DNA of 37,948 bases from Paludibacter sp. (GTDB lineage: Bacteria; Bacteroidota; Bacteroidia; Bacteroidales; Paludibacteraceae), in contig JARLGX010000038.1 in NCBI GenBank assembly GCA_031292575.1, positions 1-37,948 of the forward strand, in the 5' to 3' direction. Position numbers and translations under genes: made by a program. Under the pieces are notes generated by a model that saw only the letters and a program-made list of their open reading frames with translations, made no database searches and had not been told where the DNA came from. Shown here piece after piece: positions 1 to 37,948 of the stretch; position 1 is the stretch's first letter, and each line of letters begins with the position of its first letter.

Positions 1-141
1 ACTACGCTAAGTCTTTTGACGGATATAAAACAAGAATACTATCAAAAATCACCGCTGTAACGGTTATTCAAATGATAAACAAATTATTAAACAGAAATAT
101 CAACAATCTAAAATCACTTGTGGTCTAAATGCACTACGGGT
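1..141 (+). mobile_element. Right end of an IS982-family insertion sequence (cut by window start)
   Basis: The first 128 bases encode the C-terminus of an IS982-like transposase. The element seems to end in GCACTACGGGT at 131-141, because IS982-family terminal repeats typically begin with ACCC, which reads as GGGT at the right end. The left end lies outside the window, so the inverted repeat and target duplication cannot be checked. Confidence 0.6.
3..128 (+). CDS. IS982-family transposase, C-terminal 41 residues only
   Basis: An open frame enters from the left edge and stops at TAA 126-128. Its 41 residues include GYKTRILSKITAVTVIQ and NKLLNRNINNLK, which match the usual end of IS982-type DDE transposases (an R-I-x-x-K-I-x-x-x-T-x-I-Q helix followed by N-R-x-I-N-x-I-K). 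The catalytic residues lie upstream, outside the window. Whether the whole gene is intact cannot be seen. The assignment rests on memory of the family, not on a search. Confidence 0.65.
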   Translation, partial: YAKSFDGYKTRILSKITAVTVIQMINKLLNRNINNLKSLVV

Positions 142-335
142 GTATATAGTTTTCTTTTTTTGTGAATATAAAATAAAACTAATTTAACGTCGTTTTAAGC
201 TCGATTGAAATGTCTGTTTCTTCTTATTATATTTTATGATTTGTCGTACCATTTGTCTATCTGTTTGTTAGCATTTGCTTGGTAACACATATTTTTTTCT
301 GTTAAGAAAATGATGTTTTTTTAATATATTATTGT

Positions 336-343
336 TATCTTTG
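336..343 (+). promoter_or_regulatory. Bacteroidota -7 promoter box TATCTTTG
   Basis: TATCTTTG matches the TAnnTTTG -7 consensus exactly. The -33 region, about 19 bases upstream, has only a weak match (TGTT at 315-318 or nearby). It would drive the wza-like/wzz operon with a long leader. Confidence 0.5.
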
Positions 344-381
344 TAGCCAGTTTTTTTGACATCAGTTTAAATTTTATTAGT

Positions 382-543
382 TTGAAAATTCCTTCTGCAA
401 ATAGAGTTTACAATGCAGGATTTATAAATCTGAAAAATAATTTAATAGAAAGTGGTAACAAAAAAACGGATGCTGTGGGCTATGTCAATATTTTGCAGCG
501 GTGGGTTGAAAGTATCTGTGTAATTTTTAAATTACAGGGTTAA
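382..543 (+). CDS. Possible 53-residue leader ORF (TTG start), doubtful
   Basis: The frame is open from 325 to the TAA at 541-543 and has no ATG; TTG at 382 is the best start. Its product, with stretches such as KIPSANRVYNAGFINLKNN and YVNILQRWVESICVIF, reads like plausible protein, but an open frame this long can arise by chance in A+T-rich DNA. It lies between the candidate promoter and the first export gene. It could be a leader peptide, a relic, or noise; I do not recognise it. Confidence 0.18.
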   Translation: MKIPSANRVYNAGFINLKNNLIESGNKKTDAVGYVNILQRWVESICVIFKLQG

Positions 544-582
544 TTAGCCAAAGAGAATATGTGCTTTTATTTTAAAATTGAA

Positions 583-611
583 TTCGTTACTTCTATCATG
601 GGAGTGACGAA
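583..611 (+). promoter_or_regulatory. Leader hairpin upstream of the export operon
   Basis: TTCGTTACTTC (583-593) and GGAGTGACGAA (601-611) form an 11-pair stem with a 7-base loop. It ends 71 bases before the start codon of the Wza-like gene. No poly-T follows. The regulatory role is inferred from position only. Confidence 0.45.
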
Positions 612-682
612 CCTCTTTGCGTGATAATCAGAAGTTTTGAATTTTAATAGTAATCAGTTGGCATATTGAAAAAAAAATATTT

Positions 683-3097
683 ATGAAGAAATTTAAATTA
701 GTCTTGTTTCTCCTGTTATTAATTGGTGGTTTAACTGCTCAGAATCTCGATCTCAGTAAACTTACACCGGAACAACTGGCAGCTTATAAAAAGTATAAAA
801 ATGGGAATACCTCCGTTACTAATACAACGCAGGAGAATATTACCCCACGAACGGTTGTAAATTATGACAATCAACCTGATAGTGTTGGTACGTTGAAGAA
901 CTTAAAAAATGTAAAGAAACCAACTTTCTCAGGAGGTATTTTTGGTTCCTACTTGTTTAGTTCTCAAAACCTGACTTTTGAACCTGCACTTAATATTCCT
1001 ACACCGCCAAACTATATTCTGGGTACTTACGATGAAATGATTATTGATATTTCAGGTCAATACGAAGCTAATTATAAAATTAAAGTATCACCCGAAGGCT
1101 TTATCCGTATACCAAATGTCAGTCCTATAAAAGTAAGCGGGCAAACTGTTGAAAATGCTACTAAAGTAATAAGAAGCAGACTTTCAGGAATATATCCGGG
1201 TGCTCAAATTAATGTTAACCTCGGAAGTATTCGCAGCATACGTGTTACTGTTGTTGGTGAAGCCGTTCGTCCCGGTACGTATACATTGCCTTCGCTTGCA
1301 ACTGCTTTTAATGCGTTGTATGCTTGCGGTGGTCCCGATTCTATTGGTACAATGCGTGCTGTTAAAGTTGTTCGACATGGTAAAGTTGTGGCTAATGTTG
1401 ACGTTTACAACTTCTTGTTGGATGGAGCTTTAACTAATAATATTGCATTGCAGGACGAAGATGTAATTAAAATTGACCCTTACAAACTTCGGGTAAGTAT
1501 TAGCGGAGCAGTGAAACGCGATGGAATTTTCGAGGCTTTACCGGGTGAAACGTTACAACAATTAATCCGTTTTGCAGGGGGATATAAAGATAATGCGTAC
1601 AAAGCCCTTGTTACCACTATGCGGCTAACCGAAAAAGGGAGGACTGTGGTTGATGTTCCCGAGAGCGAGTTGGGCACATTTTTATTGCAATCGGGCGATT
1701 CTTGTTTTGTATCAGTAAACTCCGGCAAATATGACAACAGAGTGGATATAACCGGTTCCGTATATCGCCCGGGAGCTTACGCCCTCGAAATCGGAATGAC
1801 AGTAAAACAACTTATTGATAAAGCGCAGGGAGTAAAGGAAGATGCTTACCTGAATATGGCTTACATTAACCGTAAACAAGCCAACCGCGTTCCTGAAATT
1901 ATTGGTTTTAATCTCGGAAATGTTCTGAAAGGCATTACTGCCGATGTTTTGCTCCAAAAGGATGATTCGGTGGTTATACGCAGCTTGTTCGATTACCGTG
2001 AAGGACAATCAGTTTCTATATCGGGTGCCGTGCTAGAACCTGGGAAGTTTAAGCTGATTGAAAATATAACACTGAAAGACCTTATTTTCAAAGCAAAAGG
2101 ATTTACTGAAATGGCAAACACCGATTCGGTAGAACTTGTACGGGTTATTAAAGATCCTGCACTTCTGCTTAATTCAAATCAGAAAACCATTGTTATGAAA
2201 TTTGCCATGGATAAAGATCTTAACTTTAAAAAAGGGTCGAACGATATAATACTCGAAAATGGCGATCAGGTAATTGTCCGCACTATTTCGGGATATGAAG
2301 ACATTCGTATGGTGAAGGTAGAAGGTGAAGTACTTCAACCGGGAAGCTATAATATTACCTCCAAGACCGAACGTATTTCGGATGTAATTAAACGTGCAGG
2401 CGGATTTACCAAATATTCTTACCCCTTTGGAGCTTTTCTTATACGAACAGAAAATCCTACCGGCGTTCAATTGAAATTAGACCAAATTATCAGGGAAAAC
2501 TCTCAAAAACAATTTGAAAGTGCAAACGATAACAAAATAGATGCTAACATGCTGAAAGCAGCCTCTACAACAAATCCTGCTGCGGGTGTTGCCAACATCG
2601 ATTCGTTGCAAAACCAGTTATCAAACTCCAATGTGCTGCTTAATAAAGTATTCAAAACTGAGGGTATAGTTGGAATAAATCTGGCTGAAATAATGAAAAA
2701 CCCCGGAGGAAAAGAAGATTTTTACCTCGAAGAAGGGGATGATATCTTTGTTCCCCGCGAATTGCAAACCGTGCGTGTAATGGGTGAGGTGCTATTTCCT
2801 ACTTATGTTGGCTACCAGAATGGTATGAACCTTAAAAGATATATCAATAATTCAGGAGGATTCACTGTTCAGGCTCAGAAAAAGAAAGTATTTGTACTGT
2901 ATCCGAACGGAACTGCCAAAAGCACAAAAAGCTTTTTGGGCATCCTGTTTTATCCAAAAGTAGAACCGGGTTCACGAATAATTGTTCCTGAAAAACCAAC
3001 TGAAATTAAAAATCCACTATCGCCGGGTGAACTTGTTGGAATTTTGACTTCCACAGCTTCGGCAATGGCTATCATTTATTCTGTTTTAAAATTATAA
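683..3097 (+). CDS. Wza-like polysaccharide export protein with multiple SLBB domains
   Basis: Outer-membrane export channel component for a capsule or exopolysaccharide. The 804 residues begin with a signal peptide (about 1-20, hydrophobic core VLFLLLLIGGLTA). A Poly_export (PES) domain follows at about 110-270. There are then about six SLBB-type modules with the recurring pattern V-x-G-x-V-x-x-P-G-x-Y, at about 185, 270, 353, 443, 543 and 696. A hydrophobic C-terminal segment (about 782-804) could be the outer-membrane helix. E. coli Wza has about 380 residues and fewer SLBB modules; long multi-SLBB versions are usual in Bacteroidota. The TAA overlaps the next gene's ATG by one base, so the two are coupled. 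Confidence 0.92.
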   Translation: MKKFKLVLFLLLLIGGLTAQNLDLSKLTPEQLAAYKKYKNGNTSVTNTTQENITPRTVVNYDNQPDSVGTLKNLKNVKKPTFSGGIFGSYLFSSQNLTFEPALNIPTPPNYILGTYDEMIIDISGQYEANYKIKVSPEGFIRIPNVSPIKVSGQTVENATKVIRSRLSGIYPGAQINVNLGSIRSIRVTVVGEAVRPGTYTLPSLATAFNALYACGGPDSIGTMRAVKVVRHGKVVANVDVYNFLLDGALTNNIALQDEDVIKIDPYKLRVSISGAVKRDGIFEALPGETLQQLIRFAGGYKDNAYKALVTTMRLTEKGRTVVDVPESELGTFLLQSGDSCFVSVNSGKYDNRVDITGSVYRPGAYALEIGMTVKQLIDKAQGVKEDAYLNMAYINRKQANRVPEIIGFNLGNVLKGITADVLLQKDDSVVIRSLFDYREGQSVSISGAVLEPGKFKLIENITLKDLIFKAKGFTEMANTDSVELVRVIKDPALLLNSNQKTIVMKFAMDKDLNFKKGSNDIILENGDQVIVRTISGYEDIRMVKVEGEVLQPGSYNITSKTERISDVIKRAGGFTKYSYPFGAFLIRTENPTGVQLKLDQIIRENSQKQFESANDNKIDANMLKAASTTNPAAGVANIDSLQNQLSNSNVLLNKVFKTEGIVGINLAEIMKNPGGKEDFYLEEGDDIFVPRELQTVRVMGEVLFPTYVGYQNGMNLKRYINNSGGFTVQAQKKKVFVLYPNGTAKSTKSFLGILFYPKVEPGSRIIVPEKPTEIKNPLSPGELVGILTSTASAMAIIYSVLKL

Positions 3098-4197
3098 TGA
3101 TTATGAATTCGGAAGCACCTCAGAATAAAGTGAACAATGATGAAATATCATTGAAAGAATTGTTGCAAAAAGCCAAAGAGTGGTGGCAATTTCTAGTGAC
3201 TAAATGGATTATTATTTTAGTTTTTGGTCTTGGTGGAGCTGCCATTGGCTTGGTGGTTTCTTTGCTCACACCAGTTAAATACACGGCTCATCTATCCTTC
3301 GCGTTGGTTGAAAAAACGAGTGGAGGTGGGGGATTGGCCGATTTAGCTTCTTCGTTTGGTTTTAGCGGATTAATGGGCGGTGGAAGCAGCGGTACGTTTA
3401 GCGGCGATAATTTACTCGAAATCATGAAATCGCAACATGCAGTGGAACAAACGCTGTTAACCCCCGTAAACTATAGGGGGAAAAAGGAAAACATGGTGGA
3501 AGTGTATATAGGGTTCAACGATTTACGAAAAGACTGGTTGAAGAACCAAAAGAACAAAGAACTTCAAACGCTTAGCTTCCCTATTGGTCAAAAACGGGAA
3601 ACATTCAGCCGTACCCAGGATAGCGTATTGTACAGCATATACAATCAAATAATAAAATCGAATGCTCTGGTGGTGGCACGGAAGGATAAGAAATTAAGTT
3701 TTGTAAATCTTGATTTTACAAGCAAAGATGAAGTATTCTCCAAATTGTTTGTGGAAACATTGATGGCTGAAACGTACAAGTTCTACAGCGATACACGTAC
3801 TTCGCAAAGCCGGGCAAATATCAATATGATGCAAGCCAAAGCAGACTCTATCAAAAGCCTGTACGAATCGGCTTTATACCGTGGTGCCGGTTATTCGCAG
3901 GTAAATATCAACCAGGCATTGCAGTATGCCGCTGTGCCGAAGATTAAACAAGAGAATAATGCACAACTCTATGCCACGGTTTATGGCGAAGTGCTTAAAA
4001 ACCTCGAAACTCTTAAGCTCGATCTGGCACGCGAAACTCCCATTGTGCAAATTATTGATACTCCCCGCTATCCCCTGGACAAAGTTCGATTGGGAAAAGC
4101 GAAAGCTATGGCTTTGGGTGGCATTTTAGGCGGATTTATGATTGCATTCTATTTGTTGGGCGGATTGTTTTTGAAGAATGTGCTGAAAGAAGAATAG
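3097..4197 (+). CDS. Wzz-type chain-length determinant / polysaccharide co-polymerase
   Basis: Inner-membrane co-polymerase that sets chain length and links the polymerase to export. Of 366 residues, about 37-57 (WIIILVFGLGGAAIGLVVS) and about 338-358 (MALGGILGGFMIAFYLLGG) are the two membrane helices, bracketing a periplasmic region with a Gly/Ser-rich stretch near 75-105 and helical content near 230-300. A P-x-x-P-like segment (DTPRYPLDKVRLGKAKA) precedes the second helix, as in Wzz proteins. No Wzc-type kinase domain follows. The start ATG overlaps the upstream stop (TAATG); a second ATG lies two codons later. A heptamer repeat begins right after its stop. Confidence 0.85.
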   Translation: MIMNSEAPQNKVNNDEISLKELLQKAKEWWQFLVTKWIIILVFGLGGAAIGLVVSLLTPVKYTAHLSFALVEKTSGGGGLADLASSFGFSGLMGGGSSGTFSGDNLLEIMKSQHAVEQTLLTPVNYRGKKENMVEVYIGFNDLRKDWLKNQKNKELQTLSFPIGQKRETFSRTQDSVLYSIYNQIIKSNALVVARKDKKLSFVNLDFTSKDEVFSKLFVETLMAETYKFYSDTRTSQSRANINMMQAKADSIKSLYESALYRGAGYSQVNINQALQYAAVPKIKQENNAQLYATVYGEVLKNLETLKLDLARETPIVQIIDTPRYPLDKVRLGKAKAMALGGILGGFMIAFYLLGGLFLKNVLKEE

Positions 4198-4292
4198 CTT
4201 AGTATAGAGTAGGGAGTAAATAGTAGGTAGTTCTGAGTCATGAGTTCAGAGTAAGTAGTAAAGAAGAGTAAAACAAACTACTTATTGTACAG
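4198..4292 (+). repeat. Heptanucleotide repeat array, copy 1 (degenerate)
   Basis: Starts directly after the wzz stop codon. Units such as GAGTAGG, GAGTAAA, GTTCTGA and GAGTTCA recur with roughly 7-base spacing up to about 4280. Same family as the arrays at 5600, 6862, 8561, 22303 and 24973. Confidence 0.7.
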
Positions 4293-4456
4293 CCAACGGT
4301 CAGCGACCAGGAGGAGATAATTAGGGATGGTTTTAAAATGTATTTTCCGCCCCAAGCCCCTAAAGGGGATGTGAAATAGTATCGTCTTTGAAAAATCAAG
4401 ATGCAACATTATATTCGTACCATTACCCATTACACAAATATGAGATTATTCCTTCG
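4293..4456 (+). repeat. 164-base interspersed repeat, copy 1
   Basis: Nearly identical to 7018-7181 over 164 bases, with about four substitutions and no indel seen. It contains a small palindrome CCCCTAAAGGGG and begins with CCAACGGTCAGCGACCAG. No coding potential is evident. The two copies are in direct orientation and enclose two toxin-like modules. Confidence 0.85.
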
Positions 4457-4556
4457 TAAAATTCGTGTTATTCGTGGTTAAAAATAAATTGATAGTAAAA
4501 GAATTAAACCACTAATTGCACCAATTTACACTAATGTGAGTTTATTCCTTCGTTTT
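4453..4556 (+). repeat. Palindromic TTCGTG-type intergenic repeat, copy 1
   Basis: Left arm carries ATTCGTGTTATTCGTGGTT and right arm CCACTAATTGCAC, which are partly complementary, joined by AAATTGATAGTAAAAG. Copies recur at 5706, 6947, 7176, 8115, 8219, 8365 and 8469. Similar palindromes are common between genes in Bacteroidota. With the two repeats before it, this accounts for most of the 500-base gap 4198-4697. Confidence 0.75.
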
Positions 4557-4671
4557 TCAATATATTGTTTTAAACAAACCAATAACCACACGTTACAAAC
4601 CGAGTGGGAGAATGGCATTAGTAACCCCTAATATGATAAAGTAAAAATAGCCTTAATCCGGTTATTTTTAG

Positions 4672-4679
4672 TATATTTG
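4672..4679 (+). promoter_or_regulatory. -7 promoter box TATATTTG for the first toxin-like module
   Basis: Exact TAnnTTTG match ending 18 bases before the ATG at 4698. No clear -33 TTTG is present at the expected distance. Confidence 0.45.
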
Positions 4680-4697
4680 GTTTTAAAAAAATAATCT

Positions 4698-5015
4698 ATG
4701 TTTTTTGATAATTATAAGAAACACTCTGATGCACAGCTGAGACCTTCGCTTCTTTGGGAGTACAAATTAGAATATTTTGATTGGAATTCCATGCGTGAAA
4801 CTGTTTTACAACGGGTGGTCGAACGGGGAAGAACAGATGATTTTTATGCGGCTCTCAATTTATACGGTTTAGAAGGATTTAAAGAAGGAATTAAAAACAT
4901 ACCGTCACTTAGTAAAAAAGACATGATATTCGTAAGTACAGTATTTGGAATAAAAAAACAAGAACTGAAATGCTATACACAGAAACAGTTGCACCAAAAA
5001 CATTGGAACTCCTAA
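4698..5015 (+). CDS. Antitoxin-like partner of AbiEii-family nucleotidyltransferase (module 1)
   Basis: A 105-residue soluble protein I do not recognise by name. It has the size and position of the small helical proteins that precede AbiEii/AbiGii-type nucleotidyltransferases in Bacteroidota. The N-terminal half contains RPSLLWEYKLEYFDW and RETVLQRVVERGRTDD; the C-terminal half has a possible helix-turn-helix-like stretch (LSKKDMIFVSTVFGIK). It overlaps the next gene by 46 bases in another frame, so the two are tightly coupled. The residue pattern (R-x-V-V-E-R-G, then F-x-x-x-L-x-x-Y-G) is loosely echoed by the small protein at 5980. The antitoxin role is inferred from position and arrangement only. 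Confidence 0.65.
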   Translation: MFFDNYKKHSDAQLRPSLLWEYKLEYFDWNSMRETVLQRVVERGRTDDFYAALNLYGLEGFKEGIKNIPSLSKKDMIFVSTVFGIKKQELKCYTQKQLHQKHWNS

Positions 5016-5596
5016 AACGGATTATGCAAGATACGGTTTTCAACCATTTCTTATTGGTGGGAGGAACTGCGCTTTCACTGCAACTGGGGCACCGTATAAG
5101 TGTTGATTTGGATTTGTTTTGTAAAGAGTCCTTCGACGAAAATAAATTAGCCGACTATCTTCGTACAGAATATAACTTTGAGTTGGATTATATTGATAAA
5201 GAAACGCTAAAAGGAGAAGTTGATGGTGTAAAACTTGATTGTATTGCACATAAATATCCATGGCTTACTGCTCCGGTTGTTGAAAATGAAATTCGTTTAG
5301 CAAGCTACAATGATATAGCTGCAATGAAATTAAATGCCATTACAGGCAACGGCACACGGCTTAAAGATTTTATTGATATTTCTTTTTTGTCAGCCTATTT
5401 GACTTTGAATGAAATGCTGAATGCTTATCAATTGAAATACAACAGTAATGCAGTGATGGTGTTGAAAGCTCTTACTTACTTCGATGAGATTAATTTTAAT
5501 GAACCAATCAATATGCTGAATAATGATTCTTTTGATTGGAAAAAAATAAAGAAACAACTTCTTCTACTCATAAAATATCCGGATAAACTGTTTTAA
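4970..5596 (+). CDS. AbiEii/AbiGii-type nucleotidyltransferase, candidate toxin (module 1)
   Basis: 208 residues with the family signature: G31-G32-T33-A34, H41-R42, S44 and D46-x-D48, then a downstream A-x-K-x-x-A ... KDFIDI block. The two aspartates are the expected metal-binding pair of the DNA polymerase beta fold. Known AbiEii toxins of AbiE systems transfer nucleotides to cellular targets and give phage defence or plasmid stability; this member is shorter (AbiEii is about 300 residues) and its target is unknown. The start ATG lies inside the partner gene. A heptamer array begins three bases after the stop. Confidence 0.8.
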   Translation: MLYTETVAPKTLELLKRIMQDTVFNHFLLVGGTALSLQLGHRISVDLDLFCKESFDENKLADYLRTEYNFELDYIDKETLKGEVDGVKLDCIAHKYPWLTAPVVENEIRLASYNDIAAMKLNAITGNGTRLKDFIDISFLSAYLTLNEMLNAYQLKYNSNAVMVLKALTYFDEINFNEPINMLNNDSFDWKKIKKQLLLLIKYPDKLF

Positions 5597-5599
5597 GTG

Positions 5600-5680
5600 A
5601 AGAGTTCTGGGTATGGAGTTCAGAGTAAAGAGCCAAGAGTAAAGAGTTCAGAGCCAAGAGTTCAGAGTAAAGAGTATAAA
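5600..5680 (+). repeat. Heptanucleotide repeat array, copy 2
   Basis: About 11 units in 7-base phase (GAGTTCT, GAGTTCA, GAGTAAA, GAGCCAA and similar), starting just after the stop codon of the nucleotidyltransferase. Purine-rich on the plus strand. Confidence 0.85.
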
Positions 5681-5833
5681 ATTATTAGCTTACGCTGACC
5701 GTTGGTTCGTGAAATCTGTGTAATTAGTAGTTCAAAATAAATTGATAGTAAAAGAATTAAACCACTAATTGCACGAACCAACGGTCAACGACCAGAGGGA
5801 GATAATTTACACGAATGTGAGATTATTTCTTCG
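5681..5833 (+). repeat. Palindromic TTCGTG-type repeat, copy 2, with CGCTGACCGTTGG head
   Basis: Begins with ATTATTAGCTTACGCTGACC, which recurs exactly at 8771-8790 and continues identically for another 20 bases. CTGACCGTTGGTTCGTG (about 5696-5712) is the reverse complement of the CACGAACCAACGGTCAG-type segment at about 5772-5790, so the element can fold on itself. With the preceding heptamers this fills most of the 383-base gap 5597-5979. The frame 5769-6050 lies across this repeat and is not taken as a gene. Confidence 0.7.
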
Positions 5834-5945
5834 TTTCATAATCTATTGTTTTAAACAATCAACAAACAACTACTTTTTGCAAACCAGTGGAAGAAGTAGA
5901 GAAGGATTTTACATTAATAGATACCTGAAAATCAATTATTTTATA

Positions 5946-5953
5946 TATTTTTG
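5946..5953 (+). promoter_or_regulatory. -7 promoter box TATTTTTG for the second toxin-like module
   Basis: Matches TAnnTTTG and ends 26 bases before the ATG at 5980. The -33 box is not clear. Confidence 0.4.
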
Positions 5954-5979
5954 TATAGAGATATTTAATCCATGGACAA

Positions 5980-6249
5980 ATGAGAACGCCCGAATTAAAA
6001 GAATTTATTCAGCAACACAGCAGCCTTTTTTGGTATACACCACAAGATAAGAAAGTGGATGTGAGCGATGAATTTTTGGTGGAAACTATTTTGAATTATG
6101 GTACACTCAATGAATATAAGGATCTGGAAAAGCTTATGGGAATAAAGGAAATATCCAGCGTTTTTATGGGTATTAAAGGACGAAAAAAATTGAATTATTT
6201 TCCTGAAGTTTATAATTTTTTTTATCTGTATTTTAAGAAACATGCATAA
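5980..6249 (+). CDS. Antitoxin-like partner of AbiEii-family nucleotidyltransferase (module 2)
   Basis: 89 residues, unrecognised by name. It is short, soluble and helical, with VETILNYGTLNEYKDLEKL followed by a G-I-K-E-I ... G-I-K-G-R-K-K stretch. It precedes and overlaps by 8 bases a second AbiEii-type nucleotidyltransferase, the same layout as module 1, so it is probably the paired regulator or antitoxin. The role is inferred from gene order. A competing minus-strand frame over the same bases (5995-6264) lacks any family features and is a shadow. Confidence 0.65.
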   Translation: MRTPELKEFIQQHSSLFWYTPQDKKVDVSDEFLVETILNYGTLNEYKDLEKLMGIKEISSVFMGIKGRKKLNYFPEVYNFFYLYFKKHA

Positions 6250-6853
6250 AGAAATACTAAACAAAGATCAGATAGAACTATTGCCATTACTTAGAGAATT
6301 CAAACGAGAATTTTATTTAGTGGGTGGAACTGCTATTGCTTTGTACATCGGACATCGGCGCTCCATTGATTTTGATTTGTTCAAGTCAAAAAGTTTTAAC
6401 GCTAAAAAAATTATTGCAAAGTTAGATATGCATCTTCTACCATACAAAGTTACCAGAAATGTATCGGAACAACTGAATCTTATTATATCTGATGTAAAAT
6501 TTACTTTCTTTGAGTACCCTTTTCCTGTTAAACCTGAAATCAAGTTTGAAGAGTATATAAAAATACCATCATTATTGGATTTGGCAGCAATGAAAGCATA
6601 TGCACTGGGAAGGCGATCGAAATGGAAAGATTATGTGGATTTATATTTCATTCTTAAAAATCATTATTCAGTGAAGCAAATTGCTCAAAGGGCTGATGAA
6701 ATATTCGGACAACTGTTTTCCGAAAAATTGTTTAGGGCGCAGCTTTGTTTTTTTAATGACATCGACTATGCTGAGGAAGTTGAATATTTAATTCAAGTTG
6801 TTTCAGATTCTGAAGTAAAGAATTTTCTAACAGAACAAGCTACTGATATTTGA
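6242..6853 (+). CDS. AbiEii/AbiGii-type nucleotidyltransferase, candidate toxin (module 2)
   Basis: 203 residues with G28-G29-T30-A31, H38-R39, S41 and D43-x-D45, then LAAMKAYALGRRSKWKDYVD, which carries the conserved K and KD-x-x-D motifs of the family. Related in motif order and length to the protein at 4970, but clearly diverged rather than a recent duplicate. Predicted activity is metal-dependent nucleotide transfer; the substrate is unknown. It overlaps its small partner, suggesting translational coupling. A heptamer array follows about 8 bases after the stop. Confidence 0.8.
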   Translation: MHKEILNKDQIELLPLLREFKREFYLVGGTAIALYIGHRRSIDFDLFKSKSFNAKKIIAKLDMHLLPYKVTRNVSEQLNLIISDVKFTFFEYPFPVKPEIKFEEYIKIPSLLDLAAMKAYALGRRSKWKDYVDLYFILKNHYSVKQIAQRADEIFGQLFSEKLFRAQLCFFNDIDYAEEVEYLIQVVSDSEVKNFLTEQATDI

Positions 6854-6861
6854 TACTAGAG

Positions 6862-6943
6862 GGTAGTTCTGAGTAAAGAGTAAAGAGTAAAGAGTTCTGA
6901 GTAAAGAGCAAAGAATAAAGAGTAAAGAGTTTTGAGTATAAAA
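6862..6943 (+). repeat. Heptanucleotide repeat array, copy 3
   Basis: Units GAGTAAA, GAGTTCT, GAGCAAA, GAATAAA and GAGTTTT in 7-base phase, directly after the stop at 6853. The minus-strand frame at 6856-7155 that crosses this array is repeat-derived. Confidence 0.85.
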
Positions 6944-6946
6944 TCT

Positions 6947-7036
6947 TTCGTGAAATTCGTGTTATTCGTAGTTAAAAATAAATTGATAGTAAAAGAATTA
7001 AACCACTTATTGCACAACCAACGGTCAGCGACCAGG
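6947..7036 (+). repeat. Palindromic TTCGTG-type repeat, copy 3
   Basis: TTCGTGAAATTCGTGTTATT through TTGATAGTAAAAG to CCACTTATTGCAC and the CCAACGGTCAGCGACCAG tail, which runs straight into the second 164-base repeat. Confidence 0.75.
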
Positions 7037-7181
7037 AGGAGATAATTAGGGGTAGTTTTAAAATGTATTTTCCGCCCCAAGCCCCTAAAGGGGATGTGAA
7101 ATAGTATCGTCTTTGAACAATCAAGATGCAACATTATATTCGTACCATTACCCATTACACAAATATGAGATTATTTCTTCG
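7018..7181 (+). repeat. 164-base interspersed repeat, copy 2
   Basis: Near-perfect direct copy of 4293-4456. Together the copies flank the two AbiE-like modules, so homologous recombination between them would delete about 2.7 kb. Confidence 0.85.
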
Positions 7182-7261
7182 TGAAAATTTGTGTTATTTG
7201 TGGTTAAAAATAATTTCATAATAAAAAATCTAAACTACTAATTACACTAATTGCACGAATA
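7176..7261 (+). repeat. Palindromic TTCGTG-type repeat, copy 4 (variant arm)
   Basis: A second subtype, with AATTTCATAATAAAAAATCT in the middle and an extra CTAATTACACTAATTGCAC. The same subtype recurs at 8115 and 8365. Together with the heptamers, palindrome copy 3 and the 164-base repeat it fills the gap 6854-7315. Confidence 0.7.
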
Positions 7262-7315
7262 TGCAAACGCTTGGGAGAAGAGATAATAAAGAATAAAAAT
7301 CAAATCAGCAGAAAT

Positions 7316-7639
7316 ATGAATACAAACAATCATGATATCCTAACCGATTTCAGCCAACTGCTAAGATTGCACTTTTCAGATAATCTGAAAGATTTAGTTT
7401 TGTTTGGCTCTCGAACTACTGGCAAGGCTAAAAAGGATTCTGACTATGATTTTTTAGTGATTTTAAAACAGAAAGCTGATTGGAAAATTGAAAGACAAAT
7501 TTCGGACTTAAGCTTCGAAATAGAATTGAAATATAATATAGTTGCTGATACTCACGTTCTGGGTGAATCAGAATTGTCAACTTTAAGAGGGAAACAACCA
7601 ATTTATGTAAATGCCATAGAGAGGGGGATACACGCATGA
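7316..7639 (+). CDS. MNT-family minimal nucleotidyltransferase, antitoxin partner of HEPN protein (module 3)
   Basis: 107 residues from the ATG at 7316; a TTG start at 7271 would add 15 residues that look like leader. The minimal nucleotidyltransferase signature G31-S32-R33, G36, S42-D43-x-D45 is complete, followed by the usual DFLVILK strand and the acidic EIELKYNI strand. In the MNT/HEPN pairs studied, the MNT protein neutralises the HEPN toxin, in some cases by AMPylation. Its TGA overlaps the HEPN start codon (ATGA), typical of an obligate pair. Confidence 0.82.
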   Translation: MNTNNHDILTDFSQLLRLHFSDNLKDLVLFGSRTTGKAKKDSDYDFLVILKQKADWKIERQISDLSFEIELKYNIVADTHVLGESELSTLRGKQPIYVNAIERGIHA

Positions 7640-8028
7640 TTGACGAAAAAGACAGAGATGCCTTGGTTACATATCGATTACAGCAGGCTTTTGAAACAAT
7701 TGAATTAGCAAGATTTCTTGTAAAAAATAAAAAGTTAGTGATTGCTGTGAATCGTATTTATTATGGTATGTATTATTCACTTACTGCTTTAGCATTGGCA
7801 ACAGGTTTTGAAACTTCAAAGCATGGTCAACTAATCGGCTGGTTTAATAAGGAATTTATCGCAACCAAAAAAATTGATACAAAATTTGGAAAAATACTGC
7901 GCAACGCATTTCAAAACAGAACCAAAGGCGATTACGATGCATTTATCAGTTTCACTCAGCAAGAAGTTGAAATCATGTTAGGTGAGATGATTGAATTTAT
8001 TGAAGAGATAAAGAAAACACTGTATTAG
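7636..8028 (+). CDS. HEPN-domain protein, candidate toxin (module 3)
   Basis: 130 residues, all helical, with NRIYYGMYYSLTALALATG (the R-x-Y-Y-x-x-x-Y helix of HEPN/UPF0332 proteins) and NRTKGDYDAF (the R-x-x-x-D-Y end motif). I do not see the R-x4-6-H ribonuclease motif that defines HepT-type toxins: there is no histidine after the arginine in NRTKGDYD. It may therefore be a non-nuclease HEPN subtype, and toxicity is uncertain. Start ATG at 7636 overlaps the MNT stop. Confidence 0.78.
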   Translation: MIDEKDRDALVTYRLQQAFETIELARFLVKNKKLVIAVNRIYYGMYYSLTALALATGFETSKHGQLIGWFNKEFIATKKIDTKFGKILRNAFQNRTKGDYDAFISFTQQEVEIMLGEMIEFIEEIKKTLY

Positions 8029-8114
8029 TATTTAATTGTAATATGTTTGTAAGTACTGAAACTTAGTTCTAACCCGACTAAGCAAAAGACAAACCAATAA
8101 ACAGGGAGAAGAAA

Positions 8115-8614
8115 TTCGTGAAAATTCGTGTCATTTGTGCTTAAAAATAATTTCATAATAAAAAATCTAAACTACTAATTACACTAATTGCACGAATTTG
8201 AACAGATATGAGATTATTCCTTCGTGAAATTCGTGTTATTCGTGGTTAAAAATAAATTGATAGTAAAAGAATTAAACCACTAATTGCACGAACCAACGGT
8301 CAACGACCAGAGAGTTTGTTCTGAGTTCTGAGTTTTGAGTAAGGAGTTCTGAGTATAAAAATTCTTCGTGAAAATTCGTGTCATTTGTGCTTAAAAATAA
8401 TTTCATAATAAAAAATCTAAACTACTAATTACACTAATTGCACGAATTAGAACAGATATGAGATTATTCCTTCGTGAAATTCGTGTTATTCGTAGTTAAA
8501 AATAAATTGATAGTAAAAGAATTAAACCACTTATTGCACGAACCAACGGTCAACGACCAGAGAGTTTGTTCTGAGTTTTGAGTAAGGAGTTCTGAGTAAA
8601 GAGCAAAGAGTAAT
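8115..8614 (+). repeat. 250-base tandem duplication of palindromic repeats
   Basis: The block starting at 8115 repeats at 8365, offset exactly 250. Each contains a variant TTCGTG palindrome, then a standard one, the CCAACGGTCAACGACCAG tail and a short run of heptamers. The copies agree almost base for base up to the heptamers, where the first copy (8321-8360) has one extra GAGTTCT unit, and then diverge. No gene is contained. Confidence 0.85.
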
Positions 8615-8770
8615 AAGTTCTGAGTAAAGAGTTCTGAGTTCAGAGTTCAGAGTAAGGAGTAAAGAGTAAAGAGCAAAGAGCGAAGAGTTAAGAGCGAAGA
8701 GTTAAGAGTAAAGAGTAAAGAGCAAAGAGTAAAGAGCAAAGAGTAAGGAGTAAGGAGTTCAGAGCATAGA
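8561..8770 (+). repeat. Heptanucleotide repeat array, copy 5 (longest)
   Basis: About 28 consecutive units in strict 7-base phase: GAGTAAA, GAGCAAA, GAGTTCT, GAGTTCA, GAGTAAG, GAGCGAA, GAGTTAA. Almost every unit starts with GAG. The plus strand is nearly devoid of C, so the strand is strongly purine-biased. Followed by ATTATTAGCTTACGCTGACC as at 5681. Confidence 0.9.
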
Positions 8771-8812
8771 ATTATTAGCTTACGCTGACCGTTGGTTCGT
8801 GAAATCTGTGTG

Positions 8813-9106
8813 CATATGAAAAAATCATTTTACGGATATGAAAAGACATTTTTGCATATGAAAAAATCTTTTTACGGATACGTAAATCGAAATTACGGAT
8901 ATGAAAACTCGCATTACGGTAACGTAAATTGAAATTACGGATATGAAAACTCGCATTACGGTAACGTAAATCGATATTATTCTAAAGGCTTAAGTGAATG
9001 TTCTAAAGACTTGGGTAACGATTCTAAAGGCTTAAGTAGACATTCTGAAGGACACAGTAAGAGTTTTGAAGGACAAGGTTTTGGTTTTGTAGACTTGGGA
9101 AAGAAT
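8813..9106 (+). repeat. 21-base tandem repeat array, 14 units, upstream of rfbF
   Basis: Fourteen contiguous units of exactly 21 bases. Units 1-8 (8813-8980) are based on GGATATGAAAA and GGTAACGTAAAT with ATTAC ends; 33 bases of units 5-6 recur exactly in units 7-8. Units 9-14 (8981-9106) switch to a TCTAAAGGCTTAAGT-type consensus. There are no spacers, so this is not CRISPR. In one frame it reads as heptapeptides (HMKKSFY, GYENSHY, SKGLSRH) from ATG 8816, broken by TGA at 8930-8932, so a functional protein is unlikely unless it restarts. It ends 52 bases before the rfbF start. Together with the blocks above it fills the 1.1-kb gap 8029-9158; only 8029-8114 shows nothing. Confidence 0.9.
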
Positions 9107-9158
9107 AGATATAATTTTCAATACGCAGAAAACATAAATTTTGAAATAATAATTAATT

Positions 9159-9932
9159 ATGAAAGTATTAATTTTGGCTGGTGGACTTGGCTCACGACTT
9201 TCTGAAGAAACAACTTTAAAACCAAAACCAATGGTTGAGATAGGAGGTAAACCTATTTTATGGCACATAATGAAAATCTATTCATCCTATGGATTTAATG
9301 ATTTTGTTATATTGTGCGGGTACAAAGGATATATGATAAAAGAGTATTTTGCAAATTATTATAGTCATATGTCAGATTTGACAATTGATATGAAAAATAA
9401 TACTATTACACATCATGTTAATCATGCAGAACCATGGAAAGTGACTCTTATTAATACAGGTTTAGATACTATGACAGGTAGTCGTATAAAAAAAGTAAAA
9501 GAATACATTAACAATGAACCATTTATGTTGACTTATGGAGATGGAGTCTCTGATGTTAATTTAAACGAACTCTTATCGTTTCACAAAGAGCATGGAAAGG
9601 CAATTACAATGACCTCTGTTCAACCTGAAGGACGTTATGGCTCACTCATTATCGATGGTCAAAACAAGGTGTTATCATTTCAAGAAAAACCAAAAGGAGA
9701 CGGCGCATGGATAAATGCAGGTTTCTTTGTTTGTCAACCTGAAGTACTTGATTATATCCCCGAAGGTGACAAAATTATATTTGAAAAGGAGCCTCTGGAA
9801 AGATTAGCTATCGAAAATCAATTATATACTTTCAAACATGAGGGTTTTTGGAAACCAATGGACACTCAACGTGATAAAAATCAACTAGAATACTTAATTG
9901 AAAATAAAAAAGCACCTTGGATCAAATGGTAA
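9159..9932 (+). CDS. rfbF: Glucose-1-phosphate cytidylyltransferase
   Basis: Makes CDP-glucose from CTP and glucose-1-phosphate, the first step of CDP-linked deoxyhexose synthesis. The 257 residues are the usual family length. The nucleotide-binding loop GGLGSR is at 8-13, followed by KPKPMVEIGGKPILWHIM; the metal-binding GDGVSDV and the sugar-site EGRYGSL, QEKPKGDGAWINAGFFV and EGFWKPMDTQRDK blocks are all present. Its stop overlaps the start of rfbG (TAATG). It is the first gene of the A+T-rich cassette and sits just after the 21-base array. A loose -7-like TAAATTTTG lies at 9134-9142. Also known as ddhA or ascA in Yersinia. Confidence 0.95.
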   Translation: MKVLILAGGLGSRLSEETTLKPKPMVEIGGKPILWHIMKIYSSYGFNDFVILCGYKGYMIKEYFANYYSHMSDLTIDMKNNTITHHVNHAEPWKVTLINTGLDTMTGSRIKKVKEYINNEPFMLTYGDGVSDVNLNELLSFHKEHGKAITMTSVQPEGRYGSLIIDGQNKVLSFQEKPKGDGAWINAGFFVCQPEVLDYIPEGDKIIFEKEPLERLAIENQLYTFKHEGFWKPMDTQRDKNQLEYLIENKKAPWIKW

Positions 9933-11014
9933 TGGTCAACTTATTTAATGGATTCTATAAAAATCGAAAGGTTTTAATAACTGGACACACCGGATTTAAA
10001 GGCTCATGGTTATGTTTACTTCTTAATCAACTTGGAGCTGATATATATGGTTATGCACTTAATCCACCAACTAAGCCATCTTTGTATAATGAGGCTAAAA
10101 TTGATGAATTTGTTCATTCTTACATTGGTGATATACGTGATTATAGCAATTTGCTAGAAGTAATGCTAGAGGTTAATCCAGAAATCATTATTCATATGGC
10201 CGCTCAGCCGTTAGTAAGGGAGTCTTATAAAATACCTAGAGAAACTTATGAAATTAATGTAATGGGTACAGTAAATTTGTTAGATGCAGTAAGACAAGTT
10301 TCAAGTGTGAAAGCAATTGTGAATGTGACCACAGACAAATGCTACGAGAATAGAGAGTGGCATTGGGGTTATCGAGAGAATGAACCAATGGGCGGATATG
10401 ATCCCTATTCAAATAGTAAAGGATGTTCTGAGCTAGTAACCTCATCTTTCAGAAATTCCTTTTTTAATTCAAAAGATTATGAGAAGCATGGTATAGCATT
10501 GGCCTCTGCAAGAGCTGGAAATGTTATTGGAGGTGGAGATTGGGCTGAAGATCGTCTTATACCAGATTTTATTCGTTCAATTATTGAAGGAAATAATTTA
10601 GAAATTAGAAGCCCTTATGCTATTCGACCTTGGCAACATGTGCTTGAACCGCTTTCAGGTTATCTTCTACTATCTAAAATGCTTTACATTTCAGGACCTA
10701 AGTTTGCTTCTAGTTGGAATTTTGGACCAGATGACAAAGATGCCCGAAATGTAGAGTGGATTTCAAAAGAATTGTGTGATAAGTGGGGGAAAGGTGTATC
10801 ATACAATATAGATAATAATCCTCAACCTCATGAAGCGAATTATTTAAAACTTGATTGTTCAAAAGCAAAAAACGAACTTGGTTGGACACCAAGATGGAAT
10901 ATTGAAAAAACAATATATTCAATAATTGAGTGGAATAAACGGTTTATTGCAGGAGACGATATTCGATCAGTTTGTGAGAATCAAATAAGCGATTATTTTA
11001 ATACTCCGAATTAG
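9932..11014 (+). CDS. rfbG: CDP-glucose 4,6-dehydratase
   Basis: Converts CDP-glucose to CDP-4-dehydro-6-deoxyglucose; an extended short-chain dehydrogenase with bound NAD. From ATG 9932 (coupled to the rfbF stop) it has 360 residues, as expected. GHTGFKG is at 18-24, HMAAQPLVRESY follows, TTDKCYEN carries the active-site threonine and aspartate/lysine, and Y159-x3-K163 is the catalytic pair. In-frame ATGs at 9917 and 9926 would add up to five residues. The 63-base gap after it has no obvious terminator, so the operon probably continues. Also called ddhB. Confidence 0.95.
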   Translation: MVNLFNGFYKNRKVLITGHTGFKGSWLCLLLNQLGADIYGYALNPPTKPSLYNEAKIDEFVHSYIGDIRDYSNLLEVMLEVNPEIIIHMAAQPLVRESYKIPRETYEINVMGTVNLLDAVRQVSSVKAIVNVTTDKCYENREWHWGYRENEPMGGYDPYSNSKGCSELVTSSFRNSFFNSKDYEKHGIALASARAGNVIGGGDWAEDRLIPDFIRSIIEGNNLEIRSPYAIRPWQHVLEPLSGYLLLSKMLYISGPKFASSWNFGPDDKDARNVEWISKELCDKWGKGVSYNIDNNPQPHEANYLKLDCSKAKNELGWTPRWNIEKTIYSIIEWNKRFIAGDDIRSVCENQISDYFNTPN

Positions 11015-11077
11015 ATATTAGTGATTAATCGTTAAATGCTAGTATGCTCTTCAATTTATCTTACGAAATAATTACAT

Positions 11078-11950
11078 ATGGAGACAATCAAAACAGTCTT
11101 ATTGACAGGTGCAACAGGTTATCTTGGAAGCAGGTTAATGGAGAAAATGTTGAAAGCAAACTATAGGGTTTGTATTATTAAAAGAGAAAATTCAATATTA
11201 AATCAAATTAAAAATTTTAGAGGAGATTTTAAATTTTACAATAATGATGATGAAAGTATTAAACAAGCGTTTCTTGAGAATAATATTGACTTAATTGTTC
11301 ATACAGCTACATTGTATGGTAGAAAAGGAGAAACTATATTGCAAATTAAAGAAGCAAATTTAGATTTTCCTCTTTTGGTTTTAAAGTATGCAATTGAGTA
11401 TAATGTTGGATATTTTATTAATACAGGAACCTCTTTGCCAATTTACACAAATCAATACGCATTATTTAAAAATCAATTTTCTCAATGTTTAGAGTTTTTA
11501 TCTTCTAAAATCAATGTAATCAATGTTTTATTGGAACACTTTTATGGACCTGGAGATGAAGACTCCAAATTTATAACAGGAATGATTCATAAAATGAAAC
11601 AAAATGTACCGAAAATTGAGTTGACTCTTGGAATTCAAATCCGAGATTTTATTTTTATTGAGGATGTATTAACTGCATATTTTGTTTTGATTAAAAATTT
11701 AGATAAATTTAAGGACTATAATAGTATACCACTTGGTTCTGGAGTTGGAATAACAATTAAAGAAGTTGTAAAATTAATCAAAGTTTATTCAGAAAGTCAT
11801 TCAGAATTGGTATTTGGGGCTATACCAATGCGTGAAACTGAGTTAATGAAGTCTGATGCAAATATATCAAAGTTAAATGAATTAGGTTGGTTTCCTAAAT
11901 ATAGCATTGAAGACGGTTTGAAATTGGTTATTCAATCTGAACATAAATAA
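11078..11950 (+). CDS. RfbJ-like NAD(P)-dependent CDP-4-keto-6-deoxyhexose reductase
   Basis: A 290-residue extended SDR. The cofactor loop GATGYLG is at 11-17 and the catalytic Y127-x3-K131 lies in YALFKNQF. Its best remembered match is CDP-abequose synthase RfbJ: shared blocks include HTATLYGRKG, LLEHFYGPGDEDSKFI, GIQIRDFIFIEDV and the end FGAIPMRETELM ... LNELGW. Predicted role is reduction of C4 of a CDP-4-keto sugar made by RfbG. Abequose itself also needs the 3-dehydrase RfbH, which is not in the window, so the product may keep its 3-hydroxyl. The next gene starts 6 bases after its stop. It could instead be a 4-epimerase-type SDR. Confidence 0.7.
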   Translation: METIKTVLLTGATGYLGSRLMEKMLKANYRVCIIKRENSILNQIKNFRGDFKFYNNDDESIKQAFLENNIDLIVHTATLYGRKGETILQIKEANLDFPLLVLKYAIEYNVGYFINTGTSLPIYTNQYALFKNQFSQCLEFLSSKINVINVLLEHFYGPGDEDSKFITGMIHKMKQNVPKIELTLGIQIRDFIFIEDVLTAYFVLIKNLDKFKDYNSIPLGSGVGITIKEVVKLIKVYSESHSELVFGAIPMRETELMKSDANISKLNELGWFPKYSIEDGLKLVIQSEHK

Positions 11951-11956
11951 TATATT

Positions 11957-12361
11957 ATGAGTTTAGCTTCGAAAATAAAGATTATTGAAAGGACTAGAAT
12001 AGAAGATTCTAGAGGCTGGTTTCTAAAAGTAATTACCGGTAAAGAAGAAAATATACCAAACTATACAGGAGAAATATATCTTACTAATGCTGTTCCAAAT
12101 GAAGCAAAAGGTGGACATTACCATAAAGCGGCAAATGAATGGTTTACATTAATTACAGGAGAATGTGAACTGAAACTTGTTGATTTAATTACATGTGAGA
12201 AATTGAGTATTCAACTTTCAGCTAGCACGCCAAAGACTATTTATGTGCCTACAAATATAGCTCATATTTTCATGAATAACGGTACTGAAGATTTCATTCT
12301 ACTTGCATACACTGATAAATTATATAATCCAACTGATACAATATTATTTTCTGAATTTTAA
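11957..12361 (+). CDS. RmlC-like cupin, putative nucleotide-sugar 3- or 3,5-epimerase
   Basis: 134 residues forming one cupin fold. RIEDSRGWFLKVITG resembles the dTDP-4-dehydrorhamnose 3,5-epimerase entry motif, G52-G53-H54-Y55-H56 matches the catalytic histidine strand, and ITGECELKLVDL and the later IYVPTNIAHIFMN strand complete the fold. It is shorter than RmlC (about 185). Placed between the reductase and a glycosyltransferase in a CDP-sugar operon, it most likely epimerises CDP-4-keto-6-deoxyglucose before reduction. A 3,4-ketoisomerase of FdtA type is the main alternative, but no aminotransferase is nearby. Confidence 0.65.
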   Translation: MSLASKIKIIERTRIEDSRGWFLKVITGKEENIPNYTGEIYLTNAVPNEAKGGHYHKAANEWFTLITGECELKLVDLITCEKLSIQLSASTPKTIYVPTNIAHIFMNNGTEDFILLAYTDKLYNPTDTILFSEF

Positions 12362-12378
12362 TTTAAACGGAGTTGAAA

Positions 12379-13338
12379 ATGAAGTTATCTTTTTGTATAC
12401 CAAGTTTGAATAGACCGGAATATCTATGTCAAACAATAAAATCTATTTGTTCTAATGAAAAGCACAGTTCTGAATTTGAAGTTATAGTGTATAATAATTT
12501 TTCAGATATTCCATATACTATTGTAGAAGAAACAATCAATAGATTATCCTTAAATTACAATATTAATTACAGAGTTGGTACTTCAAGATTAGACATTGAT
12601 CGAAGTATGTTTGAGGCTATAAGATATTCAAAAGGAGATTATTTGTTTTTTATAGGAGATGATGATTTCCTATTAGAAGATGGAATACAAAGTATATTCG
12701 ATTTGATTGAAAAAACGGATTTTGATTTAGCCGTATTTAATGCTATTTTAATTAATGGAACAGAAAATACAAAAAAAGAATTAATTGGTTACTCAGGAAG
12801 AACATATAACCAACTTGATTTAGCCCTAATGGAACTTAAAATATACTGTGCTTATAGTAACATATTAATAAAAAGTAGATATTATATTGAAAGTGACTTT
12901 AAATATTTAATTGGTTCTTCTCATGCTTATGGCTCTTATTGGTTTGCATTTTTTAGAGAGTTTGAAAAAGATATAAACCCAATAATTATTGTTCCAAAAG
13001 AACATGTTGTTTGTATGAGAGCAGTTGTGAAGAATTACAAAATACTTGATGTGATTTACAAAGACATAGATATAGAGTTTAAATTATATTATGCTGTTAT
13101 CGGTGAGAAATCAAAAAAAGTCCTTAAGAAGTTCGAAGAAAATTACTGGAAACAGCACTCTTCGTTAAAAGAATTGGTTTATTATGCTTATTATAAATAT
13201 GATCTTAGAAGTATAAAGCAACTAAATCCCTTATTTTATAAAAAATACTTAATTAAAATTCAACTTTCTATGATAATTGCAGCAATAATTATTCCGGTTT
13301 TAAAACCTGTAAGAGACCAATTCAGGAAAACTAATTAA
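12379..13338 (+). CDS. Family 2 glycosyltransferase, RfbV (abequosyltransferase)-like
   Basis: 319 residues from ATG 12379, which has GGAG at 12369-12372; an upstream TTG at 12373 is less likely. A GT-A fold is indicated by LSFCIPSLNRPEYL at the N-terminus and the metal-binding GDDD in FFIGDDDFLLEDG. The start and the following TIKSI / VIVYNNFSD layout resemble RfbV of Salmonella, which transfers abequose from CDP-abequose; by position it may transfer the CDP-linked sugar made by the genes before it. A hydrophobic C-terminal segment (about 292-308) could associate with the membrane. Acceptor and donor are inferred. Confidence 0.8.
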   Translation: MKLSFCIPSLNRPEYLCQTIKSICSNEKHSSEFEVIVYNNFSDIPYTIVEETINRLSLNYNINYRVGTSRLDIDRSMFEAIRYSKGDYLFFIGDDDFLLEDGIQSIFDLIEKTDFDLAVFNAILINGTENTKKELIGYSGRTYNQLDLALMELKIYCAYSNILIKSRYYIESDFKYLIGSSHAYGSYWFAFFREFEKDINPIIIVPKEHVVCMRAVVKNYKILDVIYKDIDIEFKLYYAVIGEKSKKVLKKFEENYWKQHSSLKELVYYAYYKYDLRSIKQLNPLFYKKYLIKIQLSMIIAAIIIPVLKPVRDQFRKTN

Positions 13339-13395
13339 TTAATTAACGTGTAATATTGATAGAATATATCGAATTTGCTGGAAAGAATATACAAA

Positions 13396-14673
13396 ATGCT
13401 CAACTTTACTACAATATACAAGTCAAATAAATCATCATTTAATAACTTTTCATTGTATTTATTTGCCAATATTGTACAAGTGCTTATTGGGCTATTTATG
13501 AATCCATTATGGGCATCAAATCTATCTCATAAGGATTATGCCATTATGGGTTATTTTGACTCTTTCGGATTATTGATTTTACCATTAATCGGGTTTTCAC
13601 TATTTTCCTATTATTCGAAAGAATATTTTAATTTAGATGAACTGGGTAGAAAAAAACTCCTTTCATCACTTCTATTGTTTCAAATAGGGTTTGGTCTTGT
13701 ATCCATGCTAATTTTACTAGGAGGTTTTAAAATTTATTTTTTAGTAAATAAAATATCATTTCCTTTTTTCCCTTATGCTTTTTTGTCGTTTTTTAAAGTG
13801 TATATTGTTAATATTTATACATTTTATATTCTAAATTTGAAATTAGAAAGAAAGGCGTTGAAATATTTTAAAATTAATGTATATTACGTAGTTTTAAGTA
13901 CTCTTTTAATTTTAATATTTGTAGTATTTCTACACAAAGGAGCTTACGGAAATATGCTTTCTGTTTTTTTGACTGCAACTATCTTCAGTATATATGCATT
14001 ATTTAAACAAATAAGAAAAATTCAAATTGATTTTGATATAATAAAAAAAGCATTGTCTTTTTGTTGGCCATTAATATTTTCTGCAATTTTAACGTATTTT
14101 TTTACAGGATTTGATAAATTGCTTTTAGAAAAAGTAGATGATATTTATCGTTTTGGTTTATATAATGTTGGATTTAAATTTGCATCTTATTTTACAATAT
14201 TTACTTTAACTGTCAATTCAACTTTTGAACCTGATTTTTATGAAGCAATCGCCAATAGAAATAAAGCTAAACTTGTAAAAACAATAATATTGATAAATGC
14301 AATAATAATTATTCCAATTGTCATTTTTTTATTATCCAGTAATTTTATAATTGGAATATTGACAAATTATAGATACAGTGATGCAGCACCATATGCCCGA
14401 ATTCTTGCGGTGTCAAATATTACACAATCAGTAAGCTTTACGCTATCAACCGTCATTATAGCATATGGTTATTCTAAAGTGTCATTAATTGAGAAAATTA
14501 TTGGAACCGCTTTTACAATTGGTATGTATATTTATTTGATTAAAAAATTCGGTTTCATTGGGGCAGCTTGGGGTAATGTCCTTTGTTATTTAGGTATGTC
14601 ATTAATCAGTGGATTGATTCTAATATATTTATATAAAAAAAACAAATCAAGGTATTCAAAAATAAATATTTAA
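13396..14673 (+). CDS. wzx: Wzx-type oligosaccharide flippase
   Basis: Translocates the lipid-linked repeat unit across the inner membrane. About 425 residues from ATG 13396 (a TTG at 13375 would add 7) with roughly 12 hydrophobic helices and the charged cytoplasmic loops of the MOP/PST family. The N-terminal YLFANIVQVLIGLFMNPLWA helix and the central FDKLLLE segment are typical. Sequence is highly variable in this family, so the call rests on topology and its place between sugar enzymes and Wzy. Strongly A+T-rich. Confidence 0.85.
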   Translation: MLNFTTIYKSNKSSFNNFSLYLFANIVQVLIGLFMNPLWASNLSHKDYAIMGYFDSFGLLILPLIGFSLFSYYSKEYFNLDELGRKKLLSSLLLFQIGFGLVSMLILLGGFKIYFLVNKISFPFFPYAFLSFFKVYIVNIYTFYILNLKLERKALKYFKINVYYVVLSTLLILIFVVFLHKGAYGNMLSVFLTATIFSIYALFKQIRKIQIDFDIIKKALSFCWPLIFSAILTYFFTGFDKLLLEKVDDIYRFGLYNVGFKFASYFTIFTLTVNSTFEPDFYEAIANRNKAKLVKTIILINAIIIIPIVIFLLSSNFIIGILTNYRYSDAAPYARILAVSNITQSVSFTLSTVIIAYGYSKVSLIEKIIGTAFTIGMYIYLIKKFGFIGAAWGNVLCYLGMSLISGLILIYLYKKNKSRYSKINI

Positions 14674-14750
14674 CGATTGTATGTATCATATTGCTAAGTG
14701 GTGAAAATGTTTTTTTTAAATATCTCTAATTAAATTTTAAGTATTAAAAA

Positions 14751-15998
14751 ATGAAGATAGTTCATATAAACTTTTGGGATAAACTTGGTGGTGCAGCAAT
14801 AGCTTCAAATCGTTTACACAAAACAATGATTAATATGGGTATTAATTCAAAAATGATTGTTTTTGATAAACTAATTAAGGATGATAAAACAGTTTTTGCA
14901 ATTGATTCCTTTTTTAATAAAATTATTAATTCAATATATAATATAATTGACTCTAGAAGATTAAAAAAATTCCGACCATTTGTTGGTAATTTTAGTATTG
15001 GTACGCTGGGTAAAGATGTAAGTAAACTTGAAATTATTAAGGAAGCTGATGTTATATATATACATTGGATTAATAATAATTTTTTAAGTATTTCAAGTAT
15101 CAATAAATTATTGAATTTGAACAAACCGGTAATTTGGTTTTTACATGATATGTGGCCTTTTACGGGAGGATGCCATCATTCATTTGAATGTATAAAATAT
15201 CAAACTCAATGTGAATCTTGTGATTTATTGAAAAGTAAGAATGCTAAAGATATCTCATTTAAAGACTTGAATTTAAAAATAAAGAAAATTGGATTACCTC
15301 ATACGAACTTACATATTGTGTCACCAAGTAATTGGCTAGCAGAATGTGCAAAAAAAAGTGTTGTTTTTTCCAAAAATAAAATTAGTGTTATTCCGAATCT
15401 AATTGATATAAATAAATATAAACCAATAAATAAGGAATATGCAAGAAAAATTTTAAATTTACCTTGTGATGGAAAAATCATTCTTTTTGGGGCTGATATG
15501 GGTTTAAATAATCCCTATAAGGGATGGAGTTATTTAAAAGAAGCACTAATGAGAATTGATTTTCCATTTTCGATTCTCACTTTTGGAGGGGAGTCCCAAG
15601 AGAATTCACTTAATGACTTTCCTTTTATAATTTATAATCAAGGGAGATTATTTGATGATTATTCTCTAATGTTGCTCTATAATGCTTGTGATGTTTTTGT
15701 TATTCCTTCATTAGCTGAAGCTTTCGGTCAAACTGCCTTAGAAGCAACTTCATGTGGAACTCCTGTTGTAGGTTTTAATGTTGGAGGAATACCAGATATA
15801 ATTCAACATAAAAAAAATGGATATTTGGCAAAATATAGAGATGCCGTAGATTTACAAGCAGGCATTGAGTGGGTGTTAAATAATACGAGATACGATGAAT
15901 TATGTAAAGACTGTAGAGATTTTGCTGTAAAAACATTTTCATCGGAGAAAGTTGTTAAACAACATATTGAAGTTATCTCAACTTTAATTCTATCATAA
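14751..15998 (+). CDS. Family 4 glycosyltransferase (GT-B, WcaC-like)
   Basis: 415 residues, retaining GT4. The N-terminal Rossmann half starts KIVHINFWDKLGGAAIAS, followed by VIYIHWINNNFLS and WFLHDMWPFTGGCHHSFEC, a block typical of capsule GT4 enzymes of this subgroup, with paired cysteines near 144-163 that might bind metal. The C-terminal nucleotide-sugar domain has the E-x7-E motif (E323, E331) in EAFGQTALEA and GTPVVGFNVGGIPDII. Acceptor and donor unknown. It begins 78 bases after wzx; the next gene starts 6 bases after its stop. Confidence 0.88.
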   Translation: MKIVHINFWDKLGGAAIASNRLHKTMINMGINSKMIVFDKLIKDDKTVFAIDSFFNKIINSIYNIIDSRRLKKFRPFVGNFSIGTLGKDVSKLEIIKEADVIYIHWINNNFLSISSINKLLNLNKPVIWFLHDMWPFTGGCHHSFECIKYQTQCESCDLLKSKNAKDISFKDLNLKIKKIGLPHTNLHIVSPSNWLAECAKKSVVFSKNKISVIPNLIDINKYKPINKEYARKILNLPCDGKIILFGADMGLNNPYKGWSYLKEALMRIDFPFSILTFGGESQENSLNDFPFIIYNQGRLFDDYSLMLLYNACDVFVIPSLAEAFGQTALEATSCGTPVVGFNVGGIPDIIQHKKNGYLAKYRDAVDLQAGIEWVLNNTRYDELCKDCRDFAVKTFSSEKVVKQHIEVISTLILS

Positions 15999-16004
15999 AT
16001 ACTT

Positions 16005-17285
16005 ATGAGCCTTTTTGATTTTTTTGATCTTTTAAATGAGGACCCATTTACCTATTTTATATGTCTTGTTATTTCAGTTGTCCTTTTTATTGGAGTAATG
16101 AAAAGAACATCATCATCATGGCTTAATCCAATTAGGTTTAATATATTTACCTTTTCAATAGGATTCTCAGTTATTTTATTTTTAAATTTCAAAGGATTCG
16201 TAAGTTCAAAAACATTTGCTTATTTGTTAATTTGTATTGCGGTTTATTGGGGAACTTTTATGAGTGTGTTCAAAAATAAACAGTGGGCAGTGAATATTAG
16301 TTTTGTTGATGAACCAATAATTGCTAAATACTTATTCTATGTAACATATACTTTATATATTTTAGTGACACTTTTTTCTTACAAATTATTAGGTATTCCA
16401 ATTTTTAATGAAAATTCAAGGTTAGTAACTTATACGGGAAGTGGGCTTGGTTTTATTGAGAGGATTTCGCCAGTATTATATATTTATTCATTATTCTATA
16501 TAATACATTTGTTTTCAATTAAATCTAAGATGGCTGATTATATAAAAACTGGGATTGTTTTGTTACCATTAATTGTAATAGGAATTTTATCCGGTAGTAG
16601 ATCCAGTTTTTTAGGGATTATATTCGCATTCTGGGGATACAGAACTTTCTACAGGCAAAAGGAACCACAGGTGAATGATTACAAATGGTTAATTATACCT
16701 TTTGTTGTTATTTCAATCTTTACATTTTCGATACAATCTTTAGGCGATTATACTCAAGCAAGTATTAATTTTCTGCAGCGAATTGTGGCGAGTGGTGACT
16801 TGTATTGGGAAGCTTTACCAAATGATGCTTGGCAATCTGTAGTAGTAGCTAGACCATTTGAGTTTGTGTTTATGGGTTTTTTGGGTCCACTACATATTTT
16901 AAATCCTAATCTTGCAGAGATTCCTATTGGATTTCAACTGACCAATATAACTTATACCTCTATTAATGACGCTAGTACTGGTCCAGTTGCACTATTTCCT
17001 GTGACAAGTTTAGTCTTATTTGGTTATGTTGGCGGATTGTTATTTACGTTTTTTCAAGCATTATTTGCATCTTTATTATTTAAATTGTCATATGTCAAAT
17101 CAAATAGTATAATTATTTGCGCTATGATGTATTTTACTTTATATAGCATAATAACTTTAATTGGTGATATTAGTGCTGGACTTGGTGCATGTTTAGACGT
17201 TTTAGTTTGTTTTGCTTTTATATTTATTTTAATTATGACAATTGCCTTTATTTTCTATAGAAAAATAGACGCTAAAATAGAATAA
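16005..17285 (+). CDS. wzy: Wzy-type repeat-unit polymerase
   Basis: Joins lipid-linked repeat units in the periplasm. 426 residues with about 11-12 hydrophobic segments. A large hydrophilic loop after about residue 225 (GDYTQASINFLQRIVASGDLYW and onwards to about 330) fits the long periplasmic loop of Wzy. The short R-x-x-x-x-G-I motif (GILSGSRSSFLGIIFAFWG, about 193-211) is common in these polymerases. Naming rests on topology and neighbours (wzx upstream, Wzz encoded at 3097). Confidence 0.82.
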   Translation: MSLFDFFDLLNEDPFTYFICLVISVVLFIGVMKRTSSSWLNPIRFNIFTFSIGFSVILFLNFKGFVSSKTFAYLLICIAVYWGTFMSVFKNKQWAVNISFVDEPIIAKYLFYVTYTLYILVTLFSYKLLGIPIFNENSRLVTYTGSGLGFIERISPVLYIYSLFYIIHLFSIKSKMADYIKTGIVLLPLIVIGILSGSRSSFLGIIFAFWGYRTFYRQKEPQVNDYKWLIIPFVVISIFTFSIQSLGDYTQASINFLQRIVASGDLYWEALPNDAWQSVVVARPFEFVFMGFLGPLHILNPNLAEIPIGFQLTNITYTSINDASTGPVALFPVTSLVLFGYVGGLLFTFFQALFASLLFKLSYVKSNSIIICAMMYFTLYSIITLIGDISAGLGACLDVLVCFAFIFILIMTIAFIFYRKIDAKIE

Positions 17286-17395
17286 TTTATTGAGAGTATG
17301 TTTTGTAATTTATTAAAATAAGGTTATTGACACTTATTGTTTAATTATGAATTAGACATAGTGTTTTTAGATGAAAAATTCACGGGTAATTAGTT

Positions 17396-18298
17396 ATGTC
17401 GAAAATGTCAAAGGTTTTGATTCCTGTCAAGGGAGGGCTAGGCAATCAAATGTTTTTCTATGCTTTTAGTTTATCTTTAAAAGCAAATGGACTTAATCCA
17501 AAGTTCATTTGGTATGAATATATTTTTACAAAACAACATAATGGGGTGGAACTTATTAATGCATTTGACATTAAGTTTGATAAATGGACTAATCTGAAAA
17601 TCTCTATTTACTGTAAGCTAAATAACATATTATATTTTAGTAAAATTAAACAAGGTATTGGTCGTATCATTCGATTAAAATATTCATTTTATAAAAGAGT
17701 TGAACAAAATAACCCTTACAGCTTTGATATACATATTTTTGATAGTAGAGATGGTAACGTATATTTTGATGGTTTCTGGCAGAATTATCAATATTTAGAA
17801 CCGATTAAAAGTTCGTTAAGAGGATTTTTTAGTTTTAAACTTCCAAATAATTACAATTGTGATAAATATTTAGTTGAAATAGAACGGGTAAACTCTGTAT
17901 CAATACATATACGAAGAGGTGACTATTTGGATCCAACTTTTAAAGAATTGAATGTGATAAATTCTTCTAAATATTACTTTGATTCAATAAATTATATTCG
18001 ATCAATGTGTGTTGATCCAATTTTCTTTATATTTAGTGATGACATGGAATGGGCTAAAACTACTTTTATTGATGAGAAATATATTTTTGTCGAAGGGAAT
18101 AAAAATCGCAATTCCTACTTGGATATGTTTTTAATGTCAAAATGTAGACATAATATTATTGCAAATAGTACTTTTTCCTGGTGGGGTGCTTGGTTAAATG
18201 AAAATTCAAGGAAGATTGTAATATCACCAGTTATGTGGACAGATAAAATATTCTCATCCCAACTTTGTCCACAGGATTGGGTATTTTTAAAAACTTAA
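17396..18298 (+). CDS. Alpha-1,2-fucosyltransferase (GT11)
   Basis: 300 residues. The N-terminal KGGLGNQMFFYAF is the hallmark GGLGNQ-x-F motif of GT11, and HIRRGDYL at 171-178 is the donor-binding HxRRxDY motif; NSTFSWWGAWL and the preceding FSDD block complete the GT-B signature. It would add L-fucose from GDP-fucose in alpha-1,2 linkage. No GDP-fucose synthesis genes (gmd/fcl or fkp) lie in the window, so the donor must come from elsewhere. The 110-base spacer before it is the largest early gap in the cassette but shows no clear promoter. Confidence 0.92.
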   Translation: MSKMSKVLIPVKGGLGNQMFFYAFSLSLKANGLNPKFIWYEYIFTKQHNGVELINAFDIKFDKWTNLKISIYCKLNNILYFSKIKQGIGRIIRLKYSFYKRVEQNNPYSFDIHIFDSRDGNVYFDGFWQNYQYLEPIKSSLRGFFSFKLPNNYNCDKYLVEIERVNSVSIHIRRGDYLDPTFKELNVINSSKYYFDSINYIRSMCVDPIFFIFSDDMEWAKTTFIDEKYIFVEGNKNRNSYLDMFLMSKCRHNIIANSTFSWWGAWLNENSRKIVISPVMWTDKIFSSQLCPQDWVFLKT

Positions 18299-18304
18299 AT
18301 TTTT

Positions 18305-18937
18305 ATGAATATTAGACTTAAATATCTCGTTATGCATTTAGGTAAGATATCGAATTTGATTTACCCACAATATATAGCGTTGAAAATTTCAAACTTTTTC
18401 CATTTTTTCCATTCTGGTCGTATTTCGGCTCGATTATCTACATTTGTACCAACAATTTTAGTGAAGTATCCAACTTATTTGAAAGGAGGTAAATATATCA
18501 AATTAGGAGTTGATTTTCGTGCATCTTACCGATTTAGAATTGAAGCTTGGGATAATTATAAGGGCATTAATTATAATCCTAAAATTATTATAGGTGATAA
18601 TGTGTCATTTTCAGATAATTGTCATATAGGCGCAATTGACTTAATACAAATAGGAAATAATGTTCTATTTGGCAGTAATGTGTTTATAACTGATCATTAT
18701 CATGGGAAATCTCAGCTTTCAGATATCAATAAGTGTCCTTTAGATAGACCATTGTTTAGTAAGGGACCTGTTATAATTGAAGACGGAGTTTGGGTGGGTG
18801 ATAGTGTCTCTATAATGCCAAATGTAACTATAGGTCATTCTTGCATAATTGGAGCAAATTCAGTTGTAACTAAATCATTTCCACCTTATTGTATGATAGC
18901 AGGATGTCCAGCTAAAATTATAAAAAATCTAAATTAA
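18305..18937 (+). CDS. Hexapeptide-repeat (LbetaH) acyltransferase, WcaF/maltose acetyltransferase-like
   Basis: 210 residues. Left-handed beta-helix repeats are visible as I-x-I-G-D-N-V-S-F, I-Q-I-G-N-N-V-L-F, V-I-I-E-D-G-V-W-V and V-T-I-G-H-S-C-I-I. The loop VFITDHYHG holds the likely catalytic histidine, and the C-terminus IAGCPAKIIK is typical of sugar O-acetyltransferases. It probably O-acetylates a residue of the repeat unit. Starts 6 bases after the fucosyltransferase stop. Confidence 0.88.
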   Translation: MNIRLKYLVMHLGKISNLIYPQYIALKISNFFHFFHSGRISARLSTFVPTILVKYPTYLKGGKYIKLGVDFRASYRFRIEAWDNYKGINYNPKIIIGDNVSFSDNCHIGAIDLIQIGNNVLFGSNVFITDHYHGKSQLSDINKCPLDRPLFSKGPVIIEDGVWVGDSVSIMPNVTIGHSCIIGANSVVTKSFPPYCMIAGCPAKIIKNLN

Positions 18938-18943
18938 TATTTA

Positions 18944-20023
18944 ATGGAAGTTATTGCATATTATTTGCCTCAATATTATCCCTTTAAAGAAAACAATGAA
19001 TGGTGGGGTGAAGGTTTTACAGAGTGGACAAATGTAGGGAAAGCAAAAGCATTGTATAAAGGCCATTTGCAGCCAAAAGTCCCTGCTGATTTAGGTTATT
19101 ATGATTTACGATTGCCTGAAATAAGAGAAAAGCAGACCCAACTTGCAAAAGAGGCTGGTGTGACTGGATTTTGTTATTGGCATTATTGGTTTGGAAATGG
19201 TAAAGAGTTGTTAGATCTTCCATTTAAGGAAGTATTGAATACAGGAAAACCCGATTTCCCTTTTTGTTTAGGTTGGGCAAATGAATCATGGAAAGCTAAA
19301 GTTTGGAATACAAGTGATACTAGTAAAGATAGTCTTTTGATTGAACAGTTATATCCTGGGGAGCAAGATATTGAAGACCATTTTTATTCTCTTTTGCCAG
19401 CTTTAAAAGATAAACGATATATAAGAATTGATGGTAAACCAGTTTTTGTGATATATAGACCATTGTTGATGCCTAATCCGGAAAATTTTATTTTAAAATG
19501 GAATAAATTAGCAAAACAGAATAATATAATAGATGGATTTTTTTTTATTGGACATACTATAAATATTAAAGAAAAGGCATTTATATTGAAATTTGGGTTT
19601 GATGCTGTCAATATTGTTAGAATTGGTGAGTATAGATTTAATAAAGAAGTAATAAAAAGGATTCCTTTTGAACTTTTTAAATATAAGATATTAAAAAAAC
19701 CGTTAAAATTAAGTTACTCTTTTATTTCTAAGTACTTTGTGCAAGAAATAGATAAAGATGAAAATTTGATACCGACTATTATTCCTAATTGGGATCATAC
19801 TCCTAGAAGTGGGAAAAAAGGTGTTGTATTTCATAATTCAACTCCAAAGCTTTTTAAAAGACATGCTAATGAAGTTATTGATTTAGTTCGAAAAAAGGAG
19901 AGACAAATTGTTTTTTTAAAATCGTGGAATGAATGGGGCGAAGGAAATTATATGGAACCAGATATCAAATATAAAAAGCAATATATTCAAGTTCTTGCCG
20001 AGTCAATTTTTAATATTAAATAA
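18944..20023 (+). CDS. WbsX-like protein (glycoside hydrolase 99-like / putative glycosyltransferase)
   Basis: 359 residues with the WbsX family entry AYYLPQYYPF, WWGEGFTEWTNVGKAK and the conserved GVTGFCYWHYWFGNGKELLDLP block, then LGWANESW and the final SWNEWGEGNYMEPD. Members are frequent in O-antigen and capsule clusters and are called glycosyltransferase WbsX by gene context; the fold relates to GH99 endo-mannosidases, so a hydrolytic or transglycosylating role is possible. Starts 6 bases after the acyltransferase. Confidence 0.85.
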   Translation: MEVIAYYLPQYYPFKENNEWWGEGFTEWTNVGKAKALYKGHLQPKVPADLGYYDLRLPEIREKQTQLAKEAGVTGFCYWHYWFGNGKELLDLPFKEVLNTGKPDFPFCLGWANESWKAKVWNTSDTSKDSLLIEQLYPGEQDIEDHFYSLLPALKDKRYIRIDGKPVFVIYRPLLMPNPENFILKWNKLAKQNNIIDGFFFIGHTINIKEKAFILKFGFDAVNIVRIGEYRFNKEVIKRIPFELFKYKILKKPLKLSYSFISKYFVQEIDKDENLIPTIIPNWDHTPRSGKKGVVFHNSTPKLFKRHANEVIDLVRKKERQIVFLKSWNEWGEGNYMEPDIKYKKQYIQVLAESIFNIK

Positions 20024-20194
20024 GATTAGAATTGATAAGTAACTTTTTCGTTCAAATTTGCTTAAACATAAATCATATATATGTATCAAATTAAAATACA
20101 GTAGTAATTGATTAAATCATAATTGAAAAGTATTTTAGTTGTTGTTTATTTGAATGTTTATAAGTTGCTGTTTTACGAATATTTTAGATTTAAT

Positions 20195-21322
20195 ATGAAA
20201 ATTTTAATAGATTTTACTCAAATACCATTGCAGAAAAATGGAGTTGGCGTTTATGCATATCATACATTTGAATCGTTATTGAAGAATGATAATTCAAATC
20301 AATATGTTACATTAATTCAAAATGATGATTCTGATTTTGCCTCTTTTCTTTTTCCAAATAATAAGATTGTAAAAATAAACTCAAAGTATTTTCGCCGGTT
20401 TATTCCACGAGTTTTCTTTGAGCAAGTATTTATACCAGTTTATTGTATTCTGAATAAAGTTGATATTATACATTCTTTACATTATTCTTTTCCGTTATTT
20501 AAATTTAAACAAAAACAAGTAGTAACAATCCATGATTTAACGTTTTTTCTTTACCCAAAAGTGCATACATTGTTTAAACGTTATTATTTCAGGCTATTTA
20601 TTTATCTCGCCGGTAAATTTGCAAATGAAATAATATGTGTTTCACAATCAACAGCAAATGATCTTTTTACTATCTTTCCAAAAATAAAGGCAAATGTGAG
20701 TGTGATACCATTAGCTGTGAAAAATGAACAGGTTATATATTCTAATTCTGAATCTCAGGATATATTAAATAAATTTAATATCCAGTCGAAATTTATTCTG
20801 TTTATTGGTACTTTAGAACCAAGAAAAAATATAGAGAATCTAATAAGATCATTCGATAAAATAAGTATTTCTAATCCGGAAATTAAACTAGTACTTGTTG
20901 GAAGAAAGGGTTGGTTTTTTGAATCAATGTTCAGTTTAGTCAATGAATTAAGGCTTTCTGATAAAATAATTTTCACGGGCTTTGTTACAGAAAATGAAAA
21001 GTTTTTACTTCTTTCTAAATGTGATATATTTGTATACCCATCAATTTACGAAGGTTTTGGCCTTCCAATATTAGAAGCATTTGTTTACCAAAAACCTACT
21101 ATTTCAAGTTCAATCTCATCAATTCCCGAAGTTGCAGGTGATGCAGCAATATTAATTAATCCATCAAGTGTTGAGGAGTTAGCACAAGAGATAGATAAAT
21201 TATTAAATGATAAATTGCTGTATAACAGTTTAATCCCTAAGATGAAAGAACGTCTTAAAATTTATTCATGGTACAATACCGCAAATAAGACAAAACAGTT
21301 ATATAATAAATTGAAAATTTAA
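20195..21322 (+). CDS. Family 4 glycosyltransferase (mannosyltransferase-like)
   Basis: 375 residues from ATG 20195 (KILIDFTQIPLQKNGVGVYA); a TTG at 20123 would add an unlikely 24-residue extension. The GT-B C-terminal half has FIGTLEPRKNIENLI, VLVGRKGWF and the E-x7-E motif (E286, E294) in YEGFGLPILEAF, followed by SSISSIPEVAGDAAILINP. These blocks are typical of GT4 enzymes using GDP-mannose or similar donors; the actual donor is not deducible. The 171 bases before it hold nothing clear. Confidence 0.9.
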   Translation: MKILIDFTQIPLQKNGVGVYAYHTFESLLKNDNSNQYVTLIQNDDSDFASFLFPNNKIVKINSKYFRRFIPRVFFEQVFIPVYCILNKVDIIHSLHYSFPLFKFKQKQVVTIHDLTFFLYPKVHTLFKRYYFRLFIYLAGKFANEIICVSQSTANDLFTIFPKIKANVSVIPLAVKNEQVIYSNSESQDILNKFNIQSKFILFIGTLEPRKNIENLIRSFDKISISNPEIKLVLVGRKGWFFESMFSLVNELRLSDKIIFTGFVTENEKFLLLSKCDIFVYPSIYEGFGLPILEAFVYQKPTISSSISSIPEVAGDAAILINPSSVEELAQEIDKLLNDKLLYNSLIPKMKERLKIYSWYNTANKTKQLYNKLKI

Positions 21323-21383
21323 ATATTTGATTGTTTTTTTTTAATGGACAAATAATTTTATATATATAATTAGTTTTAATTTC

Positions 21384-22205
21384 ATGATTACTGCTTCACT
21401 AGTTACTTATCATAATTCAGTATCAGATATAGAGCGAGTTCTTAATTCAGCTTTAAATAGTTGTATAGATAAGATCTATATTATCGATAACTCAAAAACA
21501 GATTTATTTAGGAGCTTTGAACAACTGTCTTCTAAAATAGAATATATCCGTAACAATAATAATGGGTATGGTGCTGGAAATAATTTAGCAATAAAGCGCG
21601 CAATTGAATTAGATAATGCAACTTATCACATTGTTTTAAATCCCGATATTTATTTTGAAAAGGGTGTTATAGAAGAGTTAGTGAGCTATATGGATTTAAA
21701 TTCTGAAGTTGGTTTAGTAATGCCAAAGGTTTTTTATCCTAATGGTGAATTGCAATATCTCTGTAAATTAATTCCTACTCCTGTAGATATTTTATTTCGT
21801 TGGTTACTTTCACCTGCAAAATTTAAAGAAAGAGACATTCGTTTTAAATTACTATTTACTGGTTATAACAAATCAATGAATGTACCTTATCTTTCTGGAT
21901 GTTTTATGTTTTTTAGAGTAAATGCTTTGAAAGAAGTCGGATGCTTTGATGAACGTTTTTTTATGCACTTTGAAGATTTGGATATATCTAGACGGGTACA
22001 TAATAAGTATAGAACAATGTATTATCCATCCGTTAGCATTGTACATGCTCATGCAGCTAGTCATAGGAAAAATATTAAGATGTTAGGGATTGGAATAAGT
22101 AGTGCAATAAAATATTTTAATAAATGGGGTTGGGTGTTTGATAAAGAGAGGACTTTAGTAAACAAAGAACTTCTAAAAGAATTGGAGTATAAGAAAACCA
22201 AATAA
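21384..22205 (+). CDS. Family 2 glycosyltransferase (WbbL/rhamnosyltransferase-like)
   Basis: 273 residues. GT-A features: ASLVTYHNS at the N-terminus, IIDNS, NGYGAGNNLAIKRAIE (nucleotide-binding N-x-G-x-G-x-G-x-N), LNPDIYF (the D-x-D equivalent), VPYLSGCFMFFR and FDERFFMHFEDLDISRR with the catalytic E-D-x-D. This motif set is typical of dTDP-rhamnosyltransferases and related capsule enzymes. Last gene of the A+T-rich cassette; a T-run but no clear hairpin follows its stop. Confidence 0.9.
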   Translation: MITASLVTYHNSVSDIERVLNSALNSCIDKIYIIDNSKTDLFRSFEQLSSKIEYIRNNNNGYGAGNNLAIKRAIELDNATYHIVLNPDIYFEKGVIEELVSYMDLNSEVGLVMPKVFYPNGELQYLCKLIPTPVDILFRWLLSPAKFKERDIRFKLLFTGYNKSMNVPYLSGCFMFFRVNALKEVGCFDERFFMHFEDLDISRRVHNKYRTMYYPSVSIVHAHAASHRKNIKMLGIGISSAIKYFNKWGWVFDKERTLVNKELLKELEYKKTK

Positions 22206-22217
22206 TATTTTTTTTAG

Positions 22218-22313
22218 GTCGTCGTCATCAATACTTCAAATGCTTTGGGAATAGCCAACATGCCTGTCAGGGCAGAGGATGGGTTCAGGAAAACAGTGAA
22301 TAGTTTGGAGTAG
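22218..22313 (+). pseudogene. Possible gene remnant (about 31 codons)
   Basis: Between a TAG at 22215-22217 and a TAG at 22311-22313 one frame reads VVVINTSNALGIANMP then VRAEDGFRKTVNSLE, with composition like real protein and higher G+C than the cassette. There is no start codon at its head. I do not recognise the parent protein. It may be the tail of a gene lost when the cassette was exchanged, or chance. Confidence 0.25.
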
Positions 22314-22460
22314 GAAGTAAGGAGTAAGAAGTGAGGAGTAAGGAGTAAAGATTAAGGAGTAAGGAGTAAGAAGTGAGGAGTAAGGAGTAAGGAGTAAAGA
22401 GTAGGAAGTAAGAAGTAAAGAGTAAGGAGTAAGGAGTAAGAAGTAAGGAGTAAAGAGTAG
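22303..22460 (+). repeat. Heptanucleotide repeat array, copy 6 (right edge of cassette)
   Basis: About 20 units of GTAAGGA, GTAAGAA, GTGAGGA, GTAAAGA and GTAGGAA in 7-base phase. Same family as the arrays at 4198-8770. With the remnant before it and the promoter after it, this accounts for the 390-base gap 22206-22595; 22461-22560 shows nothing. Confidence 0.88.
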
Positions 22461-22566
22461 TGTTTTTGTTATTTCTGGTGGTACTTTTCTTGATTTGTTT
22501 AGAATTTATGGGTATGTATTTATTTAAAAATAGGTATTTTACGGTGGTTTATTTCTGGAAAATCAT

Positions 22567-22574
22567 TATCTTTG
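22567..22574 (+). promoter_or_regulatory. -7 promoter box TATCTTTG for the DUF4143 ATPase
   Basis: Exact TAnnTTTG match 21 bases before ATG 22596. The expected -33 TTTG is not clear (GTGGTTT nearby). It suggests independent transcription of this gene. Confidence 0.55.
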
Positions 22575-22595
22575 CTTTAAATAACTAGAATTAGT

Positions 22596-23951
22596 ATGCC
22601 CCGTAATACCTTGTATTTTTTTAGAACTATCGACTTTCATTTAAAAACATGGAAAGAGGATGTACATCATAAGCCTTTGTTGTTACGGGGTGCCCGACAA
22701 GTTGGAAAATCATCTGCAGTGCGGCATTTAGGTGAAACATTTGAGTATTTTCTGGAAGTGAATTTTGAGCGTAATCCCGATATAAAACAACTGTTTAGTG
22801 CCACACTCAATCCTAAAGAAATTTGTAGTAAATTATCGGCTATCTATAATTTACCTATTCAACCGGGAAGAACGCTCGTGTTTTTCGATGAAATTCAGGC
22901 TTGTTTACCCGCTATTGCTTCGCTACGTTTTTTTTACGAGGAATATCCCGAATTGCATGTTGTTGCAGCAGGTTCGTTGTTAGAATTTGCTTTACAAGAA
23001 ATACCATCCTTTGGCGTTGGTCGCATACGCTCCTTGTATATGTATCCTTTTTCGTTCAATGAGTTTTTGCAAGCGTTAGGGTTGGACCGGTTAATAGCCG
23101 AAAAACGCAATGCTACGCCCGGACAGCCTTTATTTGAGGTACTTCATAAAAAGTTGACTGAATGTTTACGCACTTTTTTGTTAGTTGGAGGCATGCCCGA
23201 GAGTGTGAAAACCTGGGTTGAAAAATCGGATTATTTGGCTTGTCGCTATGTGCAGAATGATATTATAGAAACGTATATCGATGATTTTGCAAAGTATAAA
23301 AAGCGAATATCACCCATGATTTTACAGCAAACGCTTCGTTCAGTAGCTTTGCAATCGGGGTGTAAATTCGTTTATTCACAGGTATTGCCTGATATGGAAT
23401 CGATCAAAATAAAGGAAGCGTTAGAATTGCTTTCGATGGCTGGTATTATAATGCCGGTTACACATACTTCAGCTAATGGAGTACCGTTAGGTGCAGACGT
23501 AAATACGAAGTTTCGCAAATATCTTTTTATGGATACAGGCTTACTGCAAAGGTTACTAAATCTTGAAATGGATAATGTTCTTCTTTCAACGGATATTAAT
23601 TTGGTGAATAAAGGAATCTTGACCGAAGTTTTTGCAGGTTTAGAGATTTTGAAATATGGAAGTTGTTATGAACGTCAGGAACTATATTATTGGCTACGGC
23701 TTGACAAAGGAGCTCAAGCCGAAGTAGACTATGTACTCTCGAAAAGTGATACTATCATCCCAATTGAAGTGAAAGCAGGAACAAAAGGTTCCATGCAAAG
23801 TCTTTATAGCTTTATAGCGTTGAAAAAATCAAGAGTGGGTGTTCGCACTTCATTGGAAAATTTCGGAAAGATTGGTAATATTGAGATTTATCCTTTATAT
23901 GCTATTGAAAACTTTTCAGTTAGCAGTCAACAGTTATCAGTGAACAGTTAA
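22596..23951 (+). CDS. AAA+ ATPase with C-terminal DUF4143
   Basis: 451 residues. Walker A GARQVGKS at 32-39, Walker B LVFFDEIQ near 94-101, sensor-like AAGSLLEFAL, and PFSFNEFLQALG, typical of the archaeal/bacterial ATPase_2 + DUF4143 family. The second half carries the DUF4143 nuclease-like core (VDYVLSKSDTIIPIEVKAG, an E-V-K motif as in PD-(D/E)XK folds). Function is poorly defined; these genes are widespread, mobile and repeated in Bacteroidota. Own promoter and higher G+C than the cassette suggest independent arrival. The last 14 residues (NFSVSSQQLSVNS region) are encoded by a 7-base-phase CAGTTA/CAGTCAA-type repeat, so the tail looks repeat-derived. Confidence 0.88.
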   Translation: MPRNTLYFFRTIDFHLKTWKEDVHHKPLLLRGARQVGKSSAVRHLGETFEYFLEVNFERNPDIKQLFSATLNPKEICSKLSAIYNLPIQPGRTLVFFDEIQACLPAIASLRFFYEEYPELHVVAAGSLLEFALQEIPSFGVGRIRSLYMYPFSFNEFLQALGLDRLIAEKRNATPGQPLFEVLHKKLTECLRTFLLVGGMPESVKTWVEKSDYLACRYVQNDIIETYIDDFAKYKKRISPMILQQTLRSVALQSGCKFVYSQVLPDMESIKIKEALELLSMAGIIMPVTHTSANGVPLGADVNTKFRKYLFMDTGLLQRLLNLEMDNVLLSTDINLVNKGILTEVFAGLEILKYGSCYERQELYYWLRLDKGAQAEVDYVLSKSDTIIPIEVKAGTKGSMQSLYSFIALKKSRVGVRTSLENFGKIGNIEIYPLYAIENFSVSSQQLSVNS

Positions 23952-24011
23952 TTCTTAACTCAGAACTCCTAACTCTTAACTCAAAACTACCGACTCTTAA
24001 CTCAGAACTAA
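23916..24011 (-). repeat. Heptanucleotide repeat, copy 7 (complementary orientation)
   Basis: First part (23916-23951) is CAGTTAG CAGTCAA CAGTTAT CAGTGAA in 7-base phase inside the DUF4143 gene's end. Second part (23952-24011) is AACTCAG AACTCCT AACTCTT AACTCAA, the reverse complement of the GAGTT/GAGTAAG family. It runs to three bases before the next start codon. Confidence 0.8.
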
Positions 24012-24014
24012 TAA

Positions 24015-24962
24015 ATGATCTTACCATTACTTTTTATAGCGTTGTTTGCAGCTGAACTGGCTTATTTTAAACTGGCCGATCGTTACAACATTATTGACAA
24101 ACCCAACGAGCGGAGCTCTCATACACGGATAACATTACGCGGTGGGGGCATTGTTTTTTATATAGGCATAGTCCTTTATTTTTTAGTCCGGGGTTTCCAG
24201 TACCCCTGGTTCTTTGTTGGATTAACTCTGATTTCGGCTATCAGTTTTGCTGATGATATTCGTCCCCAGTCGTCGAAGCTCAGGTTAACTGTCCATTTTA
24301 TTGCCATGTTGCTTATGTTTTATCAATGGGGCTTGTTTTCAGAACATTGGATTTACAGTGTAATCGCGTTGATTTTCTGTACAGGGCTTTTGAATGCATA
24401 TAATTTTATGGACGGTATCAATGGAATTACAGGCGTTTACAGCTTGGTGGTGGTGGGAGCATTGTGGTATATCAATTCGGTTCAGATTCATTTTGTTGAT
24501 ACTGATTTGATTGATATAGTATTGTTGTCATTGCTTGTGTTCGATTTTTTTAATTTCAGAACAAAAGCAAAATGTTTTGCAGGCGACGTGGGTGCCATTT
24601 CAATCGCCTTTATCATTCTTTTCATGCTTGGATTGTTGGTAAATAAAACAGGCGATTTTAGCTACATCATTCTGCTGGTTGTGTATGGCGTTGATTCAAT
24701 ACTAACCATTGTTCACCGGCTTATTCTGAAAGAAAATATTTTCAAACCACACCGAAAACACGCGTATCAGATCATGGCCAACGAGTTGAAGCTACCTCAT
24801 ATACTGGTAACAAGCTTCTATGCATTGCTGCAGGCAGTTATCGCGATTGGTTATTTTTGGTTTAAATCTTATTCCTATTGGTATTTAATAATTACAATAA
24901 TGCTGTTATCTTTGTGCTATTTGATATTTAAACTGAAATACTTCCGATTGACAAAACAATGA
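24015..24962 (+). CDS. WecA/MraY-family undecaprenyl-phosphate sugar-1-phosphate transferase
   Basis: Starts the repeat unit by moving a sugar-1-phosphate (probably HexNAc or a 6-deoxy-HexNAc) from a UDP-sugar to undecaprenyl phosphate. 315 residues with about 10 membrane helices. Family motifs: DKPNERSSH near 28-36, D80-D81, NAYNFMDG 127-134, GDVG 190-193 and HRKHAYQ 246-252. The aspartates and the histidine motif are the Mg2+ and substrate sites of the family. The FlaA1-type dehydratase at 29731 could make its substrate. Start is ATG 24015, immediately after a heptamer array. Confidence 0.92.
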   Translation: MILPLLFIALFAAELAYFKLADRYNIIDKPNERSSHTRITLRGGGIVFYIGIVLYFLVRGFQYPWFFVGLTLISAISFADDIRPQSSKLRLTVHFIAMLLMFYQWGLFSEHWIYSVIALIFCTGLLNAYNFMDGINGITGVYSLVVVGALWYINSVQIHFVDTDLIDIVLLSLLVFDFFNFRTKAKCFAGDVGAISIAFIILFMLGLLVNKTGDFSYIILLVVYGVDSILTIVHRLILKENIFKPHRKHAYQIMANELKLPHILVTSFYALLQAVIAIGYFWFKSYSYWYLIITIMLLSLCYLIFKLKYFRLTKQ

Positions 24963-24972
24963 ACAGTTATGG

Positions 24973-25080
24973 ATAAGAAGTAAGGAGTAAGAAGTAAGGA
25001 GTAAGAAGTAAGGAAGTAAGGAAGTAAGGAGTAAGAAGTAAGGAGTAAGGAGTAAGGAGTAAGGAGTAAGGAGTAAGAAG
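24973..25080 (+). repeat. Heptanucleotide repeat array, copy 8 (plus orientation)
   Basis: GTAAGGA and GTAAGAA units in 7-base phase, with two 8-base GGAAGTAA slips near 25010-25025. It lies about 10 bases after the WecA-like stop and faces the oppositely oriented array that follows. Confidence 0.88.
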
Positions 25081-25085
25081 TGATG

Positions 25086-25241
25086 ACTACTAACTCTCAA
25101 CTCACAACTCACGATTCTCAACTCACGACTCACACTACCAATTCATAACTCACGATTCTCAACTCAAAACTCTTAACTCCTAACTCAAAACTACCGACTC
25201 CCAACTCAGAACTCTTAACTATCAACTCCAAACTCTCCACT
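25086..25241 (-). repeat. Heptanucleotide repeat array, copy 9 (minus orientation)
   Basis: ACTCTCA ACTCACA ACTCACG ACTCAAA ACTCTTA ACTCCTA units: the reverse complement of the GAG-headed family. It runs to five bases before the start codon of the kelch gene. With copy 8 it forms an imperfect inverted pair filling the 284-base gap. Confidence 0.88.
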
Positions 25242-25246
25242 CATTT

Positions 25247-26230
25247 ATGAATTTCCTAAAACCAATTCTATATTTCGTAATCATTTTCTTGTTTCTCGGT
25301 TGCAATGACGCAGTAGATTCGCCTTATCCGTCTGTTTCGTTTCAGCAAATTGCCGTTTTGCCCGGAACAGGAAGAGCTTCGGCAGTGGCATTTGCATTGA
25401 ATGGAAAAGGATATGTTACCTTGGGTAGGGATAGTAATCCGGCAGACTCTTTGAAAGATTGTTGGCAATATGATCCAACCGCCGATAGTTGGACGATTGT
25501 AACTGCGTTCCCGGGCAGGGCACGTGTAAAAGCCATAGCCGCCGTAGTAAATGGCAAAGCTTATGTGGGTCTTGGATATAAACCTCATGTTTCAACCTAT
25601 GTCAATGGGAATTACAAAGATGTATGGATGTATGACCCTACACAGAATGGCTGGACTCGAAAAGCTGATTTCCCGAGTAAAGCCACCGATGCTTGTGTTA
25701 GTTTTGTGCGTGATAATTGTATTTATGTAGGTTCAGGATTTAACGATATTGGGTACACCAATGAATTTTGGAAATACGATACAGAAAAAGATACCTGGAC
25801 CCGATTAAATAATTTGCCGGGAGATAGAGCCGGAGCTACTATTTGTGCAGATAGTGCACATATCTATTACGGAACAGGATATAATGAAGGGAATTATAAC
25901 GATTGGTGGGAGTATTTTCCAGCAACCGTCAGTTGGAAGCAACGTACATCAATGCCCGATAATGGCAGGGTTAATGCAGTTTCGTTGAATATTAATCATC
26001 GTTTTTTTGTTTCGAGTGGAAGGCATTGGGGAGGTAACTTAACCGGTGGACATTTAATTTCGGATATAGTGGAATATGATGCGGCGCGTGATGTTTGGTA
26101 CAAAAGAGGAAATATTCCGGATGGAGGCCGTGAAAATGCAATTTCATTTGTTATCAACGGAAAAGGATATATTGGTCAGGGAGAAAATGATACACAGATA
26201 TTTAATGATTTTTGGAGCTTTGTACCGTGA
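25247..26230 (+). CDS. Kelch-repeat beta-propeller lipoprotein
   Basis: 327 residues. Lipoprotein signal peptide with lipobox LFLGC, lipidated Cys at 19. Five to six kelch blades follow, each ending Y-D-P/T-x4-W-T: CWQYDPTADSWT, VWMYDPTQNGWTR, FWKYDTEKDTWTR, WWEYFPATVSWKQR and IVEYDAARDVWYKR, with FWSFVP closing the ring. Surface or periplasmic beta-propeller of unknown ligand; similarity to galactose-oxidase-type propellers is structural only, with no obvious copper ligands. Lying between the priming transferase and Wzi, it may help surface polysaccharide assembly, but this is speculation. Confidence 0.85.
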   Translation: MNFLKPILYFVIIFLFLGCNDAVDSPYPSVSFQQIAVLPGTGRASAVAFALNGKGYVTLGRDSNPADSLKDCWQYDPTADSWTIVTAFPGRARVKAIAAVVNGKAYVGLGYKPHVSTYVNGNYKDVWMYDPTQNGWTRKADFPSKATDACVSFVRDNCIYVGSGFNDIGYTNEFWKYDTEKDTWTRLNNLPGDRAGATICADSAHIYYGTGYNEGNYNDWWEYFPATVSWKQRTSMPDNGRVNAVSLNINHRFFVSSGRHWGGNLTGGHLISDIVEYDAARDVWYKRGNIPDGGRENAISFVINGKGYIGQGENDTQIFNDFWSFVP

Positions 26231-26315
26231 AATTAAGGAGCAGGATCAATAAAACGTCGTATAAATATTGGGATTTAAAAATTCTTTCTTAATTTGATAG
26301 TTAATCTCGAAAAAA

Positions 26316-26383
26316 CTTTGTGTTTTTGTGACTTGGTGGCTATTTCTTTTGCCACAAAGACTTTAAGGTTCTAAGAAACAAAG
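26316..26383 (+). repeat. CTTTGTG-type palindromic repeat
   Basis: CTTTGTGTTTTTGTGACTTG and GCCACAAAGACTTTAAGG ... AAACAAAG are partly complementary arms around TATTTCTTTT. This is a third palindromic repeat type, of a kind common between Bacteroidota genes. It occupies the gap between the kelch gene and wzi. Confidence 0.6.
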
Positions 26384-26449
26384 AAAGATAAAGAGTTATA
26401 CAACATTATTTTGTTCCACTTACTTAGTCCGTAATTGAATTGAAAAAAA

Positions 26450-27886
26450 ATGAATTCTTCTAAACTACGATGGATGTTTATTAAAAAAATAGTTATTTTT
26501 ATATTGTTATTATCACTCCCTATATTAGTCGTGTCTCAAAACGATACGATTAAATATAATGTTGGCTTTACAGGAGTGGCTTCAACAGGGCAATATGCTC
26601 CGTTTTGGCTGCAAAGTAATCAGTATGGATTGATTTCATCTTCGCCCGCAAGTGCCGATATGATATTCGGGTTTAATAAAGACTTTGGTTCTAAAACCCG
26701 GCTATTCGATTATGGTTTCAAGGCTAATTTGCTGCTTCAGACTTCTGCAAATGCAACAAATACGTATTTTCATGAATATTATGTCAAAGCACGGTTCTCT
26801 TTTTTAGATTTAATAGTTGGAGCGCGTGAAGAACAGTATGGAAATCAAGATTCAACATTATCGTGTGGCGGTTTTCTGTTTTCGCAAAATGCCCGACCAA
26901 TGCCTAAAATAACGGCCGGAATTGAACATTTCACGGTTGTTCCGTTCACCTATGGTTTTTTGGAAATTAAAGGAGCTATTTCGCATGGCTGGTATCAGGA
27001 TAATATCTATACTAAAAATTTGTTGTTGCATCACAAATATATTTATGCCCGAATAGGCGGTAAGCTGCCTGTTCATTTTCAATACGGACTGGATCATGTA
27101 GCACAGTGGGGTGGTATAGTGCCCGTATATGGTCAGCAACCGTCAGGATTGCGCGATTTTATAGATGTGTTTTTTGCACGCAGAGGAGGAACGGATGCAA
27201 CCAGGAATGATCAATTTAATACCCTTGGAAATCATATTGTTTCACAAAGCATGAGATTGGATGTTGATGTTTCGGACTTTAAAATAAGCGGGTATTGGCA
27301 AAATCTGTCGGAAGATCCTCCGGTGAAATTTATGACGGTTTCGCCCAATAGGGCTGATGGGCTTTGGGGGCTTTCCATTCGGAATTCTAAATTTCCGCTG
27401 GTTAAAGGAATTGTGTTTGAATACCTGAACACCACCGATCAATCTGGTCCTTACCTGGATAAAGATGGTATTATTTATGGTGGAGGGGATAATTATTTTA
27501 ATAATGGCATATATCAAAATGGTTGGACTTATTATTCCCGAACAGTAGGGACACCTTTTATTACTTCACCCTTGTACAACAGCAATGGGGCGGTTTATAT
27601 TGTAAATAACAGGGTTCAGGTTTTTCATGTTGGGTTGGAAGGTGATGTGTCGGGTTACAGGTATAAATTATTGTCATCCTTTAGCAAAAACTATGGGAGT
27701 TATGGTTATCCGTATCCTGAAATGATATCAAACACTTCGACGTTGTTTGAAATTAATAAGCAATTTCCAAGACTATCGAATATTGAAGTAGGATGTTCTG
27801 TAGGTGCAGATATTGGAAAGTTATACGGTAATTCAATTGGCTTTAAATTTTCAATTCGTAAAACCGGAAATTTATTAAAGTACTAA
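26450..27886 (+). CDS. Wzi-family capsule assembly outer-membrane protein
   Basis: 478 residues. Signal peptide: charged start, hydrophobic core IVIFILLLSLPILVV, cut near SQN (about 31). Alternating beta-strand pattern with aromatic girdles throughout, plus blocks typical of the Bacteroidota capsule assembly Wzi family: APFWLQSNQYGL, DYGFKANLLLQ, YYVKARFSFLDLIVGARE and HFQYGLDHVAQWGG. E. coli Wzi is an 18-strand barrel lectin that fixes capsule at the cell surface, so this gene argues for a capsule-like product. A later start at 26474 is possible. Confidence 0.85.
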   Translation: MNSSKLRWMFIKKIVIFILLLSLPILVVSQNDTIKYNVGFTGVASTGQYAPFWLQSNQYGLISSSPASADMIFGFNKDFGSKTRLFDYGFKANLLLQTSANATNTYFHEYYVKARFSFLDLIVGAREEQYGNQDSTLSCGGFLFSQNARPMPKITAGIEHFTVVPFTYGFLEIKGAISHGWYQDNIYTKNLLLHHKYIYARIGGKLPVHFQYGLDHVAQWGGIVPVYGQQPSGLRDFIDVFFARRGGTDATRNDQFNTLGNHIVSQSMRLDVDVSDFKISGYWQNLSEDPPVKFMTVSPNRADGLWGLSIRNSKFPLVKGIVFEYLNTTDQSGPYLDKDGIIYGGGDNYFNNGIYQNGWTYYSRTVGTPFITSPLYNSNGAVYIVNNRVQVFHVGLEGDVSGYRYKLLSSFSKNYGSYGYPYPEMISNTSTLFEINKQFPRLSNIEVGCSVGADIGKLYGNSIGFKFSIRKTGNLLKY

Positions 27887-27903
27887 ATTGTAAATTTTTT
27901 CAG

Positions 27904-27911
27904 TATATTTG
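27904..27911 (+). promoter_or_regulatory. -7 promoter box TATATTTG
   Basis: Exact TAnnTTTG match 18 bases after the wzi stop. It would start a transcript whose first ORF is the 36-codon frame at 27932 and then the nucleotidyltransferase-kinase. The -33 box is weak. Confidence 0.5.
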
Positions 27912-27931
27912 CATAATTAAAATTTTATGAA

Positions 27932-28042
27932 ATGAGCATAAAAAAGAGTTTTAGTTTCTCTGACCGTTTGTTCACGAACGAGAGCGAAAATTTAATATGC
28001 GAGTTCTATATGATCTTAAAAATATCAATTATTTTTACATGA
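27932..28042 (+). CDS. Possible 36-residue upstream ORF coupled to the nucleotidyltransferase-kinase
   Basis: ATG 27932 opens a frame (MSIKKSFSFSDRLFTNESEN, then about 16 more residues ending in IIFT) whose TGA overlaps the next gene's ATG at 28039 as ATGA. It begins about 14 bases after the predicted transcription start. A bulged hairpin (CTCT/AGAG plus CGTT/AACG around 27958-27984) lies within it. It may be a leader peptide or chance; no family is recognised. Confidence 0.3.
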   Translation: MSIKKSFSFSDRLFTNESENLICEFYMILKISIIFT

Positions 28043-29169
28043 AAAAAGTATTTGTAAGTGGTTGTTATGACATGTTGCACAGCGGACATGTTGCATTTTT
28101 TGAAGAGGCTGCTCAATATGGTGATTTATATGTTGGAATAGGTTCTGACAAAACCATTAATAACCTTAAAGCGCGTAAGACAATAAATTCGGATGCTGAA
28201 AGATTGTACATGGTTAAGGCACTGAAAGTTGTAAAAGATGCATGGATAAACAAGGGAGATGGATTATTAGATTTTTTGGAAGAACTAAACATTCTTCAAC
28301 CGGATATATTTTTTGTAAATGCCGATGGCCATACGCCGGACAAAGAAGCACTTTGTAAGGAAATGGGTATTGAGTATGTAGTAAGTAAACGTGTGCCGCA
28401 TGGAAATTTACCAGCACGTTCAACAACTGCTTTACGTCAGGAATGTAAAATTCCGTACCGAATAGATTTAGCTGGTGGCTGGCTCGACCAACCTTATGTA
28501 AGTAGTTATGCTTCAGGATCAGTTATTACCATTTGCATTGAGCCCGATTATGAATTTAATGATCGCAGTGGTATGTCGACCAGCAGCCGGAAAAAAGCCA
28601 TTGAACTTTGGCAAACAGATATTCCGGAAGGTGATAAAGAAAAGCTTGCCAAAACTCTTTTTTGTTTTGAAAACCCACCAGGGAGTGAATACATTAGTGG
28701 TTCACAGGATTCACTTGGAATTACGCTTCCCGGACTGAATAAATTTTATTATGAGGGCAATTATTGGCCAAATGAGATTGAAAGTACTACCGATTCTTTA
28801 ATATTAGATTGGATTGAGGAAAGAATTTGGATGATTCCACTTTATCCTCGTTATGAAAACTATGATGTATTGGCAAATAGTAGAATTGATAAAGCAGGTG
28901 CGAAACGCTTAAGTTTAGCAACAGAAAAATGTTGGAATTCATTATTGAAAATGGATGCAAAATCTGTAGGCAAATATATAACCGAGAGTTTTGAAGCACA
29001 AATTGCTATGTTCCCTAATATGTTGACACATGGTGTGTTGGAACAAATTAAACAATATGAAAATCAGGTGCTTGGATGGAAGCTTAGCGGAGCCGGTGGT
29101 GGTGGTTATTTGATATTTTTTAGTGAGCAAGCTGTTGAAAATGCAATTCAAATAAGGATTAGACGGTAG
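28039..29169 (+). CDS. Bifunctional nucleotidyltransferase / GHMP-type sugar kinase
   Basis: 376 residues from ATG 28039; an upstream in-frame ATG (27997) would add 14 unlikely residues. The N-terminal 1-130 is a cytidylyltransferase-like (TagD/HldE-C type) domain with SGCYDMLHSGH (HxGH at 14-17) and the ribose-contacting ARSTT near 126-130. The C-terminal part is a GHMP kinase like HddA: motif 1 RIDLAGGWLD 141-150, motif 2 SGMSTSS 177-183, the Q223-D224 pair seen in heptose kinases, and motif 3 KLSGAGGGG 348-356. It probably phosphorylates a sugar and then activates it as a CDP- or ADP-sugar; the sugar is unknown. Heptamer-like DNA starts right after the stop. The order is unlike HldE, which has a PfkB kinase first. 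Confidence 0.8.
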   Translation: MKKVFVSGCYDMLHSGHVAFFEEAAQYGDLYVGIGSDKTINNLKARKTINSDAERLYMVKALKVVKDAWINKGDGLLDFLEELNILQPDIFFVNADGHTPDKEALCKEMGIEYVVSKRVPHGNLPARSTTALRQECKIPYRIDLAGGWLDQPYVSSYASGSVITICIEPDYEFNDRSGMSTSSRKKAIELWQTDIPEGDKEKLAKTLFCFENPPGSEYISGSQDSLGITLPGLNKFYYEGNYWPNEIESTTDSLILDWIEERIWMIPLYPRYENYDVLANSRIDKAGAKRLSLATEKCWNSLLKMDAKSVGKYITESFEAQIAMFPNMLTHGVLEQIKQYENQVLGWKLSGAGGGGYLIFFSEQAVENAIQIRIRR

Positions 29170-29170
29170 A

Positions 29171-29209
29171 AGAAAGTATTGGAGTAAGAAAGTAATGAGT
29201 AGTAAGAAA
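29171..29209 (+). repeat. Short heptanucleotide repeat at the cupin start
   Basis: GAGTAAG, AAAGTAA and TGAGTAG units resembling the repeat family lie between the kinase stop and the cupin gene. The GGAG at 29181 could act as a ribosome binding site for ATG 29195. Confidence 0.5.
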
Positions 29210-29602
29210 ATGGAAATTATTGATAAGGAACTCTTAGACAGGATAACAAATAAGGCAGAATTAAGCCCAAGATTACGAATGAATTATAACTTTCATGAAA
29301 GTCCGGAGGCCAAATCGCAACGTCTATTGAATGCTTTGGAACCCGGGACTGATGTACCTGTGCACCGTCACAGGCATAGCGATGAAACGTATATAATTAT
29401 TCGGGGAAGTATGGAGGTGTTTTTGTTTGATGATAATAAGGAATTAATTGAATCTGTGACTTTAAATCCAATGGAAGAAAAACACGGTGTCAATATACCT
29501 GCCGGACAATGGCATACCCTTAAAGTATTAGAACCGGGTACTATGATATTTGAAGTTAAAGATGGACCCTATACTCCATTGCAAGCTGAAGATATGCTGT
29601 GA
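29195..29602 (+). CDS. WbuC-family cupin
   Basis: 135 residues (or 130 from ATG 29210, where the WbuC-like MEIIDKELLDRI begins; the first five residues seem to come from the repeat). N-terminal helical part with SPRLRMNYNFHES, then a cupin barrel with VPVHRHRHSDETYIIIRG (metal-binding H-x-H pattern), HGVNIPAGQWHTLKVLEPG and FEVKDGPYTPL. WbuC proteins lie in O-antigen and capsule clusters; the reaction is not established. GGAG at 29181-29184 is 10 bases before ATG 29195. Confidence 0.85.
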   Translation: MSSKKMEIIDKELLDRITNKAELSPRLRMNYNFHESPEAKSQRLLNALEPGTDVPVHRHRHSDETYIIIRGSMEVFLFDDNKELIESVTLNPMEEKHGVNIPAGQWHTLKVLEPGTMIFEVKDGPYTPLQAEDML

Positions 29603-29730
29603 TATAACTAAAATTTACAATGACCTTTTAATATAAAATACTGATTAAAATTAGTGTAAAATTCTGATTATAGTGTCTGTTTATTTGTATTGTAATTATA
29701 CTATTTTTAGATTTTTAATCGAATAGCTGT

Positions 29731-31647
29731 ATGAAAAAGTTTCAAAAAAGATTACGTTTACTCTTTCAATTAATAATGAGAACGTCATTAATTAATCGTT
29801 GGATTGTTTTTGAAATAGATTTAATTCTTTGTATTGTTGGGTATAGCCTCGGTGCTTACATACATAGCAATAACTCAGATATGGATATTACTACGTTGAA
29901 ACTTATAGGGGGAGGTGTTGTATTTATCGTAAGTACCTTCTTTAGTTTTTATGTATTTAAACCTTATCTTGGACTAATACGGCATTCCAACCTTTTGGAA
30001 ATGTGGCGTCTTTTTCTGTCACTACTTCTTTCAAGTATAATTTTGTACGTGTTTATACTGCTTTTTGGTTACAAGCTTGACCATCATTACTTTTTTGTTC
30101 AAAATGTATTTCTGATAAGTTTGGTACTCATGCTTATTATGCGATATTGCATTGTGCTTATATATAACTATTCCGTCAATTATACAACCGAAGCCCGAAA
30201 TAAATCATTGATTTATGGAATAGAAACACATAGTATTGCTTTAGCACAATGGTTAAATAAAAGTGCCGCAAATCAGTATATTGTTAAGGGTTTTATAACT
30301 CGAAATAAAAATACAAAAAACACACGTATCCAGGGTTTATCGGTCTTTTTCCTAAATGTTGAAAATTTGGATTGGTTTTTTAGGAAAAATGAAGTAAATA
30401 CCATTATTTTCCCCGATTACACGAGTGTAAGAAATGAGCAAACCTTTATTTCAACGTGTATTGAAATGGGAATAAACGTGTTGGTTTCACCTCCTTTCGA
30501 AGGATTGGATTCTAACAATCAGGTTCGTTACCAGATGAAACCAATCCAGTTTGAAGATTTGTTGGGCCGGGACGAGATAAATATTGATATGGATAAAATA
30601 GAATTGCATACTCGTAATAAAACTATACTTATCACCGGTGCTGCAGGTTCTATTGGCAGTGAATTGGTTCGCCAGTTAGCCCAATTCAAGCCCAAATTAA
30701 TTTTGGTATTGGATATGGCCGAGACGCCTCTTCATAATTTACGACTGGAAATGGAGCTAAATTATCCGGAACTTAAATTTGTGCCTATAATTGGAGATGT
30801 TAGGAGTGATAAACGACTGGAATTCGTTTTTGAGAAATATCATCCTCAAATAATTTATCATGCTGCGGCTTATAAACATGTGCCTTTGATGGAAGAAAAT
30901 CCGTGCGAAGCCATACTGGTTAATGTGCTGGGAACAATGAATTTAAGTAATTTTGCAGTTCGTTACAACGTGGAAAGCTTTGTGATGATTTCTACAGATA
31001 AAGCTGTAAATCCAACGAATGTAATGGGAGCATCCAAAAGAATTGCTGAGATTTATGTCCAGTCATTGGCAAAAGAAAGCGAAAGAAATGGTAATAACGT
31101 AAAATTTGTAACTACTCGTTTTGGAAATGTTCTTGGATCAAACGGCTCTGTAATTCCATATTTTAAAGAGCAAATTGAAAAGGGTGGACCGGTAACAGTT
31201 ACCCATCCTGATATTATTCGTTATTTTATGACTATACCCGAAGCTTGTCGCCTTGTGCTTGAGGCAGCTTCAATTGGACATACGGGCGAAATTTATGTTT
31301 TCGACATGGGAAGTCCCGTGAAAATTGTAGATTTGGCTAAACGTATGATTGAATTGGCTGGTTTTGTTCCCAATAAAGATATTAAAATTGAATTTATAGG
31401 TTTGCGACCAGGTGAAAAACTGTTTGAAGAATTGTTAAGCGATAAAGAAACAACAATTCAAACCGAGCACGAAAAAATCACAATTGCGAAAGTAAGACAG
31501 TATGAATATGAAAAGGTTTTTAGCACTATTCAGTTGTTGATAGATTTCTCCAACAATGTTGATATTAAAAATGTGATAAAGACAATGAAAAAATTAGTGC
31601 CGGAGTTTAAAAGTAAAAATTCACCTTATTCCGAATTTGATGATTAA
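29731..31647 (+). CDS. FlaA1/CapD/WbpM-type membrane UDP-HexNAc 4,6-dehydratase
   Basis: 638 residues. About four N-terminal membrane helices (25-45, 55-75, 88-112 and 118-145 roughly) and a CoA-binding-like Rossmann part (about 155-260) precede the catalytic extended SDR domain: TGAAGSIGSELV with GAAGSIG at 303-309, HAAAYKHVPLMEENP, STDKAVNPTNVMGASKR (the S-M-K catalytic set of long WbpM-type enzymes in place of Y-x3-K), TRFGNVLGSNGSVIP and GLRPGEKLFEELL. Makes UDP-4-keto-6-deoxy-GlcNAc, the precursor of QuiNAc or FucNAc-type sugars often used by WecA-like priming enzymes. Last gene of the locus on this strand. Confidence 0.93.
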   Translation: MKKFQKRLRLLFQLIMRTSLINRWIVFEIDLILCIVGYSLGAYIHSNNSDMDITTLKLIGGGVVFIVSTFFSFYVFKPYLGLIRHSNLLEMWRLFLSLLLSSIILYVFILLFGYKLDHHYFFVQNVFLISLVLMLIMRYCIVLIYNYSVNYTTEARNKSLIYGIETHSIALAQWLNKSAANQYIVKGFITRNKNTKNTRIQGLSVFFLNVENLDWFFRKNEVNTIIFPDYTSVRNEQTFISTCIEMGINVLVSPPFEGLDSNNQVRYQMKPIQFEDLLGRDEINIDMDKIELHTRNKTILITGAAGSIGSELVRQLAQFKPKLILVLDMAETPLHNLRLEMELNYPELKFVPIIGDVRSDKRLEFVFEKYHPQIIYHAAAYKHVPLMEENPCEAILVNVLGTMNLSNFAVRYNVESFVMISTDKAVNPTNVMGASKRIAEIYVQSLAKESERNGNNVKFVTTRFGNVLGSNGSVIPYFKEQIEKGGPVTVTHPDIIRYFMTIPEACRLVLEAASIGHTGEIYVFDMGSPVKIVDLAKRMIELAGFVPNKDIKIEFIGLRPGEKLFEELLSDKETTIQTEHEKITIAKVRQYEYEKVFSTIQLLIDFSNNVDIKNVIKTMKKLVPEFKSKNSPYSEFDD

Positions 31648-31655
31648 TTAGCTGA

Positions 31656-31692
31656 TAGCATTATAAATCATTAGGATAATGCCATTTTATTA
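31656..31692. terminator. Bidirectional terminator between convergent genes
   Basis: GCATTAT (31658-31664) and ATAATGC (31676-31682) form a 7-pair stem with an 11-base loop, followed on the plus strand by CATTTTATTAG. It lies between the stop of the dehydratase and that of the ABC-F gene. The stem is A+T-rich and the T-run interrupted, so strength is uncertain. Confidence 0.45.
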
Positions 31693-33327
31693 GTTTCTTC
31701 GCTCAATTTCTTTTAAATTTTCCATCTTCTTTTTAGCAAGAAATCCATATATATCTTCCAAATGCTCGGTTACTTTCTGGTTTCCGAATTCATATACTTT
31801 AGTTACTAATCCATCCAAAAAATCACGGTCGTGCGAAACCACGATAAGTGTTCCATCAAAATCGACCAAAGCCTGTTTTAGTATGTCTTTGGTTTTCATA
31901 TCCAAATGATTTGTTGGCTCATCGAGTATTAACAAATTTACCGGCTCTAATAATAACTTTATCAAAGCCAACCGGGTACGCTCACCTCCGGATAATATTT
32001 TTACCTTTTTGAAAGAATTATCACCTCCAAACATAAACGCTCCAAGCAAATCTTTAATTTTATTTCGAATGTCACCTACCGCCACATCGTCAATTGTTTG
32101 AAATACAGTTAGATTCTCATCAAGTAATGAAGCCTGATTTTGTGCAAAGTAGCCAATTTTGACATTATGGCCGAGTGTGAGTTTTCCTTCGTGTTCTATT
32201 TCTTTCATGATTGCCTTCACCAACGTTGATTTTCCTTCTCCGTTTTTTCCAACAAAAGCTATTTTTTCTCCACGTTCAATCATAAAGTTAGCATTGGCAA
32301 AAATGCGTTTACTGTCATACATTTTACCAACACTTTCAGCCGTTACAGGGTAATTGCCCGATCGTGGTGACGGTGGAAACTTCAATCGTAAAGCCGATGT
32401 ATCTTCTTCGTCAACCTCCAGGATTTGTAGCTTTTCGAGCATTTTTACCCGGGATTGAACCTGAAGCGTTTTGGAATAAGTTCCTTTGAACCGTTCGATA
32501 AACTCGGTGGTTTCGGCAATCATTTTTTGCTGCTCGTCAAATTGCTTTTGCTGTTGCTCCCGGCGTTCTTTGCGTAACTCAAGGTAATGTGAATATTTGG
32601 CTTTGTAATCGTAAATGCGCCCCATGGTTACTTCGATAGTGCGGGTTGTAATATTATCAACAAAGGCTCTGTCATGCGAGATAACAACTACTGCTTTAGC
32701 TGAATTGATAAGGAATTCTTCGAGCCATTGAATGGATTCTATATCAAGATGGTTTGTCGGTTCGTCAAGCAAAATAACATCAGGGCGGCGAAGCAGAATT
32801 TTAGCCAACTCTATGCGCATGCGCCAGCCACCACTGAATTCTGAAGTTTTACGCGTAAAATCTTCGCGCGAAAATCCCAACCCAAGTAATGTTTTTTCAA
32901 TATCAGCATCATAATTTATCTCCTCAATGCTGTAAAACTGCTCACTCAAAGCTGAAACACGCTCAATTAACTCCATGTAACTGTCCGAATCATAATCTGT
33001 TCTGGTAGTTAACTCTTCGTTCATTGCCTCTATTTGTTTACCCATCTCGTTTATTTCAGCAAATGCCATGGCTGTTTCCTCAAAAACAGTTCGGTTGTCT
33101 TCAAGGAGCAAATGTTGAGGTAAATAAGCAACCACCAATTCTTTAGGATATGATACAGTTCCGCGCGATGGGTCACGAACTCCGGCTAAAATTTTGAGTA
33201 AGGTAGATTTTCCGGCACCATTTTTACCCATTAGGGCAATACGGTCTTTTTCATTAATTACGAAAGAAATATCGGAGAAAAGTGTTTGACCACCAAATTC
33301 AACGGAAAGAGAATCAACTGATAACAT
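31690..33327 (-). CDS. ABC-F family ATPase (ribosome-associated, EttA/Uup-like)
   Basis: 545 residues, two ABC domains in one chain and no membrane segments. First Walker A GKNGAGKST 34-42, signature FSGGWRMRIELA, and VILLDEPTNHLD; second GKNGEGKST, signature LSGGERTRLAL and LLILDEPTNHLD. The inter-domain linker near 235-310 (charged, KERREQQQKQFDEQQKMI) is the ABC-F P-site tRNA interaction motif region. Probably translation-related and not part of the polysaccharide locus. No strong promoter box was seen upstream. Confidence 0.93.
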   Translation of the reverse strand: MLSVDSLSVEFGGQTLFSDISFVINEKDRIALMGKNGAGKSTLLKILAGVRDPSRGTVSYPKELVVAYLPQHLLLEDNRTVFEETAMAFAEINEMGKQIEAMNEELTTRTDYDSDSYMELIERVSALSEQFYSIEEINYDADIEKTLLGLGFSREDFTRKTSEFSGGWRMRIELAKILLRRPDVILLDEPTNHLDIESIQWLEEFLINSAKAVVVISHDRAFVDNITTRTIEVTMGRIYDYKAKYSHYLELRKERREQQQKQFDEQQKMIAETTEFIERFKGTYSKTLQVQSRVKMLEKLQILEVDEEDTSALRLKFPPSPRSGNYPVTAESVGKMYDSKRIFANANFMIERGEKIAFVGKNGEGKSTLVKAIMKEIEHEGKLTLGHNVKIGYFAQNQASLLDENLTVFQTIDDVAVGDIRNKIKDLLGAFMFGGDNSFKKVKILSGGERTRLALIKLLLEPVNLLILDEPTNHLDMKTKDILKQALVDFDGTLIVVSHDRDFLDGLVTKVYEFGNQKVTEHLEDIYGFLAKKKMENLKEIERRN

Positions 33328-33356
33328 GAGAATGGATTATAAATGATGAATTACAT

Positions 33357-33395
33357 AAAAAAACTTTCCGTCAATCGACTGATAGTCGGCTAACG
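33357..33395 (-). terminator. Rho-independent terminator of the M6 metalloprotease gene
   Basis: On the minus strand, CGTTAGCCGACT pairs with AGTCGATTGACG (12 positions: one mismatch, two wobbles) around a 3-base loop; on the plus strand the arms are 33369-33380 and 33384-33395. Five bases after the stem on the minus strand come seven T's (plus 33357-33363). It lies 28 bases past the M6 stop codon. Confidence 0.7.
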
Positions 33396-33422
33396 AAAAG
33401 TTTAAAGTTAGTTTTAATGTTT

Positions 33423-36266
33423 TTATATGGCAATTTTAGTGACCAGATTATTAGCTCTTATAATATAAACCTGATGTCTGGGTAAATCTGATATTTTAAC
33501 TGTTGTTCCCTGGGGAGTTATACTTTGAATGGTTTGACCCAGTATATTGTATATTCTCAAGGATGTATTTTTTGTGGGTAAAGAGACAGTTATATTCCCA
33601 TTTGTGTCGACGGAGGCAACAAGTTTTTTTGACGATGGATATGTAAGAGTTTTAACATATATTACATTCGAAGAATTTGTAATATTTTCATAATAAACGC
33701 TCTTGTCGCTTGCCCTGACCATGTAATTGTAATCAGTGTTTGGAATTAAATTGGTCAGTGTATCTGTTGTAGAAGTCACCCAACTTTCACGCAGGTTATA
33801 AGTAAGTTGTTTTGTAAAGGTAACAGCAACATCATCGAAAGCTACCGATCCAAGCCCTTTTGTATAGGTAAATCGGAAACGGTCATATCCTTTAGTTTCA
33901 AGAAATGTATATGATTTGCTTTGATCATTTAAAGTTGAAGTTACAGGAATGCTGTCAACTTTTTCCCAATTGTTTTGGTCATTTTGTGCTTCAATTAAAA
34001 ATCCACCATTACTTCCTCCCATTGAACGCAAGTAGAATGAAAGTTTTGTTACAGGTAAAAGGTATTTTTCGGTTTCAACTAATTCTCCGGTATTTGAGAA
34101 TAATATAGATGGTGGAGTTATTCCACTATAAATAGTAGAACTTGAAGTGCTTTTTGGCGTTATTGTCCAGCCATTCGGAGCAACTAAACCATTATCGAAG
34201 CCTTGGGTGATTGAAGATTCACCATCAGTAAGGCTATAAACCGTTAAATAATATCCTGTTGCATCGAAAACCGGACTCCAATTTGCCACAAAACCTGTAA
34301 AACTAACATCTGAAGCTTCATTGGCTATTGGAGGAACTACATAAACCGCTCGGGTAGATGTTCCTGAAATTTGGGCATCAGCATAGTCGGTTGTACCTGA
34401 AGTCAAAATAAATGTATCGCTATGAACTGAAGTGTATGAAGGTACAGTTGGATTATACCTTATCTGTATATTCGTGTTAGTCAATACAGAATCAATGGGA
34501 GTTAAAATCAGCGATTTTACCCAGATGCTATCACTCTGTTTTTTCATCTCAAAATGCAGCCCATTTTTAAATGAAATATTTACCACATTGGTTAATTTTG
34601 ATCCGCTTACGGTAACTGTTTGAACAGAAGAAGGCGTACCCTGAACTGTAGAAAACGGTTGCAGATTTTGAGCTAAAATTATATTCGTGCCAAAATGAAA
34701 TGAAATTTTGCCATTTATTTCCTGAATATTCAATAGAGGTTTATGAATATTTGTTCCGTCGCGAAGCGTTGGAACGAATGATGTTACATGACTGGTTCCC
34801 GGATAAGGGTCGCCCGATAAGGTTGGATCTAAACTGGTAGTTTCGGTCAATGCAATTCCATCTGCTTCCACAATGTCCACACCCATTGCATTGGGATCGT
34901 TATTTACTGTATTATTTGCCCAGGTTGTTGGGTTGTAATAAATGTGATATACAATCATTCCATGACCGGGAAGATACGTGTCCCAACCTTTTTGTTGCCT
35001 GTTTTCCAACATAAAAAACTCTACTGGCGAAGGATTGCTGCCAATTAAATTGTGATTTCCGTTTTGCGAAATCAAATAGGAAGTATTACTTGTTGAGAGT
35101 GTGTCTAACTGGTAATTTCCTGCAGTTTTTAATTCAGTGGGCGTTAACCAGTTCAGGTAAAAACGGTCCCACGAAGAGTAAGATGGTGGTGTTCGCCCAA
35201 GGTTTAAATATGGGCCGTAATCCATTATGTTCCATGTGGACAAAGTGTGGTGATCAGTACCTGATGTGACATAATAATCTGTTAAACCAAGTACATGTCC
35301 AAATTCATGACAAAAAGTTCCTACTCCACACATATTCGAACCTGTATTTCCACGTAATTCGGATGTACATGCGTAATCGTAAACAGAAACACCGTTAAAT
35401 TTAGTTGATAAATCATTTAAAGTCCAACGGTGTGGCCAAATGCTATTTGCAGGTCCACCTTCAGCTTCGTTGTAACCGGCATAATAAATGAAAACATTGT
35501 CAACAACTCCATTTTTATCAGTATCATACTGCGAAAAATCAACTCCTGCAGCAGCGGCCAATGTACAAGCATCAATGACCATTTGCTGTGGATTTGTATC
35601 ATTTCCACTGGCGTCATTTGCACCGTAATAAGCCATATTGTTCGGCAATGTATACGGTCCGACCACATCAAATTGCGGATTAAATACGCCCATTGAGCTG
35701 TCGTGGAAATAGTCTTTTGCCGATCCGGTACCACCATTGGTTGAATATCCACTTTGGTTTAGAAGATTGGTGAAAGCAGTTTTAGGATTGGAAGTAACAA
35801 AGTTTACATCCTTGAAATTGACGAGGATTACTATTGATTTTGGTGAGCCGGTTAAAGGATAACCTTTTATAATTGATGTTGTGGAAATGGATTTTTGCAA
35901 ACGTAATGCGCGTTCTTTTTGACCAAATTTGGTAAGATTCAAATTTGGAGTTAAATTTAGAATTAAATTTTTTTCAACGGCAGTGCGTTGATTTATATCA
36001 TTTGCTTTTACAGAAGTACTAATCAAATTCCCATAAGCATCAGACTTTGCGTAGGTAAGAACTCCCTGGGTATTTGGAGTAAGAGCATATCCATCTAACG
36101 TGGTTTTATAGTTGAAATACTCATCGCCGTGCAATCTAACTGTTAATACAGTTCCATCAGGTTGAGTTATTTTAACTGGATATGGAGTGGCCGGAACAGC
36201 ATTCAAACATACTGCAAAAAATAAAAATATTGTTGAAATGAATAACCGAATTGCAGTTGTTCTCAT
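33423..36266 (-). CDS. Secreted M6-family metalloprotease with T9SS C-terminal sorting domain
   Basis: 947 residues. Signal peptide (about 1-23, LFISTIFLFFAVCLNA). Propeptide-like part to about 140. M6 (immune inhibitor A-like) catalytic domain, with zinc motif HEFGH at 320-324 in a G-T-F-C-H-E-F-G-H-V-L-G-L context. Then a beta-rich region, a choice-of-anchor/MAM-like module (about 685-820, including SFYLRSMGGSNGGFL and GSVAFDDVAV), fibronectin III-like strands on either side, and a C-terminal about 70-residue T9SS type A sorting domain (SLRIYNILGQTIQS, then VYIIRAN). Predicted to cross the outer membrane through the type IX system. A minus-strand internal frame at 35417-35752 is a shadow. 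Confidence 0.92.
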   Translation of the reverse strand: MRTTAIRLFISTIFLFFAVCLNAVPATPYPVKITQPDGTVLTVRLHGDEYFNYKTTLDGYALTPNTQGVLTYAKSDAYGNLISTSVKANDINQRTAVEKNLILNLTPNLNLTKFGQKERALRLQKSISTTSIIKGYPLTGSPKSIVILVNFKDVNFVTSNPKTAFTNLLNQSGYSTNGGTGSAKDYFHDSSMGVFNPQFDVVGPYTLPNNMAYYGANDASGNDTNPQQMVIDACTLAAAAGVDFSQYDTDKNGVVDNVFIYYAGYNEAEGGPANSIWPHRWTLNDLSTKFNGVSVYDYACTSELRGNTGSNMCGVGTFCHEFGHVLGLTDYYVTSGTDHHTLSTWNIMDYGPYLNLGRTPPSYSSWDRFYLNWLTPTELKTAGNYQLDTLSTSNTSYLISQNGNHNLIGSNPSPVEFFMLENRQQKGWDTYLPGHGMIVYHIYYNPTTWANNTVNNDPNAMGVDIVEADGIALTETTSLDPTLSGDPYPGTSHVTSFVPTLRDGTNIHKPLLNIQEINGKISFHFGTNIILAQNLQPFSTVQGTPSSVQTVTVSGSKLTNVVNISFKNGLHFEMKKQSDSIWVKSLILTPIDSVLTNTNIQIRYNPTVPSYTSVHSDTFILTSGTTDYADAQISGTSTRAVYVVPPIANEASDVSFTGFVANWSPVFDATGYYLTVYSLTDGESSITQGFDNGLVAPNGWTITPKSTSSSTIYSGITPPSILFSNTGELVETEKYLLPVTKLSFYLRSMGGSNGGFLIEAQNDQNNWEKVDSIPVTSTLNDQSKSYTFLETKGYDRFRFTYTKGLGSVAFDDVAVTFTKQLTYNLRESWVTSTTDTLTNLIPNTDYNYMVRASDKSVYYENITNSSNVIYVKTLTYPSSKKLVASVDTNGNITVSLPTKNTSLRIYNILGQTIQSITPQGTTVKISDLPRHQVYIIRANNLVTKIAI

Positions 36267-36286
36267 GTATAAACTAATTTTGGCTG

Positions 36287-36294
36287 CAAAGATA
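36287..36294 (-). promoter_or_regulatory. -7 promoter box TATCTTTG for the M6 metalloprotease
   Basis: On the minus strand TATCTTTG matches TAnnTTTG exactly, 20 bases before the ATG at 36266. A weak -33 (TTTA) lies about 18 bases further upstream. Confidence 0.55.
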
Positions 36295-36377
36295 AGAAAA
36301 AATCACACCTTGTAAAGGATACAAATGATGTAAGTATAAAAAAGACAACAATTTAAATGCTTTCAATGTGATTTTGC

Positions 36378-36746
36378 TTACTTTTTGAAAATAAAATAAA
36401 CCGCAAGCACCAGAAAAATGAATCCTATTATGTGGTTCCATCGGAATGTTTCATTTTTAAATACTACTAAAGAAAAGATCACGAAGACCGATAATGTAAT
36501 TACTTCCTGAATTACTTTTAATTGTAATAAGGAGAATGGACCACCATTTTCATTAAACCCAATTCTATTTGCTGGCACTTGAAACATGTATTCGAAAAGT
36601 GCAATTCCCCAACTTATAAACACCACAACAAAGAGCGGCAGTGCACTAAACCAGCTGAATTCGCGCATTTTGAGATGGCCATACCAAGCAAAAGTCATAA
36701 ATATATTGGAGATAATCAATAAACCAATGGTGAAAAATTCTTTCAT
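36378..36746 (-). CDS. DMT-family small membrane protein (DUF486)
   Basis: 122 residues from ATG 36746; a TTG at 36755 would add three. Four hydrophobic helices (about 5-24, 31-53, 68-95 and 100-119) and the DUF486 patterns TFAWYGHLK, WGIALFEY, QVPANRIG and the QLKVIQE segment. Belongs to the drug/metabolite transporter superfamily; substrate unknown. It lies 111 bases upstream of the M6 gene in the same direction but probably under its own control. Confidence 0.85.
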   Translation of the reverse strand: MKEFFTIGLLIISNIFMTFAWYGHLKMREFSWFSALPLFVVVFISWGIALFEYMFQVPANRIGFNENGGPFSLLQLKVIQEVITLSVFVIFSLVVFKNETFRWNHIIGFIFLVLAVYFIFKK

Positions 36747-36801
36747 AAAAAGCAAATTATTGAGAGTTAAACGAATTTATTGTAGCTAAAGTATAAATCA
36801 A

Positions 36802-37551
36802 CTACTTAACTTTCTTTGGAAGGTAATCAGTTTTAATATTTTCCATGGCTGCCCAAATATTTTGCCGTACGGTTGGATTCAACTTTTCAAGTTCGGCAAT
36901 CAGCTTCTTGGCTTCGCGACGCGATGAATCTTTTTCATGCGGACAATTTTTTATTTGTTTTTGGTAATCACGAATTCGTTCAAACTCTTTCATTTCGGCT
37001 TCAGTGATTAAAGCTAATGGGCGAATAATCTCCATATCGAATTTGTTCAGTTTTAATTTTGGTGGCATAGACCCAAACGAACCCTGGTAAATTAAATTAA
37101 GAAGCAGTGTTTCGGCAATATCATCCAAATGGTGACCAAGCGCTATTTTGTTGCATCCAAGTTCGACTGCAATTTCGAACAAAGCCTTGCGACGATGCCA
37201 GGAGCATAAAAAGCATGTAGATTTGTTGGTGTTTGTAGAGTTGTCAAAGCGGGTTATATGATGAACAAACGGAATGCCGAATTGATTGGTATGTTCTTTT
37301 AAATAGACCAAATCAGATTCATATGGAATGTTTTCTACAGAAATATGAACTGCAGTGAGTTTAAAACCCGGAACTCTGATTTTCATGCGTTCACCGAGTA
37401 ATTCGACCAATGCCAGTGAATCTTTTCCACCTGAAAGTCCAATAAGAATATGGTCTTCATTTTCAATCAAACGGTAATCACTAAGGGCTTTTTTGAATTT
37501 TGATTGTATACTGCGAAGAGTTTTTTGGTCGTTTTTAGTCGATTGTTCCAT
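36802..37551 (-). CDS. ttcA: TtcA-like tRNA 2-thiocytidine synthetase (PP-loop ATPase)
   Basis: 249 residues from ATG 37551 (a TTG at 37578 would add nine). PP-loop SGGKDS at 40-45, C113-x2-C116 (CFLC) and C203 (NCPHEK) fit the three cysteines that hold the iron-sulfur cluster in TtcA; GHHLDDIAETLLLNL is the second conserved block. The family thiolates cytidine 32 of certain tRNAs. TilS-like lysidine synthase is the main alternative, but the CxxC and the short length favour TtcA. Confidence 0.85.
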   Translation of the reverse strand: MEQSTKNDQKTLRSIQSKFKKALSDYRLIENEDHILIGLSGGKDSLALVELLGERMKIRVPGFKLTAVHISVENIPYESDLVYLKEHTNQFGIPFVHHITRFDNSTNTNKSTCFLCSWHRRKALFEIAVELGCNKIALGHHLDDIAETLLLNLIYQGSFGSMPPKLKLNKFDMEIIRPLALITEAEMKEFERIRDYQKQIKNCPHEKDSSRREAKKLIAELEKLNPTVRQNIWAAMENIKTDYLPKKVK

Positions 37552-37732
37552 TGAAAAAAGTATATTTTTGGTGTGCAAATTTACAACAAAGGCTTTGATA
37601 ATTTTAATATCTGCGTATGATTATGGTTTTTTAATTGATTCCAGATTGCTTTTAAATCTTTAATATAGCACTTTTTGTCTCTTTAATTAAGGAAAATAAA
37701 TTTATAAAACAGATATTTTTTCCATTCATATA

Positions 37733-37763
37733 TTTGCAATTTATCAAAATCGCATTATCTTTG
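37733..37763 (+). promoter_or_regulatory. Bacteroidota promoter TTTG-N19-TATCTTTG upstream of tRNA-like sequences
   Basis: TTTG at 37733-37736, exactly 19 bases, then TATCTTTG at 37756-37763: a perfect match to the -33/-7 consensus. It points to the tRNA-Gly-like sequence starting at 37813. Confidence 0.82.
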
Positions 37764-37812
37764 CACTGCATTTGGAAAAATGAAAGAAGTTTCATTCGTA
37801 TTTAAATAAATT

Positions 37813-37881
<69 letters not shown>

Positions 37882-37924
37882 TAGAACAAATGAAAAGGAG
37901 TTTTCATAATCAACAATACAAATT

Positions 37925-37948
37925 GCGAAAATAGCTCAGTTGGTAGAG
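37925..37948 (+). tRNA. Start of a second tRNA-Gly-like copy (cut by window end)
   Basis: GCGAAAATAGCTCAGTTGG plus five more bases repeat 37813-37836 exactly, including the preceding AAATT. The 3' part is outside the window, so identity and integrity are unproven. Confidence 0.5.

Follow-up and report, generated by a model that had tools for sequence, protein, structure and literature searches.

Converging arrays of seven-base repeats in a Paludibacter capsule locus and in bacteria of several phyla

Where two arrays of degenerate heptamers meet in bacterial DNA, they almost always converge: in each, the purine-rich (AGT/GAG) strand reads 5' to 3' from the flank towards the junction. We found this arrangement in a 37,948-nt stretch of a Paludibacter sp. 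genome (contig JARLGX010000038.1; hereafter the window) and in bacteria of other phyla. We propose a widespread class of seven-base satellites, here named converging heptamer arrays, of which these are members; they may be neutral scars of heptamer synthesis directed to DNA 3' ends, a reading to which we assign a probability of about 40%. Heptamer repeats have been noticed repeatedly in bacteria and are still without an explanation. A polarity rule that spans gene contexts and unrelated units strongly constrains how such arrays could originate, and makes their origin testable in the laboratory.

The original prediction named nine arrays of GAG-headed units, and all are present, with GAGT-core tracts at 9/9 named places. 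A GAGT-phase detector, which returned 0 tracts in 100 Markov-1 shuffles of the window, marked plus-strand tracts at 4200-4262, 5595-5678, 6864-6940, 8323-8357, 8573-8775, 22294-22461 and 25022-25091, and minus-strand tracts at 23948-24010, 25083-25131 and 25131-25242. TRF listed 8/9 arrays (including 24974-25081) and missed the degenerate array at 4198. A period-general detector found ten period-7 tracts in the window and zero of period 4-6 or 8-13; nine of the ten correspond to eight of the predicted arrays, 4198 again being missed. With the first period-7 detector, 20 shuffled windows yielded 2 chance matches. TRF and the GAGT-phase and period-general detectors thus agree with the prediction that the units drift while the 7-base phase is kept. 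The end of the predicted region (29166-29209) is not a heptamer array, as it yields a TRF match of period 16 and no period-7 tract. The tenth period-7 tract (13807-13850) is AT-rich and unrelated to the GAGT arrays.

Three plus-strand GAGTNNN arrays adjoin gene ends: a degenerate one (4200..4262) lies 2 nt past the stop of ORF 3097-4197, another (5595..5678) sits at the stop of an AbiEii-type (Pfam) ORF (4970-5596; offset -2 nt), and the next (6864..6940) lies 10 nt past the stop of a second AbiEii-type (Pfam) ORF (6242-6853). The 1130-bp spacer after a HEPN ORF contains a short plus-strand GAGTNNN array (8318..8357; found by TRF and the GAGT-phase detector) in the first copy of a 250-bp duplication, and the second copy bears the longest GAGTNNN array, of about 29 units (8568..8775, plus strand). 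These first five arrays sit among shared composite-spacer DNA between toxin-antitoxin-like cassettes (4275..8597), which contains the nonamer TTCGTGNNN, the palindrome CCCCTAAAGGGG and CCAACGGTCARCGACCAG; when one composite spacer was compared with 393 genomes of the order, 36 other genomes matched, over short fragments only. Further along the plus strand, a (G/A)AGTAAR array (22294..22461) follows the GT2 ORF 21384-22205.

Two converging pairs lie on either side of the GT4 ORF (24015-24962). In the upstream pair, the left arm is a plus-strand CAGTNNN array (23917..23951) that codes the C-terminus of the AAA_14/DUF4143 ORF 22596-23951, and it directly precedes the right arm, an NNNACTC array (23952..24010; GAGTTNN on the minus strand) that ends 4 nt upstream of the GT4 start. 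In the downstream pair, a plus-strand GAGTAAG array (24974..25091) begins 11 nt past the GT4 stop and meets an NNNACTC array (25083..25243; minus-strand GAGTTNN) that ends 3 nt upstream of the Kelch ORF 25247-26230. Converging pairs, coding copies and the confinement of the unit to one locus were all missed by the original prediction.

The expectation that most arrays start 0-12 nt after a stop held for five of the nine (2, -2, 10, 11 and 0 nt, the last being the array at 23952, whose preceding ORF ends at 23951). The other four did not fit: the tracts at 8318, 8568 and 22294 begin 289, 539 and 88 nt past a stop, and that at 25083-25243 begins 120 nt past a stop, yet lies 3 nt ahead of a start. 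Placement is nonetheless non-random with respect to stop codons, since 57/123 tandem-spacer arrays begin no more than 15 nt past a stop (24.2 expected), a count that leaves out the locus of our own genome (L196) and uses gene calls from a simple longest-ORF script. Loci L178-L214, among them L196, were selected for GAGT arrays; the excess also holds in loci not so selected and outside the window (20/37 arrays, 11.7 expected). Ahead of starts there is no clear excess in tandem spacers (30 arrays against 24.2 expected, p 0.12), and the strand of GAGT arrays relative to stops and starts shows a mere trend (19:8 against 4:6, p 0.13).

The GAGT unit is almost confined to one locus of the genome. 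Exact three-unit GAGT matches number 34 in 3.46 Mb, 31 of them within the window, a 38-kb capsule locus, and 3 in a single array on contig C35, which lies in frame within the linker of an E2 acyltransferase. A sample taken outside the window in the same genome shows no preference for period 7, with 5 tracts against 5 of period 8 and 4 each of periods 6 and 12. Four exact GAGT units were found in 13/36 genus members searched; in relatives the 7-base period is retained and the unit sequence changes. Sixteen homologous GT4 loci contain 37 period-7 arrays against at most 6 for any other period (4-13), 20 control stretches contain 25 against at most 4 (periods 5-12), and stretches of two Acidobacteriota genomes contain 99 and 145 against at most 25 (periods 5-10). 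Within units, contiguous 4+3 conservation is in modest excess, clear in large sets only (p 0.08 in the window, 0.06 in GT4 loci, 0.06 in controls, 0.017 in GAGT-selected loci and 1.8e-6 across all phyla).

In multi-array regions with any unit, the purine-rich (AGT) array comes first in 60 cases and last in 6, with 12 ties (n=78, L196 included), against 81:71 among 290 array-free control spacers. The bias recurs in tandem plus (19:2), tandem minus (17:1), convergent (9:0) and divergent (5:0) spacers, inside ORFs (7:2) and at contig edges (3:1). A rule set by the transcribed or translated strand was rejected, since divergent spacers, convergent spacers and ORFs all show the same polarity. Both mixed regions of the window converge, its six other arrays having no nearby partner, and mixed regions of the Bacteroidota loci (again with L196) converge in 10 cases and diverge in 2 (L166 and L194).

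Whole genomes show the same order. Among 257 genomes of the phylum, our own included, GAGT>ACTC occurs in 27/257 and the reverse in 4/257. Among 48 genomes of other phyla, preselected for GAGT arrays and not for array order, GAGT>ACTC occurs in 39 and the reverse in 12, with 1727 converging and 26 reverse-order matches (~66:1), where matches are overlapping start points counted alike for both orders and one genome (G738) supplies 324/1727. Converging matches exceed diverging ones in 38 of these genomes, fall below them in 1 (G705) and equal them in 9. A second core, TGAG>CTCA, gave 590 matches against 10 reversed in other phyla. The 48 genomes came from a contig scan that found at least 116 stretches with GAGT arrays, of which 80 were listed and 49 loci used; left out were 16 Bacteroidota loci, 5 second loci of included genomes, and L038, L041, L051, L057, L091, L097, L083, L090, L098 and L100.

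Stretches from two Acidobacteriota genomes, G738 and G732 (20 each), gave converging:diverging ratios of 26:0 and 25:1, which are not independent of the 48-genome counts because the stretches were partly picked around listed converging sites. In these genomes the outer variable triplets of the two arms agree in 13/26 and 11/25 pairs, against 7.6 and 7.1 for re-paired arms, and the inner triplets in 14 and 14, against 7.8 and 9.3. This agreement would not be expected of two independent ends, and suggests pairing or copying between arms. Because both orders are inverted repeats, hairpin formation by itself does not explain the polarity. Generic hairpin polarity was also rejected as the cause: array-free hairpins are purine-first:purine-last 31:96 in the all-phyla loci and mildly purine-first (94:58, p 0.004) in Bacteroidota, and therefore a small part of the bias in Bacteroidota may be general.

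Some arrays are translated. In relatives, they appear as 7-residue repeats in a flexible loop of an epimerase and another of a glycosyltransferase (GT2). Three protein searches, in which only in-frame proteins can appear, gave 7999, 4239 and 7942 matches, the best 120 of each being listed. Among these best matches, the epimerase loop ranges from 18 to 146 aa in 119 anchored homologues, and the N-terminal flank is 139 residues long in 107/119. Residue identity within epimerase loops is 0.27 at lag 7 and 0.19 at lag 14, against 0.05-0.10 at other lags. Heptads occur in 59/119 epimerase loops (1.6% when shuffled) and 50/120 GT2 loops (0.4%) among the best matches listed, and 51/119 and 49/120, respectively, have neither heptads nor a palindrome. 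From alignment to solved SDR enzymes, a place in the fold can be predicted for the epimerase loop. Where an epimerase loop has both motif types, by hand-chosen motif lists, the purine type precedes the ACT type in 51/51; these are not 51 independent events, because the loops are one homologous site.

The epimerase loop does not change by whole units alone. No more than 43/119 homologues (17 expected) have an insert whose length divides by 7, a point against the model proposed below. Between close pairs, differences in length are divisible by 7 in 188/602 pairs at ≥90% flank identity and 6/22 pairs at ≥95% (1/7 expected); therefore whole in-frame blocks are favoured, though other changes occur too. 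Two pairs show extensive rebuilding between flanks that are almost identical: P0003 and P0013 have flanks 99% identical and loops of 41 and 84 aa, and P0047 and P0065 have unrelated repeats between flanks 96.6% identical. Satellites of this kind thus form a loop in enzymes of surface-polysaccharide loci and remodel it more quickly than the flanks change. P0005 and P0011, with flanks 100% identical, differ by exactly 7 aa; the coding arrays are degenerate. The E2 linker is a weaker case, because strict heptads are few (9/109 anchored homologues among the best matches listed, with 11/120 not anchored) and linker length is nearly constant.

We suggest that, at breaks, nicks or stalled forks, DNA synthesis would lengthen 3' ends by purine-rich heptamers, through slippage or re-copying of the terminus; each end would receive one array, and the array-bearing ends would then be joined or filled in. 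Against this reading, the analysis encountered no enzyme, intermediate or new insertion. The product would be retained only where harmless, that is, past stops, ahead of starts, and in loops and interdomain linkers, and no host function would be required. In our genome, the GAGT type would have happened to accumulate in the capsule locus, aided by local spacer duplication. Of the three roles first proposed (action at mRNA 3' ends, recombination tracts, selfish elements), the last, widened to selfish or neutral, fits best. By analogy with telomerase, bacteria of several phyla might even carry an activity that writes purine-rich heptamers onto 3' DNA ends, so that each healed break would leave a converging pair, its unit determined by lineage and by the local end. 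We consider this extension unlikely; if true, capsule-gene arrays and the hypervariable heptad loops of epimerases and glycosyltransferases would be its visible scars.

Selection for structure is an alternative that we think improbable, though it deserves the most weight among the rivals. Slippage would expand the arrays, and pairs would be kept for a ladder-hairpin fold of transcript or DNA, with GAGT/ACTC steps of 4-5 bp and the variable triplets as internal loops, comparable to the P6b stem of the Nostoc tRNA-Leu intron. In that stem, built from heptamers of the form NNTGAGT or TDNGATT, whole regions are replaced (PMC4476775), the arms agree above chance in G738 and G732, and 24960-25246 forms such a ladder (-66.5 kcal/mol, z -1.98, 6/200 shuffles equal or better). 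Yet folds are just weakly better than shuffles (23905-24014 has z -1.16), reverse-order pairs would fold as well but are ~66 times rarer in matches, six window arrays lack a nearby partner, and polarity also holds in divergent spacers and within ORFs. A REP/MITE-like mobile element, with heptamer arrays as its ends and moved in trans by a putative transposase reading a purine-first foot, is less probable again. A constant motif marks one end of REP hairpins (PMC3733652), window arrays lie among duplicated composite spacers, and many G732 pairs have a common inner core that resembles TCGGGGATTTAATTTCC, as a small mobile element would; however, the listed cores of G738 vary from site to site, the two window pairs have no core in common, and array length and unit vary freely.

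The excess of arrays just past stops, and TAACTGA heptamers lying mostly just ahead of starts in one Beggiatoaceae genome (PMC4679880), might instead indicate a regulatory 3'-UTR or translation element on capsule mRNAs. We doubt this strongly, given a unit that varies among relatives and the restriction of four exact GAGT units to about a third of the genus members; a single orientation rule, shared by spacers of every type (tandem, convergent, divergent) and by ORFs, makes an mRNA 3'-end role unnecessary. Least probable of all is that the arrays are recombination tracts that shuffle capsule-locus cassettes. Window arrays do flank toxin-antitoxin-like cassettes and both sides of the GT4 and AAA_14 genes, whose neighbours differ in relatives, but increased stability is described around other heptamers (PMC4692102), and the gene-order impression around GT4 failed a junction count. 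Arrays occur in 5/58 shared, 2/19 testable unshared and 15/194 orphan junctions (small numbers, above all in the testable class; Fisher p 0.79, shared against all unshared), so gene-order breakpoints show no enrichment over conserved junctions. What stands of the original interpretation is a phase-kept heptamer family like the cyanobacterial ones and an excess at stop codons; an mRNA 3'-end role proved unnecessary and a recombination role went unsupported.

Cyanobacterial STRR heptamers are tandem degenerate 7-bp units with the phase kept, dispersed in many copies over the genome. The window arrays share the tandem, degenerate, phased units, whereas the GAGT form lacks multicopy genome dispersal (31/34 matches in the window, 3 in one array). 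REP/RAYT elements combine a palindrome bearing an unpaired GTAG or CGTC tag with a RAYT gene, and phase-variable SSR contingency loci have a perfect repeat whose copy number switches the reading frame. In neuO, the coding repeat is a heptanucleotide. This gene encodes a phase-variable capsule O-acetyltransferase of E. coli K1 (PMC13001214); both systems are seven-base repeats and capsule-related, whereas most window arrays lie outside coding sequence and their units are degenerate. Class II P6b heptamers (NNTGAGT; PMC4476775) share the GAGT core and, as here, whole-array replacement at one site, but P6b is an RNA stem. In the present case the fixed site lies in a protein, as a loop, and nearly all of the GAGT type is found at one locus of the genome.

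MacGregor (2015) described TAACTGA direct repeats in Beggiatoaceae, Cyanobacteria and Bacteroidetes, patchily distributed (Paludibacter propionicigenes included), with some sets within ORFs and longer mixed heptamer arrays as well (PMC4679880). Heptamers adjoin gene ends in both cases; the TAACTGA unit is fixed and in Beggiatoaceae lies mostly ahead of starts, and the part of that study considered here contains no pair-polarity rule or hypervariable protein loop (PMC4679880). Neither window strand has a two-copy TAACTGA repeat, with 4 single copies present. The G-rich heptamers of Rehm et al. (2015), GGGAATC in Xanthomonas and GGGGA(T/C)T in Nostoc PCC 7120, are mostly intergenic, in sense at most 50 bp past stops and in antisense at most 50 bp ahead of ORFs, and two Xanthomonas genomes have 70 and 75 convergent plus/minus pairs; in Nostoc, pairs are few and a sizeable part of the heptamers is intragenic (PMC4692102). 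G-quadruplexes were given as the explanation (PMC4692102), which we reject for the window arrays, with 0-1 GGG tract per array. Period 7 and convergent pairs near gene ends are thus common to both, whereas the window unit is GAGTNNN, and the pair polarity reported here holds for many units, in several phyla and in hypervariable coding loops.

The 3.46-Mb genome (40 contigs), probably of a Paludibacter-like genus of Bacteroidales to judge by how close homologues are named, carries in the window a locus of capsule or O-antigen type. It comprises an SLBB/Poly_export gene (683-3097, Pfam), an ORF without Pfam match (3097-4197), toxin-antitoxin-like cassettes (DUF6922 with AbiEii; a small ORF without match with AbiEii; nucleotidyltransferase with HEPN), sugar-nucleotide and glycosyltransferase genes up to 22205, an AAA_14/DUF4143 gene (ORF 22596-23951), a GT4 glycosyltransferase (24015-24962), and Kelch, Wzi and other genes. 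All nine heptamer arrays named in the original prediction are present, and GAGT-core tracts arose in none of 100 Markov-1 shuffles of the window. TRF and an all-period detector each recovered eight of the nine, missing the degenerate array at 4198; the detector found ten period-7 tracts, one of them AT-rich and unrelated (13807-13850), and no tract with a period of 4-6 or 8-13.

Within this genome the GAGT unit is largely restricted to this locus. Three exact GAGTNNN units match 34 times in the whole genome, with 31 matches in the window (1.1% of the genome). The other three belong to a single array of contig C35, which lies in frame within an E2 acyltransferase ORF, in the stretch coding for the linker between lipoyl and E3-binding domains. 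The linker end of this protein (L196:7927-9264) is the translated array TQNSELKTQNSS, and several E2 homologues have different peptides at the same place that resemble translated arrays. A 338-kb sample of the rest of the genome held five period-7 tracts, none of GAGT type (1.5 per 100 kb versus 26.4 in the window), and there period 7 did not outnumber period 8 (five). Of 60 genomes, 18 match the exact four-unit GAGT pattern, with triplets that vary between genomes; the 18 include this genome, and 13 of them come from the 36 genus members. Sixteen genus-member loci, anchored solely on the GT4 orthologue, contain 37 period-7 arrays, and no other period exceeds six; 11 of these loci have at least one period-7 array, and the units vary by genome (TAGTNNN, TCTTGNN, CAGTNNN and more). 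Twenty control stretches from the genus gave 25 versus at most four. Across relatives the 7-base period is conserved and the unit sequence is not. In one relative (G014, L200:5217-6596) a heptamer array stands between the two domains of a DAHP synthase-HAD fusion.

The expectation that most arrays start about 0-12 bases after a stop held for five of the nine and failed for the other four. Plus-strand arrays lie 2, -2, 10, 289, 539, 88 and 11 nt from the nearest upstream stop; of the two minus-strand arrays, the one at 23952 starts right at the stop of ORF 22596-23951 and reaches to 4 nt before a start codon, and the second ends 3 nt before one. The association with stops was upheld across many loci: 57 of 123 tandem-spacer arrays start within 15 nt after a stop (24.2 expected if uniform), and 30 fall within that distance before a start (24.2 expected). 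Loci selected for their GAGT arrays contribute 77 of the 123, and the window contributes 9; among the remaining 37, 20 start within 15 nt after a stop (11.7 expected). Sense-strand GAGT arrays made up 19/27 near stops and 4/10 near starts, a trend only (p 0.13).

Other repeats share these spacers. A 233-bp stretch is tandemly duplicated at 8115-8597 (250-bp step, 96% identical), with very different array lengths at its two copies (about 5 and about 29 units). Between the toxin-antitoxin-like cassettes (4275-8800), the spacers are a patchwork in which a repeated nonamer, TTCGTGNNA or its complement, is combined with a CCCCTAAAGGGG palindrome and with CCAACGGTCARCGACCAG; the nonamer matches 22 times genome-wide, eight on the window's contig and nine on contigs C27 and C19 together. 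A second tandem array, with 21/42-bp units of ATATGAAAAAATCATTTTACGG type (8814-9051), sits between the longest heptamer array and a nucleotidyltransferase gene (9159-9932).

Where arrays of both types meet, their order is strongly biased. Both mixed regions of the window run from AGT type to ACT type, as do 16 of 18 mixed regions in 80 loci from several phyla (none reversed, two between) and, in Bacteroidota loci including the window, 10 versus 2. Scored by purine content alone for any unit, 78 multi-array regions were purine-first in 60 cases, purine-last in 6 and tied in 12, whereas 290 array-free spacers gave 81 versus 71. The order persists between tandem genes on either strand, convergent genes and divergent genes, and inside ORFs; because a converging pair looks the same from either strand, transcription need not underlie the rule. 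When patterns were counted over whole genomes, GAGT came before ACTC in 27 of 257 genomes of the phylum and the reverse held in 4. A further 48 genomes, assigned by record title to other phyla such as Cyanobacteria, Chloroflexota and Acidobacteriota, gave 1,727 matches versus 26 reversed (39 versus 12 genomes). The reversed-pattern controls amount to a second core, TGAG/CTCA, which agrees (TGAG before CTCA 110 versus 13 in the window's phylum, 590 versus 10 in others). Away from arrays, perfect hairpins were purine-last (31:96) in the loci from all phyla and slightly purine-first (94:58) in those of Bacteroidota, a far weaker bias than that of arrays. Many converging pairs in one genome (G732, source of L096; for example L286 and L291) have a common inner core similar to TCGGGGATTTAATTTCC and in this look like a short repeated element bounded by heptamers.

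Arrays are also translated in protein loops. Many relatives encode, upstream of GT4 and in some cases immediately so, a nucleotide-sugar epimerase that was not found in the window's own genome. Its coding sequence carries heptamer arrays at a single constant position. According to an alignment with SDR enzymes of solved structure, this position falls between the helix after the catalytic YxxxK motif and the strand leading to RPCMIHG. Among the best 120 homologues listed, 119 were anchored; their loops span 18-146 residues, whereas 107 of them have an N-terminal flank of 139 residues. Of the 119 loops, 59 score as repeats of seven residues (three 7-nt units), in many forms unrelated to one another, 15 contain residues coded by a CCCCTAAAGGGG-type palindrome and 51 have neither kind; in four orthologues where no array was detected, the loop measures 14 (L172), 20 (L174), 22 (L175) and 32 (L169) residues. 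The flanks of P0005 and P0011 are identical, and the two proteins differ by exactly seven residues; P0003 and P0013 have 99% of flanks and the loop start in common but loops of 41 versus 84 residues, and P0047 and P0065 are 96.6% shared with unrelated repeats. In all 51 loops that contain both types by our own motif lists, the purine type stands ahead of the ACT type. In one relative (G430), the beginning of the epimerase gene is present a second time in truncated form (L165:1486-1689), some 1 kb upstream of the complete gene (2543-3478). A glycosyltransferase-2 family, searched with L227:4695-5657 as query, has a second such loop, after DGSTD, with heptads in 50 of 120 homologues (P0121-P0240), palindrome-coded residues in 21 and other sequence in 49. 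Heptads fill this loop in some members, and in others it contains PPKGG...PPLGGWG residues, apparently encoded by a CCCCTAAAGGGG-type palindrome; two unrelated intergenic repeats seem to have landed at this one site.

We tentatively suggest, at a probability of roughly 0.4, that the arrays come from 3'-end extension by heptamers and are then tolerated where they are located. We infer that purine-rich heptamers would extend 3' ends, one on each side, and that the ends would then be joined; tolerance would set location, behind stops, before starts, and in loops and linkers. Extension with joining would be the simplest process giving purine-first pairs in every context. Slippage as a full account fits length change and leaves polarity unexplained.

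Hairpins selected for their structure are a rival reading. In two Acidobacteriota genomes, in stretches partly picked around known pairs, the variable triplets of the two arms agree more than in re-paired arms; the window's pairs have arms with a common GAGT core but different triplets, or different cores. RNA folding of 24960-25246 (z -1.98) yields a ladder in whose inner part steps of 4-5 bp are separated by internal loops of 2x2 or 3x3. A hairpin accounts for pairing but not for polarity, because the reverse order would pair too. The arrays might instead be recombination tracts, yet they showed no enrichment at points where relatives differ in gene order; a small mobile element and a regulatory role are further rivals to end extension.

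The open-access literature searched yielded no paper that describes the hypervariable loops in coding sequence, and none that describes the pair rule for different units and phyla. Related heptamers are known. MacGregor (2015, PMC4679880) describes TAACTGA heptamers, with Bacteroidetes among the hosts and some sets within ORFs, and Kaasalainen et al. (2015, PMC4476775) describe heptamer classes replaced whole in the Nostoc tRNA-Leu intron. According to Rehm et al. (2015, PMC4692102), G-rich heptamers of Xanthomonas and Nostoc, proposed to form G-quadruplexes, lie in sense after stops and in antisense before starts, and convergent heptamer pairs are already reported in Xanthomonas, with few in Nostoc.
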